DNA of 64,000 nucleotides from the NCBI GenBank assembly GCA_017463985.1, contig JAFUEH010000007.1:61245-125244 (forward strand), in the 5' to 3' direction. Under the pieces are notes generated by a model, which saw only the letters and a program-made list of their open reading frames with translations, ran no database searches and had not been told where the DNA came from. The stretch is from Eubacterium sp. Lineage in GTDB: Bacteria; Bacillota; Clostridia; Oscillospirales; Acutalibacteraceae. Numbering within the stretch: position 1 is the stretch's first letter; each line of letters begins with the position of its first letter. Positions 1 through 64,000 of the stretch are shown here, piece by piece. A program made the position numbers and the translations under genes.

Positions 1-665
1 ATCCCGTTCGCCAGCTGATTGACCTTTGACAGCCGACCGTCGGACAGGCTCTCCATTGCCTTGCCGAGATTACCGCCCCAGACCTCGCAGGCGTGCAGCG
101 CCTCCTCGTGGCTGACCGACGGCATCTGCGCGCAGACATAATCCGCGCCCTGTGCAGCCGGCACGCCCTCCAGCGACAGCACCACGCAGCGCGACAGGAC
201 CGTTTCCAGCATGGCGGATTTATTTGTTGCCGTCAGCAAAAACAGTGCGTACGTCGGCGGCTCCTCTAATATTTTCAGGAGCGCATTCTGCGCCTCCGCC
301 GACATACTTTGGCAGTTGCCGAGGATAAAAATACGCCAATCCGCCTCGTTCGGCCGCATAAAGGCGTCTCGCTTCACCTCGCGCACGCGGTCGATATGAA
401 ACGCCTTCACCCTGTCGGGCGCCGTATATTCATAAATATCGGGATGGATTCCCTTTTCGACCTTCGAGCACTGGGCGCAGTGACCGCACGGCTTTTCGCC
501 TTCGCCTCTGCAGAAAAGGTTCAGCGCGATGTCGTGCGCCAGGGTGCGCTTACCGATACCGGTCTCGCCCTCCAGCAAAACCGCATGCGGAAAATGCCCC
601 GTCGCCATCATGTAGCGCAGCTGCTCCTTCAATTTTTCATTACCGATAAAATGATGAAATTCCAT
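1..665 (-). CDS. holB: DNA polymerase III delta' subunit (partial, 3' end beyond window)
   Basis: This is the clamp-loader delta' subunit, which helps open and load the beta clamp during replication. Reading the complement from the ATG at 665 gives an AAA+ N-terminal region with a Walker A-like motif (GETGIGK, about residues 33-39), a zinc-binding Cys set at about residues 52, 60, 63 and 66, and the conserved stretch AQNALLKILEEPP typical of DnaX/HolB proteins. The C-terminal part lies beyond position 1. The start is 5 bases after the darA stop, and darA-holB proximity matches the tmk-darA-yaaR-holB neighbourhood known in Firmicutes. The family call is firm; only the 3' part is missing. Confidence 0.93.
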   Translation of the reverse strand, partial: MEFHHFIGNEKLKEQLRYMMATGHFPHAVLLEGETGIGKRTLAHDIALNLFCRGEGEKPCGHCAQCSKVEKGIHPDIYEYTAPDRVKAFHIDRVREVKRDAFMRPNEADWRIFILGNCQSMSAEAQNALLKILEEPPTYALFLLTATNKSAMLETVLSRCVVLSLEGVPAAQGADYVCAQMPSVSHEEALHACEVWGGNLGKAMESLSDGRLSKVNQLANG

Positions 666-670
666 GCTTT

Positions 671-994
671 TTAGAATTTTTGGAAATTTTCGATATCCAT
701 CGTAAACGCTACGGCACCGCCCTCTTCCACGTCGACAGCCTGCTTGAGCAGCGAGCCGTGGAGCGTGCTGGTAACGCCCTGTGTTTTAACCATTCGCTTG
801 GTGACGTGCTGCTTCAGAATATCGTACAGCTTTTCCACCCGTTCCTCGTCACAAGCAATTAAAATAGCGGTATGGCCGTCCACTAAGAACTGGCCGGTGG
901 TGGAAATACGCGTGGCAAAATAACCGTTATCCGCAACGGCTGTCATGACACGCTCGGTATCTTTATTAGATATGATCGTCATAACCAGTTTCAT
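671..994 (-). CDS. darA: Cyclic-di-AMP receptor DarA/PstA (PII-like)
   Basis: This is a 107-residue PII-like cytoplasmic protein. The family binds cyclic-di-AMP as a trimer; its downstream target is not settled. The N-terminus MKLVMTIISNKDTERV and the central GQFLVDGHTAILIACD stretch match the YaaQ/DarA family, and the length is normal (about 109 aa). I chose the ATG at 994 over an in-frame upstream ATG at 1018 because a GAAAGAG-type ribosome site lies just ahead of it and the protein then begins as family members do. It sits directly upstream of holB and probably shares its transcript, as in other Firmicutes. Confidence 0.9.
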   Translation of the reverse strand: MKLVMTIISNKDTERVMTAVADNGYFATRISTTGQFLVDGHTAILIACDEERVEKLYDILKQHVTKRMVKTQGVTSTLHGSLLKQAVDVEEGGAVAFTMDIENFQKF

Positions 995-1047
995 GTTATC
1001 ACTCTTTCTTTCATACAAGCCAAAAAGGCACTTCCATACGCTGACAC

Positions 1048-1986
1048 TTAAATCACGGAGGACAGCGCTACGATCACCGGCATGGTAATAATGCCGAACA
1101 CGCTGGTCTGTCCTACCAGCTCACTGGGCAGCTTCGTATCGTTATCATATTTCGCCGCATACATTGCCGTATTCGTAGCGATCGGCGCCGAGGCGGATAC
1201 GGTCAGCGCTGTACGCATGCCGCCCTCCACGCCCAGCAGCTTAAACACCAGGAGCATCGTCACGGGAATCACTATCAGTCTTAAAAAGGAGACCAGATAG
1301 ATTTCTTTTTTGACAAAAATATTTTTAAAGTCGCAGTTCGCGAAGAAGGTGCCGAACACGATCATCGCCATCGGTGAATTACAGGCCGCCACACGCGTCA
1401 TGGCATCCGACAGAAAGCCCGGCAGATGCACCTGCAGCAAAAACAGCGGAATACCGATGATCACGCTGATCGAGCCGGGGTTAAAAATCAGGTTTTTCAG
1501 ATTGATCTTCGCCTTTCCGCCGGAAATTTCATGAATACCGTAGGTAAAGGCAAACACGTTAAACACAGCCACATAGCAGGAGGAATAGAACACGCCCTCT
1601 TTGCCGACAACGCTCTCCGCCAGCGGCAGCGCTAAGAACGCCGCATTGGAAAAGGTAATGGCATAGTGGTAGATGCCGCGGATCATCCTGTCCGTCCGCC
1701 GGAAGGACAGCGCGGAGATACCGACGCCCAGCAGGTGCGTCAGCACCGCCAGACCGAAGGCGATCGCCAGCCCGCGGATATGCTCCGGCGTGCGCTCCAT
1801 GTTGAGGAAGGTGTTGATGATCGCCACCGGCAGGATCATGTTAAATAACAGATCTACCAGCCGCTTACCGTCCGCTTGGGTAAATATTTTGGTTTTATCC
1901 GCTGCAAAGCCGACGGCCGCAATCAGATACAGCACACCAACCTGCATGGCCACCGTTGTCAGGTTACTAAAGAAGTTATTCAACAA
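1048..1986 (-). CDS. AEC-family (auxin efflux carrier-type) transporter
   Basis: This is an integral membrane protein of 312 residues with about ten hydrophobic segments, of the AEC/BASS-like permease family whose bacterial members export or import organic acids such as malate. Features seen are an N-terminal helix VGVLYLIAAVGFAADKTKIF, a central FSNAAFLALPL segment, and a C-terminal half with a repeated topology (VSASAPIATNTAMYAAKYD). The start is a TTG doublet; an upstream GGAG lies inside the end of the preceding gene, whose stop is only 2 bases away, so translation is probably coupled. The substrate cannot be told from sequence. Confidence 0.85.
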   Translation of the reverse strand: MLNNFFSNLTTVAMQVGVLYLIAAVGFAADKTKIFTQADGKRLVDLLFNMILPVAIINTFLNMERTPEHIRGLAIAFGLAVLTHLLGVGISALSFRRTDRMIRGIYHYAITFSNAAFLALPLAESVVGKEGVFYSSCYVAVFNVFAFTYGIHEISGGKAKINLKNLIFNPGSISVIIGIPLFLLQVHLPGFLSDAMTRVAACNSPMAMIVFGTFFANCDFKNIFVKKEIYLVSFLRLIVIPVTMLLVFKLLGVEGGMRTALTVSASAPIATNTAMYAAKYDNDTKLPSELVGQTSVFGIITMPVIVALSSVI

Positions 1987-1988
1987 GG

Positions 1989-2798
1989 TCAGTTATTCTC
2001 CATGCTTGCATTTAACATAATATTTTTTTCGAGCGCAAAGGCAAAGCTGCCGATAAGCAGCACCGCCGCCGCTGTCACGGTATCCGGTTCCCCAAGCTGC
2101 AGCGCCCCGTCAAGGAGCAGCATCAGCGTGTCAAAAAAGAACAGCTCCGCCAGCAGCACCAGCAATCTGTTAAAAAACACGGTCATGCGCATCACACTGC
2201 CGCCGCGCGCCAGCTCCAGCAGTAAGAAGAAGCTCCATAACAGCGCCGCCGCCGTCAAGGCGTACTGCAGCACCGTGTGCGGCGTTCTGCGCACCGCGTC
2301 GGTCGCGCTGATCAGCGCCAGCATCCGACCGATCGCCCACAGCACCGGCACGAGGTGCATCCACCGCACCGTGCGAAAATCATAGCGCTGCGAAGCATAG
2401 CTCAGCCCCACTAAGCAGTAGTAAAAGCTGGACAGTAGCGCACCGGCAGCCGTGATACACAGCGGCGCAAAGCCGGCAAAGATATGGTAGGCACCGGACG
2501 CAACGCTTTGATAGATCAGATGGCAGTGCAACACAAAATCCGCAAAAAAGCCGACTGCCGCCGTATAGGCAAACCAGTGCAGCCGCCACCGGTTATCGGG
2601 CGAAAAGGCCGCCGTCTGATACGGTGTACGCAGGCTGTCCCACAGCTGCAGCAGCACCGCCGCACCGATCAAGGCATACAGCGCCGCCTCCGCCGCCGTG
2701 CCGGCCGCCGTAAACAGCATATACGCACGAAGCGCCAGCGCCGCAGCCGCACAGCCGATCACGCCGCTCGTGCGCAGCGCGGAAGGATTTTTGGTCAT
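1989..2798 (-). CDS. Membrane protein of unknown function
   Basis: I do not recognise a family. The 269-residue protein is rich in Ala and Leu and contains roughly seven or eight hydrophobic segments spread over its whole length, with short polar loops. A GGGAGG ribosome site precedes the ATG. It follows citrate synthase by 29 bases and precedes the AEC transporter with coupled spacing, so the three may be one transcript. A role near an organic acid transporter and citrate synthase is a guess from context only. Confidence 0.6.
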   Translation of the reverse strand: MTKNPSALRTSGVIGCAAAALALRAYMLFTAAGTAAEAALYALIGAAVLLQLWDSLRTPYQTAAFSPDNRWRLHWFAYTAAVGFFADFVLHCHLIYQSVASGAYHIFAGFAPLCITAAGALLSSFYYCLVGLSYASQRYDFRTVRWMHLVPVLWAIGRMLALISATDAVRRTPHTVLQYALTAAALLWSFFLLLELARGGSVMRMTVFFNRLLVLLAELFFFDTLMLLLDGALQLGEPDTVTAAAVLLIGSFAFALEKNIMLNASMENN

Positions 2799-2827
2799 AC
2801 ACGCCTCCCTTACAAAGCCGCACAGGC

Positions 2828-4201
2828 TCAGTCAGCACGTTGGTTGATCGGAATATATTTTCTGGATTTGGAAACGCTCTTGTACGCCGGACGCATGATC
2901 CTGCCGCCGGAGGTGATCTCCTCCAGACGGTGCGCGCTCCAGCCGGCGATACGCGCCGTCGCAAACAGCGGCGTAAAGAGGTCCTGCGGAATGCCGAGCA
3001 CACGGTATACCAGACCGGAATACAGATCGACGTTCGCGCACATAGCCTTGTCGTCGCCCTTCACCTCCGCAAAAACAGACGGCGTCAGGCGTTCAATGCC
3101 TTCAAGGGTGTAGAATTCCTTTTCATAGCCGTGCGCAATCGCCAGCTGTCGGGCATTTTCACGCAGGATCATCGCACGCGGATCGCTCAGGGTATAGACG
3201 GCGTGACCCATGCCGTAGATCAGGCCGGAGCCGTCGTTGGCTTCCTTGTTGAGGATCTTGACCAGCATTTCCTTCAGCTGCGCCTCGTCCGTCGGGTCAG
3301 CCACGTGCTGCATAATGTAATCCAGCTGCTGCGCCACCTTGATATTGGCACCGCCGTGCCGCGGTCCCTTCAGCGAGCCGATACCGGCCGCGATCGCGGA
3401 ATAGGTGTCCGTACCGCTGGAGGTCAGCACTCTGGTAGAGAAGGTCGAGTTATTACCGCCGCCGTGATCGGCGTGCAGCATCAGACAGATGTCGAGCAGA
3501 TGCGCCTCCTCCGGCGTGTATTCCTTGTTCGGACGCAGCTGTCGGAGAATGTATTCCGCCGTGGAGATCTCCTTGCGAATCGGATGCAGATACATGGATT
3601 TATTGTAAAACGCACGCCGCTTCACCTGATAAGCTGTATTCATAATGCTGGGGAACTGTGCGAGCAGCTGCAGCGACTGGCGCAGTACATTCGGTACGGA
3701 AATATCGTCCGGATTTTCATCAAAAGAATACAGCGCCATGACGCAGCGCACCATTTTATTCATAATATCCTTGGACGGGTGCTTCATGATCAGGTCTTCC
3801 ACAAACTCGTCCGGCAGCTGACGGCACGCACCGATGACCTCCTGAAAGGCATACAGCTGGCTTTGCGTCGGCAGTGAGCCGAAAATCAGCAGCCAGGCAA
3901 CCTCCTCAAAGCCGAAGCGGTTGTCCGCAATACAACTGCTCACCAGCTCCTTAATGTCATACCCGCGGTAAGAAAGCTTGCCCTCCTGCGGCAGCTTTTC
4001 GCCGTCAAGGATATAATAGCCCTCAACCGAGCAGATCCTCGTCAGTCCTGCCATAACACCTGTGCCGTCACTGTTTCTTAAGCCGCGTTTCACCTCATAT
4101 CGCTCAAAATCCGCAGGCTTGATCTGATTGTTCTTCCCCAGCTCGTCGCACAGGGTGGAAAGCGCCTCCATGGAAATGGGCGAAATATAATTCGATGGCA
4201 T
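2828..4201 (-). CDS. gltA: Citrate synthase
   Basis: The enzyme condenses oxaloacetate and acetyl-CoA to citrate, here probably feeding glutamate synthesis. The 457-residue protein carries the family active-site landmarks: HADHGGGNNSTF near residue 244, GMGHAVYTLSDPRA near residue 330 (catalytic His), and the Asp region ANVDLYSG near residue 389. It is a little longer than the common 370-430 residues because of an N-terminal extension, as in several clostridial forms. An AAAGGAGGG ribosome site sits 7 bases ahead of the ATG. A 2-methylcitrate synthase cannot be fully excluded, but no prp genes are near. Confidence 0.93.
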   Translation of the reverse strand: MPSNYISPISMEALSTLCDELGKNNQIKPADFERYEVKRGLRNSDGTGVMAGLTRICSVEGYYILDGEKLPQEGKLSYRGYDIKELVSSCIADNRFGFEEVAWLLIFGSLPTQSQLYAFQEVIGACRQLPDEFVEDLIMKHPSKDIMNKMVRCVMALYSFDENPDDISVPNVLRQSLQLLAQFPSIMNTAYQVKRRAFYNKSMYLHPIRKEISTAEYILRQLRPNKEYTPEEAHLLDICLMLHADHGGGNNSTFSTRVLTSSGTDTYSAIAAGIGSLKGPRHGGANIKVAQQLDYIMQHVADPTDEAQLKEMLVKILNKEANDGSGLIYGMGHAVYTLSDPRAMILRENARQLAIAHGYEKEFYTLEGIERLTPSVFAEVKGDDKAMCANVDLYSGLVYRVLGIPQDLFTPLFATARIAGWSAHRLEEITSGGRIMRPAYKSVSKSRKYIPINQRAD

Positions 4202-4308
4202 AAGTGTCCCTCCTTTACAGTAAATTTATAACAGACAATAAAGTATCCCATATTAGTCTTATATTATACTAAAAAATATATCTAAAGTCAAGAACAGGAG
4301 CGTCACTT

Positions 4309-4503
4309 ATGAAAAGAGCCGTCATCATTTTTACCGTACTGCTATTGTTAACGCTGCTAGTACCGCTTTGTGCCGTCGCAGAGCATCAAAAAAACAGCAC
4401 TACCGAAGAGCTGGTAACGCTGTTTTCCTCTGACGCTGCCGTCAGTCTTTCCACTTTATCAATGAATAGCCTCCCTGACAGTACATTGCCATCAGCTCGT
4501 TGA
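4309..4503 (+). pseudogene. Short signal-peptide ORF, probable truncated SpoIID-like gene
   Basis: An AGGAG site leads a 64-codon frame that begins with a Lys/Arg start, a long hydrophobic stretch (VIIFTVLLLLTLLVPLCAV) and a polar segment ending near DAAVSLS. This resembles only the first ~45 residues of SpoIID-like sporulation proteins; the remaining ~20 codons are low-information sequence antisense to the end of the convergent gerAC frame. The gene seems to lose its body near 4440, exactly where gerAC on the other strand also ends early. The SpoIID assignment is weak and is by pattern only. It could instead be a genuine short secreted peptide. Confidence 0.35.
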
Positions 4504-5008
4504 CCGTCCGAACGCGCCCCTCTCGCTCAAGCAGCGAATAGACAGCTTCTGCCGGAACGACCGTCTCCTGCTGCTCCTCTGTCAGCACTGCGGCCGCACT
4601 TTCCGCCGCCATCACCGCTGTATTCAGACGCACCTTTACCTGTGCCTGCATCAGACGGCAAAGGCTGTCAAGGTCCGTTTTTTGATAGCTGCCGCCAACG
4701 ACGACAAGCTTACACTGCGACCAATACAGCGCCTCCGGCAGCTTTGCCTGCACTGCCTTCACTGCCTGTTCAGCATCCGCCCCGTGGGCGCTCACAGCGG
4801 CAGTAATGTTGCCGTCAATGCCGTCGCTCTTGCCCGTACCCTTGCTCAAGTCAAGATACTGTACCGTAACAGTGACCCCCTCCGTGCTGTAATCAAAACC
4901 GACGCCTTGCACGACCGTGAGTCGACTGAGCTTATCGCCCGGCGTCCACAGACTGAGCAGCGCTACGGCAAACAAGGCTGCCGGCAACCATTTTCTTTTC
5001 TTTTTCAT
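4442..5008 (-). CDS. gerAC: Ger(x)C-family germination protein, C-terminally truncated
   Basis: GerAC is normally a lipoprotein subunit of a spore germinant receptor. This 188-residue frame has the N-terminal Ger(x)C domain pattern (DKLSRLTVVQGVGFDYSTEG, then EQAVKAVQAKLPEALYWSQC) but lacks the C-terminal domain; full-length members have about 370-400 residues. The start at 5008 has a GGAGGT site 6 bases upstream. The hydrophobic leader has no Cys at the expected lipobox position, so lipidation looks lost. It follows gerAB by 4 bases in a gerAA-gerAB-gerAC operon. It is probably a decayed or deletion-shortened gene. Confidence 0.7.
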   Translation of the reverse strand: MKKKRKWLPAALFAVALLSLWTPGDKLSRLTVVQGVGFDYSTEGVTVTVQYLDLSKGTGKSDGIDGNITAAVSAHGADAEQAVKAVQAKLPEALYWSQCKLVVVGGSYQKTDLDSLCRLMQAQVKVRLNTAVMAAESAAAVLTEEQQETVVPAEAVYSLLEREGRVRTVNELMAMYCQGGYSLIKWKD

Positions 5009-5012
5009 CCCA

Positions 5013-5819
5013 TTACCTCCGCAGTAGTTCACGCCGGAACAGGTACAGCAGCACCGCGCACTTCACCGTCACACAGCCCAGCGCTGACGAAATATACAGC
5101 ATATCCATACCGGAAAAGGTTTTTCCGACGCACAGCTGATACAGCACAAATACCGGATAGGGATAGACCGCTGCCGCCGCGCCGAGCAGACCGGTACACA
5201 GCACCAAAAACACAGCGGTAACGGCCGGTGGGACAAGCACGGAGGCAGCCAGCGTTCTTCCGCGAGGGCTGCCGCTGTTTTCTGCACACAGCAGCCACGT
5301 TGCCGGCATACTGCAGCACTCCAGCAAACGGTAGCCGTCCGGACGCCATGCTGCGTCTAAGGCAGGCAGACGCGGCGTTGTTTTACCGATGGTGATCCAA
5401 ACGGCAACGGTCAATACCAGCGCCGTATACACCGCGCACAAAAACGAAAAACGCGCGATCGCCTCCAGCCGCAGCGAAGCGGCATAGACGGCTGTTGCCG
5501 CACTCAACAGCAGTACCGCCGCCAGCGACGCTTCGTGATAGGCTGCCCGTTCAGCAAACAGCAGCAGCTCTCTGACAGTGTCGGCGGCCAGGATCGGCAG
5601 CAGTAAAGCTGCCAAGCGGCGCAACACCGTCAGCCGTTTTTTCTGCATAGCCTTTTGTAATCCGTAAGCGATGAAGCAAAGCAATACAGAAACAATCGAC
5701 TCCGTGAGCCACGCCGTCACCTGCAGGGAGCGAAGAAAAAACAGGTGCGTCAGCGCAGACACCGTCAGGAGGCAAAACAGCTGACTGTTTGAAATCAACC
5801 GATTTTTTGCTTTATTCAC
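5013..5819 (-). CDS. gerAB: GerAB-like spore germination permease (short form)
   Basis: This is a polytopic membrane protein of 268 residues, shorter than the ~360-residue GerAB amino-acid-permease-like subunits. It has about eight hydrophobic segments. The assignment relies mostly on its position between gerAA and gerAC and on a GerAB-like N-terminal pattern (ISNSQLFCLLTVSALTHLFF). I prefer the GTG at 5819, which overlaps the gerAA stop and has GAGGTGG 6 bases ahead, over the TTG at 5834, which lacks a site. The shortening would remove one or more of the usual ten membrane segments. Confidence 0.7.
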   Translation of the reverse strand: MNKAKNRLISNSQLFCLLTVSALTHLFFLRSLQVTAWLTESIVSVLLCFIAYGLQKAMQKKRLTVLRRLAALLLPILAADTVRELLLFAERAAYHEASLAAVLLLSAATAVYAASLRLEAIARFSFLCAVYTALVLTVAVWITIGKTTPRLPALDAAWRPDGYRLLECCSMPATWLLCAENSGSPRGRTLAASVLVPPAVTAVFLVLCTGLLGAAAAVYPYPVFVLYQLCVGKTFSGMDMLYISSALGCVTVKCAVLLYLFRRELLRR

Positions 5820-7260
5820 TGTCGTCCACCTCAAAGCTTTTCATGGTTACGCGCTGTTTGCCGGCAAGCCAGCTTTTGCGCAGCAGGGTATCACCGGCGT
5901 TCTCTGCACGGAAAGGCGAGAGCGGTATCATATACGGCACACCGCCTGTTCCCAGCGCACAGATATTGACTGTCAGTGCGATCACCGCCAGCGACAGACC
6001 GTAAATACCTGTCATACCGGCGATCACGATCAGACCCAGTCGGATCACCGCCACCGTTTCATACAGCGGATACACCACATAAGACGCCAGCGCCGTCAAC
6101 GCTACAACGACCAGCATCGGCTCACCGATCAGACCGGCGGATACCATCGCTTCGCCAATGACGATCGCTCCGATGATCGAGACAGCGTGACCGATGCTTT
6201 TTGGCAAGCGCAGGCCGCCCTCGCGCATGATTTCGTACAGCAGGTGGATCAGTATCGCCTCCGTCATCAGCGAAAAAGGTGTTGTCGCCTCACTGGAGGC
6301 AATGATATAGAGCAGCGCTGTCGGAATCACCTCCTGATGAAAGGCACCGATCGCCACATACAACGCCGGCAGTAAGACGGAAATCGCAAAAGAAAAATAT
6401 TTCAACAGGCGAATAAAGGACGCATAGAACGGCGGATTATCGTAGTCATCCAGCGAGGAGAAATTATCGGTAAACAGATAGGGCGTATAGAGCACAAACG
6501 GTGTGCCCTCCACCATCACGCCGATACGTCCTTCCAACAGCTTGGAGGCAAACACATCCGGCCGTTCGGTATTGCCGACGCGCGAAAATAGCGAGTAAAC
6601 GCCGACGTTCAGATACGGTTCCAAACAGCCGTAATCCTGCACGGTCGGTAAGGAAAAGCTCTTTAGCCGTTCTTCCGTCATCTGCACCGTCCGACTGTCA
6701 GCCGTTCCTTCAAGATAGGCCAATACCACCGGTGTTTGCATGGCTGTACCGAGCTGGAGCTGACGAAATTTCAGCCGCGGTGTTTTCAGTCGCTTGCGCA
6801 GCAGGGCTTTATTGTCGTTCAGCGACTCGACAAAGCACTCCTTCGCACCTTTTACATTGGATTCGTTGCTCGGTTCCTCTGTCATGCGGCTGTTCCAGCC
6901 CTGCACGCCGACCGCCAGCGCCGTAGCACAGTCCTCCGTTACCAACACCGCAAAGCCGCTCATCAAAAAGAAATAGCAATCGTCAAAGGTATTGGCAGTA
7001 TTCATTTCCGGTGCTGCGATCACGGTCTGGCGAAGCGCGTCAAGCCGCGCGTCACCGTCGTCCTCCTCCAGCACACAGTGCTGTAACGGCACGGTAACTG
7101 CCTTAGCCAGCTGCAGAGAATCCACCAGTCCGTCCATCACGCAGAGAAACGCCCGACCGCCGGACACCGTGATCTCCTGCAGCAGGAAATCAGAGCAATC
7201 CTGAAAGTCGGATCGAAACACATTTAAATTAATGGTATAATCCCTTGAAAGATATTGCAT
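5812..7260 (-). CDS. gerAA: GerAA-family spore germinant receptor subunit
   Basis: The A subunit of Ger-type germinant receptors lies in the spore inner membrane. The 482-residue protein has a soluble N-terminal half, the signature EGRIGVMVEGTPFVLYTPYLF, and a C-terminal half with about five membrane helices including the PTALLYIIASSEATTPF and GAIVIGEAMVSAGLIG stretches that are highly typical of GerA proteins. Length is normal. It is first in the operon, is read leftward, and is divergent from DUF421 with about 70 bases between them. This gene points to a spore-forming lineage. Confidence 0.93.
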   Translation of the reverse strand: MQYLSRDYTINLNVFRSDFQDCSDFLLQEITVSGGRAFLCVMDGLVDSLQLAKAVTVPLQHCVLEEDDGDARLDALRQTVIAAPEMNTANTFDDCYFFLMSGFAVLVTEDCATALAVGVQGWNSRMTEEPSNESNVKGAKECFVESLNDNKALLRKRLKTPRLKFRQLQLGTAMQTPVVLAYLEGTADSRTVQMTEERLKSFSLPTVQDYGCLEPYLNVGVYSLFSRVGNTERPDVFASKLLEGRIGVMVEGTPFVLYTPYLFTDNFSSLDDYDNPPFYASFIRLLKYFSFAISVLLPALYVAIGAFHQEVIPTALLYIIASSEATTPFSLMTEAILIHLLYEIMREGGLRLPKSIGHAVSIIGAIVIGEAMVSAGLIGEPMLVVVALTALASYVVYPLYETVAVIRLGLIVIAGMTGIYGLSLAVIALTVNICALGTGGVPYMIPLSPFRAENAGDTLLRKSWLAGKQRVTMKSFEVDDSE

Positions 7261-7331
7261 TCACACCCGTCCTCTCGTCATTTCCTGTGAATATTATTGA
7301 CCGAAAACGCCACAATATTACCGGTGATAAC

Positions 7332-8006
7332 ATGACAATTACGATCATTCGGGCCGCTATTATCTACTTGGCGGTGATAGTAGCAGTACGGGTAATGGGC
7401 AAGCGTCAGATCGGTGAGCTGTCCACTCACGAATTCGTCATTGCGATCCTGATCAGCGCCGTTGCTACGGTACCGCTGGAGGACAATGCGATTCCGCTGA
7501 CCAATTCCTTAATACCGATCATGATCTTCATTTCGCTGGAGATCATCGAATCAGCGCTGTCGATGAAAATACCGTTCTTCCGTTCCCTATTTGACGGCAA
7601 GCCGATCTTCGTCATAAGGAACGGTATTTTGCAGCAAAAACAGCTTCGCCGCCTGCGCTTTACGGTAACCGACCTGCTGGACAGCTTACGCCAGCAAAGT
7701 GTTTTTGACATCAGCGAGGTGGAGAATGCGATTGTAGAAACGAACGGCAAGCTTTCCGTACAGCTCAAAGCAGAAAACACGCCGCTCACACCAAAAAGTG
7801 CCGGCATTGCCGCCGCAGAGAGCGGCTTGCCCATCGCCGTCATCGTAGACGGCAAAGCAGTCACGGAGTACTTTGGCGACACCGTTACTGAGCTGTCAGC
7901 AATCGAGCTCATTGCCGCCAAGGCGGATAAAAAAATCAAAAAGGTAATGCTGCTCACCATCGACGAGCACGGTAAGGTTTATGTGATCAACAAGGAGGAA
8001 GCATGA
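7332..8006 (+). CDS. DUF421 (YetF-type) membrane protein
   Basis: The 224-residue protein has three N-terminal membrane helices (ITIIRAAIIYLAVIVAVRVMG and following), the conserved MGKRQIGELSTHEFVIAILISA pattern in its first helix pair, and a cytosolic C-terminal domain with the family motif RNGILQQKQLRRLRFTVTDL. DUF421/YetF proteins in Firmicutes are often linked to sporulation or germination loci; biochemical function is unclear. The ATG at 7332 is preceded by GGTGAT. It overlaps the next gene by 4 bases (ATGA) and faces the gerA operon across a short divergent promoter region. Confidence 0.9.
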   Translation: MTITIIRAAIIYLAVIVAVRVMGKRQIGELSTHEFVIAILISAVATVPLEDNAIPLTNSLIPIMIFISLEIIESALSMKIPFFRSLFDGKPIFVIRNGILQQKQLRRLRFTVTDLLDSLRQQSVFDISEVENAIVETNGKLSVQLKAENTPLTPKSAGIAAAESGLPIAVIVDGKAVTEYFGDTVTELSAIELIAAKADKKIKKVMLLTIDEHGKVYVINKEEA

Positions 8007-8368
8007 AACGCGTATGGTTTGCCGCTGCCTTTCTGTTGCTGGCGGCGGCGCTGTGCATCGGTGATCAATGGTATATTCGCACCTTTCACAGCGAAATGGA
8101 CAAAAAAATAACGGCAGCCATGTCGGCTGCCGAAAAGCAGGATATGCCTGCTTTAGAAGCGGATATTGCATCTGTTCAGCATTATTGGTCAGAAAAAAAT
8201 GACCTGCTGTTCACGCTTTCTAACCACACTGTGCCTGACGAGCTCGGCGCACGTATTCGTGCCATGCGGCCGGAAAACAGTACCATTACTGAGGAGCTGG
8301 AGAACGTGAAGGCCTATAATGATGTTCTGTACGAGGATCAGAAAATCACCTTTGCCAACATCTTTTAG
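8003..8368 (+). CDS. DUF4363-family small membrane-anchored protein
   Basis: This is a 121-residue protein with one N-terminal membrane helix (VWFAAAFLLLAAALCIGD) and a predicted helical external domain. DUF4363 proteins are the usual partners of DUF421, and the two genes share an ATGA overlap here, which indicates translational coupling. Function is unknown; a two-protein membrane complex with DUF421 is a reasonable inference. Its stop overlaps the stop of the convergent aldo/keto reductase by two bases, with no clear terminator between them. Confidence 0.8.
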   Translation: MKRVWFAAAFLLLAAALCIGDQWYIRTFHSEMDKKITAAMSAAEKQDMPALEADIASVQHYWSEKNDLLFTLSNHTVPDELGARIRAMRPENSTITEELENVKAYNDVLYEDQKITFANIF

Positions 8369-9372
8369 CCGTTAGCTCCTGTGCTTAATACGATCCTGTC
8401 GATCTGTGCCAGCTCCTCTGCAGTGATCGGCGGCTGTTCCAGTGCCGCCAGGTTTTCGAGCAGCTGCGCCTTAGTTCTGACGCCGATCAACACGGAGGTC
8501 ACGCCGTTTTGCAGCAGCCACTGGATCGCCAGCTGCGACAGTGTTTCTCCGCGCGCTTCCGCCAGCTCGCCCAACGCCGCAATCTGCGCCAGCTGCTGTG
8601 CGTCCAGCCCGATGCGCTGACAGTATTCCTCCCTGCCGTACAGGCGTGAATCCTCCGGTATACCGTTGCGGAATTTATCGGAAAGGCGCCCCTGCGCCAG
8701 CGGCGAAAAAGCAACAATGCCCTTTTGCTTTTTGGCGCTCTGATTTTTTAGTCCGTTTTCCTCGATCGTTCTGTCTAAGATGGAATAGCGGTTTTGGTTC
8801 ACCACAAAGGGAACCTGATAATCCTCACACCGATGATGCATACGGTGCATGGTTTTACCGTCATAATTGCTCATACCGACATACAGCGTCTTGCCCTGCC
8901 GCACCAGGTCGCTCAGGCACAGCGCCGTTTCATGCAAAGGTGTTTCCGGCGTCATACAATGATGATAGAATAAATCTACATAGTCCAGTCCCAACCGATC
9001 CAGGGACTGATCCAGCGAAGCGGTCAGATACTTGCGCGAGCCGCCGCGGCCGCCGTAAGGGCCGTCCCACATCTCATAACCCGCTTTGGTAGAAATAATC
9101 AGCTCGTCGCGGTACGGCATCAGCCCGTCGTACAAAATCCTGCCGAAATTACGCTCTGCCGCGCCGGGCGCAGGACCGTAATTATTCGCCAAATCAAAAT
9201 GGGTTACACCGTGATCAAAGGCCGTGTAAACAATTTCCTTAATCGTTTCAAAATCCGCCTCATCACCGAAATTCTGCCACAATCCGAGCGAAATCCGCGG
9301 CAGCGCCAACCCGCTGTCAGGCAGGTAGTTGTATTCCCTGTTTTCATATCTTCCTTCATCAGCTGTGTACAT
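8365..9372 (-). CDS. Aldo/keto reductase, YghZ (glyceraldehyde 3-phosphate reductase) type
   Basis: This is an NADPH-dependent oxidoreductase with a TIM-barrel fold. The 335-residue protein closely follows E. coli YghZ/Gpr in its N-terminal pattern: GLALPRISLGLWQNFG, then HFDLANNYGPAPGAAE (catalytic Asp and Tyr), and the Lys region ISTKAGYEMWDGPYG. Such enzymes reduce L-glyceraldehyde 3-phosphate and methylglyoxal. The ATG at 9372 is set by a GGGAGGTG site; an upstream GTG belongs to that site. It ends the GC-rich chromosomal part of the window. Confidence 0.92.
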   Translation of the reverse strand: MYTADEGRYENREYNYLPDSGLALPRISLGLWQNFGDEADFETIKEIVYTAFDHGVTHFDLANNYGPAPGAAERNFGRILYDGLMPYRDELIISTKAGYEMWDGPYGGRGGSRKYLTASLDQSLDRLGLDYVDLFYHHCMTPETPLHETALCLSDLVRQGKTLYVGMSNYDGKTMHRMHHRCEDYQVPFVVNQNRYSILDRTIEENGLKNQSAKKQKGIVAFSPLAQGRLSDKFRNGIPEDSRLYGREEYCQRIGLDAQQLAQIAALGELAEARGETLSQLAIQWLLQNGVTSVLIGVRTKAQLLENLAALEQPPITAEELAQIDRIVLSTGANG

Positions 9373-9401
9373 AAAGCACACCTCCCAAGCAGAATTTTGT
9401 T

Positions 9402-10178
9402 TTATTGAAACTTGAAGTCGACTTTCCCTTTGCGTTCAGCGCGTTGCAACTGCTTCTCCCACGTCTTAACACATTGTCGTTTGAGATAATCCACCAAAGG
9501 GTTCAGGTCTTGTGTTTCATCCCACGCTTCCAGCGCTGAATAATATTCGTTTCTATCCTCTTCATGAATAATTATCGGCGGATGATTATTCAAAAGTAAA
9601 AAGTAATTCATTGTCAGCCTTCCGGCTCTTCCGTTGCCATCGGCAAAAGGATGAATATTCTCCAGTTTTGCGTGGAAATATGCGGCGGCAATCAGCACCT
9701 TTTCTTTCGGAACATCCTCCATTTCAGATAGTAACTCCTCAACCTCTTCATGCACATCTTCAGGCGAGGCACCTATCTCTGCTTTTCCTGTTACATAATC
9801 ATGCTTTTTGTATTCGCCCGGTCGCTCACCAAGCTGCCACCATCTTGCATCGTAAGTGTTCTGTGTTAAGCAAAGCTGAAACTCTTTTAATAATGCCTCA
9901 TCTAACGGACGTTTTTCATTAAAAGCGCACAATAACAGTTCATTGGCATCTTTAGCGTTTCGGATTTCAAAGAGCGTTCTTAAATCTCCCGTATAGGAAG
10001 ACACCCCGTCGTGTTCAAATATTTCTCTGGTATCATTAAAGGTAATGTGCGGATTTTCAATTTTTCCGGAATGATAAGCAAAAGCGATACTATGTCCATT
10101 CAGTGCTTCGGCAAGAGCCGCATCTGTCTTAATATCCTTCGTTTGCCAGTAAGCAACCACCTCATCATATTTTGACAT
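9402..10178 (-). CDS. Fic-domain protein (copy 1)
   Basis: Fic enzymes transfer AMP or another phosphate group onto proteins. The 258-residue protein has the complete core HPFADGNGRAGR near residue 178, and an N-terminal auto-inhibitory motif of class II type, SGKIEN at residues 37-42 (pattern S-x-x-x-E-N), so it should be self-restrained. Copy 2 at 26840-27616 has the same length. A GGGGGAG site precedes the ATG. It sits between the aldo/keto reductase and an AbiEi-like gene, in AT-richer DNA than its left neighbour, which suggests acquisition. Confidence 0.9.
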   Translation of the reverse strand: MSKYDEVVAYWQTKDIKTDAALAEALNGHSIAFAYHSGKIENPHITFNDTREIFEHDGVSSYTGDLRTLFEIRNAKDANELLLCAFNEKRPLDEALLKEFQLCLTQNTYDARWWQLGERPGEYKKHDYVTGKAEIGASPEDVHEEVEELLSEMEDVPKEKVLIAAAYFHAKLENIHPFADGNGRAGRLTMNYFLLLNNHPPIIIHEEDRNEYYSALEAWDETQDLNPLVDYLKRQCVKTWEKQLQRAERKGKVDFKFQ

Positions 10179-10208
10179 CCTCGCTCCCCCTTCGTAATTA
10201 CCGGTTTC

Positions 10209-10239
10209 ATTATACCATAGAATTTAAGAAAATAAACAA
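10209..10239 (-). promoter_or_regulatory. Probable promoter of fic copy 1
   Basis: On the minus strand a perfect TATAAT (-10, at 10214-10209) is preceded by TG one base away, forming an extended -10. A TTGTTT lies 19 bases upstream, which is longer than ideal. The Fic start codon is about 30 bases downstream. Confidence 0.5.
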
Positions 10240-10280
10240 ATTTTTTAGTCCGCAAGCTCCATCCGTTTGAAGCAGAAGGC

Positions 10281-10943
10281 TCAGCAGACTTGTTCTGCGC
10301 AGTTCGCCGTCTTTGCAATATTCAATATCGTTCTATTATTATACAGCTTATATGCGTATTCCAATAAGCGCTTATAATCCAGTCCACGTGCATCGATATA
10401 ACTTTCTATAATAGAATACGGATTATCTACATCTATCGGTGCTTTATCTAATAGCTCCAAAACATCCAGCATCTGAAGGTATGCCTGATTATCCTTTGTA
10501 ATTTTTGTTTTTGGAGGTTTCACAATCACGTCAAGCTCAATGTCCTTACGCGCGGCATTACCGGCAGCATTAGAAACAATCACCGCATTGTTTGGCATTT
10601 GAGAGGTCAATCCCAACTGATGTAATAAGAACATCCCTGAAACATAACCATTATCATCTGAAACATATTTATCGTAAACGAGTCTTTGCTTATCAATCGA
10701 TAATTCACCAAACGGTGTCATCTGCGTTAAATAATAAATCCCCTTCTTATAGAAACGTAGGTTTGGAATGATACCTCTTTCAAGGATACGTCTTAAAGCC
10801 ACAGAAACAGCGCCGGCGGCTTGTGAACGGCTAATGTTATATTCAACAGCCAAAGCCGTCGTCAAATCTTTTGAATAAATCGGTATACAACATTCCGTGT
10901 TACGAATGGCGTCACAAATAAAGTCGATATACGTAAGATGCAT
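10281..10943 (-). CDS. AbiEi-like (type IV antitoxin-like, DUF6088) winged-helix protein, copy 1
   Basis: The 220-residue protein has an N-terminal helix-turn-helix region (YSKDLTTALAVEYNISRSQ) followed by a segment resembling AbiEi-type antitoxin domains (RILERGIIPNLRFYKKGIYY). In AbiE systems this partner regulates the operon and neutralises a nucleotidyltransferase toxin. No toxin gene adjoins this copy. Copy 2 at 25415-26077 has exactly the same length and is collinear. An AGGTG site lies 5 bases ahead of the ATG. The family name is moderately sure; the role as an antitoxin is inferred. Confidence 0.7.
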   Translation of the reverse strand: MHLTYIDFICDAIRNTECCIPIYSKDLTTALAVEYNISRSQAAGAVSVALRRILERGIIPNLRFYKKGIYYLTQMTPFGELSIDKQRLVYDKYVSDDNGYVSGMFLLHQLGLTSQMPNNAVIVSNAAGNAARKDIELDVIVKPPKTKITKDNQAYLQMLDVLELLDKAPIDVDNPYSIIESYIDARGLDYKRLLEYAYKLYNNRTILNIAKTANCAEQVC

Positions 10944-11045
10944 ATTATCACCTGATATTTAATTAACATAAATTGATACAGAATTATGCAATTATAATAT
11001 CACTATTTAATAACTTTCTCAACTACAAATAATCTTTCCGGTTTA

Positions 11046-11154
11046 CACTCTTGCGGATTTCACTTTCGAGATAGGTAAGTCTTGCCGACAAGCCTCTTAC
11101 CAATTTTTCAATTCGTTCAGAAGAAGATTCTGTATATGGCTGATATTTTATGAG
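11046..11154 (-). pseudogene. Orphan 3' fragment of a HipA-like kinase gene
   Basis: About 109 bases match the 3' part of the HipA-like gene at 12784-14088 (its bases about 12906-13014) with only about six differences by eye. They encode a partial C-terminal helix region (YQPYTESSSERIEKLVRGLS). There is no start, kinase core or tail. It is a relic of a third copy of that gene, left between the AbiEi-like gene and the STAS pair. Confidence 0.8.
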
Positions 11155-11318
11155 ATGCAAATCGGCGAGATGCAAAAATTTCATAGCTGTTCCTTTTATG
11201 GTTAGTTTCTGTTTCGCTGCATTTTAGATGAATTCGCAGCAAGGGTTTGATACATCAGCAGCATTACCTTCACCTCATTAAATATAGTTACTCAATATGC
11301 ATTTTACCATAAAGAAAA

Positions 11319-11342
11319 GGGATAAGCAAGAACGCTTATCCC
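11319..11342. terminator. Hairpin, possible terminator
   Basis: A perfect 9-bp stem (GGGATAAGC/GCTTATCCC) closes a 6-base loop. On the minus strand it is followed by TTTTCTTT, so it could end leftward transcripts. Confidence 0.55.
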
Positions 11343-11383
11343 CTATTTACCATCGGTAACTCCCCTGCGTCCGTTCGTATCAC

Positions 11384-11417
11384 AAAAAATCCCGAAATAT
11401 CGGCATTTCGGGATTTT
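11384..11417 (-). terminator. Rho-independent terminator of the STAS/kinase operon
   Basis: A long perfect stem (AAATCCCGAAAT with its complement) around the loop ATCGGC lies about 75 bases after the STAS stop on the minus strand and ends in a T-run. A-T runs on both sides make it potentially bidirectional. Confidence 0.85.
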
Positions 11418-11489
11418 GCTTGAGCCTTAACCGGACTCATCCGATAAACTTTTTATCCATTACGTGCATTGCTTTTGGCAGATGCAGCA

Positions 11490-11786
11490 TTATTCGAGGG
11501 TGAGGATATCTGTAAAGCCGGTCACTTCAAAAATTTCCGTAACGATTTCATTGGCGCCTCTCACCTTCATAGCGCCCTGTCCGTTCATCGTCTTCTGCGC
11601 CATCAGCAGAACTCTTAAGCCGGCAGAGGAAATATATTCCAGCTTTGTCAAATCAAAAACAAGCTCGGTAACGCCTTCGAGTTCTGTTTTCACCACCGCT
11701 TCCAGCTCCGGAGCGGTAGTGGTTTCAAGTCTGCCTTCCACAGCAAGGATCAGTTCGTTGTCGTTTCTGCTTTTATTAATTGTCAT
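11490..11786 (-). CDS. STAS-domain anti-sigma factor antagonist
   Basis: The 98-residue protein is a single STAS domain of the SpoIIAA/RsbV type, which binds an anti-sigma kinase and is switched by Ser phosphorylation. The likely phosphosite is in the EYISSAGLRVLL motif near residue 52. The ATG at 11786 has GGAG 9 bases upstream; an ATG 15 bases earlier has no site. It follows the HATPase-like gene by about 70 bases, and a strong terminator follows it. The matching partner pair suggests a small partner-switching module; the controlled output is not visible. Confidence 0.88.
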   Translation of the reverse strand: MTINKSRNDNELILAVEGRLETTTAPELEAVVKTELEGVTELVFDLTKLEYISSAGLRVLLMAQKTMNGQGAMKVRGANEIVTEIFEVTGFTDILTLE

Positions 11787-11858
11787 AGTCACTTTCTCCA
11801 TTTACTTAAATATAATTATGTTCACGGCAAAACCGGGTTATCAGGATATATGCTGCCG

Positions 11859-12422
11859 TTAAATTCTCTTTTCAATAATCATTTCCACATTGGAGCCGTT
11901 GATGCTAACCTTCACTTCGTCGGCAAGCTTGGCAACGATGGAGCGTTCCAGCTCGTCCCAATCCTCGTCTTTGGCGTTCTGCTTATACTGCGTGAGCGTC
12001 CATTCAGAAAAACCGATGTTGCCGCCGGATTCCACAACGCCTAAGCCCACAGCGTCAGCATAGCCTTTTTCCATAGAACCGATTGCCGCTTCAAAAGCGG
12101 ATTTTACCTTCGCCATAAAGCCTTTGGTGCTGTTCTTTCCGCTGGTGGAAACAGCCAGCAGTTTTTCCCTTTTATCAGAATTCATTGCGGTATTGGTGCA
12201 CAGATGCAGCTGAAAAACATTGCCCTCTGTTTCAATCCAGTACTGCGCTGTCAATTCGCCTGTCAGCGCCTTCACCATACCGGTCATCTCCTCAGCCAGA
12301 AGCATCAGATGGATGGAATCCTTTGGGGAAAGAGACTTGAAAACCGCAACAGCTTCCGTCTGCTTTAACGCTTCGGCAATACCGGTTCCGTCGTTTGCAA
12401 TATGAATAACATCAGATTTCAT
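11859..12422 (-). CDS. RsbW/SpoIIAB-like anti-sigma kinase homologue (divergent)
   Basis: The 187-residue protein has a region resembling the N-box helix of histidine-kinase-like ATPases (DSIHLMLLAEEMTGMVKAL, with EE at the metal-binding position). Its later glycine-rich part is weak, so ATP binding is uncertain. It lies directly upstream of a STAS protein with the right order for a partner-switch pair. The C-terminal part has a charged region (EWTLTQYKQNAKDEDWDELE). A consensus-like promoter lies just upstream. The call rests on context plus the N-box-like helix. Confidence 0.6.
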   Translation of the reverse strand: MKSDVIHIANDGTGIAEALKQTEAVAVFKSLSPKDSIHLMLLAEEMTGMVKALTGELTAQYWIETEGNVFQLHLCTNTAMNSDKREKLLAVSTSGKNSTKGFMAKVKSAFEAAIGSMEKGYADAVGLGVVESGGNIGFSEWTLTQYKQNAKDEDWDELERSIVAKLADEVKVSINGSNVEMIIEKRI

Positions 12423-12453
12423 AAAAAATACTCCTTTATTATTTCTTTATTTC

Positions 12454-12482
12454 ATTTTAAACCTTTACGCAGCAAAAGTCAA
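12454..12482 (-). promoter_or_regulatory. Sigma-A-type promoter of the STAS/kinase operon
   Basis: On the minus strand TTGACT (12482-12477) and TAAAAT (12459-12454) are separated by exactly 17 bases. The -35 box lies at the edge of the ~111-bp repeat that begins at 12484, so the element boundary abuts this promoter. Confidence 0.7.
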
Positions 12483-12483
12483 T

Positions 12484-12594
12484 GAACTGGAAAAAATTCG
12501 CAGCAGGAAGTCTTGACGCACCGGATACGGTAGCCACACGGAAACGTACTTCTTCACTATGGTATTCACTTGTAAAGGTACAAAAGAAGAATTA
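12484..12594 (+). repeat. Imperfect direct repeat A (element boundary candidate)
   Basis: This 111-base stretch matches 17945-18056 in the same orientation, with about a dozen differences and one single-base indel by eye. Homology begins sharply at GAACTGG and stops sharply at GAAGAATTA. The two copies bracket the HipA-like, nucleotidyltransferase and serine recombinase segment. It has no recognised coding function. Confidence 0.8.
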
Positions 12595-12748
12595 CGTCAT
12601 TACGCGCCATAACCTCGACGGAAAATTTCATCTTTATGAAGAAAAAGACGACGCATACATTCACCTTCGACAGCGCAGTTCCGATCCGTTCTTCAAAGAA
12701 ACAAGCCCTGAACACTATGCTAAAGGAGATATAGAATACACAAGATAA
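12595..12748 (+). pseudogene. Remnant of the small 'DGKFHLYEEKD' gene
   Basis: An open frame running from repeat A (12482) to 12748 is a chimera. Its last ~45 codons (DGKFHLYEEKDDAYIHLRQR and on) match the C-terminal half of the 67-residue protein at 22001-22204, while its front half is repeat A read through. The true start region of the small gene is missing, so this is a deletion relic, not a gene. In the second module copy the intact gene lies directly before the HipA-like gene, in the same relative place. Confidence 0.7.
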
Positions 12749-12750
12749 CA

Positions 12751-12783
12751 AAAAGCAGTAGGCTCAACCAGCCTACTGCTTTG
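12751..12783. terminator. Bidirectional hairpin terminator between convergent frames
   Basis: A perfect stem AAAGCAGTAGGCT around CAACC, flanked by A and T runs, lies just after the HipA-like stop on the minus strand. The same hairpin recurs at 14162 and 22227 and, with changes, at 23644. Confidence 0.85.
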
Positions 12784-12873
12784 TTATTCCTGTACTTTAT
12801 CGTTTTTATTAACCGTCTGAGCCGTTTGCCCGGTCGGCTTTGCATCTTGCTTTGCTTGTAATGCTTCAAGTTT
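12751..12873 (-). repeat. Shared 3' gene end (tail plus terminator), copy with HipA-like 1
   Basis: These 123 bases are almost identical (three differences by eye) to 14162-14284. They encode the last ~30 residues of two unrelated proteins plus the terminator hairpin. Confidence 0.9.
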
Positions 12874-14088
12874 ATGACGCACCGACGGACGCTGATTCTT
12901 TTGAACGCTCTTGCGGATTTCACTTTCGAGATAGGCAAGTCTTACCGACAATCCTCTTACCAATTTTTCAATTCGTTCGGAAGAAGATTCTGTATATGGC
13001 TGATATTTTACGAGAATACGATGATATTCTTCAACCAAGCCGTTCAACGCCGTTGTATCAAAGCGGGACAGGTCAGGAATGGCTGCCAAATAAGTCGAAA
13101 AAGACTTGTTAGTATTACGAAACAGTTTTCCTTTACCGTCAGAAAAATGAATATCCTTTGTGAGCTGTCCGCAATTCATCGCTTCGCCGGTATCGAATAT
13201 CGGCGCCGTCCGTTTCCATTCCAGCGTTTCAACATTTCTGATAACACCGAAATTACGTAAATGACGGTCCGTATTCATTAAAACGGCATCCAGCAAAATC
13301 ATGTTTTCTACATTCCGGCGCGCATTTGGAACGTTGTGCTTTTCTAATATATTGATATAGTGTTGTATATCGCTTATATTGCCTTTTTTCTTTTCGGAAA
13401 CGAATATATCATTGGCAGTAATCATTTCTTCATCAGCAGCAACAAAAAGGTCACATTTTGACACCAAGCGTCCTCCCGAAATAGCAATACGATAAGGACA
13501 ATATTCAAAGCCCATTCGCCGGCAAAACGCAGAAGCCAGCCACTCGTTGATTGGTTCCTCTCGACTGGCTTCATAAGAACCCTTAACCAGCACTCTCTTA
13601 CCGTTTTCAATTATCCAGCCTTTTGGCAGCATACCGTCAATCGTGTTGTTAGGCGAATGCAAATCCGGTCTTTCCGTGCTGCTTTCTTTTGAACTGCTTA
13701 AAGACGCCTGAAGGTATCCTTCATACTGAAAGTCGTTATCAAAAAAGTTAATATCTTTCCATGCCACCGGACTATCATATTCTTTTATCCAATATTGATC
13801 AGAAAATGAAAGTGCATACGCCTTGTTTAGCAGTTCATCGGTGCTTTCCACGCCAAGCTGCTCCAACAGCTTTGTAAGCCCTTTACGATGCGAAGGAATA
13901 CCGCGTCCTTTAAACCAGTTGTTCAGCACTCTTAATTCACTCGCCGTACCGTCCTCTGCCGCTATTTTTACGGCCAAAGGAGCATAGTCGAGGTTGTACC
14001 ACTCATGAAATTTTGTCATCACATTCAGTTCTGTATCATAATCAATCGCAGCCACCGGTGTAGTTCTGTTCATCAGTAAAAATTGCAT
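12784..14088 (-). CDS. HipA-like Ser/Thr kinase, copy 1, with SVRxKLE tail
   Basis: The 434-residue protein has the HipA kinase catalytic loop (LMNTDRHLRNFG, near residue 270) and the metal-binding APIFDTG motif near residue 297. HipA kinases phosphorylate cell targets such as glutamyl-tRNA synthetase and arrest growth. No HipB-type antitoxin is adjacent, and the N-terminal part lacks an obvious HipA N1 domain. The last 33 residues begin SVRHKLEALQ and form a polar tail shared with other proteins of this element. The ATG at 14088 has a GGAG site 7-8 bases upstream. Copy 2 (22262-23566) has the same length. Confidence 0.82.
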   Translation of the reverse strand: MQFLLMNRTTPVAAIDYDTELNVMTKFHEWYNLDYAPLAVKIAAEDGTASELRVLNNWFKGRGIPSHRKGLTKLLEQLGVESTDELLNKAYALSFSDQYWIKEYDSPVAWKDINFFDNDFQYEGYLQASLSSSKESSTERPDLHSPNNTIDGMLPKGWIIENGKRVLVKGSYEASREEPINEWLASAFCRRMGFEYCPYRIAISGGRLVSKCDLFVAADEEMITANDIFVSEKKKGNISDIQHYINILEKHNVPNARRNVENMILLDAVLMNTDRHLRNFGVIRNVETLEWKRTAPIFDTGEAMNCGQLTKDIHFSDGKGKLFRNTNKSFSTYLAAIPDLSRFDTTALNGLVEEYHRILVKYQPYTESSSERIEKLVRGLSVRLAYLESEIRKSVQKNQRPSVRHKLEALQAKQDAKPTGQTAQTVNKNDKVQE

Positions 14089-14161
14089 GACCGTACTCCT
14101 TTCCGTAATACTGTACTTCAATAATATTATTTATGTAAAAGGTTGTCAACTACGGAAAAGG

Positions 14162-14194
14162 AAAAGCAGTAGGCTCAACCAGCCTACTGCTTTG
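14162..14194 (-). terminator. Hairpin terminator after nucleotidyltransferase 1
   Basis: The same perfect GCAGTAGGCT/AGCCTACTGC stem as at 12751 lies just after the stop of the nucleotidyltransferase and before the HipA-like gene. Confidence 0.8.
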
Positions 14195-14284
14195 TTATTC
14201 CTGTACTTTATCGTTTTTATTAACCGTCTGAGCCGTTTGCCCGGCCGGCTTTGCATCTTGCTTTGCTTGCAATGCTTCAAGCTT
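14162..14284 (-). repeat. Shared 3' gene end (tail plus terminator), copy with nucleotidyltransferase 1
   Basis: This is the partner of 12751-12873: 123 bases with three differences, encoding the last ~30 residues of the nucleotidyltransferase and its terminator. Confidence 0.9.
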
Positions 14285-15019
14285 CTTACGGAGGGATGAA
14301 GTATTGTTAGCGTCTCTTATTACCTCATTCACATTTTCTGATTTAAGGACACCCGGATATTTTTCCTCAAAGGCAAGCAAAAATGCTTTTGTTGAGGCTT
14401 CGCCGGACTTAGTTTGGTCAAACAATGAGAACAATTCTTTGCTTTCAACAATTTGTCTAAACTGTTCTTGAATTCCATTCGGAAACTTATCCCAGCTATT
14501 ATACAAATCATTTACAGCTTTATCGACCATATCATAAGTAATATCATTATGATTACGACGATGTTCAAGCAATATACCTATCACATCGGATAAGTCGTGT
14601 TTATATCGCCTGCCGGAACAAAGTTTCATAGCGATAAGATATTCCGCCCTGATGCTCCTCACATCCAGCACGCCATAAAATGTTTTGTAATACTCCGAAT
14701 ACTGAATCAGTTTGGGAGAGTACGAGGCTGTGTTTACAAAATCACTATTTAGCCAGTCAGCAGGCAAATTATTCATTTCTGCAACTTTTAAGATTGCTTC
14801 CTTAATGATTGACGATGGCGTCATTAGCGCGTCTACATCCAAAGTTTCGTTTCGGAAACTATAATTCTCAATAATCGCTGCGCCACCTATAAGAATAATT
14901 TCGATTCCTGGTGCCTTTCTTCCAGCCAGTTTACGATATGTTTTTGCAAACTCATAAAGGTAGTGATCAAGATTTGATTTATTAAACACCTTGATGTCGC
15001 CAGCGTTATTAACAGACAT
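14195..15019 (-). CDS. DUF6036-like nucleotidyltransferase, copy 1, with SLRKKLE tail
   Basis: The 274-residue protein has a nucleotidyltransferase-like core: IGGAAIIENYSFRNETLDVD (GG...D-x-D pattern) and a following EYLIAMKLCSGRRYKHDLSD helix typical of DUF6036/AbiEii-like proteins. Such enzymes may nucleotidylate tRNA or proteins. The last ~33 residues start SLRKKLEALQ and form the shared polar tail. I chose the ATG at 15019, which overlaps the stop of the upstream 136-residue gene by 11 bases; an AAGGTG site lies about 9 bases ahead. Coupling to the partner gene suggests a two-component toxin-antitoxin-like unit. Confidence 0.75.
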   Translation of the reverse strand: MSVNNAGDIKVFNKSNLDHYLYEFAKTYRKLAGRKAPGIEIILIGGAAIIENYSFRNETLDVDALMTPSSIIKEAILKVAEMNNLPADWLNSDFVNTASYSPKLIQYSEYYKTFYGVLDVRSIRAEYLIAMKLCSGRRYKHDLSDVIGILLEHRRNHNDITYDMVDKAVNDLYNSWDKFPNGIQEQFRQIVESKELFSLFDQTKSGEASTKAFLLAFEEKYPGVLKSENVNEVIRDANNTSSLRKKLEALQAKQDAKPAGQTAQTVNKNDKVQE

Positions 15020-15419
15020 CTCGTACATCACCTTCCACAATATTAAAATGCAAAAACTCCGGAATGGCGTTTTTTATAGCTTCGGCGCGAAAATCGCCGC
15101 AATCAGTAAAATCACTTAAAAGTAATATACTCAGAGGGTAAACCGGCTCTTCAAAACGATATTCCCGTAAATTATCATATTCATTGCATCGAGGTAAATC
15201 ATGAATTCTGCACAAATAATCCAACAGCGCCAATAGATACAGACTTTCTCTATACCAGCCTTTGTTGAAATAGTTGCGAATATTATGGTTGTCTAATAAA
15301 CTAAGCATAAAGTCAATATCGCCCATCGACTTCAACTGATGGCACACATTGCTTTTAAATTCTTCAAAAGAAGGCTTATCGTTAGTGTTGTTCTGCACCA
15401 GCACGCTTGTATCTGTCAT
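15009..15419 (-). CDS. Conserved 136-residue partner of the nucleotidyltransferase, copy 1
   Basis: I do not recognise a named family. The protein is mostly helical by composition, with a conserved core FEEFKSNVCHQLKSMGDIDF and NYFNKGWYRESLYLLALLDY. Its C-terminus FNIVEGDVRDVC overlaps the start of the nucleotidyltransferase in another frame. The start at 15419 has a textbook GGAGGTG site. The same gene pair with identical lengths and the same overlap occurs at 24491-24901, and a remnant of it lies near 27783. Constant pairing with a nucleotidyltransferase suggests an antitoxin or adaptor role (inference). Confidence 0.7.
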   Translation of the reverse strand: MTDTSVLVQNNTNDKPSFEEFKSNVCHQLKSMGDIDFMLSLLDNHNIRNYFNKGWYRESLYLLALLDYLCRIHDLPRCNEYDNLREYRFEEPVYPLSILLLSDFTDCGDFRAEAIKNAIPEFLHFNIVEGDVRDVC

Positions 15420-15466
15420 CGTCTCACCTCCGCTGAGAAATATCAATACGCCACTCTGCTATCTTA

Positions 15467-15495
15467 ATTATAGTATTTCACAAAAGACTTGTCAA
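15467..15495 (-). promoter_or_regulatory. Consensus sigma-A promoter of the 136-aa/nucleotidyltransferase operon
   Basis: On the minus strand a perfect TTGACA (15495-15490) and a perfect TATAAT (15472-15467) are separated by 17 bases, about 50 bases ahead of the 15419 start. The strength implies high transcription unless repressed. Confidence 0.85.
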
Positions 15496-15496
15496 T

Positions 15497-15570
15497 CTTA
15501 ACCGCACACCGTTTGCGCTATATTTAAGATAGTCTTATTATTATACAATTTATATGCGTATTCCTAAAGG
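15497..15570 (-). pseudogene. 3' remnant of a third AbiEi-like gene
   Basis: In one minus-strand frame these bases encode EYAYKLYNNKTILNIAQTV followed by Cys-Gly and a stop, matching the last ~22 residues of the AbiEi-like proteins at 10281 and 25415. No other part of the gene is present. It is fused to the 3' end of the parA fragment in a different frame. Confidence 0.8.
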
Positions 15571-15799
15571 AATTAAAATTGATAAGGTCATCAAGAATAT
15601 CTGCAACGGATAATTCGATGGAACCTTTCAACAGCGCACGTGTGGAGTTATGCTGCGGATCATTATCAATCAGCAGTACCCTGTAACCCTCTGATGCCAG
15701 CACCGCGCTCATGGCGACGGAACTCGTCGTTTTGGCTACGCCGCCTTTCTGAATTGCCAGCGCAACTACCTTACAACCATTTGTTTTCTTCGTATTCAT
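15524..15799 (-). pseudogene. Truncated ParA/Soj-type ATPase
   Basis: From the ATG at 15799 (AGGGAGGT site upstream) the frame encodes the N-terminal ~75 residues of a ParA ATPase, with the deviant Walker A KGGVAKTT near residue 20 and the IDNDPQHNSTRALL motif. It then runs out of frame into the AbiEi remnant and stops after 91 residues; ParA proteins have about 250. The fragment could not partition DNA. Upstream is the serine recombinase, so a replication or partition module was probably lost by deletion. Confidence 0.82.
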
Positions 15800-15828
15800 C
15801 CTGAATACCTCCCTAAAGTAAAATATAA

Positions 15829-15860
15829 AAAGGGGAACACTGTTAAAAACAATGCTCCCC
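15829..15860. other. Imperfect hairpin upstream of parA fragment
   Basis: GGGGAACACTGTT pairs with AACAATGCTCCCC, allowing two weak or mismatched positions, across an AAAA loop and is flanked by A and T runs. It lies between the recombinase terminator and the parA start. It may be a second terminator or a leader structure. Confidence 0.4.
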
Positions 15861-15893
15861 GTTTTTACGGACGTATTCACAATAGTAATGGTA

Positions 15894-15928
15894 CGAAAAA
15901 AGCCCCTCTGCTTAATCAGAGGGGCTTA
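15894..15928 (-). terminator. Terminator of the serine recombinase gene
   Basis: A perfect 11-bp stem (AAGCCCCTCTG with its complement) and a run of T on the minus strand follow the recombinase stop by about 55 bases. It is a strong rho-independent terminator. Confidence 0.9.
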
Positions 15929-15982
15929 AGGTTTGGCGGAGAGCGTTGGCACTCCATTATACCCCTCTGTACTGCACGCTGG

Positions 15983-17593
15983 CTATGCAGCCGCGCGCTG
16001 TGCAAAGTCTGTTTCTTTCAGGAAGCCCACCTTATACATTATCCTGATACGGTCAGCATCGTGTACATTCCCGATATAAACCGCATCAATAATGCTCGCA
16101 AGATGTTTCCTATCTATCCTTTCGCAATGACTAATCTCGGTAAGAGCATTTATCCAACTGATAACATAATCTGCATCAGCCTTTGCTTTTTTTATAATAA
16201 TATCACACTCATTTTTGATTTTCAATAGTTCGTTCAACTCATCATTCTGCGACTTTGAGATAACCGCATACATTTTGGATGAAATAATGCCGGCGGTCTT
16301 GTCGTTATAAGATTGTATTATGTTTAATTCCAGACTTGCTATCTTCTCGTTTGTTTCGGCAAACCTGAGCTTTGCTTCGGTAGACCTTTGTTGTTGTTCC
16401 CAATTCATCCTTGCCAGCACTCGCCTTATAAAATCGCTGTGGTTCTTGTTGTAGTCACATACCAATCGCCGTATATCGAACATCACATACTCAAGAAGTG
16501 TGTCCTCATATATAAAGTGCGAAGAGCAAGCGTGCTGTCCTGAATTATTATATCTGCTGCACCGATAGCAGCGTCTGCCGTTTTTAGTGGTGGCAGCCAA
16601 TTTATTGTTACAATCACTACATACAAGCAACCCGGAAAAAAGAATTGGCAGTTTATTACCGTTTTTTGTTTTCCGACTTCGTGATTGTTTGTTTTCAAGT
16701 TTCCGTTTCATAACGGCAGCATACAAATCGCCGTCAACAATTGCTTCGTGTGTATTATACACAGCAATTCTCTCCTCCGGTTCTGTCGTCCGCCGTTGCT
16801 TCAACTTAAACGAAATCTTCTCGCGTTTATGCTGAATCATATGTCCGAGGTAAACCTCGTTAGATAATATCTGATGTACGGTATTAGAAGTCCATACATA
16901 TGGTTTTAACTCTTTTCCCAGCAGATGATAGCGGTAATTTGTCGGCGTTAAGACGCCCTCTCTGTTCAACCCATCTGCAATCTCTCGACCGCTTTTATAG
17001 TTAGCGTATTCCTGGAACACGCGCCTTACTATATCGGCCGCATATTCATCTATTACCAACTTGTGGTAATCTTCGTTTGATTTTTGGTAGCCATACGGAG
17101 CATAAGCACCGATGTACTCCCCTTTTCGCGCCAGCGTTCGGAACGCCGACTTGGTTTTCTTTGAAATATCTTTCACATAGTATTCGTTAAAGACCAGTTT
17201 AAAATCGGTAACATCGTTGTTATCTATTCCCCCTTTAGTATCCACCATATCGTTTATTGCGATAAATCGGATACCATGCTTTGGAAAAAACTCGTCTTTC
17301 AACTGACCGACTCTTGATGTGTTTCTGCCAAGCCTGCTCAAGTCTTTAACGATGATGCAGTCAATCAGATTAAATGATATGTCGGTCATCATTTTTTTGT
17401 ACCCTGGTCGTTCAAAATTGGTTCCCGTGTAGCCGTCATCGGTGTAAACATCTACCACCTCGACCTCGGGATGCGCTTCCAACCAATCCTTCATATAATC
17501 AATCTGGTTAGTGATTGACATTGAAGTTGAGCCGTAATTGTCATCGTCGCGTGACAACCGTGCATAGAGCGCTGCTTTCCAAGTTTTTTTCAC
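15983..17593 (-). CDS. Large serine recombinase (integrase/excisase type)
   Basis: This site-specific recombinase of 536 residues cuts and rejoins DNA through a 5'-phosphoserine link. The N-terminal resolvase domain has the catalytic Ser at residue 14 (ALYARLSRDD) and the VKDLSRLGRN motif. A recombinase domain follows, then a zinc ribbon (CSDC...CYRC) and a coiled-coil-rich C-terminus (ASLELNIIQSYNDKTAGIIS), as in TnpX-like proteins of clostridial transposons. A GGAGGAA site precedes the ATG, and a strong terminator follows. It lies beside repeat B and is the best candidate for mobilising the adjoining element. Confidence 0.93.
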   Translation of the reverse strand: MKKTWKAALYARLSRDDDNYGSTSMSITNQIDYMKDWLEAHPEVEVVDVYTDDGYTGTNFERPGYKKMMTDISFNLIDCIIVKDLSRLGRNTSRVGQLKDEFFPKHGIRFIAINDMVDTKGGIDNNDVTDFKLVFNEYYVKDISKKTKSAFRTLARKGEYIGAYAPYGYQKSNEDYHKLVIDEYAADIVRRVFQEYANYKSGREIADGLNREGVLTPTNYRYHLLGKELKPYVWTSNTVHQILSNEVYLGHMIQHKREKISFKLKQRRTTEPEERIAVYNTHEAIVDGDLYAAVMKRKLENKQSRSRKTKNGNKLPILFSGLLVCSDCNNKLAATTKNGRRCYRCSRYNNSGQHACSSHFIYEDTLLEYVMFDIRRLVCDYNKNHSDFIRRVLARMNWEQQQRSTEAKLRFAETNEKIASLELNIIQSYNDKTAGIISSKMYAVISKSQNDELNELLKIKNECDIIIKKAKADADYVISWINALTEISHCERIDRKHLASIIDAVYIGNVHDADRIRIMYKVGFLKETDFAQRAAA

Positions 17594-17944
17594 ATGTCAT
17601 TCCTCCTTGAATTAAAATGTATTCACATAATATACAAATCCAAAGGAACTTTCCATTGTAAAAATAGCAGCGCAAAAATGTGTATCAAAAATAGCAAAAA
17701 AAGCAGATTGTTGATTAGACAACCGTTCACGAATGTCAATTTCTGACATCCCCGCCTCTTTATTGTCGCCGGTAACCTTATGGCACTATCCCATACGGTC
17801 AGAGTATCATTATGTTGGGGAGTTGCACCCCATCAGCTTGTTATGCACTCAAAGAATCACCTTTTCTCGTATCATCTGATGTTGTTCGCTCTTTCCTTAT
17901 AAATGTGGTATGTGCAGCATTCTTTCAACTGCAATCATATTCCG

Positions 17945-18056
17945 GAACTGGTAAAAATTACCAGCAGGAAGTCGTGGCGCACCGGATACAGTAGCCAAGC
18001 CGAAACGTACTTTTTTCACTATGGTATTCACTTGTCAAGGTACAAAAGAAGAATTA
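17945..18056 (+). repeat. Imperfect direct repeat B
   Basis: This is the partner of repeat A (12484-12594), in the same orientation. The homologous block ends at GAAGAATTA, after which the two sites diverge fully. It separates the recombinase from the plus-strand ICE cargo. Confidence 0.8.
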
Positions 18057-18099
18057 AGTTATTTCTAACTCGTTTTAATAATATATGAGTTATTTTAAG

Positions 18100-18132
18100 A
18101 AAAGCAAATGTGTAAATCACACATTTGCTTTT
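18100..18132. terminator. Bidirectional hairpin
   Basis: A perfect 12-bp stem (AAGCAAATGTGT/ACACATTTGCTT) is flanked by A-rich and T-rich runs. It insulates the recombinase side from the plus-strand cargo genes. Confidence 0.7.
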
Positions 18133-18186
18133 ATTGCGCTCAATTACTATTCTCAAATTGTAAATTCAAAACAAAGGAGCGTTGAT

Positions 18187-18645
18187 ATGAAAAAGTATAT
18201 CGGACAAAACATCAGAACTTGGCAGTGGATTACATCGGACAATGTGCTCTACGACAAGAAAGCCAACGAAACCTATTTAATACCCAACCTGTTCAGTAAA
18301 GATGAGTTACCGCTCAACAAAAAGGCACTGTCATCTTATCGTGTATATCCAAAATCGATTGGTTGGGCTGTCAGCAAGGATGTCAACGGTGAAACGATTT
18401 ATGCCGGTGATACTGTGGAAATTGACTACTATAACAAAAATGAAGCCACTTTTAATGGAAGAAATACAGTTCGTGCGATTGTGTGCTATGACAAGAATTT
18501 AAAAATCCACTATATGTTATCAGGAAAAAGAATTTTTATGTTTAACGGCGACAGCAATCATTTCATATCCAGCATAAAACGGATTGGCAGAAATGAGAAT
18601 ACCGACTTTATCACAGAAAAAGAAGTACCTCATGATACCCTTTAA
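18187..18645 (+). CDS. YopX-like phage/ICE protein
   Basis: The 152-residue protein has the motif VNGETIYAGDTVEIDYYNK, close to the KxIYEGDIVE pattern of YopX-family phage proteins, and a late basic region. Function of the family is unknown. The ATG at 18187 is chosen because AAAGGAG lies 7 bases upstream; an in-frame start 102 bases earlier would read across a hairpin. It is first of the plus-strand cargo run. Confidence 0.6.
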   Translation: MKKYIGQNIRTWQWITSDNVLYDKKANETYLIPNLFSKDELPLNKKALSSYRVYPKSIGWAVSKDVNGETIYAGDTVEIDYYNKNEATFNGRNTVRAIVCYDKNLKIHYMLSGKRIFMFNGDSNHFISSIKRIGRNENTDFITEKEVPHDTL

Positions 18646-18956
18646 AATGCTATCGGGCGTAAAGGAAATGATAATCGCCTTCATAATTATATTATTATTT
18701 TCCATTTTATTGCTATTCTTATCTGAGCACATCACAGAGCAATAATCGGCTGCACCCGGTTATCATAAATCATTTGTATACATACACCTCTGAACTAAAA
18801 TGTAAAATTCGGCTTGGCAGTGCAGTGCTGAGCCGAATAACTGCCGAAAAGCCTACCGCCTTAGGCTTTAGGATACACAATTTAATAAAGTCTTATTCTT
18901 ACTTATACAAGCTGACAAGGGGCGAGGCGGCGCTCCTTCATTATTAGAGGTATATT
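18646..18956. other. Intergenic region with two small hairpins
   Basis: About 310 bases lie between two cargo genes. They hold a possible 25-codon peptide and two stem-loops: ATTCGGCT with AGCCGAAT at about 18807-18838, and AAGCCTA with TAGGCTT at about 18855-18873. No RNA family was recognised. Confidence 0.4.
18668..18745 (+). CDS. Possible 25-residue membrane peptide
   Basis: A short frame encodes MIIAFIIILLFSILLLFLSE plus five more residues: one hydrophobic helix and a short polar end. AAAGGA is present, but only two bases before the ATG, which is too close for good initiation. It resembles small membrane toxins in shape only. Confidence 0.2.
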   Translation: MIIAFIIILLFSILLLFLSEHITEQ

Positions 18957-19187
18957 ATGAACAATCCGCGAAGAAAAAAGTTGAATGACATCATTGCAGC
19001 GCTGAATGAGCTTAAAGAGTACTTAGAAGCGATGATGGAAGAGGAAGAAGCATACAGGGACAATATTCCTGAAAACCTCCAGGGTTCAGAAAGATTTGAA
19101 AAATCCGATGAAGCCTGTGATGCGCTCTCTTACGCTCTCGATTCAATAGATGAGGTCATAGAAAACATTAAAAATGCTGTCGAATAA
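18957..19187 (+). CDS. Small acidic helical protein, function unknown
   Basis: This 76-residue protein is rich in Glu and Asp and probably forms helices (NDIIAALNELKEYLEAMMEE). Short proteins of this type are common in clostridial ICE cargo next to SSB genes. An AGAGG site lies about 7 bases before the ATG. It is followed after 14 bases by the next gene, so the run 18957-22204 is likely one transcript. Confidence 0.6.
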   Translation: MNNPRRKKLNDIIAALNELKEYLEAMMEEEEAYRDNIPENLQGSERFEKSDEACDALSYALDSIDEVIENIKNAVE

Positions 19188-19201
19188 AGGAGGTGAAAAT
19201 A

Positions 19202-19633
19202 ATGAAGGAACAGCAAGTATTGAAAACGAACCATATCTGCTTAATCAGATACAGCGGGCTCTTAGTGAAGCGCACGTTAAATTATGGCGATGATTCCTAT
19301 TCCAATATTTCCATTATTCCTGCCGGCAGCATCGTTCGGCTCGTTGATATTAAACAAACGAACGACAAGCAAAGGTATCGCATTACACTGGAGGATGCTT
19401 CCGGCAAAACCGCTACCGCATTGCAAGATACCCTTGTCATAAAAAAATGCCCTATGATTCCCCTTATCAAAGACTCAATGACCGAGATAAGCGCCAAGCA
19501 AGCAAGGCGCTGTCAGCGCCGGCTTTGGTATTACTGTAATTGGAAAAACGGCAAATCGATAGAACTCAAAGACTACTCAAAATCGAAATCAGAATTAAAA
19601 CACTTTATCAATAAGGAGGACAATAATGATTAA
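19202..19633 (+). CDS. Hypothetical ICE cargo protein
   Basis: I do not recognise this 143-residue protein. Its front half has alternating hydrophobic and polar residues suggesting beta strands (IIPAGSIVRLVDIKQTNDKQ), and its back half is basic with an RRCQRRLWYYCNWKNGK segment. AAAGGAGGTG lies 8 bases ahead of the ATG at 19202; a GTG at 19193 is part of the same site. It overlaps ssb by 8 bases, implying coupled expression. Confidence 0.6.
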   Translation: MKEQQVLKTNHICLIRYSGLLVKRTLNYGDDSYSNISIIPAGSIVRLVDIKQTNDKQRYRITLEDASGKTATALQDTLVIKKCPMIPLIKDSMTEISAKQARRCQRRLWYYCNWKNGKSIELKDYSKSKSELKHFINKEDNND

Positions 19634-20051
19634 CAATTCAACACTGATGGGACGACTTACTTTTGAGCCGGAACTCCGTTCCACACCGAACGGCGTATCC
19701 GTATTAAGATTTCAGGTCGCGTGTGACCGAAATTATCAGTCGCCGGGAAAAGAGCGTGAGGCTGATTACATTGATTGCATTGCCTGGCGCCACACGGCAG
19801 AATTCATAAGCCGTTACTTTCATAAAGGTTCGATGATTGCAGTTGAAGGCTGCATCAGAACTCGAAACTATACTGATAAAAACGGTAACAAGAGAAAGCG
19901 TATGGAAATCGAAGCGCAAAACGTATCCTTCTGTGGCTCCAAGCCGGCGAATGGAGCACCGGAAGCGGCCGCTACGCAACAACCGTCTCCAAGTTATGCT
20001 GCCCCCGACGAGGAATATGAAGAAATCCTCGACGATGATTTGCCGTTCTAA
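19626..20051 (+). CDS. ssb: Single-stranded DNA-binding protein
   Basis: The 141-residue OB-fold protein protects single-stranded DNA, here probably the strand entering or leaving by conjugation. The N-terminus has the family pattern LMGRLTFEPELRSTPNGVSV, the core has DYIDCIAWRHTAEFISRYFH, and the C-terminus ends in the acidic tip DDDLPF that recruits partner proteins. Length is slightly shorter than the chromosomal ~160-170 residues. It is likely the element's own copy. Confidence 0.95.
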   Translation: MINNSTLMGRLTFEPELRSTPNGVSVLRFQVACDRNYQSPGKEREADYIDCIAWRHTAEFISRYFHKGSMIAVEGCIRTRNYTDKNGNKRKRMEIEAQNVSFCGSKPANGAPEAAATQQPSPSYAAPDEEYEEILDDDLPF

Positions 20052-20062
20052 GGAGGTAATTT

Positions 20063-20443
20063 ATGCTTGTTCTTCATATAAAGAAGAAATGGTTTGATAT
20101 GATACTTTCCAAGAAAAAAACGGAAGAATATCGGGAAATAAAACCATATTACATAACAAGATTTAAAAACATACTTAAAGACAGTTTTAAACGCCGCCTG
20201 TTGTTATCTGATGAACAATTCATTAAAGTCTTGACTTTTACAATCTCGCTTCCCTTCACAGTTAAATTTATTAACGGATACGGCAACAATAGACCATACA
20301 TTATTGCCGAGGTGAGACTGACTGTCGATGAAGGTTATGAGGATTGGGGTGCTGAACCAGGTTTAGAATACTTTGTATTGATAATTGACCGAATTAAAAA
20401 GACGGGCAATTTGGAAAACTGTTACACAAAGGAGGAATCATGA
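20063..20443 (+). CDS. ASCH-like domain protein
   Basis: The 126-residue protein starts with IKKKWFDMILSKKKTEEYRE, a signature of phage and ICE ASCH-type proteins (IxxK(W/Y)xDxIxxGxKTxExR). ASCH domains resemble PUA and YTH-like RNA or modified-base binding folds; the exact role here is unknown. A strong AAGGAGG lies upstream. The stop overlaps the start of the next small gene by 4 bases (ATGA). Confidence 0.7.
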   Translation: MLVLHIKKKWFDMILSKKKTEEYREIKPYYITRFKNILKDSFKRRLLLSDEQFIKVLTFTISLPFTVKFINGYGNNRPYIIAEVRLTVDEGYEDWGAEPGLEYFVLIIDRIKKTGNLENCYTKEES

Positions 20444-20616
20444 GTAACGAAGTTTTTATTGCGCTTTGCGAAGAGCGCCCGGCATTAGCAGCAGATATGA
20501 TTGAGGACGAAATGATAGAGAGCGGCTTCAAGCTGGATGAGGAAACTTCTGAAAGAATGTTTAACAACATTATGCAGAGAATTCAAAAAGAAGGTGAACC
20601 CCCATGCTTGATATAG
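20440..20616 (+). CDS. 58-residue acidic protein, function unknown
   Basis: A frame of 58 codons begins at the ATG overlapping the previous stop (ATGA), with GGAGG 5-6 bases ahead. It encodes an acidic helical protein (VFIALCEERPALAADMIEDE) whose C-terminal codons overlap the next gene by 13 bases. The two overlaps and the good ribosome site support a real gene. Confidence 0.6.
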   Translation: MSNEVFIALCEERPALAADMIEDEMIESGFKLDEETSERMFNNIMQRIQKEGEPPCLI

Positions 20617-21065
20617 TTCCAGTATCATTAGCTGAAGCAAATCAATTTGTCTTAGAACATCATCGTCACCACAAGCCGGTTGTAGGTCACAAGTTCTCTA
20701 TCGGCGCAACGGATGGTAAAAAGATAGTTGGCGTATGTATTGTAGGACGCCCAGTATCAAGATATCTTGATGATGGACTGACACTTGAAATAACAAGGTG
20801 TGCTACAGATGGCACTTATAATGCCTGCTCCATCCTTTATGGTGCTGCTTGGAGAGCCGCAAGGGCGATGGGTTACAAAAGAATCGTGACATATATTCTT
20901 GAAAGTGAAAACGGTGCTTCTCTCAAAGCAAGTGGATATACTTGTGTTGGTAAATGCGGCGGATTAAGGTGGACAGGCAAAAGAAAGCCGGAAGTAGATT
21001 TATATCCGGCACAAATGAAACTTCGTTTTGAAAAGGGTGGTGAAAACTATTCAGACACTACTTAA
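20604..21065 (+). CDS. XF1762/GNAT-like phage protein
   Basis: The 153-residue protein matches by eye a GNAT-fold group seen in phages and ICEs (LEITRCATDGTYNACSILYG, AARAMGYKRIVTYILESENG, and a GLRWTGKRKPEVDL segment near the end). GNAT enzymes transfer acyl groups from acyl-CoA, but the substrate in this group is unknown. AAGGTG lies before the ATG. It overlaps the methylase gene downstream by a few codons. Confidence 0.65.
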   Translation: MLDIVPVSLAEANQFVLEHHRHHKPVVGHKFSIGATDGKKIVGVCIVGRPVSRYLDDGLTLEITRCATDGTYNACSILYGAAWRAARAMGYKRIVTYILESENGASLKASGYTCVGKCGGLRWTGKRKPEVDLYPAQMKLRFEKGGENYSDTT

Positions 21066-21837
21066 ATACCCGGGTGGTAAGTGGCGCATAGCCGATTGGA
21101 TTCTGTCGTTCTTCCCGGAACACAAGGTTTACTGCGAGCCGTTCTTTGGAAGCGGAGCACTATTCTTCAAGAAGCAGCCGTCTTACATCGAAACAATCAA
21201 TGACATTGACGGAAATATTGTTAATCTTTTTGAAGTCTGCCGTTCCCAGCCGGAAGAACTCGCTGCAGCAATAAACCTCACCCCGTTCTCACGCGACGAG
21301 TTTCTCAAATGCTATGAGCGGTCAGATAATCCGCTGGAACAAGCAAGACGAACGCTTGTTAGATACCATCAGAGTTTCGGGACAAGCAATTGTTCACAAA
21401 AGTCTTGGCGTAATGTGCAGCAGCACAACGGACCGCGCACAGCGACGATGTGGAACTATTTGCCGGAAGCCGTGATTGAATGTTGCCGCCGTCTAAAAGA
21501 CGCACAAATCGAAAATACAGACGCGCTGGAGCTCATTCAACGGTATGATGACAAGAACACGCTTCTCTATCTTGATCCACCTTATCTTCCGGAACTCCGC
21601 AAAAGGAACCTTTATTCTTTTGAAATGACAACAGCGCAGCACCTCAATATGCTGCGCCTGATTAAGACAAACCACTCAAAAATCATATTGAGCGGCTACG
21701 ACAACGAACTATACAACAAAGAATTGAGCGGATGGGAATGCGCTGTCAAAGACACGACCGCTCAATTTGGTAAAAGCAGAACTGAAAAAATATGGTTCAA
21801 TTTCGATTACAATTACAGTTTATTCAGCTTTATGTAA
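21028..21837 (+). CDS. D12-class DNA N6-adenine methyltransferase (Dam-like)
   Basis: The enzyme methylates adenine in a short DNA site and probably protects the element against restriction on entry. Motifs are KYPGGKWRIADWI (SAM-binding start), EPFFGSGALFF, and the catalytic DPPYL near residue 190. About 269 residues is normal for the family. The start is unsure: TTG at 21028 and GTG at 21040 are both poor, and homologues usually begin close to the KYPGGK motif. No cognate endonuclease is nearby, so it is an orphan methylase. Confidence 0.9.
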   Translation: MKRVVKTIQTLLKYPGGKWRIADWILSFFPEHKVYCEPFFGSGALFFKKQPSYIETINDIDGNIVNLFEVCRSQPEELAAAINLTPFSRDEFLKCYERSDNPLEQARRTLVRYHQSFGTSNCSQKSWRNVQQHNGPRTATMWNYLPEAVIECCRRLKDAQIENTDALELIQRYDDKNTLLYLDPPYLPELRKRNLYSFEMTTAQHLNMLRLIKTNHSKIILSGYDNELYNKELSGWECAVKDTTAQFGKSRTEKIWFNFDYNYSLFSFM

Positions 21838-21849
21838 GGAGGTATTCAC

Positions 21850-22029
21850 TTGATTTTCAAATTGTTTTTATGCGGCTTCCTTTGTTTCGGCTTTGGCGTG
21901 TTTCTGACAGCCACTATTTCGTCGATTAAGGTTACACATTACCACGATGCTGCCGTTAAGTGGAAACGGCTATACAATCAATTACAGGAGGCGCAAGACG
22001 ATGGTAACAAGCAGCTTACCGAAGAATGA
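21850..22029 (+). CDS. 59-residue single-span membrane protein
   Basis: A TTG start lies 7 bases after a perfect AAGGAGGT. The frame encodes one membrane helix (FKLFLCGFLCFGFGVFLTAT) and a helical cytosolic tail (AVKWKRLYNQLQEAQDDGNK). It overlaps the next gene by 29 bases in another frame. Short proteins with this helix-plus-coil design are frequent in phage and ICE cargo. Function is unknown. Confidence 0.55.
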   Translation: MIFKLFLCGFLCFGFGVFLTATISSIKVTHYHDAAVKWKRLYNQLQEAQDDGNKQLTEE

Positions 22030-22204
22030 GGAAATCGGCATACGGTATAACGATACCGAGAACGGTAAGGTATACATAAACACCCAAAATGTACTTGATG
22101 GTAAATTTCATCTCTACGAAGAAAAAGACGGCAATTACATACATCTCCGTCAGCGTAGCAACAATCCATTCTTCAAAGAAACCAACCCGGAACGATACAC
22201 ATAA
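22001..22204 (+). CDS. 67-residue 'DGKFHLYEEKD' protein, function unknown
   Basis: A CAGGAGG site 9 bases before the ATG at 22001 starts a small beta-rich polar protein (IGIRYNDTENGKVYINTQ, then LDGKFHLYEEKDGNYIHLRQ). I know no function. A truncated homologue lies at 12595-12748 in the same position relative to the other HipA-like gene. It ends just before a shared hairpin terminator that faces the convergent HipA-like gene. Confidence 0.6.
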   Translation: MVTSSLPKNEEIGIRYNDTENGKVYINTQNVLDGKFHLYEEKDGNYIHLRQRSNNPFFKETNPERYT

Positions 22205-22226
22205 TGCAATCATGACTATCCACGAT

Positions 22227-22258
22227 AAAAGCAGTAGGCTCGATGAGCCTACTGCTTT
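22227..22258. terminator. Bidirectional hairpin terminator between convergent genes
   Basis: A perfect AAAGCAGTAGGCT stem around CGATG lies between the plus-strand cargo and the minus-strand HipA-like gene. It is nearly identical to the hairpins at 12751 and 14162. Confidence 0.85.
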
Positions 22259-22261
22259 CTG

Positions 22262-23566
22262 TTATTCTTGAACCACATCTGATTTCTTGACCGTCGTAAC
22301 CGTTTTTTCGGAAGTATCAGCCTTTTTCTGTGCCTGCAAAGTTTCGAGTTTATCGCGCACAGAAGGACGTTGATTCTTTTGAACGCTCTTGCGGACTTCA
22401 TTATTAAGATAGGTCAGCCTTACCGACAATCCTCTTGCCAGTTTTTCAATTCGTTCTAAAGAAGATTCCGTATACGGCTGATATTTCAATAACACGCTGC
22501 GATATTCTTCAACCAATCCTTCAAGTGCCGTTGTATCGAAGCGCGACAAATCAGATATTACAGATAAGTAGGAAGAAAAAGACTTACTTGTGTTGCTAAA
22601 CAGTTTTCCTTTACCGTCGGAGAAATGAATGTCCTTTGTGAGTTGCCCACAATTCATTGCTTCGCCGGTATCGAATATCGGCGCAGTTCTGACCCACTGA
22701 AGAGTCTCAACATTTCTGATAACGCCGAAATTACGCAAATGGCGGTCAGTATTCATCAAAACACCATCAAGCAATATCATGTTTTCAGTGTTTTCTCTTG
22801 CGTTAGGAACACTGTGCTTTTCTAAAATATTGATATAGTGTTGTATATCGCTTATATTGCCTCTTTTCTTTTCAGAAGCAAATATATCATTTGCCGTAAT
22901 AATCTCTTCATCAGAAGCAACAAATAAATCGCATTTTGATACAAGCCGTCCCCCGGATATATCAATACGATAAGGACAGTATTCAAAGCCCATGCGCCGG
23001 CAAAACTCAGATGCAAGCCACTCGTTAATTGGTTCCTCACGGCTCGCTTCATAAGAGCCTTTAACCAACACTCTCTTGCCATCTTCGATAATCCAACCTT
23101 TTTGTAACATACCGTCAGTAGTATTATTTGGTGAATGCAAATCCGGTCTTTCTGTGCTGCCTTCTTCCGAACTGCTCAAAGATACCTGAAGGTAGCCTTC
23201 ATAATTAAAATCATTGTCAAAAAAGTTAATATCTTTCCATTCTACCGGACTATCAAATTCCTTAATCCAGTATTGGTCAGAAAGAGAAAGCGCATACGCT
23301 TTATTGAGAAGTTCATCGGTACTCTCTACGCCAAGCTTATCAAGCATTTTTTCAAGGTCTTTACGCCACGAAGGAATGCCTCGCCCTTTAAACCAGTTAT
23401 TCAATACCCTTAATTCGCTTTCTGCGCGATTATTAACGGCGTTCTGTATTGATAAAGGAGCATAGTCAAGGTTATACAATTCATAGATTCTTGTAATGAC
23501 ATTCAATTCTGTATCATAATCAATGGCAGCCACTCTTTTATTTCTGTTCATCAGCAAGAATTTCAT
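22262..23566 (-). CDS. HipA-like Ser/Thr kinase, copy 2, with SVRDKLE tail
   Basis: This 434-residue protein is collinear with copy 1 and keeps the kinase loop LMNTDRHLRNFG and the APIFDTG motif. The tail starts SVRDKLETLQ and ends VVQE. The ATG at 23566 lies 8 bases after AAGGAG; an ATG 6 bases earlier is too close to the site. It is last in the leftward module and follows its own terminator, so expression may depend on read-through or on an unseen promoter. Its codons differ clearly from copy 1, so the duplication is not recent. Confidence 0.82.
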   Translation of the reverse strand: MKFLLMNRNKRVAAIDYDTELNVITRIYELYNLDYAPLSIQNAVNNRAESELRVLNNWFKGRGIPSWRKDLEKMLDKLGVESTDELLNKAYALSLSDQYWIKEFDSPVEWKDINFFDNDFNYEGYLQVSLSSSEEGSTERPDLHSPNNTTDGMLQKGWIIEDGKRVLVKGSYEASREEPINEWLASEFCRRMGFEYCPYRIDISGGRLVSKCDLFVASDEEIITANDIFASEKKRGNISDIQHYINILEKHSVPNARENTENMILLDGVLMNTDRHLRNFGVIRNVETLQWVRTAPIFDTGEAMNCGQLTKDIHFSDGKGKLFSNTSKSFSSYLSVISDLSRFDTTALEGLVEEYRSVLLKYQPYTESSLERIEKLARGLSVRLTYLNNEVRKSVQKNQRPSVRDKLETLQAQKKADTSEKTVTTVKKSDVVQE

Positions 23567-23643
23567 AACCATAACTCCTTTCAACTATTAGTGTAATTCA
23601 ATTATATTCTTTATTCAAAAAGTTGTCAACTCTGCAAAAATAT

Positions 23644-23673
23644 AAGCAGCAGGCTCATCGAGCCTGCTGCTTT
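23644..23673 (-). terminator. Hairpin terminator after nucleotidyltransferase 2
   Basis: AAGCAGCAGGCTC pairs with GAGCCTGCTGCTT across three bases. It is a co-varied version of the hairpins at 12751, 14162 and 22227: both arms changed together (GTAG to GCAG), which shows that the structure is selected. Confidence 0.8.
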
Positions 23674-23676
23674 CTA

Positions 23677-24501
23677 TTATTCTTGAACAATTTCTGACTT
23701 CTTGACCGTTGGAGGCTTTTTATCAGAACCATCTGCGCTATTCTTTGCCCGCAATGCTTCCAATTTCTCACGAACGGATGGGGTGTTATCGGCGGCACTT
23801 ATCACATCATTAACATTTTCTGATTTGAGCACTCCCGGGTATTTTTGCTCAAAAGCAAGCAGAAACTCTTTTGTTGAGGCTTCGCCGGACTTGGTTTTAT
23901 CAAACAATACGAACAAGTCATCATTTTCAACAATCTGTTTAAACTGTTCTTGAATTCCCTGTGGAAAATCGCCCCAGCCATTATATAAATCGGTTACGGC
24001 TCTATCCACCATTGTGTAAGTTATATCATTATGATTTCTCCTGTGTTCCAGCAAAACACCAATCACATCGGACAGGTCGTGTTTATATCTTCTGCCGGAA
24101 CATAGTTTCATTGCAACAAGGTATTCCGCTTTTACGGTTCTTACATCCAGAACCCCACAAAAGGTCTTGTAATATTCTGAATACTGCACCAGCTTTGGAG
24201 AATATGAAGCCGTATTGATAAAATCGCTATTAAGCCAATCGCGTGGCAAATCATTCATTTCTGCAACATTTATAATTGCTTCGTTAATGATTGACGAAGG
24301 CGGCAGCAACGCATCCACATCTAAAGTCTCGTTACGGAAACTATAGTTTTCAACAATGGCAGCGCCGCCAATCAAGATAATCTCTATTTTTGGCGCCTTT
24401 CTTCCAGCAAGTTTACGATATGCTTTTGCAAACTCAAAAAGGTAATGGTCAAGATTTGATTTATTAAACACCTTATTGTCGCCGGCATTATTAACAGACA
24501 T
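23677..24501 (-). CDS. DUF6036-like nucleotidyltransferase, copy 2, with SVREKLE tail
   Basis: The 274-residue protein is collinear and equal in length to copy 1, with IGGAAIVENYSFRNETLDVD and EYLVAMKLCSGRRYKHDLSD conserved. The tail begins SVREKLEALR and ends EIVQE. The start at 24501 overlaps the stop of the upstream 136-residue gene by 11 bases, exactly as in copy 1. Probable nucleotide transfer to tRNA or protein is a family inference; no target can be read from the sequence. Confidence 0.75.
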   Translation of the reverse strand: MSVNNAGDNKVFNKSNLDHYLFEFAKAYRKLAGRKAPKIEIILIGGAAIVENYSFRNETLDVDALLPPSSIINEAIINVAEMNDLPRDWLNSDFINTASYSPKLVQYSEYYKTFCGVLDVRTVKAEYLVAMKLCSGRRYKHDLSDVIGVLLEHRRNHNDITYTMVDRAVTDLYNGWGDFPQGIQEQFKQIVENDDLFVLFDKTKSGEASTKEFLLAFEQKYPGVLKSENVNDVISAADNTPSVREKLEALRAKNSADGSDKKPPTVKKSEIVQE

Positions 24502-24901
24502 CGCGCACATCACCTTCTACAATATTAAACTGCAAAAACTCCGGAATAGCATCCTTTATAGCTTCCGCCCGTAAATCGCTGTCATTTGTATAATTGCTTA
24601 TCAGTATTATACTCAAAGGGAAAATCGGCTTTTCAAAACGGTATGCCCGTAAATCATCGTATTCATTGCAACGAGGTAAATCGTGAATTCTGCACAAATA
24701 ATCCAACATCGCCAACAGATACAGGCTCTCTCTGTACAGGCCTTTGTTGAAGTAGTTGCGGATATTATGGTTGTCTAATAAACTTAGCATAAAGTCAATA
24801 TCGCCCATTGACTTCAACTGATGGCACACATTGCTCTTAAACTCCTCAAACGAATAATTCTCGGAAGTATCATTCTGCACCAGCGCACTTGTATCTGTCA
24901 T
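24491..24901 (-). CDS. Conserved 136-residue partner of the nucleotidyltransferase, copy 2
   Basis: It is the same length as copy 1 and nearly the same through FEEFKSNVCHQLKSMGDIDF and the RIHDLPRCNEYDDLRAYRFE region. GGAGGTGA lies 5 bases before the ATG. It follows the XRE regulator by 29 bases and is coupled to the nucleotidyltransferase, giving a regulator, partner and enzyme order. Function is unknown; a neutralising or adaptor role is inferred from constant pairing. Confidence 0.7.
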   Translation of the reverse strand: MTDTSALVQNDTSENYSFEEFKSNVCHQLKSMGDIDFMLSLLDNHNIRNYFNKGLYRESLYLLAMLDYLCRIHDLPRCNEYDDLRAYRFEKPIFPLSIILISNYTNDSDLRAEAIKDAIPEFLQFNIVEGDVRDVC

Positions 24902-24930
24902 AGTCTCACCTCCATTTATGAAGACTCAAT

Positions 24931-25365
24931 TCAAAGATATTTATTTCGCAAATAATTCGCTTGTGTAGATGTTATCAGTTGTTCAACTTCTGCTACATTG
25001 ATGCTCGATTGCAAGTCGCAATAATCGCAATCCCATTGGAGATATTCCTCTCCGCGTTCCAGCCTTAGTAAAGTGTCCTTCATTTTATCTAAGGATTCCT
25101 GCAAAAACAAAGGGAGTCCTTTTTCTAAATAAGAAAGGTCGCGTGGCAAACCCGTTACAGGGTCGGTAAAAGTAGCCAACTCCATCAACTCTTCCATTGT
25201 GATGTTGAGCGTCTTTGCTAAAAGTTGTACTGTTTTAGCGTTACATTTTTCTATATCGCTTTTGCCTGAGCACAAATCCATCACAGTCGATTTTGGCACA
25301 CCGCTTTTCTTGGATAACTGGTACATACTGATATGATTATTAGTTAAAAACTGCTGTAAAGTCAT
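24931..25365 (-). CDS. XRE-family transcriptional regulator
   Basis: The 144-residue protein has an N-terminal XRE helix-turn-helix (MYQLSKKSGVPKSTVMDLCS, residues 14-33) and an acidic C-terminal extension. It lies at the head of the partner-nucleotidyltransferase operon, directly behind a consensus promoter whose -10 box overlaps a 12-bp palindrome, so autorepression is likely. A GAGGTG site precedes the ATG. The first module copy has lost this gene. Confidence 0.85.
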   Translation of the reverse strand: MTLQQFLTNNHISMYQLSKKSGVPKSTVMDLCSGKSDIEKCNAKTVQLLAKTLNITMEELMELATFTDPVTGLPRDLSYLEKGLPLFLQESLDKMKDTLLRLERGEEYLQWDCDYCDLQSSINVAEVEQLITSTQANYLRNKYL

Positions 25366-25383
25366 ATAATCACCTCGGCACCT

Positions 25384-25412
25384 ATTATACCGGTATACCG
25401 ACCGAATGTCAA
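25384..25412 (-). promoter_or_regulatory. Consensus promoter with overlapping palindromic operator
   Basis: On the minus strand TTGACA (25412-25407) and TATAAT (25389-25384) are 17 bases apart. The palindrome TATACCGGTATA (25386-25397) and the overlapping CGGTATACCG (25391-25400) cover the -10 box and spacer, an ideal site for a repressor such as the XRE protein encoded just downstream. Confidence 0.85.
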
Positions 25413-25414
25413 TA

Positions 25415-26077
25415 TTATGGATACACTATCCCCTCTCCTGCAACTTTTGCTATATTTAATACAGTGTTTTTATTATACATATTATTGGCGAACATCAACA
25501 GATGCCTATAATCCAGTCCACGGTCATCAATATATTTCCCAATGATATAAAACGGGTTATCTACATCAATTGGCGCTTTGTTTAATAGTTCTAAAGCATC
25601 GAGAGTCTGAAGATACACCTTATTATCCTTTGTAACTTGTGTTTTTGGAGGCTTAACAACCACATCAAGTTCGATATCCTTTCGTGCTGCGCTTCCGGCA
25701 ACGTTAGAAACAATCAACTCATTATTAGGCATTTGAGAGGTCAATCCCATTTGATGCAGTAAAGACAACCCCGACACATAACCGTTATCGTGAGAAATAT
25801 ATTTATCATAAACCAGCCTATGCTTGTCAATCGACAATTCACCAAAAGGAGTAATCTGCGTTAAATAATAAACTCCTTTCTTGTGTAATCGCAAGTTCGG
25901 AATGAGACCTCTTTCGATGATTCGTTTTAAAGCCACAGAAACAGCGCCAGCAGCCTGCTGACGGCTGATATCATAATGAAGTGCAAAATCAGCTGTTAGT
26001 TTTTTTGAATAAATTGGTACGCAGTATTTATAATTCCTTATTAGTTCTCCAAGGTATTCAATATAAGTTCTATTCAT
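25415..26077 (-). CDS. AbiEi-like winged-helix protein, copy 2
   Basis: The 220-residue protein is collinear with copy 1 (IYSKKLTADFALHYDISRQQ, IIERGLIPNLRLHKKGVYYL). The ATG at 26077 has AGGTG 7 bases upstream and overlaps the stop of the short AbiEii-like gene (ATGA), so the two are translated together. That coupling supports an antitoxin or regulator role in an AbiE-like pair. The C-terminus ends IAKVAGEGIVYP and carries no SVRxKLE tail. Confidence 0.75.
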   Translation of the reverse strand: MNRTYIEYLGELIRNYKYCVPIYSKKLTADFALHYDISRQQAAGAVSVALKRIIERGLIPNLRLHKKGVYYLTQITPFGELSIDKHRLVYDKYISHDNGYVSGLSLLHQMGLTSQMPNNELIVSNVAGSAARKDIELDVVVKPPKTQVTKDNKVYLQTLDALELLNKAPIDVDNPFYIIGKYIDDRGLDYRHLLMFANNMYNKNTVLNIAKVAGEGIVYP

Positions 26078-26349
26078 ACAATCACCTGAACCCCATCTAA
26101 CAAACAATGAAGAGTTCCATCGTGCATATAGTTCGTGACTTTCAATTCACCAATTTTGCTTAATTCTTCAATCAGCAAATCTGTGTTAAATTCAGAAGGG
26201 GTAAAAAAGTCAAAATCGAATGATTCTCGGTAACCAGTTTGAAGCGAGAGTGCCGTCCCTCCAGCCATATAATAATCCGTAACCGAAATATTTTTTGAAA
26301 TCTTGCCTAATACTTCAAACCTATTGTTGTCAATTACTTCCCAGTGCAT
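26074..26349 (-). CDS. Short AbiEii/AbiGii-type nucleotidyltransferase
   Basis: The 91-residue protein contains the nucleotidyltransferase entry motif of AbiEii toxins (AGGTALSLQTGYRESFDFDF, with GG and D-x-D) but stops at LLDGVQVIV, where full-length members (250-300 residues) continue into a helical domain. It is either a truncated toxin or a minimal nucleotidyltransferase (MNT-like). Its stop overlaps the AbiEi start and its start lies one base after the DUF6922 stop, so the three genes form one tight operon. Preserved spacing argues against random decay. Confidence 0.65.
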   Translation of the reverse strand: MHWEVIDNNRFEVLGKISKNISVTDYYMAGGTALSLQTGYRESFDFDFFTPSEFNTDLLIEELSKIGELKVTNYMHDGTLHCLLDGVQVIV

Positions 26350-26350
26350 A

Positions 26351-26647
26351 TTAGCCCTCATAAACATAATTCATTGAGTGTATATTTCTGTAATACGCCA
26401 TATCCTCTTTATTTAATTTGTACTTAAGACGAAGATAATTTGCTACAATCGGGATAAAGCCTCTTGCTGTCCTGGCAACTGATTTAATGTCATCTACCGA
26501 ATAGGTTTTCTCCAGCCATTCAATCTGCTGGAAATCTCCTTCATTATAAAGGCGGACAATAATATATGACATATTTGCTCGTATATCAAGCACCTCAAAT
26601 TGTGTATCCCAAAAGTATGGTTTAAATTCGAGCGGAATATTGTTCAT
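26351..26647 (-). CDS. DUF6922-like protein
   Basis: This 98-residue protein has the aromatic-rich LEFKPYFWDTQFEVLDIRAN start and a helical segment EWLEKTYSVDDIKSVARTAR, as in DUF6922 proteins that commonly precede AbiEii-type nucleotidyltransferases. The ATG at 26647 follows GGGGTG by 7 bases. Function is unknown; the fixed neighbourhood suggests a regulator or accessory part of the nucleotidyltransferase system. Confidence 0.6.
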   Translation of the reverse strand: MNNIPLEFKPYFWDTQFEVLDIRANMSYIIVRLYNEGDFQQIEWLEKTYSVDDIKSVARTARGFIPIVANYLRLKYKLNKEDMAYYRNIHSMNYVYEG

Positions 26648-26817
26648 CAATATCACCCCAATTACATAGAAGATTTTTTGTACATTTTATTATATCATAT
26701 TCTTAATAAAATTACAAACAGTCTATTAGATTAAAGCACGTTATATATGCTCTAAAATTGAATCGTCCGATTATTCATAAAAAAACAGTTGTCCCCCATC
26801 AGAGACTACTGCTTTTA

Positions 26818-26865
26818 TTATTCTTGAACAATATTTCTTTTATTGACAGTCGAAATCGGTTTTTT
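26818..26865 (-). pseudogene. Out-of-frame shared tail downstream of fic copy 2
   Basis: In the frame one base off from Fic, these bases encode KPISTVNKRNIVQE and a stop, matching the end of the shared tail (TVNKNDKVQE, TVKKSEIVQE). The frames meet at an A6 run on the minus strand (26865-26860). The Fic gene therefore sits in front of a tail it no longer reads, or reads only by frameshifting. Confidence 0.6.
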
Positions 26866-27616
26866 CTTTTCGTTCAGCCCGCTGCAACTGTTTCTCCCAA
26901 GTCTTAACAGTTTGTTCTTTGAGATAATTAACCAAAGCGTCAAGGTCTTGTTTTTCGTCCCACGCTTCCAGAGCTGAATAATATTCCTTTCTATCCTCTT
27001 CGTGAATAATAATCGGTGGATGATTATTCAAAAGCAAAAAGTAATTCATTGCCAGCCTTCCGGTTCTTCCGTTGCCATCGGCAAAAGGATGAATATTCTC
27101 CAGCTTTGCGTGGAAATATGCGGCTGCAATCAGAGCCTTTTCGTTCGGAATATCTTTCATTTCAGATAGTAACTCCACCACCTCTTCCTGCACGTCTTCA
27201 GGGGAGGCGCCTATCTCTGCTTTCCCTGTTACATAATCATGCTTTTTGTATTCGCCCGGTCGCTCACCAAGCTGCCAGCGGCGCGTGTCATATGTGTTTT
27301 GAGTTAACCGGAACTGAAATTCTTTTAAAAGGGATTCATCTAACGGACGCTTCTCATTAAAAGCAGTAAGCAACAGTTCATTCGCATCTTTAGCGTTTCG
27401 GATTTCAAAGAGCGTTCTCAAATCACCCGTATACGAAGATACACCATCGTGCTCAAAGATTTCCCTTGTGTCATTATATGTAATCTGTTCATTTTCAATT
27501 TTACCGGAATGATAAGCAAAAGCGATACTATGTCCATTTAATGCTTCAGCAAGCTCGGCATCTGTATTTATTATTTTGCCTTGCCAAAGAGCAACCGCCT
27601 TCTCATAACTGGTCAA
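26840..27616 (-). CDS. Fic-domain protein (copy 2)
   Basis: The 258-residue protein is collinear with copy 1, with core HPFADGNGRTGR and the N-terminal inhibitory motif SGKIEN. The start is a TTG at 27616 preceded by AAGGAG at 8 bases; an in-frame ATG 90 bases earlier would add a hydrophobic leader not found in copy 1. Ahead of the stop is an A6 run, and the shared C-terminal tail continues in the next frame. It lies at the head of the enzyme module, next to the T4SS genes. Confidence 0.9.
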   Translation of the reverse strand: MTSYEKAVALWQGKIINTDAELAEALNGHSIAFAYHSGKIENEQITYNDTREIFEHDGVSSYTGDLRTLFEIRNAKDANELLLTAFNEKRPLDESLLKEFQFRLTQNTYDTRRWQLGERPGEYKKHDYVTGKAEIGASPEDVQEEVVELLSEMKDIPNEKALIAAAYFHAKLENIHPFADGNGRTGRLAMNYFLLLNNHPPIIIHEEDRKEYYSALEAWDEKQDLDALVNYLKEQTVKTWEKQLQRAERKEKTDFDCQ

Positions 27617-27730
27617 TGCTATCTCTCCTTTAATGTTGTTAGTTGCATTATAACACAAAAACACTAAAACTGATACAGTATTTTTAAAAACAGGTTTATT
27701 GTTCACGGACTATCACTCATATATAGTTAT

Positions 27731-27757
27731 AAAGCAGCGACGCATTGCCGCTGCTTT
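27731..27757. terminator. Hairpin related to the module terminators
   Basis: AAAGCAGCG pairs with CGCTGCTTT across nine bases. It follows a relic of the shared tail on the minus strand and may also stop leftward transcripts from the T4SS operon before fic. Confidence 0.6.
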
Positions 27758-27760
27758 CTG

Positions 27761-27821
27761 TTATTCCTTAACCATATCATCGTTATACGACATCTCTAAT
27801 CTCACTCTCCACAATATTAAA
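27761..27821 (-). pseudogene. Relic of a third partner/nucleotidyltransferase pair
   Basis: Reading leftward, 27821-27783 encodes FNIVESEIRDVV and a stop, matching the end of the 136-residue partner proteins. It is followed at 27781-27761 by DDMVKE and a stop, matching the end of the shared tail. The nucleotidyltransferase body between them has been deleted. A module-type hairpin follows. Confidence 0.7.
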
Positions 27822-27832
27822 TGTCAATAATA

Positions 27833-29410
27833 TCACAAATAATTATTTGGGTTAACTCGCTGGTTATTTACTCGAACTTCAAAGTGACAGTGCGGACCAG
27901 TAGAATTGCCGGTGCTGCCGCTATACGCAACAAGTTGTCCCTGAGTTACAGTCTGCCCTACAGAAACGACCAACTGTGAATTGTGAGCAACAATGGTCGT
28001 AATTCCGTTACCGTGGTTAATCTTGACAAAATAGCCATAACTATAATGCCACCCTGCCATTTCGACTACGCCATCGCCTACTGCGTACACGCTGGTACCG
28101 ACAGGGCAAGGGAAGTCAAGTGCACCATGATATTTACCGCTGGCATAGTTTGGATAACCGCCGGAAACCGTATGATAGCTTGTTGGGTAAATAAACTTAC
28201 CATCCTCTGATTTTGCAGCGAAATCACTACTGTAATCACCTCCCGGCACACCAGTCGCGTTTACTTTTTCAAAAAGAGATAAATAATCGCTGTCCGCAAA
28301 CAAATCTAACACAGAAGCCTTTTGTTCGTCAGAGAAATTATATGTTTCCTTCATTGTGTCTGATGAAGTATATGAAACATCAAGTATCAACGTTGTAACT
28401 GTTCTTGTTCCATCATCGCCATCTTCTGTTCGCGTTTCCAGCTTTCCCGAAATAGTAGTCATATCGAAAGCAACCGTTCTAAGGCTTTGAAAAGCTGCTT
28501 CATCTATATAAAAAGATGCATTTTCTTCACTTGTGTTCTTAACACTCCACACTGCAACTATATCTGCCCAATTAGCAATTTCATACTGACGTCCATAATT
28601 ATTAATAATTTCTTCATCATAGGTGTTTGCCGACTCAATGGCCTTTAGCTTTTCAGCGAATTCTTGGTTGATAGATTCCATAGCAGAGTTAAGCGAGTAT
28701 GCACCGTTTTTCTCGTCTGCATCAGAAAACAATACGCCTGACGGTGAAAGCATTAAAACGATTACACTCCCACCTACAACTACTGCAAGCACAACTGCAA
28801 GCGCCGTATATAGTCCTGACTTAGCGGAACCGGCCGCTGCCACTTTAAACAATTCAAACCAATTTGAGCGCACTTCCTTTCTTGCTGTTTTACGCACCAT
28901 TTTCTCAGTTTTCTTTGTTGAATTATACGCATTCTTTGAAGATTTAATCTGACCTGATTGATTCCAGTTTCCTGTATAATATGGATTCGTAACGCTTATA
29001 GTCTGTGCAGTAGAGGACGACTTTATGTTGTTACTCTTTCCCATTTTCTTAATAGAGGACTTTTCCTGACGATAGTCTTTTCGCGCAGACCGTACTCTTG
29101 CTCTGCCATCTCTAACTTGCTTTCTGTACTGCATCCGCGATGCCTGGTACCGCACTTGTGCCTGATGCAGTGCTTGACGGTTTCTTTTTGTTGCAAGTTT
29201 ATATCCGAATTTTGCTCCTGCATAAGTCCCTTTTGCAACGCCTGCACCAACGGCAACAGTTGCATTCTCTGTATTCTGCTCAAGAGTATTATCGTCAGAA
29301 CTATCTTTGATAGTCTTATCATAAGTATCCTTAATCTTATCTCCGGCACTTTTTATATCTCTGAAAGATTTAATATCTGTATTAACATTATGTGATTTTA
29401 TATCGCTCAT
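27833..29410 (-). CDS. M23 (LytM-type) peptidase of the conjugation system
   Basis: This VirB1-like cell-wall hydrolase probably opens peptidoglycan for the transfer channel. The 525-residue protein has a basic, Ser-rich N-terminus, one membrane helix (ALAVVLAVVVGGSVIVLML, about residue 225-245), a middle domain, and a C-terminal M23 zinc peptidase domain with HGALDF near residue 429 and PHCHFEVR near residue 507. The ATG at 29410 has AAAGGA upstream. It closes the VirB-like gene block; VirB4 lies immediately upstream. Confidence 0.88.
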   Translation of the reverse strand: MSDIKSHNVNTDIKSFRDIKSAGDKIKDTYDKTIKDSSDDNTLEQNTENATVAVGAGVAKGTYAGAKFGYKLATKRNRQALHQAQVRYQASRMQYRKQVRDGRARVRSARKDYRQEKSSIKKMGKSNNIKSSSTAQTISVTNPYYTGNWNQSGQIKSSKNAYNSTKKTEKMVRKTARKEVRSNWFELFKVAAAGSAKSGLYTALAVVLAVVVGGSVIVLMLSPSGVLFSDADEKNGAYSLNSAMESINQEFAEKLKAIESANTYDEEIINNYGRQYEIANWADIVAVWSVKNTSEENASFYIDEAAFQSLRTVAFDMTTISGKLETRTEDGDDGTRTVTTLILDVSYTSSDTMKETYNFSDEQKASVLDLFADSDYLSLFEKVNATGVPGGDYSSDFAAKSEDGKFIYPTSYHTVSGGYPNYASGKYHGALDFPCPVGTSVYAVGDGVVEMAGWHYSYGYFVKINHGNGITTIVAHNSQLVVSVGQTVTQGQLVAYSGSTGNSTGPHCHFEVRVNNQRVNPNNYL

Positions 29411-29462
29411 ACATTCACATCCTTTAATACGGCTGCCTCCGTCAACGAAGGCAGCCTCTTGT

Positions 29463-31823
29463 TTAATTTTTCTTGACTTTCCACTCTCCGGCACTTGTTG
29501 TCAAAAGCGAGTACAAAATGTTGGTTTTTGGTATTCTGCTATCAAACGGCACCATATTGGCACCGACCTTGACAAGACCGGTTCCGGGCTGCGCATTTGC
29601 AGAAACAAATTCCAGTTGTTTTTCTGACAAATTATAGGTATCTGCAACGATAGCAACATCATCCGGAGTTAACTGATATAACGTAACACAAGGCGAGTTA
29701 CCAAACATTGTATTGAATTCCACATCAGAACGAAGGTATTCGATGTTCTGTGTGATACCGCAAGGTGACGCGGATCTCTTTCTGTATCTGCGCCATGCGG
29801 AATTGAAATACTGTGCGGAGTATTGTTCACGAAGCATTGTCTGAAACTCATCAAGGAACAGGTCGGTAAACCGCCCTTGCGAGCAGTTTTCTGTAACACG
29901 ATTAACCAAACAGTCTGTAACAATAAGATTGCCGATGGTTTTCAAATCTCCTTCAAGGTCGCTGGTATCAAAACTGATAATTCTCTTATCGAAACTGATA
30001 TTTGTCTGATTGGAAAAGACATTCAGAGAACCTTCCGTAAACAGTTCCAGTTTGAGCGCCAGTACTTTCGCTCTGTCCTCCGGCTGGTTGTTAAGCTCTG
30101 CTCGGAGGTCTTTAAGCGTGGGCGTTCCGCCGGTAGCATTACGGTAAATATTTGTTACACAACGGTCGATAATTGACTTATCGTCCGCACCGATTTTATC
30201 CCGTTTATCAATAAGCTCAAAAAGAGAGACAATGAAATTGGATTTCTCATAATAGGACGCTCTTTCGTTTTCAGCGTAACCGGTAACCATATCGAAAGGA
30301 TTGATATGTGTTTCAGAACGAGCCGATAATCGAATAACCTGACCGCCGAGGAGTTCCACCAGTTCTGAATACTCATTTTCAGGGTCAAGGATAATGATAT
30401 AATCCTTTGTATTCAGAAACAATTGAAGAATATTCAGTTTAACACCGAACGACTTACCACCGCCGGGGATACCGATAACAAAGCGGTTAAGGTTGCTTAA
30501 TTTTGACAAATCGACAGTAATTAGATTACCGGTAATGACATTATTGCCAAAATACAAACCGCCTTTATCGGTCACCTCCTGAGCTCTGAAAGGCAGGAAC
30601 ACACCCACGCCTTCTGTGGTCAGCGTTCTTTCGTTATAGAGCCAATTAACACCATACGGCAATGCGGTAACAAGACCCTTCAACTGATTGAAAAACAATT
30701 TAGCCATCTGACACATTTTCGTTCTTGCCGCAGAGAATATTTCTTCTGTATCTTCATCTAATTCTTCTTTTGTACTTGCCAAGTGAACCATAGAAATATT
30801 AGCGACAAACATACGCTGGTCACGTTCTGTTAAATCATTCAGATACTCATCAGCTTCATCAAGTTGCTGTTGCATATCATAGGTGATTGTCGCGCCGTAT
30901 AAGCCTTTCTGAGCTGCTTTTTGTAAATACTTAACCTTGTTACCTTCCACACGCATCTTAATCGCCTGCGCTGCTTTTATACTCTCGTCAGTTGGAATAG
31001 AAACGAGGTCAATAGAAAAGCAGCATGGGCGAGAGATAGCACAGAGTTTAGAAACAATATCATCCTTGATGAAGGTTGCATAATTTCTAAGTTCAAGTGC
31101 CCTGCCCCAAGTGTCACCGATTTTGAAATGGTCTGCGCTGTGATTGTTAGTATCATATACATCCGGGCAGATATAATCCCTGATGTCATTACCCTGCTTC
31201 ATCATATCTTTTAAATCAAGGTTATAGTTTACTTCTTCCCCTTGTCTGTAAAAGTCGTGAAAGATTCGTAAGCGCTCTACTGCATCGACTTGTGCTAAAC
31301 GTGCGCCGAGGTTGGAAAAAGATTGTGAAATCTGGGTAAATTGCCGATTAAAAAACGAAATTGCTGCAGAAATATCCGCTTTCCACGCTGTAACGGTCAA
31401 ATAGATTTCCTGCGTAATACCGTTTGCTTGCAGTGCCTTTTTAATAACAACCTCATTGAACGCTTCGCGGTATTCATCGTAGTCGTCGTCCTTCATCGGC
31501 AGCGCAACGGTATTCAGCAGAGACTTGGTATTTATTTTCCTTTTGAAAATTGAAATTTTATATCGAGCATCAGTATCAAAGGAATTCAGCACCTGTTCCC
31601 ATTGTAAGAACTTATACTCCTTTTCTTCCGGACTGGATATAGAGTAATTTATATCGCTTACACGATAGGTTACAGAATACTGCTTTAATCCTCCGTACTG
31701 CTCGGAAAGTTGGAAAATACCATCCTCCCAAATGCGCTTAATCGGAATTGTTTCCTGGACGCTTCTCGGCATTTTGAAGGAGCTCTTTTCCATCCTTCGC
31801 ACTTGTCGATATGTTTTTAGCAT
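29463..31823 (-). CDS. virB4: VirB4-family conjugation ATPase
   Basis: This is the energy-providing ATPase of the type IV secretion channel. The 786-residue protein has Walker A GIPGGGKSFG near residue 453 and Walker B DLFLDEF near residue 656, in the TraE/PrgJ style of Gram-positive elements. The ATG at 31823 is 12 bases after AAGGAGG, which is a little far; an ATG 36 bases earlier lies within the preceding gene. It overlaps the PrgI-like gene by about 85 bases, showing translational coupling. Confidence 0.93.
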   Translation of the reverse strand: MLKTYRQVRRMEKSSFKMPRSVQETIPIKRIWEDGIFQLSEQYGGLKQYSVTYRVSDINYSISSPEEKEYKFLQWEQVLNSFDTDARYKISIFKRKINTKSLLNTVALPMKDDDYDEYREAFNEVVIKKALQANGITQEIYLTVTAWKADISAAISFFNRQFTQISQSFSNLGARLAQVDAVERLRIFHDFYRQGEEVNYNLDLKDMMKQGNDIRDYICPDVYDTNNHSADHFKIGDTWGRALELRNYATFIKDDIVSKLCAISRPCCFSIDLVSIPTDESIKAAQAIKMRVEGNKVKYLQKAAQKGLYGATITYDMQQQLDEADEYLNDLTERDQRMFVANISMVHLASTKEELDEDTEEIFSAARTKMCQMAKLFFNQLKGLVTALPYGVNWLYNERTLTTEGVGVFLPFRAQEVTDKGGLYFGNNVITGNLITVDLSKLSNLNRFVIGIPGGGKSFGVKLNILQLFLNTKDYIIILDPENEYSELVELLGGQVIRLSARSETHINPFDMVTGYAENERASYYEKSNFIVSLFELIDKRDKIGADDKSIIDRCVTNIYRNATGGTPTLKDLRAELNNQPEDRAKVLALKLELFTEGSLNVFSNQTNISFDKRIISFDTSDLEGDLKTIGNLIVTDCLVNRVTENCSQGRFTDLFLDEFQTMLREQYSAQYFNSAWRRYRKRSASPCGITQNIEYLRSDVEFNTMFGNSPCVTLYQLTPDDVAIVADTYNLSEKQLEFVSANAQPGTGLVKVGANMVPFDSRIPKTNILYSLLTTSAGEWKVKKN

Positions 31824-32199
31824 TTTTCTTTTTTTCCTCCTTTGAAGTAATGTACGCATTTAATTTGATGAGTTCCTTATAAAAACTCTTTGAATGGAAA
31901 AACAGCCTGTTTGGTAGCATATAGTGCTGAAAAACTGCTACGCATAATTCAACAAAAGTCATTCCGTTAAATGTTACAAAGCCAATTGCCGCAATTGGTG
32001 CGGCCGCAACTGCACAAAGAATAACGGAAATATCATTACCGAGTGATTTATGTGTCAAGAAAAAAACAAGAGCGGCTGCTATCATTGCCGCCGCTCCGCT
32101 CACAGTCTGTTTTAGTGATAATCCCATAACCACCTGTTCATTGTATTTGAGAATATCTTTGTTGATTTTAACTTCACCATTCCAGTTTCCGTTATCCAT
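31738..32199 (-). CDS. PrgI-family (VirB3-like) membrane protein
   Basis: The 153-residue protein has two adjacent membrane helices (SGAAAMIAAALVFFLTH and VILCAVAAAPIAAIGFV) followed by a conserved amphipathic segment (PNRLFFHSKSFYKELIKLNA) and a charged tail. This is the usual PrgI/VirB3 layout, and such proteins sit beside VirB4 in the channel. It begins one base after the VirB6-like stop and overlaps VirB4. Confidence 0.85.
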   Translation of the reverse strand: MDNGNWNGEVKINKDILKYNEQVVMGLSLKQTVSGAAAMIAAALVFFLTHKSLGNDISVILCAVAAAPIAAIGFVTFNGMTFVELCVAVFQHYMLPNRLFFHSKSFYKELIKLNAYITSKEEKKKNAKNISTSAKDGKELLQNAEKRPGNNSD

Positions 32200-32200
32200 A

Positions 32201-33076
32201 TTAGCCTCCTATCATTTCTTTGGTCATACGGTCCGAAGCGCGGATAGTAGATATTAGAACAAGCTGCCCCAACGCAACCTGACCAACATATAGCATTAAA
32301 CTCTTAAATATATTGTTAGGGTCGATGGTGACATCATTCTGAATATAGTTTGCATAAATAATAAAGGCAATAACAATAACAATCCCCTGAAGGCAAACCG
32401 CCAAATAGTTCAAAATGAATGTTCTTCCAATACGAGAAGTGCTTTCCCCACCATACGATGCAAGCGGAAATGGGCTTATCGCAATATAGATGTAGATTCT
32501 GAATATTCGCAAATATATTGTAAGCACCAAAACCAAGCTCAGAACAAATATTAATGCTCCAAGCAACATACACAAGTAAGCTACCAATATACCTCCGTCA
32601 GCTATTAGTGAGGCACTACGCGCCATTGTGACTATTTCATTCGGAACACCCTCTTGTAACCCTGTATCTGCACTTATAGAAATACCGGGAAGAGCCATTA
32701 TTTTTATCATTGCCGCTTGAAATATTTTCATAATATTAAACAACAATGATTGACATTTTGTAACAAGGAAAACCGAAACAATCAATCGGATAAATATACC
32801 GAAAAAGCGCTCCGGTCGTCTTAGGTCTTCAAAATGGATTGCTGTTCTTGTTAAACCGATATAGAAAAAAATAACGGCAACTGGAACACTAATGGCAGCG
32901 ATGTAGCCATTCACTGAGGTGATTGATGCCCATGTGTTAGGAAATTTCACGTCAGGCGAGGTTGTTAAAACATCAAACGCTGTTTTAAATTTGTCGTTCC
33001 ACCATTCCAACGCAGCACTTAAAATATCAATGCCCCATTCTGCGAATGATTTAGCAACTATTATTGACATATTCAT
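32201..33076 (-). CDS. VirB6/TrbL-like polytopic channel protein
   Basis: The 291-residue protein has at least six membrane helices, among them ISVPVAVIFFYIGLTRTAI and VAYLCMLLGALIFVLSLVLV, with the pattern RIFRIYIYIAISPFPLASYG common to conjugation inner-membrane channel proteins of clostridial ICEs. It follows the Maff2 gene and precedes PrgI, the normal order. AAGGTG lies before the ATG at 33076; a second ATG two codons on is possible. Confidence 0.85.
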   Translation of the reverse strand: MNMSIIVAKSFAEWGIDILSAALEWWNDKFKTAFDVLTTSPDVKFPNTWASITSVNGYIAAISVPVAVIFFYIGLTRTAIHFEDLRRPERFFGIFIRLIVSVFLVTKCQSLLFNIMKIFQAAMIKIMALPGISISADTGLQEGVPNEIVTMARSASLIADGGILVAYLCMLLGALIFVLSLVLVLTIYLRIFRIYIYIAISPFPLASYGGESTSRIGRTFILNYLAVCLQGIVIVIAFIIYANYIQNDVTIDPNNIFKSLMLYVGQVALGQLVLISTIRASDRMTKEMIGG

Positions 33077-33087
33077 ATCATCACACC

Positions 33088-33441
33088 TTATCCATTAACA
33101 ATCTTGTCAACAATGTGTGGTGCGCCGGCAACAATCAGTCCGCCAGCCATAGCCAAGCCGCCCATTGCGCGCTGTGAGGCATCATGAGACGGGAAGCTGG
33201 TGCCAAACTGAACGGCGCCGAAAATGGTAATGATAATTCCAACACCGGTAACCACACCTTTGACAATATCCACAAGCGTATTGATACCGGTTTCCGGGTC
33301 AAAGTCTGCAAAGGCAAACATTGTCACCGTAAGGCAAGCAACCAACAGCGTTGACACAAACATTGCAGCTTTGGAAAGCCTTTTCTGAGTTCTTTGTCTT
33401 TTCTGCTCAACAACTAATGATGAATTATTCTTTTTTGACAT
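33088..33441 (-). CDS. Maff2-family small membrane protein (VirB2-like)
   Basis: The 117-residue protein has a signal-like helix (AAMFVSTLLVACLTVTMFAF) followed by two helices (VVTGVGIIITIFGAVQFG and GLAMAGGLIVAGAPHIVD), the Maff2 layout. Maff2 proteins lie in the position of VirB2-like pilins in Gram-positive conjugation operons. GGAGG is 9 bases ahead of the ATG. A role as a channel or pilus-like subunit is inferred from position and topology. Confidence 0.85.
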   Translation of the reverse strand: MSKKNNSSLVVEQKRQRTQKRLSKAAMFVSTLLVACLTVTMFAFADFDPETGINTLVDIVKGVVTGVGIIITIFGAVQFGTSFPSHDASQRAMGGLAMAGGLIVAGAPHIVDKIVNG

Positions 33442-33508
33442 AATAATTATTCCTCCGTTTAATTAAATGAGCCGCCTATCATCTGATAAGCGGCATTGAA
33501 TTGACTGA

Positions 33509-33703
33509 TTATTTTTTAACCGGCTTAACCGGGTCACAAAGCAGTGCGCTCCATTTCAGCGCATCCTCTAACCGTTCTTCAAGCGGCAAGTGATTCTGAT
33601 ACGCCTCGATAAGCAAATTAAAAATCTTCAACTTGTCGCGCTGCTTCAAATTGGCTGCGCGCTGGGCAAGCACATCACGATTCATATTGCTCTCGTCAGA
33701 CAT
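33509..33703 (-). CDS. Small hypothetical conjugation-operon protein
   Basis: This 64-residue helical, charged protein (LKQRDKLKIFNLLIEAYQNH) has no recognised domain. AAAGGAGGG precedes the ATG. It lies between VirD4 and Maff2, a place often filled by short unknown proteins in related elements, so it is probably part of the transfer operon. Confidence 0.6.
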   Translation of the reverse strand: MSDESNMNRDVLAQRAANLKQRDKLKIFNLLIEAYQNHLPLEERLEDALKWSALLCDPVKPVKK

Positions 33704-33720
33704 ACAATGTCCCTCCTTTC

Positions 33721-35529
33721 CTATTCTTCTGATTTTGCATAAGCGGCTATAATATCTGCACCGGTAACAGCACCTTCTTCAAACCCATCGAGGTCGCCAT
33801 AAGTACCGTCATCGAAATACAGTGGCTTAACTGTAGCTTTTGCGTATTCGTGTTCAAGTTTTGAATGGTCGAATTTGCCCAGGGCAACAGCCATTAAAAA
33901 CGCTTTCATTTTTGCTGTATCAATCATAGAATCCATAATTGGCTTTTCACCTTGAACAACAAGTATTGCGTGCTTCTTTTTGAGCAATCTGACTTCTTCC
34001 GGCGTCATCAGTTCACGACCGGACAACTGGTCATTTTTAGTATAATTACCATTCCGTCCTCTGCTTCGTCCGAAGGAGTTGGTGTAAATGGTTTCTTTAC
34101 CGAGCATTTTGCTCACATATTCGTGTGTGCTCTGCTCCATACCTCCCATATATAGGAATATCGAACATTGGGCGGTGATTGCTTCCCACGCTTCCTTGTA
34201 GTCCTTCTTAATTTGTGCAAAGCCCTGAAGGATAACGCTGATACCGATATTACGGCTACGGCAAGTCGCAATTATTTGGTCAAAGTCATCCGGCAGCGCA
34301 ATATTTGCAAACTCATCCATATAAATCTGAACATGGTGAGGCAGCCTGTCTCCGTCAAATTCCTCTGCACGGTCATACAGCTGTTGAAATAACTGCATAT
34401 ATAAAACCGAGCAAATAAAGTTTTTGGATTTATCATCATCCGGCAACAACAAAAACAGCGCTGTCTTTTTATCTGCAAGTTCGCGTAGATGCAGTTCATC
34501 GAACTCTGACATTTGCTTGATAGAACTCAGAGAATACTTACCAATTTTCGCAACCAGCGTTGATACAACGCTCATTGCCGTTCTTCCTTTTGCCTGGCGA
34601 AATTTCAGATAGTAGTCAACGGCAATATTATGCGGTTCCTCCGCCTGTAATTCTAAAAAGATTTCATCGAAAGGACTGATATAATTCAAATCATCGTCCC
34701 GTATCTCGAGGAAGTTTATCATTTCAAGAACGAAAGGCAAATTCTGCTCATTCTTCGGTGCCCTATAATAGAGGTAATAACAACAAGCCAAAAATAAAAA
34801 TTTGGCATTGTCATCGAAGAACGGCTCCTGCGTGGTACTGTTCTTTGGCGTGTTTGCCGCGAAAATCAATTCGACCATCTTAAATATATCATCCTCATTA
34901 CGGATATACTCAAACGGATTATATCCCCACGAATACTCCGGGTCTTTTAAATCAAGAACACGTACCGTATAGCCGAGTTTCTTTAACAGTTTCCCGGACG
35001 TCCGAAGCGTTGAACCTTTTGGGTCACAAACGACAAAGCTCCCGATACCGTTAATAACATTCGCTAATACATAGCGGAAAGTCTTACCAGTACCGGGACC
35101 ACCTACAAGTATCATATTCTCGTTCAGACCTGTTTTTCTGTCGTCAAAACTGATACGAACATTCTTTGTCAACAGATGATTGTTTAATGGCGGTTTTTCT
35201 GCGTATTCCTTTGTCAGGTAACGACAACTGCCCCACTCTGCGGAGCCGTGTTCTTCTCCAAAGCGGTAATTACGAACAGATGCCACAAGGACAATCAAGG
35301 CGACAGCCGAAATGCCGAAAGCATACAAAAGATATGTAGGCGAATGCTGCGGATTCCACACAAACTTCAACGGCGCTGATTTTATATCATTGCTCAAGGC
35401 AGTTAAAACATCAAGGAAGCCTCCCGCATCTGCAAGCGGCGCCAGTTTTAATGCAAGATAGAATGACATTACTGTAATGATGGCAGCATATGTCAAATAT
35501 GTCCTTAATATTCGTTTTTTACCTGTCAT
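33721..35529 (-). CDS. virD4: VirD4/TraG-type coupling protein
   Basis: The coupling ATPase brings the relaxase-DNA complex and secreted proteins to the channel. The 602-residue protein has two N-terminal helices, Walker A GGPGTGKTFRY near residue 146, the DPKGSTLRTSG motif, and Walker B IYMDEFANI near residue 404. The ATG at 35529 follows GAGG by 5 bases, and the upstream gene ends 2 bases earlier. If the shared SVRxKLE tails are export signals, this is the protein expected to read them. Confidence 0.94.
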   Translation of the reverse strand: MTGKKRILRTYLTYAAIITVMSFYLALKLAPLADAGGFLDVLTALSNDIKSAPLKFVWNPQHSPTYLLYAFGISAVALIVLVASVRNYRFGEEHGSAEWGSCRYLTKEYAEKPPLNNHLLTKNVRISFDDRKTGLNENMILVGGPGTGKTFRYVLANVINGIGSFVVCDPKGSTLRTSGKLLKKLGYTVRVLDLKDPEYSWGYNPFEYIRNEDDIFKMVELIFAANTPKNSTTQEPFFDDNAKFLFLACCYYLYYRAPKNEQNLPFVLEMINFLEIRDDDLNYISPFDEIFLELQAEEPHNIAVDYYLKFRQAKGRTAMSVVSTLVAKIGKYSLSSIKQMSEFDELHLRELADKKTALFLLLPDDDKSKNFICSVLYMQLFQQLYDRAEEFDGDRLPHHVQIYMDEFANIALPDDFDQIIATCRSRNIGISVILQGFAQIKKDYKEAWEAITAQCSIFLYMGGMEQSTHEYVSKMLGKETIYTNSFGRSRGRNGNYTKNDQLSGRELMTPEEVRLLKKKHAILVVQGEKPIMDSMIDTAKMKAFLMAVALGKFDHSKLEHEYAKATVKPLYFDDGTYGDLDGFEEGAVTGADIIAAYAKSEE

Positions 35530-35531
35530 AA

Positions 35532-36728
35532 TCACCTCACCGTATCTTGATATACGCCTATTGACTTTGTTGTATCGTCAACCGTTTTCTGATAGTTCTT
35601 CAGAACAGCCTCAAGGTTCTTGTACATCTTTTCATGAATAACTTTTTCAATTTCAGTTATCTCATAAAACTTCTTTTTGATGCGCGTAGTGTCGTAATTC
35701 ATATAGTCAGACGGTATATCGTCAAAATCGAATGTGGAACAGTCAATGTTATAGCGTTTAGATAGTAAATACGCAATACACTTCGCATCAAATTGATATG
35801 CCGTTAAGTTGTTTTTAAAATCAACACCTCTGTCGAGCATTGCCATTGCGACAGCTGTACTGAAATGGATAAAGTATTCTGCTGCGGACAGTCCCTTCCG
35901 AACAGCAATCTTCTTTTGGTCGGGAAAATACTTTGCTTTAATGAAGGGCGGCCAGTCGCCGTCATTGTTTTCAGGGATATAGTTTTCATATTTTACCGGC
36001 GAGGTCATCGTAAGCGCAGCCACCAAAGCGTGTGAAGCATACGTTGTAATTTTGCGTTCTCTTGCCGGCGCTGTCGTCTGCGCCACATCGAAGTATTTTA
36101 CAGCGTTTCGATAATAGCCTTTCTTTCCATCTGCTTTTGTATATTCCTTGCCACGCTTGATAATATAAAAGCCATGCTGTCCCCGTTTAAACTGAAATCC
36201 CTGCTTGCTCCAATCCGCAACCGGCTGAATGTCCGTCGCATTAGGCTGTTGGGCATAAATCAGCAGCGCATTGGTGACACCGAGTTCCTTAAAACGGGAA
36301 TACACATCCAACACCTTGAATAACTCCGCAGATGAGCTTGAACGTGTGAACACCTTTTCCGCTGTTTCATCAAGCAGTTTGTATGTGGCGTTCAGCTCTG
36401 CTTTTTTCTTCTCGGCATACGACTTTTTTCCGTCCGTTTCTTCCGAGACTTTTGGTGTTGAGAGTGTTTCGTTTTTAACGGGTTCAACCACTCTGGTATT
36501 GCCGAGGTCGAGTTCAAAGTCTCGTTCTGCAAGATACGCCGAAAGGAAATTCAGAATACTTTGCAAAGAAGAATCGCTCATTGCATATACGGAATTGTTA
36601 TTCAGAAGCATTCCGTACTGCTCGGATTTCTTTGCAACCTCAATACGGTCCTCGCCGCATATAACGAAATATGATGTATCCGGCATTGCCTGAAACAGCG
36701 ACTTAAAATTCACATCTTTTAATTTCAA
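35532..36728 (-). CDS. Protein with ArdC-like (antirestriction) N-terminal-type domain
   Basis: The 398-residue protein contains a segment resembling the ArdC ssDNA-binding domain: the QPNATDIQPVADW stretch, then FKRGQHGFYIIKRGKEY, then NAVKYFDVAQTT. ArdC-like proteins protect incoming DNA. The rest is unassigned. The start is a TTG at 36728 with GGAGGTG ahead, since no ATG is suitably placed. It lies between VirD4 and a run of LPD-type proteins. The antirestriction role is inferred. Confidence 0.65.
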   Translation of the reverse strand: MKLKDVNFKSLFQAMPDTSYFVICGEDRIEVAKKSEQYGMLLNNNSVYAMSDSSLQSILNFLSAYLAERDFELDLGNTRVVEPVKNETLSTPKVSEETDGKKSYAEKKKAELNATYKLLDETAEKVFTRSSSSAELFKVLDVYSRFKELGVTNALLIYAQQPNATDIQPVADWSKQGFQFKRGQHGFYIIKRGKEYTKADGKKGYYRNAVKYFDVAQTTAPARERKITTYASHALVAALTMTSPVKYENYIPENNDGDWPPFIKAKYFPDQKKIAVRKGLSAAEYFIHFSTAVAMAMLDRGVDFKNNLTAYQFDAKCIAYLLSKRYNIDCSTFDFDDIPSDYMNYDTTRIKKKFYEITEIEKVIHEKMYKNLEAVLKNYQKTVDDTTKSIGVYQDTVR

Positions 36729-36741
36729 AAAATCACCTCCG

Positions 36742-37416
36742 CTATCTTGAATAATTATCGGTGCTTGGCGGTGCAATCATACCGTCAAGGTTGTCCTTCT
36801 TCGGCGCCGGTTCACCGACTTTTCTGATGGAAGGCTGCTCTGATGAAACATTATGGGCAGCTTTTTTACTTTCAAGGCGTCCGCGCACGCTTCCAGATTC
36901 TCTGTCACTTGATAAGACCGATTCTTTTTGTTCTTCGTTGGTTATAAGTTCATCAACATCAAAACCGAGACCAGCAATTTCATCAAGTGTCATACCCAAA
37001 TGTTCTGTCAAAACCTTGTACAAATCACCCGGGTCTGTGTGTTCATCAATGTACCCAAGCGCAGCATCTAAAATTGCCGCTGAACGCTCAGGAGCATTAC
37101 TGATTTCACGACCGATAACCTGAATTGGCACAGAATCCTGTAAATATGCCAGGACATCAAAAGTCGGGAGCTTTGAAATTTCAAATGCCACATCTACAAT
37201 TTGGCATTGATAAGCCCCTGATATGAACGGAGTGCCTCCGGTCTCGCGTATCGCCGCATCTTCTTTCATAATGTCCGCTTTCATTTTCTCAACGCTCTCA
37301 TCCGAAAAGTTCTCACTTCCGGCTTCATATAAATATGAAATCGCACTCTTGAAAGTAAAATCGCCATAGTCATTTTGTATTTTACGAAGAGCTTTCATAG
37401 TATCAGGATAACTCAT
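36742..37416 (-). CDS. Unknown ICE protein with internal SVRGRLE motif
   Basis: I do not recognise the fold of this 224-residue protein. The central part is acidic and helical (AAILDAALGYIDEHTDPGDL). About 50 residues from the end it has SVRGRLESKKAAH, the shared motif, then a polar tail with a second SIRKVGE stretch. The ATG at 37416 has AGGAGGG 7 bases ahead. The genes on either side are spaced by about 10 bases, so it belongs to the same operon. Confidence 0.6.
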   Translation of the reverse strand: MSYPDTMKALRKIQNDYGDFTFKSAISYLYEAGSENFSDESVEKMKADIMKEDAAIRETGGTPFISGAYQCQIVDVAFEISKLPTFDVLAYLQDSVPIQVIGREISNAPERSAAILDAALGYIDEHTDPGDLYKVLTEHLGMTLDEIAGLGFDVDELITNEEQKESVLSSDRESGSVRGRLESKKAAHNVSSEQPSIRKVGEPAPKKDNLDGMIAPPSTDNYSR

Positions 37417-37426
37417 ATACACCCTC

Positions 37427-38467
37427 CTATCTGATATAAGGATTTGTCTGGCTACGGCCGGTGCCGGTAGCACCGCCATCATCGGTACTTTGTTCAGCAG
37501 CACCACTCAAGCGTTGCTTGTTCGGATTTCGGGATGCGTTCTTGGAAAACTCGCCCTGCTCAGTGTAATTCCGTGGGTCAGCCTCTGGACTGTCCCATCC
37601 TTTCTTAACACCAGCCTCCATTGCCGCAACCTGTTGATTGGTTAAGCCAAGTTCATTATTTAATTCTTTGGTTTTAAACTGTCTGTAAAAAGCAGGGCAA
37701 TCCTCTACATCGGCTTTTACAAATTCGCTATTACCGTGTTCGGCAATATAAATTGTGTTATCGCTCTCGGAATAGTAATACGCGATATCCGGCAATGAAT
37801 CACGGAACGGTATCACCGTATTGCCGTTTCGCTCCATATTCTCTGCAAACTGGCATATATGGTAAACTCTGTTTCCGATATATGTGTGGTACTCATCAAT
37901 AAATCTACACACCAGCGGATTGTGTTCGCCTGTCGAATATGTAATTCTTATACTATCCCCATCCGCTATCTCAAACAACGGCGTATAACGCGAATCAATA
38001 AAACGAATACCTTTTTCCGCGTTATGAAGATGACGGTTAAAACATTCTCTGTCATACGCAAACACATAGTAGTCGTAGTCACCCTGAAGGTACGGCTCCA
38101 TACGGATAATGTAAGTATTCTTATCCGTATCCACACGGAAGGCATATTCTGAGCCGAAGTTTCCCTCAATCTGCGCGTGTCTCCAGTAGGAACAGAAGTT
38201 CCGCATAGCATTACGGCTATGGAACGGTCTCCGTAAAGAAGTATCGGATTCCAAAGCATCCATAAGCGCCTCAACATCAGCGCGAACAGTATCACTCATC
38301 CGTTCTGAAGAATTCCCCTCCCACATTGAGTGATACTCGTTACCGCTGCGACCAAAATCGCCGTGATAATAACCATAGAACATTGTCCTGGAGGCGATGT
38401 CCTGCGGTTGTCGGTATGCATAAAGCACTTCGGCACCCGTTAAAGGTTTGAATATATAATCTGCCAT
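37427..38467 (-). CDS. LPD-type ICE protein (unknown function)
   Basis: The 346-residue protein has a large aromatic-rich N-terminal part (YGYYHGDFGRSGNEYHSMWE) and a segment NELGLTNQQVAAMEAGVKKG followed by WDSPEADPRNY. That pattern recurs in large polyvalent-protein-type (LPD) proteins of gut ICEs. Its C-terminus has only a loose version of the shared tail (SRNPNKQRLSGAAEQ). AAGGAG precedes the ATG. Such proteins are thought to act early in the recipient; this is a family-level guess. Confidence 0.6.
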   Translation of the reverse strand: MADYIFKPLTGAEVLYAYRQPQDIASRTMFYGYYHGDFGRSGNEYHSMWEGNSSERMSDTVRADVEALMDALESDTSLRRPFHSRNAMRNFCSYWRHAQIEGNFGSEYAFRVDTDKNTYIIRMEPYLQGDYDYYVFAYDRECFNRHLHNAEKGIRFIDSRYTPLFEIADGDSIRITYSTGEHNPLVCRFIDEYHTYIGNRVYHICQFAENMERNGNTVIPFRDSLPDIAYYYSESDNTIYIAEHGNSEFVKADVEDCPAFYRQFKTKELNNELGLTNQQVAAMEAGVKKGWDSPEADPRNYTEQGEFSKNASRNPNKQRLSGAAEQSTDDGGATGTGRSQTNPYIR

Positions 38468-38486
38468 AGTATCTCTCCTTATTTGC

Positions 38487-39488
38487 TTATCTATTTCCTC
38501 TATGCTTTGTCATCGTCCCCGGAGCGCCAAAAATGGTTTTATCCTCGGTGTCATTGTGTGGTTCACTCTTTTCCTCCAGGCGCTCACGAACACTCTGACG
38601 GCTTTCATTCTGCCCACCAACAATCGAACTCAACATTTTTTCACGCGTCTCCGGTGACATTACAGCGCCGGATGTTTCCATATCGTGCGCGGCTGCTTCT
38701 TTTATTGCAGACGATAAGACTGTATCAAAAGTTCTGTCGGAACGGGCGCCAAGCATTCGATGCTCGTAATTATCAATATCTGATAGTGACAGCCATTCCG
38801 GCTTCTCGCCTTCCGGCAAACTATTCCATAAGCCACGCATAAAATATATGTGGCTATGTATATTGCCGGCCCACAAGAACTTATCCTGTGCGCCTCCGTT
38901 TCCAAGATAATAATCACAATCAGAACGCAACCGGTCGAGCAACTGATAACGAAATGACATATCCCCGGAAGATAGCAATCCTTGCATTCTTTCGGCGTCG
39001 TTACCAAACGCCTGAATGGTGTCCCTTAAATGGAATGTCTGACCATCCGTGGTCAACCCCTTCCAGGTGCCGCGCGTATGATTGATGCCGTTAAGGAACT
39101 TAATACCTTCGCCACCGTATGCCTTCCATTCAAGAAGGTTCTGCGTGTAATCATCAATCAGAACATCATCGTGCTCGATGGGAGAGTAATGCTCTTTCAG
39201 ATAAGCAGCCTTATTTTCGCCGTATGGCAGCAGTATTGTCTTTTCGGCGGTCAGTTCCGGAATATACTCATTCAGCCAATCGAGCTTTTCCTGATAAGCA
39301 TAGTCGCTTTCAGTAAGATAGGCAGAAAGGATATAAACATCTTCACCGTTTCGGATCAGCTCTCTTACCTCGCCCACAAGATTTGCATTTGGTTCAAGAT
39401 TTCGATAATATCCTTTCTCAAACAGTTGCTCGAATTCAACATTATTCCACTTCGCCAAAGTGCCATCCATATCAACAAATATTCTCAA
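38487..39488 (-). CDS. HAD 5'-nucleotidase-like domain fused to LPD11, with SVRERLE tail
   Basis: The 333-residue protein starts with a HAD phosphatase domain (FVDMDGTLAKW, then LSAYL and DDYTQNLLEW motifs) of the 5'(3')-deoxyribonucleotidase type. It continues with an LPD11-like domain (FRYQLLDRLRSDCDYYLGNG, then WLSLSDIDNYEHRM). The tail begins SVRERLEEKSE. The TTG start overlaps the previous stop (TTGA) and follows GGAGGTGG. It may hydrolyse nucleotides in the recipient; the substrate is unknown. Confidence 0.75.
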   Translation of the reverse strand: MRIFVDMDGTLAKWNNVEFEQLFEKGYYRNLEPNANLVGEVRELIRNGEDVYILSAYLTESDYAYQEKLDWLNEYIPELTAEKTILLPYGENKAAYLKEHYSPIEHDDVLIDDYTQNLLEWKAYGGEGIKFLNGINHTRGTWKGLTTDGQTFHLRDTIQAFGNDAERMQGLLSSGDMSFRYQLLDRLRSDCDYYLGNGGAQDKFLWAGNIHSHIYFMRGLWNSLPEGEKPEWLSLSDIDNYEHRMLGARSDRTFDTVLSSAIKEAAAHDMETSGAVMSPETREKMLSSIVGGQNESRQSVRERLEEKSEPHNDTEDKTIFGAPGTMTKHRGNR

Positions 39489-39907
39489 AGTTCCACCTCC
39501 ATATCTGTATTTCCGCGACCATATTCATTCGGTTCAAGAGCACTATGGTGATTCTTGAATGATTGCAATTTATCACGGATGCTTAATGGTGTTGTGCTTC
39601 TTTCTTGTACAGGGGCATTCGCAATGGATTTTGAGTTGCGGATAAGGGTTTCTGTCTTTTGAGCACTGAGACTTTCATCATAGGAATAAATCTCAAAACC
39701 ATATTCTGCAAGTTCTGTGTATTCATCCCCGTTATTAGCTGTCTGACACCAGGAAACAACGTCTTCTGTAAGGTACTCTGCTGCTTCCTGCGCCACACCA
39801 ATATCAATTAGCTTTGCTGTAATATACCCTGCAATATCCTCTGCTTCACTATTCGCTGCGCAGAAGCCTGAAGGATTATTGCCTTTTGTATAGATTATAT
39901 CAACCAT
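39485..39907 (-). CDS. Unknown ICE protein with SIRDKLQ tail
   Basis: The 140-residue protein has a Trp/Tyr-containing N-terminal region (GYITAKLIDIGVAQEAAEYL and a following DVVSWCQTA) and a C-terminal part beginning SIRDKLQSFKNHH, another version of the shared tail, ending DMEVEL. AGGTG lies 7-8 bases before the ATG at 39907. No domain is recognised. Its stop overlaps the HAD gene start, so production of the two is coupled. Confidence 0.6.
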   Translation of the reverse strand: MVDIIYTKGNNPSGFCAANSEAEDIAGYITAKLIDIGVAQEAAEYLTEDVVSWCQTANNGDEYTELAEYGFEIYSYDESLSAQKTETLIRNSKSIANAPVQERSTTPLSIRDKLQSFKNHHSALEPNEYGRGNTDMEVEL

Positions 39908-39917
39908 ACACAGCACC

Positions 39918-41390
39918 TCACTGGACAAATTGCTGTTTAGCCTTTTCAGCAGTCTTAGCAGCAACCTGTTCCACCGGTTGTTCAGCCGCACTGGTAATGG
40001 CATTGCGTTCCCGTTTAGCCTCCAGCTTTGTTCTTACACTGTCACCTTTTTCCATGTGCTTCAAACACGCTTCATACGCTCGGGTTGCAACTTTTTCCGG
40101 CTCCGGCATCCCTTCGGCGTTCTTCTCGATAAACTGAAAATATTTATCTTTCAGTTCCTGAACCGTCTGCGGCATTTCAGTTATGCCGAGTGTCTGAAAA
40201 CATTCGGGAAGCTCAGCAGGTTTTTGTGAAGGCTGTTTTGACGTTCCCCAAGGAACTGTTGATAACCGCTTTCCCAGGGGTGTTGTGCTCTGCTGTTTCT
40301 CTTTATTCTTATTAAAAAACGAAACAGCAGCTTCGTAAGCAACGGAACCAACCTTGTCAACATCAATAATGCTGCCATTTTTTCCTTTAAAGTTCTTAAA
40401 CGCATTCTTAATATCATCAAGGCTTTTTGGCGCTTCTGTTATACCGAGAACCTGATAACACTCAGGGAGAGCATTGTCCGGTGAAATGGTTGTGAATTCA
40501 GGTTTATGAGGCTGTATTTTACCGTCGATAATTTTACTTCCCTGCTCATAAAGAGATGTATAGTAATTCGGTTCACTGATATCGATGTTATTCTTCTCAA
40601 CGAAATCTTTATATGCAGCCTCATACTCTGCTTGTGTTGGCATTTCGGTAAATCCGAATTGTTCAAAGCACATTAGCTCATTGTCACCAATTTCCAAATG
40701 CTCCTTGCTGCTCTCTTTGTCGGAGCCCTGCAAGTTTTTCTCGGATGCTCGCTCTTGCTTGCTTTTCACCTCCTCGTAAGCGATTACCTCTGGGGGGCGC
40801 TCAACCTCTACGCCGTTTTCCTGCAGGAATTTTTCCACTTCATCAAGTGGCGTCGCTTCTTGTTCGGTTCCGACAGTCTGTTCAGGAACCGGCTGCTGCC
40901 GGACCTGTGCCGGGTTATATGTATCAAACATTTCAAGAATGTGCGCCATACGCACCTCATCAGAAGCACGATACGAAATCGACACCATTTCACTGTAATC
41001 ATCAGAGAAGTTAATTATTTGGTCGAGGTCTTTATCCTTGCTTGTAAAAAACTTCTTGCTTTTGCGTAATTCATCGCCGTTCTGTACGGAGAAAAATGAA
41101 ACGCCGAGTTGCTTTGCAATTGTTGAAAAATTGTTGAGGTCTGATTTGTTCAACCAAACAGCGTGTATCTCTTCCCCGCTTTTCATTATCTTTTCAAAGG
41201 TTTCCTCGCCGCCAGTCAATTTCTCCTTGCGTTCTCTTTTCTGCGCAATCTTTTTAGCAAGTACATAATAAGTTACGCCGAGAGCCTTTGCACCATAGCC
41301 TGCGATTTGCAAAGCCAGTTTTGCTCCATCAACCATAACGGTTGTGCCAAGTCTGAAAACAGCACCTACAACCTCGTCTTCGATTGCCAT
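39918..41390 (-). CDS. pcfB: PcfB-like (DUF3801) protein with three J-domain-like repeats and SVRTKLE tail
   Basis: PcfB-type proteins work with the coupling protein in Gram-positive conjugation. The N-terminal ~140 residues match DUF3801/PcfB (the EDEVVGAVFRLGTTVMVDGA start and the KSDLNNFSTIAKQLGVSFF core). Three repeats follow, each of the form CFQTLGITEMPQTVQELKDK plus AYEACLKHM. They resemble DnaJ J-domains in spacing but lack the HPD tripeptide. The tail begins SVRTKLEAKRE. At 490 residues it is far longer than plain PcfB (about 150). It overlaps the relaxase gene by 25 bases. Confidence 0.75.
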   Translation of the reverse strand: MAIEDEVVGAVFRLGTTVMVDGAKLALQIAGYGAKALGVTYYVLAKKIAQKRERKEKLTGGEETFEKIMKSGEEIHAVWLNKSDLNNFSTIAKQLGVSFFSVQNGDELRKSKKFFTSKDKDLDQIINFSDDYSEMVSISYRASDEVRMAHILEMFDTYNPAQVRQQPVPEQTVGTEQEATPLDEVEKFLQENGVEVERPPEVIAYEEVKSKQERASEKNLQGSDKESSKEHLEIGDNELMCFEQFGFTEMPTQAEYEAAYKDFVEKNNIDISEPNYYTSLYEQGSKIIDGKIQPHKPEFTTISPDNALPECYQVLGITEAPKSLDDIKNAFKNFKGKNGSIIDVDKVGSVAYEAAVSFFNKNKEKQQSTTPLGKRLSTVPWGTSKQPSQKPAELPECFQTLGITEMPQTVQELKDKYFQFIEKNAEGMPEPEKVATRAYEACLKHMEKGDSVRTKLEAKRERNAITSAAEQPVEQVAAKTAEKAKQQFVQ

Positions 41391-42850
41391 TTATCCTCGT
41401 TCCTTTCTTGTCGTTTATTACTATTATTATCATTGTTCATTTTTTCTGTTTCCTCTTCAATATGCGGAAGATTTGACAGAATTTGTTTACACATCGCTTT
41501 CTCCTGTCGGAGCTTCGCAATATCCTTATTAAGATTTGTAATTTCCTTGAGAATAACCGATTGCTGTGCTTCGCTTGCATATTGTAATTCGCCACGCAAT
41601 TCTGAGCGCTTGCCTTCCAGTATTGCAATACTTTCTGCCGCATCAGCTTGATACTGTTGTAGCTCATCCGTTGTATTGATGCCAGTACGCGCAAAGAATT
41701 GAATATGCTTTGAATAAGAACGGATTTTCTTTGTTGCTTCTTTTCGGACCGCAAAATGCGTTTTCGGATATTGCGTCCGGTCAGCAGCGCCGGATAATTC
41801 TTTTAACATATAATAGTAATGCCAGTATATTCCTCTTGCCGCTGTTCCCTTGAAAAGCCGTTCTACAATATCACTGTAATCGGTACAGTTATTCTTAACA
41901 GTTGTATGATAACGCTTATATGAAGGTTTGTTCAGATGTGTAACGCGTTCTCTTTCCTTGTGCAGCAGTCGTTCCACAATGCCCTCTTCGGTATAACGAC
42001 CTTCTTTGTCAAGATTGTCAAAGCGGAAATTCTTAGTGCTGCCGGGAGGGCGCAGTATGCTATGTTTGCGCTGTGTATTGATTTCATAGCCAAGCTTACT
42101 TTGCAAATAGTCAAGCACTTCACGCAGGGTGCTACTATTTGCTATTGCCAAATCAATATCTTCTCTGATAAGCGCTCTCACCGTTTTCCGACCATTGCCA
42201 TCAGCATAGTCATAATAATTTCTGCCTTTTCCTTTAGGATTCTCAATCACAGATAAACCATATTCTCGACACAGTCTGTCAGACTCTGAACGTAGGCGAT
42301 ATATTTCGGCGTTACTGTAATTGTATTTTTTACCGTCTGCAAATCCAACGGAATTAACAACGAAGTGATTATGAATATGGCGACGGTCGCAGTGTGTAGT
42401 GATAACCACCTGGAACTTGTCACCCCACATTCGCTGAGCCAGCTTCATCCCGATTTCGTGTGCGGTCGCCGGGTCAACCTCGTCTGGTTCAAAACTTTGA
42501 ACACCGTGCCAAAGCAAAGTCTTATCCGTTTTGTCCCAATACTCTTTCACACGCATAAATTCCTTATCTGCTGTTTGAGGCTGACAGTTAATACCTGACA
42601 CCAGCACTTCCTCCAATTCGGCGAACTCGCCTTCCTTCAGCGTTGTCTTGTTCTCATTGACTACATATTTGAGAACACTCTCAATCGTATCTTCATCTTC
42701 GATAAAATCGCTATCAATCATCGTGTAGGTGATGTTCTTTGTTTTATCGGGATTACAAGCATAGTCAATCGTTTCAGCAACAATACTGCCGGAACTGTGC
42801 GTACCGCCACCACTATCGGAGCGACGGCTCCATAATTTGGTTACAGCCAT
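41366..42850 (-). CDS. MOBP-type relaxase
   Basis: The relaxase nicks oriT and leads the transferred strand. The 494-residue protein has the MobA/VirD2-like N-terminal domain: the start MAVTKLWSRRSDSGGG, IDYACNPDKT, then HGVQSFEPDEVDP and the metal-binding HCDRRHIHNHF near residue 160. The C-terminal half is coiled and basic. A Ser/Gly-rich insert separates the usual start motif from the DYA-NP segment. It directly follows MobC (stop and start codons touch) and precedes PcfB. Confidence 0.93.
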   Translation of the reverse strand: MAVTKLWSRRSDSGGGTHSSGSIVAETIDYACNPDKTKNITYTMIDSDFIEDEDTIESVLKYVVNENKTTLKEGEFAELEEVLVSGINCQPQTADKEFMRVKEYWDKTDKTLLWHGVQSFEPDEVDPATAHEIGMKLAQRMWGDKFQVVITTHCDRRHIHNHFVVNSVGFADGKKYNYSNAEIYRLRSESDRLCREYGLSVIENPKGKGRNYYDYADGNGRKTVRALIREDIDLAIANSSTLREVLDYLQSKLGYEINTQRKHSILRPPGSTKNFRFDNLDKEGRYTEEGIVERLLHKERERVTHLNKPSYKRYHTTVKNNCTDYSDIVERLFKGTAARGIYWHYYYMLKELSGAADRTQYPKTHFAVRKEATKKIRSYSKHIQFFARTGINTTDELQQYQADAAESIAILEGKRSELRGELQYASEAQQSVILKEITNLNKDIAKLRQEKAMCKQILSNLPHIEEETEKMNNDNNSNKRQERNEDKWQSKTRL

Positions 42851-43191
42851 TATCGTTTTCCTCTACTCAAGACAGCAGTCTCGATTGTTTCCAAAATAGC
42901 AAACACCGCATCTGCGTTTCTCTGATAGGCTTCCACATCAGGGATACCGAACAGGTTTATGCGTTTTGCAATTTGGTTCATCGTGTATCCGTAGTGACGA
43001 ATTTGCTTTACCATATCCCAGTAGTCAACGGGCGGTGCCTCGTTAATCTGACAGCCATTAAGGAGCTGCCGAAAAAATTCTGAAGTAGACAAGCCTGACT
43101 TTTCCTTCATAGCCATAAAGCGCTCATACTCTTCATCACTAAGACGAAAGTGTATTCGATTATTTCTTGTTCGCTTTTCCTCAGACATCAT
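42850..43191 (-). CDS. mobC: MobC-like relaxosome protein
   Basis: The 113-residue protein has an N-terminal ribbon-helix-helix part (RTRNNRIHFRLSDEEYERFM) and a C-terminal MobC-like helix pair (GYTMNQIAKRINLFG). MobC proteins bind and open DNA at oriT beside the relaxase. The start overlaps the previous stop (ATGA). AAGGA is 5 bases ahead; a second ATG follows immediately. Position right before the relaxase fits the role. Confidence 0.9.
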   Translation of the reverse strand: MMSEEKRTRNNRIHFRLSDEEYERFMAMKEKSGLSTSEFFRQLLNGCQINEAPPVDYWDMVKQIRHYGYTMNQIAKRINLFGIPDVEAYQRNADAVFAILETIETAVLSRGKR

Positions 43192-43376
43192 ATCGTTCCT
43201 TCATACGCTCTTTTGAGTTTTTCTACATCTGACGGCTTGCAGTCAAGCCGTGTAACAATACCGCACAACTGCCGGATATATTCTTCTCTGCTCAATCCAG
43301 CTTTGGCAACATAACTGTCAAGTATTCTCAAATCATCCCTTTCAAATCTCACAATTATCGGTACCTTTTCATACAC
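43188..43376 (-). CDS. Small RHH-like relaxosome accessory protein
   Basis: The 62-residue protein has the pattern IIVRFERDDLRILDSYVAKA followed by SREEYIRQL, a compact ribbon-helix-helix arrangement (beta strand then two helices) like plasmid mobilisation regulators. It is the first gene after the oriT candidate and is coupled to mobC. It may regulate the relaxase operon and help shape oriT. The family call is by shape. Confidence 0.65.
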   Translation of the reverse strand: MYEKVPIIVRFERDDLRILDSYVAKAGLSREEYIRQLCGIVTRLDCKPSDVEKLKRAYEGTI

Positions 43377-43418
43377 ATACTCATCCTCCTTCTTTATTCA
43401 TTAGTTGTATTCGGGGTT

Positions 43419-43500
43419 TTAGGGGTTTGCCCCTAACAAGTGGATTTGGGCGCCCAAATCCGATGCTTGCAACTGATTATGGAGTGGGGCAAAGCCCACT
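43419..43500. other. Candidate origin of transfer (oriT)
   Basis: The gap between the relaxosome genes and the primase holds three inverted repeats in 82 bases: TTAGGGG/CCCCTAA (43419-43436), a perfect 20-bp palindrome GGATTTGGGCGCCCAAATCC (43442-43461), and AGTGGG/CCCACT (43483-43500). A GCTTGCAACTG sequence lies between the second and third, a plausible nick region. Location, symmetry and the absence of a gene fit oriT. Confidence 0.65.
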
Positions 43501-43528
43501 CACTGATTTTTTTGAAAATTCAAAAAAA

Positions 43529-44746
43529 TTACCGCTGCGCCAGCACCTCTCTCGGTGTCAGTGAACGGTCTTGTTCGAGTTTTGCCAGCGTGTTCTTAAG
43601 GAAGTCGTTGAAGTCTTTCCCGCTCGGCGGCAACTTAATCTCGCAGGCTATACCAAGTTTGTTCAGTTTATCACTTAACGCTTTTGCGTGAGTAACTCCA
43701 GCCGTATCATTGTCAAAGTGGATATACACCTTGCTGATATTACTCTTGCCGTCCTTAATAAGCTGCTCTAACGCCAGTGGTAAAGTAACTTCATCTGTGG
43801 CAAACTTATTATCCTTACCGGACTGTGCACCGCCGAGGCTCATCAAGTTCATTCTACGAAAATCGCTTGAATACAAGTCAATCAAAGTAGCATAACTCAT
43901 TGTGTCAATAGCAGCTTCAAACAAATGCACAGAGGTACTTTTGCCTGTTTGGTCAAACATACAAAACGGGTGGCTTTTTGAAGAGCTTGTCACCTCCCCT
44001 CTGTAACTCTTCTTAACCTCTTTTCCAGCCTCTATGACTACCCTATCGTAGAAGCCTCGCTTCATTGCGTAAGCGGGATTGTGGTTACTGTCATAGCCAA
44101 CAAATACAGCGTTAGTAATTCGCTTCATTCCTACTAATGCTTCCTGTGGAAGTATTAGTGAGTGCTGCTCACAATAAGTTACAACATTACCGACATCGGG
44201 TGTATCCAGTAACTTTTTGTACACCTCTCTTGTAATATACAACGGCTTATTATTGCTATCATAACCGATAAGAACGGCACCGGCATATTCCTTTGATTGA
44301 TATATAGAACCTTGTTGAATACAGTAGTTAATGACTTTCTTTGATATCCCGCGTCCGTAAAGATAATCCACAAGCTGCCTGTTGGTATAGTTAGCTTCCG
44401 GCAGCACAAAAGGCATATCAACCTTGTTGATTTCTCTGCGTGTATATTCCTGCCGAACACGGTCAATATCTTCACCCGTCAGTAACTTAACGGCATCGGG
44501 GAAACTGATACCTTCACATTGCCGCAGATAGCTGACAGCACCTTTACCGGATAAGCCTCGAGATTTCCAATCAAAGAGCCAACCATCACCGCTGATGCAA
44601 CAACTCGGATGGTCACGCCGACGATATTCAGAACCGCTTCGCATTAAAACCGAAGGCTCAAATTTGTTAAAGTAATCTAATACCGACCACTTCATCGCCT
44701 CATCAATCAACTCCTGAGGAATTAACCCTCTTGGAGCACGTCGCAT
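43529..44746 (-). CDS. DUF3991/TOPRIM primase-like protein
   Basis: The 405-residue protein has the N-terminal pattern HPSCCISGDGWLFDWKSRG and a TOPRIM core near the end (VYIHFDNDTAGVTHAKAL), typical of DUF3991/TOPRIM proteins that accompany relaxases in Firmicutes ICEs and probably prime the complementary strand. The ATG at 44746 follows GAGGTG by 6 bases. It lies upstream of oriT and after the terminator of the large methylase/helicase gene, so it likely has its own promoter. Confidence 0.88.
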   Translation of the reverse strand: MRRAPRGLIPQELIDEAMKWSVLDYFNKFEPSVLMRSGSEYRRRDHPSCCISGDGWLFDWKSRGLSGKGAVSYLRQCEGISFPDAVKLLTGEDIDRVRQEYTRREINKVDMPFVLPEANYTNRQLVDYLYGRGISKKVINYCIQQGSIYQSKEYAGAVLIGYDSNNKPLYITREVYKKLLDTPDVGNVVTYCEQHSLILPQEALVGMKRITNAVFVGYDSNHNPAYAMKRGFYDRVVIEAGKEVKKSYRGEVTSSSKSHPFCMFDQTGKSTSVHLFEAAIDTMSYATLIDLYSSDFRRMNLMSLGGAQSGKDNKFATDEVTLPLALEQLIKDGKSNISKVYIHFDNDTAGVTHAKALSDKLNKLGIACEIKLPPSGKDFNDFLKNTLAKLEQDRSLTPREVLAQR

Positions 44747-44761
44747 TTCAATCACCTCGCT

Positions 44762-44800
44762 AAAAAACTACGGTGCAGTTACATTACCACACCGTAGTTT
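44762..44800 (-). terminator. Terminator of the large methylase/helicase gene
   Basis: AAACTACGGTG pairs with CACCGTAGTTT across a 14-base loop, 7 bases beyond the 44808 stop, followed on the minus strand by TTTTTT. Confidence 0.88.
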
Positions 44801-44807
44801 CTCTTTA

Positions 44808-47800
44808 TTATTGTATATAATCATTGCGCTGCTGGCTTCTGTCCTGGTTGCCTTTATCTTGTTCAAAGATAGCATTCAGTTCTTCCAAACGTGCCTGTTT
44901 TTTATCCAGTTCCATCTGAAGCGGGAAGTCACGATTAACAGCCACTTTTGCTTCTTCAAAGTCATTCAGCGTTTCTTCAAGATGTTGCTCTGCATCTGAC
45001 AATTTCTCGTTAAGCGTATCGAGCGAACCCAAGATTTTCTTGCCGTTTGTAGTTGCATCAATACGCATCTCAATATGAGTATGCGCACCGACATTCACTA
45101 ACATTTTTTTGGTAAAGCCGTCAAGAGTAGCCGTCATTGGCAGTCCTTTGTAAGTACCAAATGGCACCTCGTCAACGTCACCTCTCATCAATCCGTCATA
45201 GAACGAATTGACCAATGCACCGATGCTTTTCGGGTCGGCAACAACGCTGCCATCATAGACAATATACTCTTCATTACTGTGCTCAGTAACAGTTTGTATT
45301 TCGTCCTTTAAGGAGGCAACCTTCGTCCGCAAAATACGTATTTCTCTTGGATAATCAACGGCAATACGGTCTTGTAATTCAAAAATCTGATTTTGATGAT
45401 TACTCTTTTGAAGCATCAAATCACGCACTTGCAGGTCAAGCTCCATCTTTTCCTGAATCAGCGGATTACCGGTTGCAAGTGCCTTTAACTTCGCATAGTT
45501 AAGACTACTTTCATCTAAATCCTCTAATTCGCGTATGGTGGTATCTCCCTGCATTATTTGAGAAATAAACCTCTGCTTTTTCTCAACAATCTGATACATA
45601 TACGCATCGAAGGTTCCTTCCGTAACATAGAAGTAGCAGTATGCTTTATCGTTCATATTGCCTTGTCGCTCAATACGACCCTGCCTTTGCTCAATATCTG
45701 CCGGTCGCCAAGGAACATCAAGATTATGAATAGCAATCAATCGGTCTTGCACATTGGTTCCGGTGCCGCATTTCTGAGTTGAACCAATCAGAATTCGTAC
45801 GGAGCCGGAACGCACTTTCCTGGATAACGCTTCTTTTTGCGCATTGGTATTCGCGTCATGGGCAAAGGCTATTTCAGCCTCAGGCACACCCTTAGCAATC
45901 AATTTGGCTTTAATATCATCATACACATTAAAGCCCTTGCCGTTCGGGGTGGACAAGTCGCAGAAAACCAATTGCGTACTTCGTTGGTCGGCTGTATCCG
46001 TCCAAATTTGGAAAACATTGTCTACACAGTCATTTACCTTGCTGTCAGGATAATCCGGTAGTGCATCATCCATCAAGCGTTGGTCGAGAGCAAGTTTTCT
46101 GCCATCAGAGGTTATTTTCAGCATATTGTCAACATCAGGCGTAACACCGCCATCACGAACTCGGTCGGCTCGTTCGGCAAATGACTTGACTGCTCTTTTT
46201 TGAACATCGCTCGCTTCAACAACTCTGTTGACCGTTTCTATTTCCGGCGTTGGAAGCTGAATCATATCTTTTGTGATAATATCTGCAACGCGCCTGAAGG
46301 AAGCCATCAGTTCCGGCACATTAAAGAATTTGGCAAATCTCTTTTTGAGCCTGAACCCTGTTCCCTCCGGTTTAAGCTCTAACTCTGTCGTAGTTTCACC
46401 AAAAGTAGAAGCCCAGGCGTCAAAATGCAGCAAACCGGATGCCTTCAATTCATCGTGCATTAAGTAACGCTGCATCGTGTACAATTCAGTCATTGAGTTT
46501 GATACCGGAGTGCCGGTTGCGAACACGGTTCCCCTGCCGCCGGTCTGCTCATCCAGCCAGCGAACCTTGTTAAACATATCCGTTGACTTCTTCGCTTCCG
46601 TTGTACTGATTCCTGAAACATTTGACATTTTCGTATAGAGGAACAGGTTTTTGTAATTATGCGCCTCGTCAACAAATAGTTTGTCCACACCGAGTTCTTC
46701 AAAAGTAACCACATCGTCCTGTTCTATATCTTGCAGCCTTTTCAATCGGGTTTCCGCGCTTTTTAAGCTCGCCTGCAACTGTTTAACAGTTATACGCTGG
46801 TTAGCATCCTTTGAACTTCTTAATCCGTTTTCAATCTCATCAATTTGTGCTTGAAGCATCTGTTCTTCAGTGGCTATGCTGAGCGGTATTCTTTCAAATT
46901 GAGAATGTCCAATGATGACAGCATCATAGTTGTTAGTTGCAATACGCGAACAAAAACGGCGCCGGTTTTCTTTTGAAAAATCCTTTTCTGTTGCTACAAG
47001 TATATTGGCGCTTGGATACAGTTCCATAAACTCAGCGCCGAATTGAGCCACAATATTGTTGGGCACAACAATCAGCGATTTATGCCATAATCCTACGCGC
47101 TTTCCTTCCATCGAAGCAGCGCACATTTCAAAAGTCTTGCCTGCGCCAACACAGTGTGCAAGAAGCGCATTTTTGCCGTACAAGCACCTTGCGATTGCAT
47201 CCTTCTGATGCGGCCGCAAGGTAATGTTACAGTTCATTCCGTCAAACTGCAAATGGCTACCGTCATATTTGCGCTGCACAGTTGAATTAAATTTTTGATT
47301 GTAGATGCGTTCCAAACGCTGTCTGCGTTCCGGTTCGCGCCATATCCAATCATTAAATGCTTGACGAATTAACTTCTGCTTGCCCTGCGCAAGTCGTGTT
47401 TCTTTTTCGTTGATGACGTATTTATCCTTACCGTTTTCAGTCACCCTGTCACGGACAACCGTATCACGCAAATTCAATGCATCCTCTAAAAGGTCATAAG
47501 CATTGGCACGTTTGGTACCATACGTTGAGGTGGCAGCAACAGACCAGCTTTCCCAGTTTTTGTTCGCAATTCCCCAAACGCCGGTTAAATCAGAATACTC
47601 GGATTTGATGTAATCGCGCGAATTGGTATTCAACAACTGATACATAAAAGCATCCACAATATCTGTCGGTACCCAGGTCGAACCGAGACGCACTTGAATC
47701 TGTGTTGCCCGCAACGGTTCAGGCTGTATACCTTCCAGCGCCGCAATATTGACATCGACCCATGGTTCTTTTTTGACATCGCGGTATACCCGAGCCAATT

Positions 47801-50800
47801 CCAGCTTTTCTCTGACATTGCCGGAAAGGTATTCATCAGCAGTAACATATTCTTCCGTATCGGCTGAAGTCATCTTTGGAACTCTGTATATAGTGTTCGT
47901 TAAATCGGAAACTACCCTTTCTTTTGAAAAGCCTGTCAGCTCTGCCATATAGTCAACATCCACCTTACCGTGAACATTAAGCGATGCCATTAAAGCATCA
48001 TTGGCAGATTTTGCCGAGGTAATCACTCGGTTCGGTCGTACAGTTCGTTTGGTAAACATATCCGATAAACCGATAAACTCCTTGTCAGCGTTGTAATGCT
48101 CTAAAGAGCATATAAGAGAATATGCGGGGTCACCTTCAAACACCTTATTGGCTCTTTCTGCTATCCTGCCGAACTTATTCACAAAGTCTGTATACACAGC
48201 TGTTAAACGCTCCTGATGAAGCGCTACGACCTCATCTGACGCACCGTCAAGCTGAATGTCTATGAGACTATAAACCTGCTCACGAACGGCTATCAAACCG
48301 CGCACACGCTCAATCTTCTTTTGAGCCTTGTCGTCATATTTCATCACCGCGCCTTCTCGCTTATACACTTTGTTATTAACAATAGTGTAAGCGTTGTCTC
48401 TGACGCCATCAACCGCAGATATCTCATCATCAGATGATTGTTGCGTTATGTGGCGTTGGGCAGTATCAATTGAACCGACAATATTTTGGATAGCATCCGT
48501 AAGCTGTATTGACAAATCCGTTCCGTTATCCAAACAAGCAGTATCATATCCATAGGCAGTTGAAACACGCTGCATCTTGCCGAGAATCATATCAGGGTGC
48601 TGCACAAAATAGTCGTTCATCTCAAGACCGTTTGTATCAGTGTTGAGATGCACCCATTCAGGCTCGATGTCGAGCGGTATTTCGCGTTTTTTCAAAAAGA
48701 TAATGTCCGTTGTCACCTCTGTGCCCGCAGCGCGTTTAAAGGCATTGTTGGGCAGTCTGATGGCTCCCAGCAGTTCGGCGCGCCTGGCAAGGTACTTTCT
48801 TACTGTAGGCGTTTCTTTATCGAGTGTTCCTTTTGAAGTAATAAAAGCAACCACACCGCCAGCACGCACTTTATCAAGCGCCTTTGCGAAGAAATAATCG
48901 TGAATAAGAAATCGGAACTTATTATACGGTCGGTCATTTACTGAAAACTGACCGAAAGGAACATTGCCGATTACCACATCGAATTGCCCATCTCTGAAAT
49001 CCGTCTCTTCAAAACCCTTAATGTGAATATCAGCATCAGGATAAAGCAGTTTTGCTATGCGTCCCGATATGCTGTCCAGCTCAACGCCGGTAAGGTTTAC
49101 GTTTTTTTGCATGTTTTCCGGCAACAAACCGAAGAAATTGCCAATACCACAGCTTGGCTCCAGCACCTCTCCGCCGTCAAAACCCATATTCTGAAGAGCA
49201 GTATAAATAGAGCGAATAACAACGGGCGGCGTATAAAATGCCGTTAGAGTGGATGAACGCGCCGCAGTATATTCCTGTTCATTCAAAAGAGAACGAAGTT
49301 CGTTATAATGTTCGCTTCTTTCATCAAAAGCGTTTGCCAAACCGCCCCAGCCAACATATTTAGCCATTATAGCTTGTTCCTCGGGTGTAGCGCTTCTGCC
49401 TTCACTTTCAATCATTTTCAGCGTTTTAACAGCTTCTACATTTGCATTATATCGCTCACTCGGAGTTCCTACTCCGATACCATCGTCAGTGATTTGATAG
49501 TTGTTTGATTTGCTTAACAGTTCATCGTTCTGACCGACGATTTCTATCCGCTCCTCTGAGGGCAGCGCCTCAGTATTATCGTACTGCAACTGCTCATTCT
49601 CAACGACAGAAGTAATCTCTCTGATAAACGGGTCGTTGTTAAGCTTTTCTTCATCAACAACGTGACCATTTACAATTCCTGATTCGGCAAGCTCTCTCCG
49701 AACCTCATCGGCATCAACATCTTCAAATTCATTATGTTCCTCAATAGCCTTTGGCGGCTCGGCAAGGATATAGTTAAACTCATCACAAAAACGCTGTCCT
49801 TCTTCTTCCGGCGTAATTCGATAAGCGTTACCGTCCTCGTCAAAAAATACACGAATGTCGGTTCCGTTGTAATCGAACATGAGCTGACTTACCAAATACT
49901 CTTGGTCGTGAAGATTCTTCAACCACGTTTCGGTGAAGCGGGAAAACTCGTTTTCTTGTAAAAAATTAACCGAACCGTCTTCACGTTCAACAGTTCGGTA
50001 AACACCCATATTGTCTTGTTGGAATGTCCTTGGACGGAGTTCTTGTTTGCCAACATCAAAAACAAATTCCATATCAGGGTCTGCCATTAAGTCACCCATC
50101 TGTTCGTAGTAATGTGCCATAGAAATCCTACCGCCGCCAATACGTTCAATGACAAGCGGTTCCATTCCATCACCAGCTTCAAGACGAATATAGGTCACTT
50201 TTTTATTAAGCAATGCAGGGACAAACCGCGCCAGCGTTCTGAAATTCCGATGAGTATAGGTACCGATTTGTTCGGAACGCGGCAACCTTTCCTCAAACGC
50301 TCTCAAATCAAGCAGTTCTTTCTTTTGAGTTTCCGGCAATGGAGCATCGAGGATTTCTTCTGCTGTCATTGTTTCCACATCATCGCTCACCACAACAGGC
50401 TTATCCTGTGCCGGTACAATCGTATAGGTTTTATCCGGTATTTGCTCTTCCGTTACGGTGGCAATGGCAACCGTAAAGCCTTTATGTACCAGTGCATTGG
50501 TATAATCCTCCAGCTTGTGCACCGGAAAGCCGGTCATTGGTACACGTTCACCGTTTTTGGTATCACGTGATGTTTGTACCAAATCCAGTTCTTTGGCTAA
50601 TGAAACGGCGTCATCACCCATTGCTTCGTAAAAATCCCCAACCGGAAACAGAAGAAGGCTATCAGAGTATTCCTCTTTGAGTTTGAAATAATCTGCAACC
50701 GTATCGCGTTCAAAAAGGCTTGGTTCAATAGCGCGTAGCTCTTGCAGCAATTCTTCAGCGCCTTCTTGTAATTGCGGAACCTTTTTACATTCCACAAGGC

Positions 50801-52583
50801 AATTATAGAGATGCTGTCCTACTGTAATGGTATCACGATACTGTACTGCATCAAAACCATCTGTAATCAGTTTATTTTGAGTGTCACGGAACTTACTGAA
50901 AAGTTCTAATACTGATTGCGGTAGTTCAACTTCACTGAGCGCGTCAGAACGAAACAATTCAAAAACGCGGTTTACCAAGTCGGTTCGCTGTCCTCTGTCA
51001 CGCTGTTCTTCCCAATATGGCTCATAAGCTTCTTTTTCTTTATCGGAAAGGTATACATCCGACTGAATCAGAACGTCTATAATATAAGCCACATCGTTAT
51101 ATGAAAGTTGCAGCGACACATTATTAGCTTCGTGCCTTACCTCAAGACCCTTGCCATCGTGAGCACTCCATCCCCTCTCTCCGTCGGAAAAGGTAAAAGT
51201 GGAGCCTCCGATACCATATTCACTTTTCAGAAAGGATACGCGCTCTTTTTTGTTGGTGTGTTCTGTGAAATACTTATATATTCTGAACTTGCCACCCGTA
51301 AAGCCGCTACCGGAAAGAATTTGCCTTTCAAAGTTATCATAATAAAAAACGGCAGGGTCGCTTTCATCTAACCTTGCCGTTTCGTTAATGCGATATTCAG
51401 TTTCAAAGAGATTTAACTGAAGATTACTTCTTGCATCAGAATTTCCTCCGCTCTCTTGATGGCGTTGGTATTTTCTTGCACATATCTCCAATAATCGGTT
51501 ACTTGTAACTCCAGCGTTCCTTCGCGCGCTTGAATTTGACGTGCCAGGTCGAAGCGGTCGAACATTCTCTCGCACCGGTTGCTGAAGTCCTCCATCAGCA
51601 CTCTTCCGTGCTCCGGCTCCTTCTTCATCAGCTCTATCAGCTGTTGGGGGTCGTTTTCCATCAGATAATCCCACCTCAGATTGAAATACTTCCTGTTGAA
51701 GTCCCCTTCCGGTGTCTCCCACTCCCATGGTTTCGTCACCCAATCCTTCGTGCTGGGAATTTGAACGTAACTGTCCTCTACTTTCCGAGGTAACATCTGA
51801 ACTATGCACCCGAATTCGATGTCCGTCATTATTTTGTCCCAGATATTTTCCATTACTTGTTACCTCCTGTTTTTTTGTTTCAACATAATTATATCTTACC
51901 GCATTCCCTCTGTCAAATGTATAATTTACACTTTTTTGATGTATTTCAGAGATTGCTCTCACAACATCAATAAAAGGCCTTGCAGCAAGAGTTAAACGGT
52001 CTATCAAAATCTGCGCAGATTCGCGATTGAGAGAGGAAACATCATAAGAATAGCCGTATGAAGGTGTGGTGTCTTTTCCAAGTCGGCTCAAAAGAATATC
52101 ACGAAGACTTAATCCAAACAAACCTTTATCGCTATCTGTCTCTGATTCTAAACTTGTGACATAAGCATTGATAACACTTAATATGTCGTTTTTGTTATCA
52201 ATGTTTAAATCAAACTGTTCAGAAATGGCATTGGCTGTTTCTGTCGTAATATCATCCTCAAAATACCATACCGGCACAGGACGACTATCATTCAGCGGAT
52301 ACACACTGTCGCTGGTAAACAATTCAATGGTACCGTTTCCACTCGGAACGGTAAGCGCCAGCGCTTTATTACAAGCATAGCCAGCCTTTGCCCACTGTTT
52401 TTCATTCATTGTCCAGTAAGCATTAGGGCTCTTGTTCCAAATGGCTACCTGCGCTGCTCTCGGCAGACGGCTGTTATTGCCCATTGTTATTAAGAAACTA
52501 TACCAGTTATCACCGTTTTCAAGGATTTTATCAAGGGCAGCATTATACGCACTTACTGCCGCTTGAAAGTTGTCTTTATCCAT
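44808..52583 (-). CDS. Giant methylase-helicase (LPD/MutS-I-like/N6-MTase/SNF2) ICE protein
   Basis: This 2591-residue protein is typical of clostridial ICEs and combines several domains. In order: an unassigned N-terminal domain (1-240), a polar low-complexity linker (~244-390) that overlaps another gene, a MutS-domain-I-like segment (LFPVGDFYEAMGDDAVSLAK, ~650-700), a DUF6908-like part (ADPDMEFVFDVG), an N6-methylase domain with LEPSCGIGNFF near 1144 and NVPF near 1207, and an SNF2-type helicase with GAGKT near 1815, VDEAH near 1973 and GTGTNVQDR near 2277. The C-terminus is coiled. It may modify and remodel incoming DNA. AAGGAG lies 11 bases before the ATG. Confidence 0.9.
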   Translation of the reverse strand: MDKDNFQAAVSAYNAALDKILENGDNWYSFLITMGNNSRLPRAAQVAIWNKSPNAYWTMNEKQWAKAGYACNKALALTVPSGNGTIELFTSDSVYPLNDSRPVPVWYFEDDITTETANAISEQFDLNIDNKNDILSVINAYVTSLESETDSDKGLFGLSLRDILLSRLGKDTTPSYGYSYDVSSLNRESAQILIDRLTLAARPFIDVVRAISEIHQKSVNYTFDRGNAVRYNYVETKKQEVTSNGKYLGQNNDGHRIRVHSSDVTSESRGQLRSNSQHEGLGDETMGVGDTGRGLQQEVFQSEVGLSDGKRPPTADRADEEGAGARKSADGGLQQPVRENVRPLRPGTSNSSARRNAGVTSNRLLEICARKYQRHQESGGNSDARSNLQLNLFETEYRINETARLDESDPAVFYYDNFERQILSGSGFTGGKFRIYKYFTEHTNKKERVSFLKSEYGIGGSTFTFSDGERGWSAHDGKGLEVRHEANNVSLQLSYNDVAYIIDVLIQSDVYLSDKEKEAYEPYWEEQRDRGQRTDLVNRVFELFRSDALSEVELPQSVLELFSKFRDTQNKLITDGFDAVQYRDTITVGQHLYNCLVECKKVPQLQEGAEELLQELRAIEPSLFERDTVADYFKLKEEYSDSLLLFPVGDFYEAMGDDAVSLAKELDLVQTSRDTKNGERVPMTGFPVHKLEDYTNALVHKGFTVAIATVTEEQIPDKTYTIVPAQDKPVVVSDDVETMTAEEILDAPLPETQKKELLDLRAFEERLPRSEQIGTYTHRNFRTLARFVPALLNKKVTYIRLEAGDGMEPLVIERIGGGRISMAHYYEQMGDLMADPDMEFVFDVGKQELRPRTFQQDNMGVYRTVEREDGSVNFLQENEFSRFTETWLKNLHDQEYLVSQLMFDYNGTDIRVFFDEDGNAYRITPEEEGQRFCDEFNYILAEPPKAIEEHNEFEDVDADEVRRELAESGIVNGHVVDEEKLNNDPFIREITSVVENEQLQYDNTEALPSEERIEIVGQNDELLSKSNNYQITDDGIGVGTPSERYNANVEAVKTLKMIESEGRSATPEEQAIMAKYVGWGGLANAFDERSEHYNELRSLLNEQEYTAARSSTLTAFYTPPVVIRSIYTALQNMGFDGGEVLEPSCGIGNFFGLLPENMQKNVNLTGVELDSISGRIAKLLYPDADIHIKGFEETDFRDGQFDVVIGNVPFGQFSVNDRPYNKFRFLIHDYFFAKALDKVRAGGVVAFITSKGTLDKETPTVRKYLARRAELLGAIRLPNNAFKRAAGTEVTTDIIFLKKREIPLDIEPEWVHLNTDTNGLEMNDYFVQHPDMILGKMQRVSTAYGYDTACLDNGTDLSIQLTDAIQNIVGSIDTAQRHITQQSSDDEISAVDGVRDNAYTIVNNKVYKREGAVMKYDDKAQKKIERVRGLIAVREQVYSLIDIQLDGASDEVVALHQERLTAVYTDFVNKFGRIAERANKVFEGDPAYSLICSLEHYNADKEFIGLSDMFTKRTVRPNRVITSAKSANDALMASLNVHGKVDVDYMAELTGFSKERVVSDLTNTIYRVPKMTSADTEEYVTADEYLSGNVREKLELARVYRDVKKEPWVDVNIAALEGIQPEPLRATQIQVRLGSTWVPTDIVDAFMYQLLNTNSRDYIKSEYSDLTGVWGIANKNWESWSVAATSTYGTKRANAYDLLEDALNLRDTVVRDRVTENGKDKYVINEKETRLAQGKQKLIRQAFNDWIWREPERRQRLERIYNQKFNSTVQRKYDGSHLQFDGMNCNITLRPHQKDAIARCLYGKNALLAHCVGAGKTFEMCAASMEGKRVGLWHKSLIVVPNNIVAQFGAEFMELYPSANILVATEKDFSKENRRRFCSRIATNNYDAVIIGHSQFERIPLSIATEEQMLQAQIDEIENGLRSSKDANQRITVKQLQASLKSAETRLKRLQDIEQDDVVTFEELGVDKLFVDEAHNYKNLFLYTKMSNVSGISTTEAKKSTDMFNKVRWLDEQTGGRGTVFATGTPVSNSMTELYTMQRYLMHDELKASGLLHFDAWASTFGETTTELELKPEGTGFRLKKRFAKFFNVPELMASFRRVADIITKDMIQLPTPEIETVNRVVEASDVQKRAVKSFAERADRVRDGGVTPDVDNMLKITSDGRKLALDQRLMDDALPDYPDSKVNDCVDNVFQIWTDTADQRSTQLVFCDLSTPNGKGFNVYDDIKAKLIAKGVPEAEIAFAHDANTNAQKEALSRKVRSGSVRILIGSTQKCGTGTNVQDRLIAIHNLDVPWRPADIEQRQGRIERQGNMNDKAYCYFYVTEGTFDAYMYQIVEKKQRFISQIMQGDTTIRELEDLDESSLNYAKLKALATGNPLIQEKMELDLQVRDLMLQKSNHQNQIFELQDRIAVDYPREIRILRTKVASLKDEIQTVTEHSNEEYIVYDGSVVADPKSIGALVNSFYDGLMRGDVDEVPFGTYKGLPMTATLDGFTKKMLVNVGAHTHIEMRIDATTNGKKILGSLDTLNEKLSDAEQHLEETLNDFEEAKVAVNRDFPLQMELDKKQARLEELNAIFEQDKGNQDRSQQRNDYIQ
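51413..51853 (-). CDS. tnpV: TnpV-like protein, overlapping the giant gene in another frame
   Basis: Inside the linker-coding part of the 2591-residue gene a second minus-strand frame of 146 residues is open. It has a perfect GGAGGT 8 bases before its ATG. Its C-terminal half (CERMFDRFDLARQIQAREGT, then TNAIKRAEEILMQEVIF) resembles TnpV of Tn4451-like transposons, which have a similar length and end. In the host frame the same bases encode a Ser/Arg/Gly-rich linker, which suggests that the linker was created by reading over the tnpV-like gene. TnpV function is not known with certainty. Confidence 0.7.
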   Translation of the reverse strand: MENIWDKIMTDIEFGCIVQMLPRKVEDSYVQIPSTKDWVTKPWEWETPEGDFNRKYFNLRWDYLMENDPQQLIELMKKEPEHGRVLMEDFSNRCERMFDRFDLARQIQAREGTLELQVTDYWRYVQENTNAIKRAEEILMQEVIFS

Positions 52584-52607
52584 AGTGCATCATCTCCTTT
52601 TTTGAAA

Positions 52608-53426
52608 TCAAGCACTCTTTGTTCTGATGGTTCTAAATCCGGCGTTTGAAAGCCTTCCCATCTCATATTTTACTTCTTCAACGGGAAATTTCTTTTTCCA
52701 AGCGCGTTCTTTACTGTCAAAAGAATAGCCGGCTGCTTTCAGCTCATCTTTTCGGTCGTAACTTTCGTATACAAGAATATACATATACGCTGTCAAAAGC
52801 AAGTCGGCTGCGGAATGCGTAGTGACATTTCGGAGGTCGATAATCTGTTCAAGAAAAGATAACTCGTCAGAAATACCCTGCTCGTTGGTATCATCAACTT
52901 CCTTTTCCCAAACTTTCTCATTCGTCAGCCAGTGGTACCCACGCTCGCGCAACTTACCACGCACATTGTAAGAATTATGGACGCGGATAATGACAGCATT
53001 TTCTTTGTAAGAGGATGCTTTGATACCTTCCTGTTCAAGTTTATAAATGATTTTTTCCTCTTTTTCGGATAAATCAATATCTTTAATCTGAAGGAATGAA
53101 ATCAATCCCATTTCGATTGTGCTGCGCAACAACCGTTCAAATTCAGCCTGATATTGCCAGTCATTATTCGTATTGCCTCTGTTTACGAAATCAACATGAT
53201 GTGCAAGACTTCGTATCGTGGTGAACAAAAGATAACTGTCATCCTGAAACAAATTGCGAACAATAATTTTCTTGGTTTTCCAAGAGTAACTGCTGTCCGA
53301 AGATGCAATCTTATTGGCATATTCAAGATAGAAGCTTTTATACTTTTTGAGCATCTGCTCTGATGAACTTGCAGCGTAAGTGTGGTCAATAATGTCGCAG
53401 AGCATAGAGTATAATCGTTTGCTCAT
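52608..53426 (-). CDS. Protein with zincin-like segment and DUF5710-like repeats
   Basis: The 272-residue protein has a segment LAHHVDFVNRGNTNNDWQYQ resembling a metallopeptidase HxxH-type region (degenerate), and two DUF5710-like motifs (RGKLRERGYHWLTNEKVW and ELKAAGYSFDSKERAWKKKF). DUF5710 is a short domain of plasmid and ICE DNA-handling proteins. The start overlaps the previous stop (ATGA). It directly precedes the giant methylase-helicase and may work with it. Function is unknown. Confidence 0.6.
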   Translation of the reverse strand: MSKRLYSMLCDIIDHTYAASSSEQMLKKYKSFYLEYANKIASSDSSYSWKTKKIIVRNLFQDDSYLLFTTIRSLAHHVDFVNRGNTNNDWQYQAEFERLLRSTIEMGLISFLQIKDIDLSEKEEKIIYKLEQEGIKASSYKENAVIIRVHNSYNVRGKLRERGYHWLTNEKVWEKEVDDTNEQGISDELSFLEQIIDLRNVTTHSAADLLLTAYMYILVYESYDRKDELKAAGYSFDSKERAWKKKFPVEEVKYEMGRLSNAGFRTIRTKSA

Positions 53427-53824
53427 ATCAGCGGTGTCCTTTCGCTCTGTTGCCTGTTTTGTGCTTTCCGGCTTTCCTCTTCTTCTAATTGAACCTCTTT
53501 TGTCGCAGCCATCACTTCTTTGTCAAAACTATCATACGGGATACGACATTTTAGGTTCACCTTATCTATCAGACCATTGACACCAATAAGATGGTTCATC
53601 TGATTTGCCGTAAGTCTATTTCCGATGCAGGCATCGACAAGTGCTTTTCGAATAATACGTTCTGCAACAAGTTGTTGTGACAGTGTTACAATATTGATTT
53701 CGTCCTTTTCCGAGATACCGCCTGTTAGGGAGTTAAGAGATATTATCTGCCTACAAAATTCTTGACGTCTGGAAAAGTATTCTTTATTGACCTTATCACA
53801 AAATGCAATCTGTATTGGATTCAT
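53423..53824 (-). CDS. Hypothetical ICE protein
   Basis: The 133-residue protein is helical and charged, with no domain that I recognise (LSQQLVAERIIRKALVDACI, and an acidic EVQLEEEESRKAQ region). GAAAGGA lies ahead of the ATG. It is coupled by ATGA to the next gene. It marks the upstream end of the DNA-processing operon: a terminator and the surface cluster lie just before it. Confidence 0.55.
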   Translation of the reverse strand: MNPIQIAFCDKVNKEYFSRRQEFCRQIISLNSLTGGISEKDEINIVTLSQQLVAERIIRKALVDACIGNRLTANQMNHLIGVNGLIDKVNLKCRIPYDSFDKEVMAATKEVQLEEEESRKAQNRQQSERTPLI

Positions 53825-53851
53825 AGTGTAGTCCTTTCAAATAATTGATAA

Positions 53852-53882
53852 AGAGGCTGCCCCTCTTAGAGAAGAGCAGCCC
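53852..53882 (-). terminator. Terminator of the surface-protein cluster
   Basis: GGGCTGCTCTTC pairs imperfectly with GAGGGGCAGCC and is followed by TCTTTAT on the minus strand, 8 bases after the stop of the cell-wall-binding protein. It separates the surface cluster from the DNA-processing operon. Confidence 0.7.
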
Positions 53883-53889
53883 ATATTTG

Positions 53890-54951
53890 TTACGGATTTG
53901 TGCAGGCGCCGGAGCTGTTGAAATAATACGTCTTATTGCCTTGTTTCAGGGAAGCTGTACGCATTGCGCCTGAACTCTCAAAGAAGTACCATTTACCGCC
54001 AATTTTTTGCCACTTCGTCAACATTTTTCCGTTTGGATTAAAGAAGTACCACTTACCGTTAATCTTCTGCCAGCCGGTCTGCATTGCACCAGCACTATTC
54101 ATATAATACCAGTTGTCGGCGATTTTCAACCAACCGGTGTGCATAGCTCCGGAGGCATCAAAATAGTATTGAATACCTTCAACACGATGCCAGCCTGTGA
54201 ACATTGCGCCATACTGTGTGTACTCGAAATAGTACCAGTGACCGTTGATATACTTCCAGCCGTCAAACACGTGTCCGTTTGCTTCCATATAATACCATTT
54301 TCCATCGATTTTGTGCCAGCCTTCTGACAAAGCCGCAGGGTCATAAGCATCAGTAGAAAAATAATAAATGTAATCCTGAACAACACTATGGCTAAAGCCA
54401 CTCACAGTAAAGCCGTCATTATTAAATGCATAATATTTACCGCCAATCTTGTGCGGACCATATTTATACATTTTGCCGTCATTACCGAAGTATCTCCACT
54501 TGCCGCTTCCATAGTGCTGCCACGTGTTGTAGACAATACCTGCGCCATCGTTACTGTACGGCGCTCTGGCATAGTATGTATCTTTGCCGTCACTGAATAA
54601 GCCGATTTGATATACGCCACTGTTATTGAAATAACACCAACGGTTTTTAATTAAATTCCAGCCGACATACATTTGTCCTTTGGTGTTGGGATTAGACGCT
54701 TCTAAGTAATAATACGTATTATTTCCTTCCCAATACCAGCCGGTATCCATAATTGCGTTGTTATTAAAGTGGTACCAATGACCGTTAACCCACTTCCAAC
54801 CTGTTACTTTTCTGCCGTATTCAACGTACTGCCATTGCTGACCGTTCTCAACCCAGCCATTACTAACGGCATACGCTGTTGTTGAACCAAAGGCTGAAAA
54901 CAGAGCGATTAGTGCCAATAATAAAGCAATTAAACCTTTAGTTTTTTTCAT
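53890..54951 (-). CDS. Secreted cell-wall/choline-binding-repeat protein
   Basis: The 353-residue protein has a signal peptide (GLIALLLALIALFSAFGSTT) and then nothing but about 14 repeats of the form GWxxxxGxWYYFNxxGAM. Such repeats bind choline on teichoic acid in pneumococci, or glucans in others. It has no catalytic domain. The ATG at 54951 follows AAAGGAG by 11 bases. It is last in the surface operon, after the sortase. It may be a surface decoration or a co-aggregation factor. Confidence 0.85.
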   Translation of the reverse strand: MKKTKGLIALLLALIALFSAFGSTTAYAVSNGWVENGQQWQYVEYGRKVTGWKWVNGHWYHFNNNAIMDTGWYWEGNNTYYYLEASNPNTKGQMYVGWNLIKNRWCYFNNSGVYQIGLFSDGKDTYYARAPYSNDGAGIVYNTWQHYGSGKWRYFGNDGKMYKYGPHKIGGKYYAFNNDGFTVSGFSHSVVQDYIYYFSTDAYDPAALSEGWHKIDGKWYYMEANGHVFDGWKYINGHWYYFEYTQYGAMFTGWHRVEGIQYYFDASGAMHTGWLKIADNWYYMNSAGAMQTGWQKINGKWYFFNPNGKMLTKWQKIGGKWYFFESSGAMRTASLKQGNKTYYFNSSGACTNP

Positions 54952-54959
54952 AGTCAATC

Positions 54960-55808
54960 TTACTCCTTTTCGTTTGTATCGCGTTTACGCTTTGCTTTTA
55001 TTAGTCCGCCAAGCACAAAGGTTGAATAAAGAAAATACAACACCAAAATCGTGCCTGCAGCAATAAAAGCCCAATTGATTTTATCCGTTGTCGTTACAAC
55101 ACGCTGCGTTGTTATAATTTGTTCTTCCGGCTTCTCACTGCTTTCTCCGATATTGTGACCTCTTACCAATAGACGATGACTACCTGTCGCCATTGGATAA
55201 CAGGTCAGGAGGGTTACATAGTCGCAACTTTTATCAATACCAAGCAGCGAACTATCTGTTGGTTCTACGACTTCGATTTGGTCAACCTCATAGGTCAAGG
55301 TCTTATCATAGACGCGGATATAAAAGCAATCCCCTTCTTCCAATTCAACAAGGTCGTTGAATAAGATTTGGTTTGCCAAACCGGTGTGTCCGGCAAGAAC
55401 ACTATGAGTTCCTATACCTCCCACCGGAAGGCTGCTACCGAACAAGTGACCTACGCCTTGTGACAATTCAGCTTTGCTCGAGCCGTGAAAGATTGGCAAA
55501 TGTACATTGATTTTGGGAATTTCAATATATCCCATCATCCCTTGTGATATATTCAAAAGGGATTGATATTCATCCATTCGCTCCTCTGTTTCAACGAAAC
55601 GATCGCTTTGACGTCTCAGTTGTCGGTTGTATTCATAACACGCAGCGAATTCTTTTGAATAATCTTCTTGCTCTGCAACCACCTTTTCATAGATGTTAAA
55701 AGTATAGGTGTGCTGTAACCCGTTGATATAATTGCTAACCAAGGGATACAACAAACACCCAATACCAATAAGGACAAGGAGAAAACTTATTATTCTTCGT
55801 GCTTTCAT
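54960..55808 (-). CDS. Pilin-type (class C-like) sortase
   Basis: The sortase joins LPXTG pilins and links them to the wall. The 282-residue protein has an N-terminal membrane helix, the catalytic His in SVLAGHTGLA near residue 137, the catalytic Cys in TLLTCYP near residue 198, an Arg in SHRLLVRGH, and a C-terminal membrane helix (IAAGTILVLYFLYSTFVLGG) as in class C enzymes. The usual N-terminal lid DP(F/W/Y) is not seen. The start at 55808 has a weak site and lies just after a terminator hairpin. Confidence 0.9.
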   Translation of the reverse strand: MKARRIISFLLVLIGIGCLLYPLVSNYINGLQHTYTFNIYEKVVAEQEDYSKEFAACYEYNRQLRRQSDRFVETEERMDEYQSLLNISQGMMGYIEIPKINVHLPIFHGSSKAELSQGVGHLFGSSLPVGGIGTHSVLAGHTGLANQILFNDLVELEEGDCFYIRVYDKTLTYEVDQIEVVEPTDSSLLGIDKSCDYVTLLTCYPMATGSHRLLVRGHNIGESSEKPEEQIITTQRVVTTTDKINWAFIAAGTILVLYFLYSTFVLGGLIKAKRKRDTNEKE

Positions 55809-55815
55809 AATCTCA

Positions 55816-55850
55816 TAAAAACGTCCGCACTCAAATGAATGAGTGCGGAG
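55816..55850 (-). terminator. Hairpin between pilin and sortase genes
   Basis: CCGCACTCA pairs with TGAGTGCGG across six bases, with TTTTT following on the minus strand. Placed 12 bases after the pilin stop and before the sortase start, it probably reduces sortase expression relative to the pilin. Confidence 0.8.
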
Positions 55851-55861
55851 CATTTCAGTAA

Positions 55862-57487
55862 TTAAGCATTGTTTGCCGCCTTCTTGTTCTTTTTGGAAGC
55901 AAGAACAACGCCGGCTGCAATCACGAGGACACCGATTCCAAGGAATGTCAGAAAGCTGACAGCACCCGTAGCTGGTAATCCACTCTGAGTGCGGTTAATA
56001 ATGTTAAATTTCATAACACCGGTCGTTTGGTCTGTCAGGCCTGAAACGACGCCATTCTCAACAGAAACAGCCTTATTACCATTAACCGTAAACGTGCACT
56101 GTGTGTTTTCACCATAAACGACCTCTGCCGGTTCATTACACGTAATGGTTACGGTAATCGGCTCATTAAGAGCGAGATAGCCATAAGGAGCGCCGGTTTC
56201 TGTAAGAGTGTATGTACCTTCCTTTAAACCTTCCAGGAGGATTTTGCCGGTATCATCCGTCGTTACTGAATACTCTTTGGTAGAACTAAGGTCAACAGTA
56301 GTTGCGGCCGCTGTGCCCTTTGTAACCTTTACCTTATCGAGATTTGCGCCAGTCAGCTTAAAGGTCGCACCGGCAAGCGGTCTGTTGTTATCATCAACCT
56401 TAGTAAACTGGAAGCCTGCTACATAGGTCTTAACCTCGTCGTTGATAGTGTCGTCAGTATCGGTAACAACGGCCGGATTGTTGGAATAGGTAAGGTAAAC
56501 ATCGTTCGGGTTACCGGAGGTGCCGATAACAGCATCTTCATCAACGATGGCGCTGTAATCGACAAGAATCGTCTGACCTGCCTTGCTGGCAGAACTGATA
56601 AAATCGGTAAAGTCAATCGTAAGAGTGGAAGTACCGTCGTTATTTGTTTTAACATCGACGGTATACGCGCTGAATGCGGTGCCGCCAATTGTAACAGTTA
56701 CATCCTTCTTAGCAAAACCGCTGGCAAATTTGAGACCAGCAGAGAGCGTATCAGTCATTTTGAAAACATACTTGGTATAGCCGTTCATCTTCGGCACTTC
56801 GGAAGTCAGTCTGTAATTGACGACATCACCGATTGCGGCAGAGTTGGCGTCAACAAGGTTGGAGCCTTCTTTGATTTTCTTTTCAATAGTCGGATTGTAG
56901 GTCTTATCCTGGATAACCGTATTCTTGGTAACGGTGTCAAGTGAGAAAATCGAGCCTCTGTCAAGTGCGCCGTTTTCATCTGTCGGAACCATCACATAAT
57001 AACCGTAATCAACATTATCAAGCGTAACAGCGCCTGTCTGAGTATCGGCAGCAGAGATATTGTAATCGGCATCAATGTTATGAGCATCAGCATACTTCTT
57101 CACTTCGCGAGCGAAGTCATAGAGTTTGGAAGCATTATCATCAACGCCGTCAAAATATGCCGCAACAGCCTTAGCCTTATCTGATGCAGTTTTCACGGTT
57201 GTTCCCCAGCCGGAAATCTTAATTACGTCTTTAAAGAAGTTATCGTATGCAGATACGACCGTATAGTTGTAAATGTCGTCCGCGGTGCCTTCCTGATTAT
57301 CAGCGCCGGGTTTCCAATTCAGGTCCAGCACCTTATAAAAATCATAAGCAATGCCGGCATGAGGATTGGCAACGGTAATCTTTCCCTTTTCGTCCGCGCC
57401 GAACGCTGCGAACGCAGGAACACAAGCCGTAATAACAAGCATCACAGCCAATAAAATGCTAATGAGTCTTTTTGAAGAATTTTTCAT
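55862..57487 (-). CDS. LPXTG major pilin (fimbrial isopeptide D2 / Cna_B type)
   Basis: The 541-residue protein has a signal peptide (LISILLAVMLVITACVPAFA), a D2-like fimbrial isopeptide domain (KTYNPTIEKKI and the VVNYRLTSEVPKMNGYTKYV region), a Cna_B domain with a TLTETGAPYGYLAL E-box, and the sorting signal LPATG near residue 504 followed by a membrane helix and Lys-rich end. It would be polymerised by the adjacent sortase through a Lys in the YNPTIEKK region (pilin-motif-like). The gene lies between the large adhesin and the sortase, the usual pilus order. Confidence 0.92.
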   Translation of the reverse strand: MKNSSKRLISILLAVMLVITACVPAFAAFGADEKGKITVANPHAGIAYDFYKVLDLNWKPGADNQEGTADDIYNYTVVSAYDNFFKDVIKISGWGTTVKTASDKAKAVAAYFDGVDDNASKLYDFAREVKKYADAHNIDADYNISAADTQTGAVTLDNVDYGYYVMVPTDENGALDRGSIFSLDTVTKNTVIQDKTYNPTIEKKIKEGSNLVDANSAAIGDVVNYRLTSEVPKMNGYTKYVFKMTDTLSAGLKFASGFAKKDVTVTIGGTAFSAYTVDVKTNNDGTSTLTIDFTDFISSASKAGQTILVDYSAIVDEDAVIGTSGNPNDVYLTYSNNPAVVTDTDDTINDEVKTYVAGFQFTKVDDNNRPLAGATFKLTGANLDKVKVTKGTAAATTVDLSSTKEYSVTTDDTGKILLEGLKEGTYTLTETGAPYGYLALNEPITVTITCNEPAEVVYGENTQCTFTVNGNKAVSVENGVVSGLTDQTTGVMKFNIINRTQSGLPATGAVSFLTFLGIGVLVIAAGVVLASKKNKKAANNA

Positions 57488-57510
57488 AAATAATTAGTTC
57501 CTTTCATTTT

Positions 57511-60500
57511 TTATTCGTCGGTTTCACCGGCGGTATTCTTTTTCTTTTTTGAAATAAAAATGCTTACAAGGAAGCAGCCAATCGCAAGACCTCCCATCAG
57601 AAGCAAGCCTTGTGCACCGGTCTTGGGCATCTTGAATTTCGGTTCTTCCTCGTTTTCAACCTTGAGCGTACCTGTTACAGTACCATCCTCGGCAATCTCA
57701 AAAGAATAAACTGTTTTGTCATCGAGCACGTAACCTTCGGGAGCCTTTGTTTCCTTATAGGTATATGCGCCAACTGGGAGTTTCGTAAGGATAATCTCGC
57801 CGTCATCATTCGTAACGAACTTACCGATGCTTTCGCCCTCTGAATTAAAGAATTCAAATTCAGCATCTTTCAGCGGCTTATCTGTACCTTTCTCCACCTT
57901 TTGAATGATAACGGTTATCGGCACATCAACAACTGTGGTGTCACCGGTTACAGAACCATCCTCGTTGATTGTGAAAGCAAAAACGGTTGTGTTCAGCGCA
58001 TAGCCTTCCGGAGCCCTTGTTTCCTTATAGGTATATGAACCGATAGGAAGCTTGCTGAATGCAATCTCACCATCCTCATTCGTAAGGAATTTGCCGATGC
58101 TTTCACCATCAGAATTAAAGAATTCAAATTCGGCATTAGGTTGCGGCAAATTTGTATCCTCGGCAAATTTCTGAATAACAACGGCAGTAGGCTGATTTGT
58201 AATAGTGTCATCCCCTTCGATGGTACCATCGCGGTTTAAGGTAAATTCAAAAACAGTCGTGTTCTTGATATACCCTGAAGGAGCAACCGTTTCTTTGAAG
58301 TAATAAGTACCGGGATTCAAACCGGTTACGGTGATGTCACCGTCAGCATCTGTTATATCTTCAAACACAGCTTCGCCGTCAGTATCCGTAATAACAATCG
58401 TTGCACCCGGGACACCTTCTGCGGTTGTCAAATCGGTTTTATGCAGCGTTACCACAGTCTTTTCGTTCAGAACAGTATCATCGCCTGATACGGTGCCGTC
58501 CTCGGCAACCGTAAAGGATTGAACAAGTGTATTGAGAACGTAGCCATCCGGCGCCTGAATTTCTTCAAAGGAATATTCGCCTGCAGGAATACCTTTAATA
58601 GTGAACGCACCGTTTTCATCGGTCTTGCCACTGTATACGGTATCACCATCTGCGTTATACACATTGATGATAGCACCCGACAGTCCCTGCAAAGTCTCTT
58701 TATCTTTTTTGAAAAGAGTGACACTAAACGGTTCGTCAAACACGGAAAGCATTGTAACCGCTTCAATAACCGATGCATCGGGACTTAAAGCGTTTTTGAA
58801 GGTCACCGTATCAGATGTCTTTTCATCATCAAGTGTTATGGCGTATTCCTCTGCACTCGCAAGATAGGATGTGTTCATATTCTTCGCCTGAACGAAAGTA
58901 TACTCCAAGCCGTAGGCAATATTATTAAACACAGCTGAGCCGTTTTCATCAGTAACAGCAGTACCAACAAGAATATCTTCACCATCGCCGTTTAAGAAAT
59001 AAGCATTGATGATAGCGCCTGCAACCTTGTCTGAAGCCGATGCTGCATTTTCTACGTTAACGGTTACGCTGCCGTATTCGTAAACACCGGCAACGTCGTC
59101 GTATGTATTCGCCGCATCGAGCGTGACAAAGGGAATGGCTGTAAACTCACGTGTATTCTCTTTAATTTCAAAATACTGCTTTTCCGGGTTGATTTTGAAA
59201 CCTTGTGGTGCTTCAATCTCAACTGCATAATATTTACCTACGTACAAGCGGTTAACAATGGCAAAGCCATCATCGTTTAACACAACAGGCGATTTATTCT
59301 CGATTAAGTCACCCTTCTGATATTCAATGACTGTATTGTTTACATCACTGTATATAGTCTCGTTTGCATAGATGTTAAACTTAGCTCCGCCCATAACCTT
59401 ATTTGACAATTGGTCTCGTTTAAAAATATACAGGTCACCTTTTGGTTTTTCTTCAACCTTCCGGTTTATAATAGTATATTTGAAACTATTATTTGAGTTC
59501 TTTTTTACTTCAAACTCTCTTTTTTCTGAAGTCAAATAGTATTCTGAAGGAGCCTGCGTTTCCTTAAGAGTGTACTTGCCAACCGGTATATTGTTCAAGG
59601 TCGCTTTACCGCTGGCATTAGTCGTCAGTGTAGCATACACATTGCCGGTAGCATTGTTAACCAAAGAGAACTTTGCCCCTGCAAGCGGTTCTTTTGATTC
59701 GTTGATTTTCGTAATTTCAAGAGAACCATAAACAACGTCTTCCTCGAAACTGAACCATATTGAGGCATCAGATGCTTCATGAACCGAACCGAACACTAAT
59801 GTTTGATAATTACTGTTATCAAAAAGTGCTACAGCAGAACCATATTTCTGAGTGCTTGCAGTTGTGCCTTTCTTGCTCAAAACCACATTTACAGCATTAA
59901 GCTTGGATGCAGAGGTAACAGTAAGCTGATTACCGCTTATTTCAGCCGTCAGGTTGTCGTTAGTGGTGTAAGCCACAACATAGTCTTTTAAAACACCTTT
60001 TGTATCAGTTAAAGTATAGCTGTATGTACCGTTACTATTCTCTTTAACCGTATACGTGTGTCCTGCAAACGAAGGCTTCACATTAAAATTAGCAATATTT
60101 CGAGTAATATTACGATACGCAATCCATAGGTCGCCATCTTCTCGAGCTGCCATATTGCAAAGAACATCAGAATTACTTACTGATGAGTCTAAGCCTGTCC
60201 TCGGACTATCGGTTCCACAGTATGTTCTATAATTCATCTGATACTCGTGAATCACCATTGCCGTAGCAGCAGCGGCAGCTTCTGCGTTGCTTACTCCTAA
60301 ATCATAGTTAGGATAGCCGACAAGTGTGGCTCGGGTAATGCCAATCTTAGCAGAATAGGATAAGCTCTTCCACGCATCAGAATCCTCCAAACTGGTCGCC
60401 GTTTTGCTGCCCGTTCTCGACGGTCTATTGAACTGCAAACAGTATGCATACTGATTACCGATACGATGCAAACGATATTTTTGGTAAGCATTATGGAAAG

Positions 60501-61770
60501 GACTCCAATACGTGTACGAGGTATCATAATAATTAACATACGTCGAACTGCTTGCAGCTGGTGCTTCTTCTTTTAACATAAAGCCGTTAAAATTGAAGCG
60601 ATAGTTCTTTCCGCCGATACGATGTTCACCCGTTGCAGCACTACCGTTATCTTGCAGATAATACCAGCCGGTATCTCCATCCTTATCCGTATATTGGAAC
60701 CACTCATTTTGCTTCATGGAACCATCTGCGTTCAGGTAATACCATTTGCCATCATCATAAAGCCATGTGTTTTTCAAAAGAGAGCCGTTTTTGAGGTATA
60801 CATAATGACCGTTAATGGTTGTCCAGCCATTCTCAATTGGGGACCCGTTATTGTAATAGACGCCATTCCACACACCCGAAAACGCGGTGCCGTTGCTGTT
60901 GAAAACATAAGTTTTGCCGTTAATGGTGTAAGAACCCTTTACCATCTGTCCCAGCTTATAAGTGCCATCAGCGGCAGGAACAAAATAATACCAATATCCG
61001 TCAATCTTTTGCCAGCCGGTCTGCATAACACCGTTTTCGTCAGCATAAAACCAACCGTTTTCATTTGAACCAATCCAACCGGTTGACATAGCACCAGAAT
61101 CATCAAAGCAATACCAACTGCCATTGATTTCCTGCCAGCCTTTGTACATAGAACAAATTGCGTGTTCAGAACTCGCCGTTTTCGCGAAATAGTACCATTT
61201 ACCACCTATCATTTGCCACCCTTTTAAAGCCGCACCTTTTGGATTGCCGCTTATAGTCGCAGGGGTGAAATAGTACCAATTTCCGGCACTCGATTGATAC
61301 CAACCGGTCTGCATCGCGCCGGAGCCATTAAAGCAATACCAATTACCACCGATTTCCTGCCAGCCGGTCTGCATCTTACCACTTGTATTAAAGTAATACC
61401 ACACAGAATCAACCTCCAGCCAACCAGTAGCCATGGAGCCCATTGGATAACTGCCGGATTTCGCGGGGCGTAAATAATAATAATCGCCGTCATCTTTGAG
61501 CCAGCCTGTCATCATTACACCGTCTCCGTTGAAATAATACCAATACCCATCAATTTCATTCCAGTAAGTCGCGTTACTGCCTGAACTAAGCACATAGTAC
61601 CAGTTACCATTCTGCTGCTTCCAAGTGCCGGAAGCAGCATAAGCCGTTATCGTGTCAACTGACGAGAACGGAGCATAACGACCAACTGTTGAAGGTAGCG
61701 ATGCGGTCATCACGGACAAAACGATTATCGCCGACAATAATAAAGCGATAACCTTCTTGATTTTTTTCAT
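57511..61770 (-). CDS. Large adhesin: cell-wall-binding repeats, thioester-like domain, Cna_B repeats, MPKTG
   Basis: This 1419-residue surface protein is a likely pilus tip. In order: a signal peptide; about 14 cell-wall-binding repeats (~45-400); a TED/TQXA-like thioester domain with the Cys in YCLQF near 443; about seven Cna_B domains (~680-1370) each ending in a KETxAPxGY E-box; and a sorting motif MPKTG near 1379 with a membrane helix and Lys end. The place of the thioester Gln seems to read TAMVIHEY near 503, so the bond may be absent. Combining wall-binding repeats with an LPXTG-type anchor is unusual. Confidence 0.88.
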   Translation of the reverse strand: MKKIKKVIALLLSAIIVLSVMTASLPSTVGRYAPFSSVDTITAYAASGTWKQQNGNWYYVLSSGSNATYWNEIDGYWYYFNGDGVMMTGWLKDDGDYYYLRPAKSGSYPMGSMATGWLEVDSVWYYFNTSGKMQTGWQEIGGNWYCFNGSGAMQTGWYQSSAGNWYYFTPATISGNPKGAALKGWQMIGGKWYYFAKTASSEHAICSMYKGWQEINGSWYCFDDSGAMSTGWIGSNENGWFYADENGVMQTGWQKIDGYWYYFVPAADGTYKLGQMVKGSYTINGKTYVFNSNGTAFSGVWNGVYYNNGSPIENGWTTINGHYVYLKNGSLLKNTWLYDDGKWYYLNADGSMKQNEWFQYTDKDGDTGWYYLQDNGSAATGEHRIGGKNYRFNFNGFMLKEEAPAASSSTYVNYYDTSYTYWSPFHNAYQKYRLHRIGNQYAYCLQFNRPSRTGSKTATSLEDSDAWKSLSYSAKIGITRATLVGYPNYDLGVSNAEAAAAATAMVIHEYQMNYRTYCGTDSPRTGLDSSVSNSDVLCNMAAREDGDLWIAYRNITRNIANFNVKPSFAGHTYTVKENSNGTYSYTLTDTKGVLKDYVVAYTTNDNLTAEISGNQLTVTSASKLNAVNVVLSKKGTTASTQKYGSAVALFDNSNYQTLVFGSVHEASDASIWFSFEEDVVYGSLEITKINESKEPLAGAKFSLVNNATGNVYATLTTNASGKATLNNIPVGKYTLKETQAPSEYYLTSEKREFEVKKNSNNSFKYTIINRKVEEKPKGDLYIFKRDQLSNKVMGGAKFNIYANETIYSDVNNTVIEYQKGDLIENKSPVVLNDDGFAIVNRLYVGKYYAVEIEAPQGFKINPEKQYFEIKENTREFTAIPFVTLDAANTYDDVAGVYEYGSVTVNVENAASASDKVAGAIINAYFLNGDGEDILVGTAVTDENGSAVFNNIAYGLEYTFVQAKNMNTSYLASAEEYAITLDDEKTSDTVTFKNALSPDASVIEAVTMLSVFDEPFSVTLFKKDKETLQGLSGAIINVYNADGDTVYSGKTDENGAFTIKGIPAGEYSFEEIQAPDGYVLNTLVQSFTVAEDGTVSGDDTVLNEKTVVTLHKTDLTTAEGVPGATIVITDTDGEAVFEDITDADGDITVTGLNPGTYYFKETVAPSGYIKNTTVFEFTLNRDGTIEGDDTITNQPTAVVIQKFAEDTNLPQPNAEFEFFNSDGESIGKFLTNEDGEIAFSKLPIGSYTYKETRAPEGYALNTTVFAFTINEDGSVTGDTTVVDVPITVIIQKVEKGTDKPLKDAEFEFFNSEGESIGKFVTNDDGEIILTKLPVGAYTYKETKAPEGYVLDDKTVYSFEIAEDGTVTGTLKVENEEEPKFKMPKTGAQGLLLMGGLAIGCFLVSIFISKKKKNTAGETDE

Positions 61771-61787
61771 TTATTTCATCATCTCCT

Positions 61788-63587
61788 TTATTTTGATAAA
61801 GCTCCGCTCGAATTAAAATAATAGCGTCTACCATTAATCCGTTGAGAGCCCGTTAACATTCTGCCGCTTGAATTAAAGTAGTACCACTTACCACCGATTA
61901 GTTGCCAGCCGGTCTGCATTGCGCCGGAACTGTTCATATAATACCAGCGACCGTTAATCCACTGCCAGCCGGTCTGCATCGCGCCGGAATAGTTAAGATA
62001 ATACCAATAGCCACCGGTTTTTATCCAACCAACTCTCATAGCATTTTGTTCGTCGAAATAGTACCAATAACCGTTGATATATTTCCAACCGACCACTGCT
62101 GCGCCATAATCATCAGCGATTTCTTGACTTTCGATGAGATAGTACCAATTATTTCCTACCCACTGCCAGCCAGTCAGCATTACTCCATCAGCATAAGCCA
62201 GGAGATACCACTGACCTTGCCATTTTATCCAGCCAGTACGATAAGATTCGTCTTGGAAATAAAAGATATCGCGTTGAAACAGACTGTTGTCCCAACATCT
62301 GTCCCAGTTACTCCAGCCATTAGCAATAGTCATATGGTTGATACATTGCAAAGCGCCGTTTAATCTTACGCTTGAGCCAACACCACCAAGAGAATATAGC
62401 TTTATATCGGTCATATCCACAACTAAAGCTCTATCTGAAGCACCGACCTCATAGAATACGGTTCCGTATTTTGGTTTCGCATAACTCAAAACATTCGCAT
62501 ATGCGCCGGGTGCCTGGCTACTGTATACATCATCAATACCACGTGTAGCAATAACCGTCTTAGGTTGAAGCAAGTCAATGGTTTCTTTTGAATTTGAGCC
62601 ACGTGTAACGCCGTGATGTGCAGCCTTCATAACATCAACCGTACCGTATCGGGAACGGATTGCTTTTGAAACGCACTGTTCTGCACGGTTTTCAACGTTG
62701 ATATCGCTCAAAGAAACAAGCGTATGATTGTTATACAGAATGGTAGCAACTATGGAGTTGACATTCTCATCTATACTTGTGCGATGTTTAAACAGATTGT
62801 AAAGCGAGATAGTCATATCTCCAAAAGCAAATGTGATATTGTCGTCATAGTAGTTGTTGAAAGCGCCTTCGGAATACACAGCCGAGCTCAATCCGTTCAC
62901 GTGATTTATCGCTTCGGTGACTTCAACATAATTATTGTTCTTTTGCGAAGAACCATTGACAAACAAGCCGTTGGAAACATCAACCATTACGCAGCCTTGC
63001 TGTTGCATTGCAAGGTTAGCCTGATATGCAAATGCCTGATTGTGCCAAGAACCAGCAGACGGCATCACAATGTCATCCTGCTCATTGTTAACATGGTGGT
63101 ATTGCTTATAAAAATATACCGTGTTGTTATCAACCAAATGCTTTGCTTTTCCATCGGAACCCTTAAAAGCATAAGCGGCAATTTCAGGAACACCTCCGAT
63201 GTGGTCGGAATGCGAATGCGTTCCAATAACAAAGTCAAGATGATTAACACCAAGCGTACTTACCATATACTGAACTGCTGCAAGTCCATATTTATCTTTT
63301 ACTTGACTGGACAAACCGTTCGCTTGATAAGCGGGATAATTTCTTCCGTCTGAATCAGAAATGCTGTTTTTATATCGGTGACCGGTATCAATCAATCCCC
63401 AATGACCTCTTGATTCAACGATGATAAAATCGGAACTTGCCGCGCCATTTCCGCTCATGTTGTAAAAGTACACTCTATTTCCAGGACTAATATTGCCTGA
63501 GAGTGCAAACGCAGAGACAGGAACTAACATCGCGACAAACATAAGCACAGCTGAAAGTATCGCAGTTACTCTTTTGAAAACTCTCAT
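61788..63587 (-). CDS. Pce-like metallo-beta-lactamase-fold enzyme with cell-wall-binding repeats
   Basis: The layout matches pneumococcal phosphorylcholine esterase Pce/CbpE: signal peptide, a metallo-beta-lactamase-fold domain, then cell-wall-binding repeats. Seen are GLIDTGHRYK near residue 65, the metal motif THSHSDHIGG near residue 125, a SDIN in the Asp-ligand position, and MKAAHHGVTRGSNSKETIDL, resembling the Pce His-rich motif. About seven repeats follow from ~445. The enzyme may trim phosphorylcholine or another phosphodiester from wall polymers. An AAAGGAGGTG site precedes the ATG. Confidence 0.82.
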   Translation of the reverse strand: MRVFKRVTAILSAVLMFVAMLVPVSAFALSGNISPGNRVYFYNMSGNGAASSDFIIVESRGHWGLIDTGHRYKNSISDSDGRNYPAYQANGLSSQVKDKYGLAAVQYMVSTLGVNHLDFVIGTHSHSDHIGGVPEIAAYAFKGSDGKAKHLVDNNTVYFYKQYHHVNNEQDDIVMPSAGSWHNQAFAYQANLAMQQQGCVMVDVSNGLFVNGSSQKNNNYVEVTEAINHVNGLSSAVYSEGAFNNYYDDNITFAFGDMTISLYNLFKHRTSIDENVNSIVATILYNNHTLVSLSDINVENRAEQCVSKAIRSRYGTVDVMKAAHHGVTRGSNSKETIDLLQPKTVIATRGIDDVYSSQAPGAYANVLSYAKPKYGTVFYEVGASDRALVVDMTDIKLYSLGGVGSSVRLNGALQCINHMTIANGWSNWDRCWDNSLFQRDIFYFQDESYRTGWIKWQGQWYLLAYADGVMLTGWQWVGNNWYYLIESQEIADDYGAAVVGWKYINGYWYYFDEQNAMRVGWIKTGGYWYYLNYSGAMQTGWQWINGRWYYMNSSGAMQTGWQLIGGKWYYFNSSGRMLTGSQRINGRRYYFNSSGALSK

Positions 63588-63668
63588 TTTTCACCTCCTT
63601 TACTGAATAATGTTTGATATATATAAACATCCCGTCAGCGGCATAGGCGGGATAGTTTATAGCAATAA

Positions 63669-63706
63669 AAAAAGCCGACTTACCATTTCTGATAAGTCGG
63701 CCTTTT
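63669..63706 (-). terminator. Terminator after the rightmost cell-wall-binding protein
   Basis: A perfect GCCGACTTA/TAAGTCGGC stem with a T-run on the minus strand lies 15 bases after the 63722 stop. It isolates that gene from the Pce-like operon, so the latter must have its own promoter in 63590-63668; a second small hairpin (ATCCCG/CGGGAT, about 63630-63654) lies there. Confidence 0.9.
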
Positions 63707-63721
63707 GTAAGCCTTTTAAAT

Positions 63722-64000
63722 TTATCTCATAGCACCACTTGAATAAAAGTAGTACCACTTACCGTTAATCTTCTGCCAGCCGGTTTGCATTGCGCCTGAA
63801 CTATTCATAAAGTACCAGCGACCATTAACCCACTGCCAGCCGGTCTGCATCGCGCCGGAACCGTTCATAAAGTACCAGCGACCGTTAACCCACTGCCAGC
63901 CGGTCTGCATCGCGCCGGAACCGTTCATAAAGTACCAGCGACCGTTAACCCACTGCCAGCCGGTCTGCATCGCGCCGGAACCGTTCATAAAGTACCAGCG
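63722..64000 (-). CDS. Cell-wall-binding-repeat protein (partial, 5' part beyond window)
   Basis: The visible 92 residues are the C-terminal end of a larger protein made of 20-residue repeats (GAMQTGWQWVNGRWYFMNGS). The frame stays open through position 64000, so the start lies outside the window. The repeats are almost identical at DNA level, unlike those of the neighbouring proteins, which indicates recent tandem duplication. Any catalytic domain would be upstream. It is probably secreted, as are its homologues here. Confidence 0.85.
   Translation of the reverse strand, partial: RWYFMNGSGAMQTGWQWVNGRWYFMNGSGAMQTGWQWVNGRWYFMNGSGAMQTGWQWVNGRWYFMNSSGAMQTGWQKINGKWYYFYSSGAMR
63841..64000 (-). 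repeat. Tandem 60-bp coding repeats
   Basis: Bases 63841-63900 and 63901-63960 are identical, and 63961-64000 repeats the first 40 bases again; 63781-63840 is a diverged unit. Each unit is one 20-residue wall-binding repeat. The array continues beyond the window. Confidence 0.95.

Follow-up and report, generated by a model that had tools for sequence, protein, structure and literature searches.

A common C-terminal tail on proteins of VirD4/PcfB-type conjugative elements, a candidate docking and export signal

The window, a stretch of 64,000 nucleotides from a Eubacterium sp., carries an ICE with genes for a relaxase, a PcfB-like protein and a VirD4 coupling protein (Table 1). When we searched all six frames of the window, the pattern S[VIL]R.[KR]L[EQ] matched nine times. 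Eight matches lie 25 to 42 aa upstream of the stop codon in open minus-strand genes of this one ICE, and the ninth has a stop codon inside the match. A profile made from the eight tails recovered the same eight at E <= 7e-13 in the whole 2.58-Mb genome; searched up to an E value of 10, the genome gave nothing else convincing and a single weak match (E 0.7). Thus, the common C-terminal tail noticed in the first-pass annotation is real, and the pattern and the profile confirm it on all eight proteins named there. Two of the protein lengths given there had to be corrected: counted from the first possible start, the "224-aa" ORF has 254 aa and the "140-aa" ORF has 172 aa. The carriers had also been called unrelated. 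This holds for six families and not for eight proteins, because the HipA-like proteins (82% identical) and the nucleotidyltransferases (78% identical) are paralogous pairs.

Table 1. Tailed genes and neighboring features of the ICE in the window
Feature	Gene or feature	Tail	Strand	Remarks
HipA-like 1	12784-14121	12784..12885	-	SVRHKLE + 26 residues; HipA_C match
Nucleotidyltransferase 1 (NT1), DUF6036	14195-15040	14195..14296	-	SLRKKLE + 26 residues; Pfam
HipA-like 2	22262-23584	22262..22363	-	SVRDKLE + 26 residues; HipA_C match
Nucleotidyltransferase 2, DUF6036	23677-24513	23677..23778	-	SVREKLE + 26 residues; Pfam
254-aa ORF	36742-37506	36742..36891	-	SVRGRLE + 42 residues; no Pfam match
NT5C/HAD-LPD11 protein	38487-39488	38487..38594	-	SVRERLE + 28 residues; Pfam
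172-aa ORF	39485-40003	39485..39583	-	SIRDKLQ + 25 residues; family not assigned
PcfB-like, DUF3801	39918-41390	39918..40040	-	SVRTKLE + 33 residues
VirD4 coupling protein, CD1115 family	33721..35535		-	NF045973, 415 bits; without tail
Relaxase (MobA/VirD2-like)	41366..42850		-	PF03432; without tail
Inverted repeat then T-run, 3' of HipA-like 1	12751..12783		-	one copied cassette with the tail
Inverted repeat then T-run, 3' of NT1	14162-14194			same as 3' of HipA-like 1

The PcfB-like protein matches PF12687 (DUF3801) at 33.2 bits against a cut-off of 24.1, and the window holds DUF3801/PcfB in one element with a CD1115-type VirD4; the virD4 gene lies four to six kb from the PcfB-like gene and is not adjacent to it. 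The Fic proteins (9402 and 26840), relaxase, VirD4 and VirB4 of the window were not among the pattern matches. By a residue filter, the tails are polar in composition. In a structure model of the PcfB-like protein, the motif (residues 451-457) opens a helix (452-470), at a mean pLDDT of only 56.9. Pfam gave no match to DUF4316 (PF14195), XVIPCD or BID domains in any of the eight tailed proteins. PADLOC labeled the genes at 10281 and 25415 AbiEi and put no defense label on the DUF6036 proteins of the window. A search for the relaxase among viral contigs found no relative.

In other clostridial elements with CD1115-type VirD4 and PcfB, S-[VIL]-[RK]-x-x-L and a polar tail end PcfB/DUF3801, ArdA, ArdC/YodL/LPD polyvalent and other proteins. 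The form PS[IVL][RKM]xx[LM] stood at the end of 47 of 1850 genes from 109 element loci, where about one would be expected from internal density; this count is for a short motif whose pattern was loosened after inspection of PcfB ends and tuned on known examples, and part of the loci (L128-L147) were picked by the tail profile itself. The same form ended 0 of 389 control genes. According to the first-pass annotation, an equal spread over non-mobile DNA would have spoken against its idea. The idea survived this comparison with 20 control stretches: there the tail was at background level, and in VirD4/PcfB-type elements it concentrated at C-termini. In loci chosen by VirD4, the strict pattern was barely above background (6/334 genes versus at most 4.3 expected), partly because several PcfB tails there read SVL, SIL or SLL. 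A near-strict version of the window pattern found C-terminal copies in only one of the other CD1115 loci (L038).

Single elements carry the tail on several proteins. PcfB relatives in two loci (L072 and L073) end in SIREKLK, and the gene after PcfB there ends in SVRKKLQ or SVRQKLQ, compared with SIRDKLQ in the 172-aa ORF of the window. The vanB element of pMG2200 has the tail on 3 of 20 examined proteins (PcfB, a YodL polyvalent protein and a 314-aa protein), and among 27 proteins of Vescimonas pMM35_01 it is found on PcfB, DUF3849, MutS-like and ArdA proteins. PSVRAKL-like peptides beside PcfB tails were rejected as out-of-frame coincidences. We compared PcfB and ArdA tails in nine dereplicated elements and found greater likeness within than between elements (p = 0.006, by a permutation test that ignores the relatedness of the elements).

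Carriage of the tail followed protein family. With cluster labels taken from representative members, the tail was present in 31/47 ArdA proteins, 13/14 long PcfB, 11/11 short PcfB, all 11 members of a 368-aa family (one of which matches MutS_I), 7/8 proteins of a polyvalent cluster and five ArdC-M78-DUF3849 members of a mixed cluster of 22. No tail was found in the clusters of relaxase (0/46), VirB4 (0/36), C40 peptidase (0/31), topoisomerase (0/28) or VirB6 (0/24). The single pattern match among 49 VirD4 proteins (PIMDEM) is unlike the tail. One match each also turned up in six further clusters with at least 6 members, all but one seemingly by chance. The proposal that the tail would address growth-modulating and antirestriction proteins to VirD4/PcfB for entry into the recipient is partly supported: in other elements, the tail is found mainly on antirestriction and polyvalent proteins, which would be expected to do their work in the recipient. 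The Fic proteins lack the tail.

PcfB had been named as the receptor, yet it bears the tail itself in 24/25 members of its two clusters. This would suit a tether on the donor side, through which the tail binds VirD4 or PcfB (or PcfB to itself) and brings proteins together where transfer takes place, with no export; DNA leaving the donor would then be the target of the antirestriction proteins, or these would wait stored at the pore. That the tail differs by element type also demands no more than a common partner. However, the counted machine parts have no tail, and it is hard to see what ArdA and ArdC would do in the donor, where the DNA is presumably modified already. We therefore regard a donor-side tether as unlikely.

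The tail is C-terminal on several unrelated proteins of elements with a T4SS and is missing from relatives outside such elements. Among 80 ArdA ORFs with distinct ends, the Tn916-like class being assigned separately, the loose pattern was present in 20/22 with VirD4/PcfB in the stretch, 40/46 from other loci, 0/3 Tn916-like and 1/9 from phage-type or no-T4SS loci; for the strict pattern the counts were 10/22, 38/46, 0/3 and 0/9. Two ArdA proteins beside PcfB are wholly without the tail (L207 and L236). It was also rare on relatives of the window enzymes: 0/28 HipA relatives and 1/12 nucleotidyltransferase relatives inspected had it. The relative in L074 lacks it, and another contig (G240:C90) encodes a nucleotidyltransferase without the tail despite a tailed PcfB. 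Since most carriers are DNA-protection proteins, the tail might instead tether its carriers to a shared partner bound to the transferred strand, such as the relaxosome or PcfB on DNA, and serve after entry without being an export signal. This is quite improbable in our judgment: the Tn916-like ArdA proteins have no tail, and the kinase-like, nucleotidyltransferase and nucleotidase-like proteins of the window do.

The HipA and nucleotidyltransferase tails of the window are partly one DNA cassette. The 3' ends of HipA-like 1 and NT1 are identical at 124 of 129 nt (96%), and this includes the tail, the stop codon and the terminator-like inverted repeat with its T-run. These tails were spread by DNA copying, and the likeness between them is thus not independent. 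Such a cassette is what one would expect if the tail had no function of its own and was spread with terminators by recombination; alternatively, it could be a by-product of ribosome-binding sites over stop codons, and the final residues of many tails (ER and LEV) likely do resemble overlapping Shine-Dalgarno codons. However, at its score threshold, the same comparison detected no DNA similarity for the other four tails of the window, the helix motif is at least 12 residues upstream of the stop, clear of any Shine-Dalgarno overlap, and carriage tracks protein family. A tail without function is therefore very doubtful.

Plasmids of the pCF10 type have their own version, F[EDK]E[RK]L, on PcfB and on ArdC, LPD and other proteins. 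All nine occurrences of this motif in 131 ORFs were C-terminal (five loci on four plasmids, two of the loci overlapping). The ArdC of a pLLA22B-type plasmid ends in TMKERIDKAKTK and a polar tail. The PcfB of an L. paracasei plasmid ends in TLQEKIEKAK, and there was no partner with this version among the seven proteins listed (0 C-terminal matches). A polar C-terminal extension on potentially growth-modulating enzymes could also be a degradation tag, through which toxic or protective enzymes would persist for less time in donor or recipient. The extreme C-terminus is variable (VQE, NR, VEL, ER and LEV) and, to our knowledge, unlike known degrons, and carriage goes with element type. We consider such a tag highly improbable.

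Taken from sequence, these data suggest that the tail is probably a C-terminal docking and export signal of conjugation machines with CD1115-type VirD4 and PcfB. Most likely, it is an address label that would send protective proteins into the recipient with the DNA. We infer an order of polar linker, short amphipathic helix and polar tail, with a helix that in clostridial ICEs takes the form S-[VI]-[RK]-x-[KRQ]-L and in pCF10-type plasmids the form [TNK]-F-[ED]-[EA]-[RK]-L. The helix would be read by the VirD4/PcfB coupling complex of the same element, and tagged proteins would reach the recipient with or ahead of the DNA strand. Candidate cargo would be antirestriction ArdA and ArdC and polyvalent proteins and, in the ICE of the window, HipA-like kinases, DUF6036 nucleotidyltransferases and the nucleotidase-like protein. 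PcfB, with the same helix, may itself be sent across or may be anchored to VirD4 via the same site. Two observations go against this reading: the most constant carrier of the tail is PcfB, which presumably belongs to the machine, and relaxases have no tail although they are known to cross into the recipient during conjugation. There is perhaps an even chance that, across gut ICEs, Tn1549-like elements and pCF10 (those with PcfB and CD1115-type VirD4), a C-terminal helix coevolving with its receptor acts as a general tag that injects antirestriction and growth-controlling proteins, and that new cargo joins by acquiring the DNA cassette of the tail.

A 2025 review sees the functions known for Gram-positive T4SSs as almost wholly confined to DNA translocation, gives the Streptococcus suis 89K element as one reported protein exporter and calls Gram-positive effector delivery a long-standing question (PMC12857230). 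The tail offers a specific, testable signal for this question in well-studied elements (PcfB and an ArdC-like protein of pCF10, and Tn1549-like elements), and a means of listing candidate injected proteins in gut ICEs. Such export, if true, would account for how ArdA and ArdC could guard DNA before gene expression starts in the recipient. In titles and abstract openings of open-licence PMC papers, we found no description of the tail and no paper on DUF4316.

The XVIPCD of Xanthomonadales and the BID of Bartonella are C-terminal modules, each on many unrelated T4SS substrates and read by VirD4. The tail is likewise one C-terminal module on many unrelated proteins; XVIPCD and BID, from Gram-negative systems, are folded and longer, whereas the tail is a short motif with polar residues. 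Pfam touches the tail in two examples checked, where the motif at or near the C-terminal end falls inside the match: DUF3801 in a PcfB locus (L140) and DUF4316 in an ArdA protein (L130). In a 1117-aa protein (L128), the DUF4316 match stops upstream of the tail. The two Pfam entries are separate, and each is a domain of unknown function.

CtkA of Helicobacter pylori is HipA-like. In the tfs3 ICE, this Ser/Thr kinase, PZ39 and Fic are reported to have their last 25 residues in common, and the effect of CtkA on host cells was abolished by deletion of the tail or inactivation of the T4SS; the name HipA does not occur in that paper's text (PMC5536186). The likeness lies in unrelated ICE-encoded proteins, one of them a kinase, with a common polar C-terminal tail, in tfs3 predicted to be disordered; tfs3 differs in being Gram-negative, in its KRRR bias and proline at -5 and in its effect on eukaryotic cells, and direct secretion is not shown in that text (PMC5536186). 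The conjugation machine of an F-plasmid (pED208) delivers several element-encoded proteins to the recipient; it is Gram-negative, with other proteins, and no such common tail is noted in the openings of the abstracts (PMC8406263, PMC11288057). The 89K T4SS, like ours Gram-positive and with VirD4, is reported to export SspA-1; this is one protease secreted to the medium, and the review excerpt mentions no common tail (PMC12857230). Iyer et al. (2017) proposed that polyvalent proteins of Tn1549-like elements enter recipients with the DNA. The available text of that study describes no common C-terminal signal, and its main text has 0 occurrences of "DUF4316," "PcfB" and "VirD4"; the kinds of carrier, however, are the same as those of the tail: ArdA, ArdC, YodL and LPD (PMC5512222).

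The pattern S[VIL]R.[KR]L[EQ] had nine matches in a six-frame search of the window. Eight lay 25 to 42 residues upstream of the stop in eight minus-strand genes; the ninth contained a stop codon. A profile built from the eight tails and searched over the 2.58-Mb genome recovered those eight genes plus a single weak match (E 0.7). The carriers were two paralogous HipA_C kinases (HipA1 and HipA2), two paralogous DUF6036 nucleotidyltransferases (NT1 and NT2), an NT5C-LPD11 protein (HAD-LPD11), the DUF3801 protein PcfB, and two families without assigned identity. The ICE also encodes a MobA-type relaxase and a CD1115-family VirD4; neither these two nor VirB4 nor either Fic protein was among the six-frame matches.

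HipA1 and NT1 were identical at 124 of 129 nt of their 3' ends, spanning the tail, the stop, and then an inverted repeat with a T-run, and HipA2 and NT2 at 107 of 142 nt. From this identity we infer that, in the window, a DNA cassette carried the tail from one unrelated neighbor gene to another. At the score threshold used, PcfB, a 172-aa protein, HAD-LPD11, and a 254-aa protein showed no DNA likeness to the HipA/NT tails or to one another. Identity between the window copies was 82% for HipA and 78% for the nucleotidyltransferase. Proteins with an end similar to that of the ~140-aa protein, IPEFxxxNIVExEVRNV, sit before the relatives in three compared loci (L074, L306, and L307). The arrangement suggests that the ~140-aa protein and the nucleotidyltransferase are a conserved pair, perhaps a toxin-antitoxin.

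Coordinates of features in the window and in compared locus L306
Feature	Position	Observation
Cargo, apparently doubled	9402-15446; 22262-27706	Fic, AbiEi-like, HipA-like, DUF6036 nucleotidyltransferase, ~140-aa partner; order differs
Third HipA-like C-terminus	11017-11154	Remnant; 67% identity, one internal stop, breaks off before tail
~140-aa protein	15009-15446; 24491-24901	Overlaps start of each window nucleotidyltransferase
PcfB	39918-41390	490 aa (most other PcfB read, ~160-400 aa); three LPEC..LGITE..-like repeats separate DUF3801 from tail (by eye)
Cell-surface block adjoining ICE	53890-63988	Choline-binding-like repeat proteins, sortase-like and pilin-like proteins, metallo-hydrolase-like protein with choline-binding-like repeats (by eye)
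HipA-like protein and neighbor	L306:4253-6961	Common tail variant [IV]PL..[QR][MI] plus polar residues

PcfB C termini in other CD1115 elements carry a PSV[RK]EKL-like motif followed by a polar tail. In two related loci (L072 and L073) the tail is kept on PcfB and on the gene after it, which in L038, on a contig shared with L073, encodes an AAA_28 protein. With PcfB ends added, the profile matched 66 of the 394 genomes of the order (E <= 0.1, own genome counted), and many top matches were PcfB. Carriers other than PcfB included, in loci around tail-profile matches, a 623-aa ArdA-DUF3846-DUF4316 protein; a 201-aa partner, which has no Pfam match yet is matched by the ArdA profile built here; a 1117-aa LPD34-ArdA-ArdC-M78-YodL-LPD26-DUF4316 protein; and a DUF6674 protein. 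ArdC-M78-DUF3849, stand-alone LPD34, DUF3846, and MutS_I proteins were further carriers. In L188, within a span of 12.6 kb, LPD34, one unassigned protein, two ArdA, and DUF3846 each have their own version of the tail.

We then used ArdA as a test case. It occurred in 54 of the 394 genomes (125 matches listed), and 60 stretches around matches, mostly top-scoring, together with other loci of this study, yielded 80 ORFs with distinct ends. The tail was present on 20 of 22 ArdA whose stretch also held VirD4 or PcfB (strict pattern, 10/22) and on 40 of 46 in other loci (strict, 38/46). Among the six untailed ORFs of the latter group, that of L229 ends PSIQAQL, outside the pattern, and those of L193, L221, and L225 appear cut or frame-shifted. 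None of three ArdA in Tn916-like elements, classed by FtsK/SpoIIIE proteins (3/3) and Rep_trans (2/3), had the tail. It was found on one of nine (strict, 0/9) in loci classed as phage-type or in which no T4SS was seen; the phage-type label is our own, based on how long the ORFs are and on VirD4/PcfB being missing.

C-terminal placement was assessed in 1,850 genes with distinct ends from 109 element loci and in 389 genes from 20 control stretches. PS[IVL][RKM]..[LM] stood 12 to 65 residues before the stop in 47 of the 1,850; the density of internal matches predicts ~0.0006 per gene, or about one gene in all. None of the 389 control genes had it there. The looser S[IVL][RKM]..[LM] gave 97/1850 (~22 expected) and 5/389 in the control. 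With a polar-tail filter added and loci split by how they were chosen, the counts were 50/1023 for ArdA-chosen (at most 10.2 expected), 9/145 for relaxase-chosen (3.1), 15/369 for tail-chosen (4.3), and 2/389 for control genes (4.6). The VirD4-chosen set gave 6/334 against at most 4.3 expected and is therefore weak under this pattern. By cluster, the tail marked PcfB, ArdA, polyvalent, ArdC-M78-DUF3849, and a 368-aa family; transfer-machine clusters were unmarked (labels VirD4, VirB4, topoisomerase 3, VirB6/TrbL, relaxase, and C40 peptidase backed by cluster representatives), as were ParB-like (0/21), recombinase (0/17), and CD1107-like (0/18) clusters. Two of 21 in the Toprim/DUF3991 cluster matched, internally by appearance.

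The HipA search listed 53 matches, five in the own genome. None of the 28 relatives read outside the window, many distant (27 to 37% identity), had the tail pattern. One, L282 in L306, has a tail-like end, IPLAQRMETARAEAEKHN, and its neighbor ends in VPLDEQIRIGREKMKAQN; neither PcfB nor VirD4 was found in the 14 kb of L306 read. One of 12 nucleotidyltransferase relatives read had the tail (L264, SIKERL). The relative in L074 lacked it, as did a nucleotidyltransferase in contig G240:C90, a contig that also encodes a tailed PcfB.

Tails resembled each other within an element. Ignoring relatedness, PcfB and ArdA tails were closer within a locus than when shuffled in 19 loci with both (p 0.0001) and in nine dereplicated loci (p 0.006); examples are SILGQL with SILGAL and IREQL with IREQM. 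In L134, PcfB has SVKEKLDRYKA and the adjoining DUF6674 protein SVKENLNRYKA.

Named elements had tails as well. In the pMG2200 vanB element, which we take to be Tn1549-like, 3 of 20 proteins examined (57 annotated features in the stretch) carried it, as SIRKVL on PcfB, SIRAQL on the YodL polyvalent protein, and SIRKQL on a 314-aa protein. Vescimonas fastidiosa pMM35_01 had it on PcfB, DUF3849, MutS-like, and ArdA proteins among 27 examined (55 features); a fifth match, in a second relaxase, looks like chance. pCF10-type plasmids have an F-type form: TFDERL on pCF10 PcfB and KFEERL on its ArdC-like protein, presumably PcfD; PcfB, a 512-aa protein, and ArdC in E. gilvus pCR1C; PcfB and a 1606-aa LPD1 protein in pEFM61-3; and PcfB and a 256-aa protein in another E. 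faecalis plasmid. This pattern, written after examples were seen, had nine matches in 131 ORFs (five loci, two overlapping, on four plasmids), all C-terminal. Matches in 1,383 clostridial element genes were 0 C-terminal and 6 internal, and the 389 control genes had none. It was not found in the Lactococcus and L. paracasei stretches; the Lactococcus ArdC C terminus is a TMKERI version.

The carrier pattern, the lack of a tail on the machine parts counted and on Tn916-like ArdA, and the element-specific versions are consistent with a candidate signal read by a partner particular to PcfB/VirD4 elements. The tail sits on proteins whose expected place of action is the recipient, so the simplest reading of these sequences is that tailed proteins would be exported to it through VirD4/PcfB. 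The main difficulties for export are that PcfB is itself a carrier and that relaxases lack the tail, and for these reasons a donor-side tether is a possible alternative. Candidate export through VirD4/PcfB would touch on effector delivery by Gram-positive T4SSs, described as an open question in PMC12857230, which gives S. suis 89K as a reported exception. The H. pylori tfs3 ICE comes nearest as a precedent, also with a common C-terminal tail on several proteins: 25 C-terminal residues are common to CtkA, PZ39, and Fic, and CtkA activity depends on its tail (PMC5536186).
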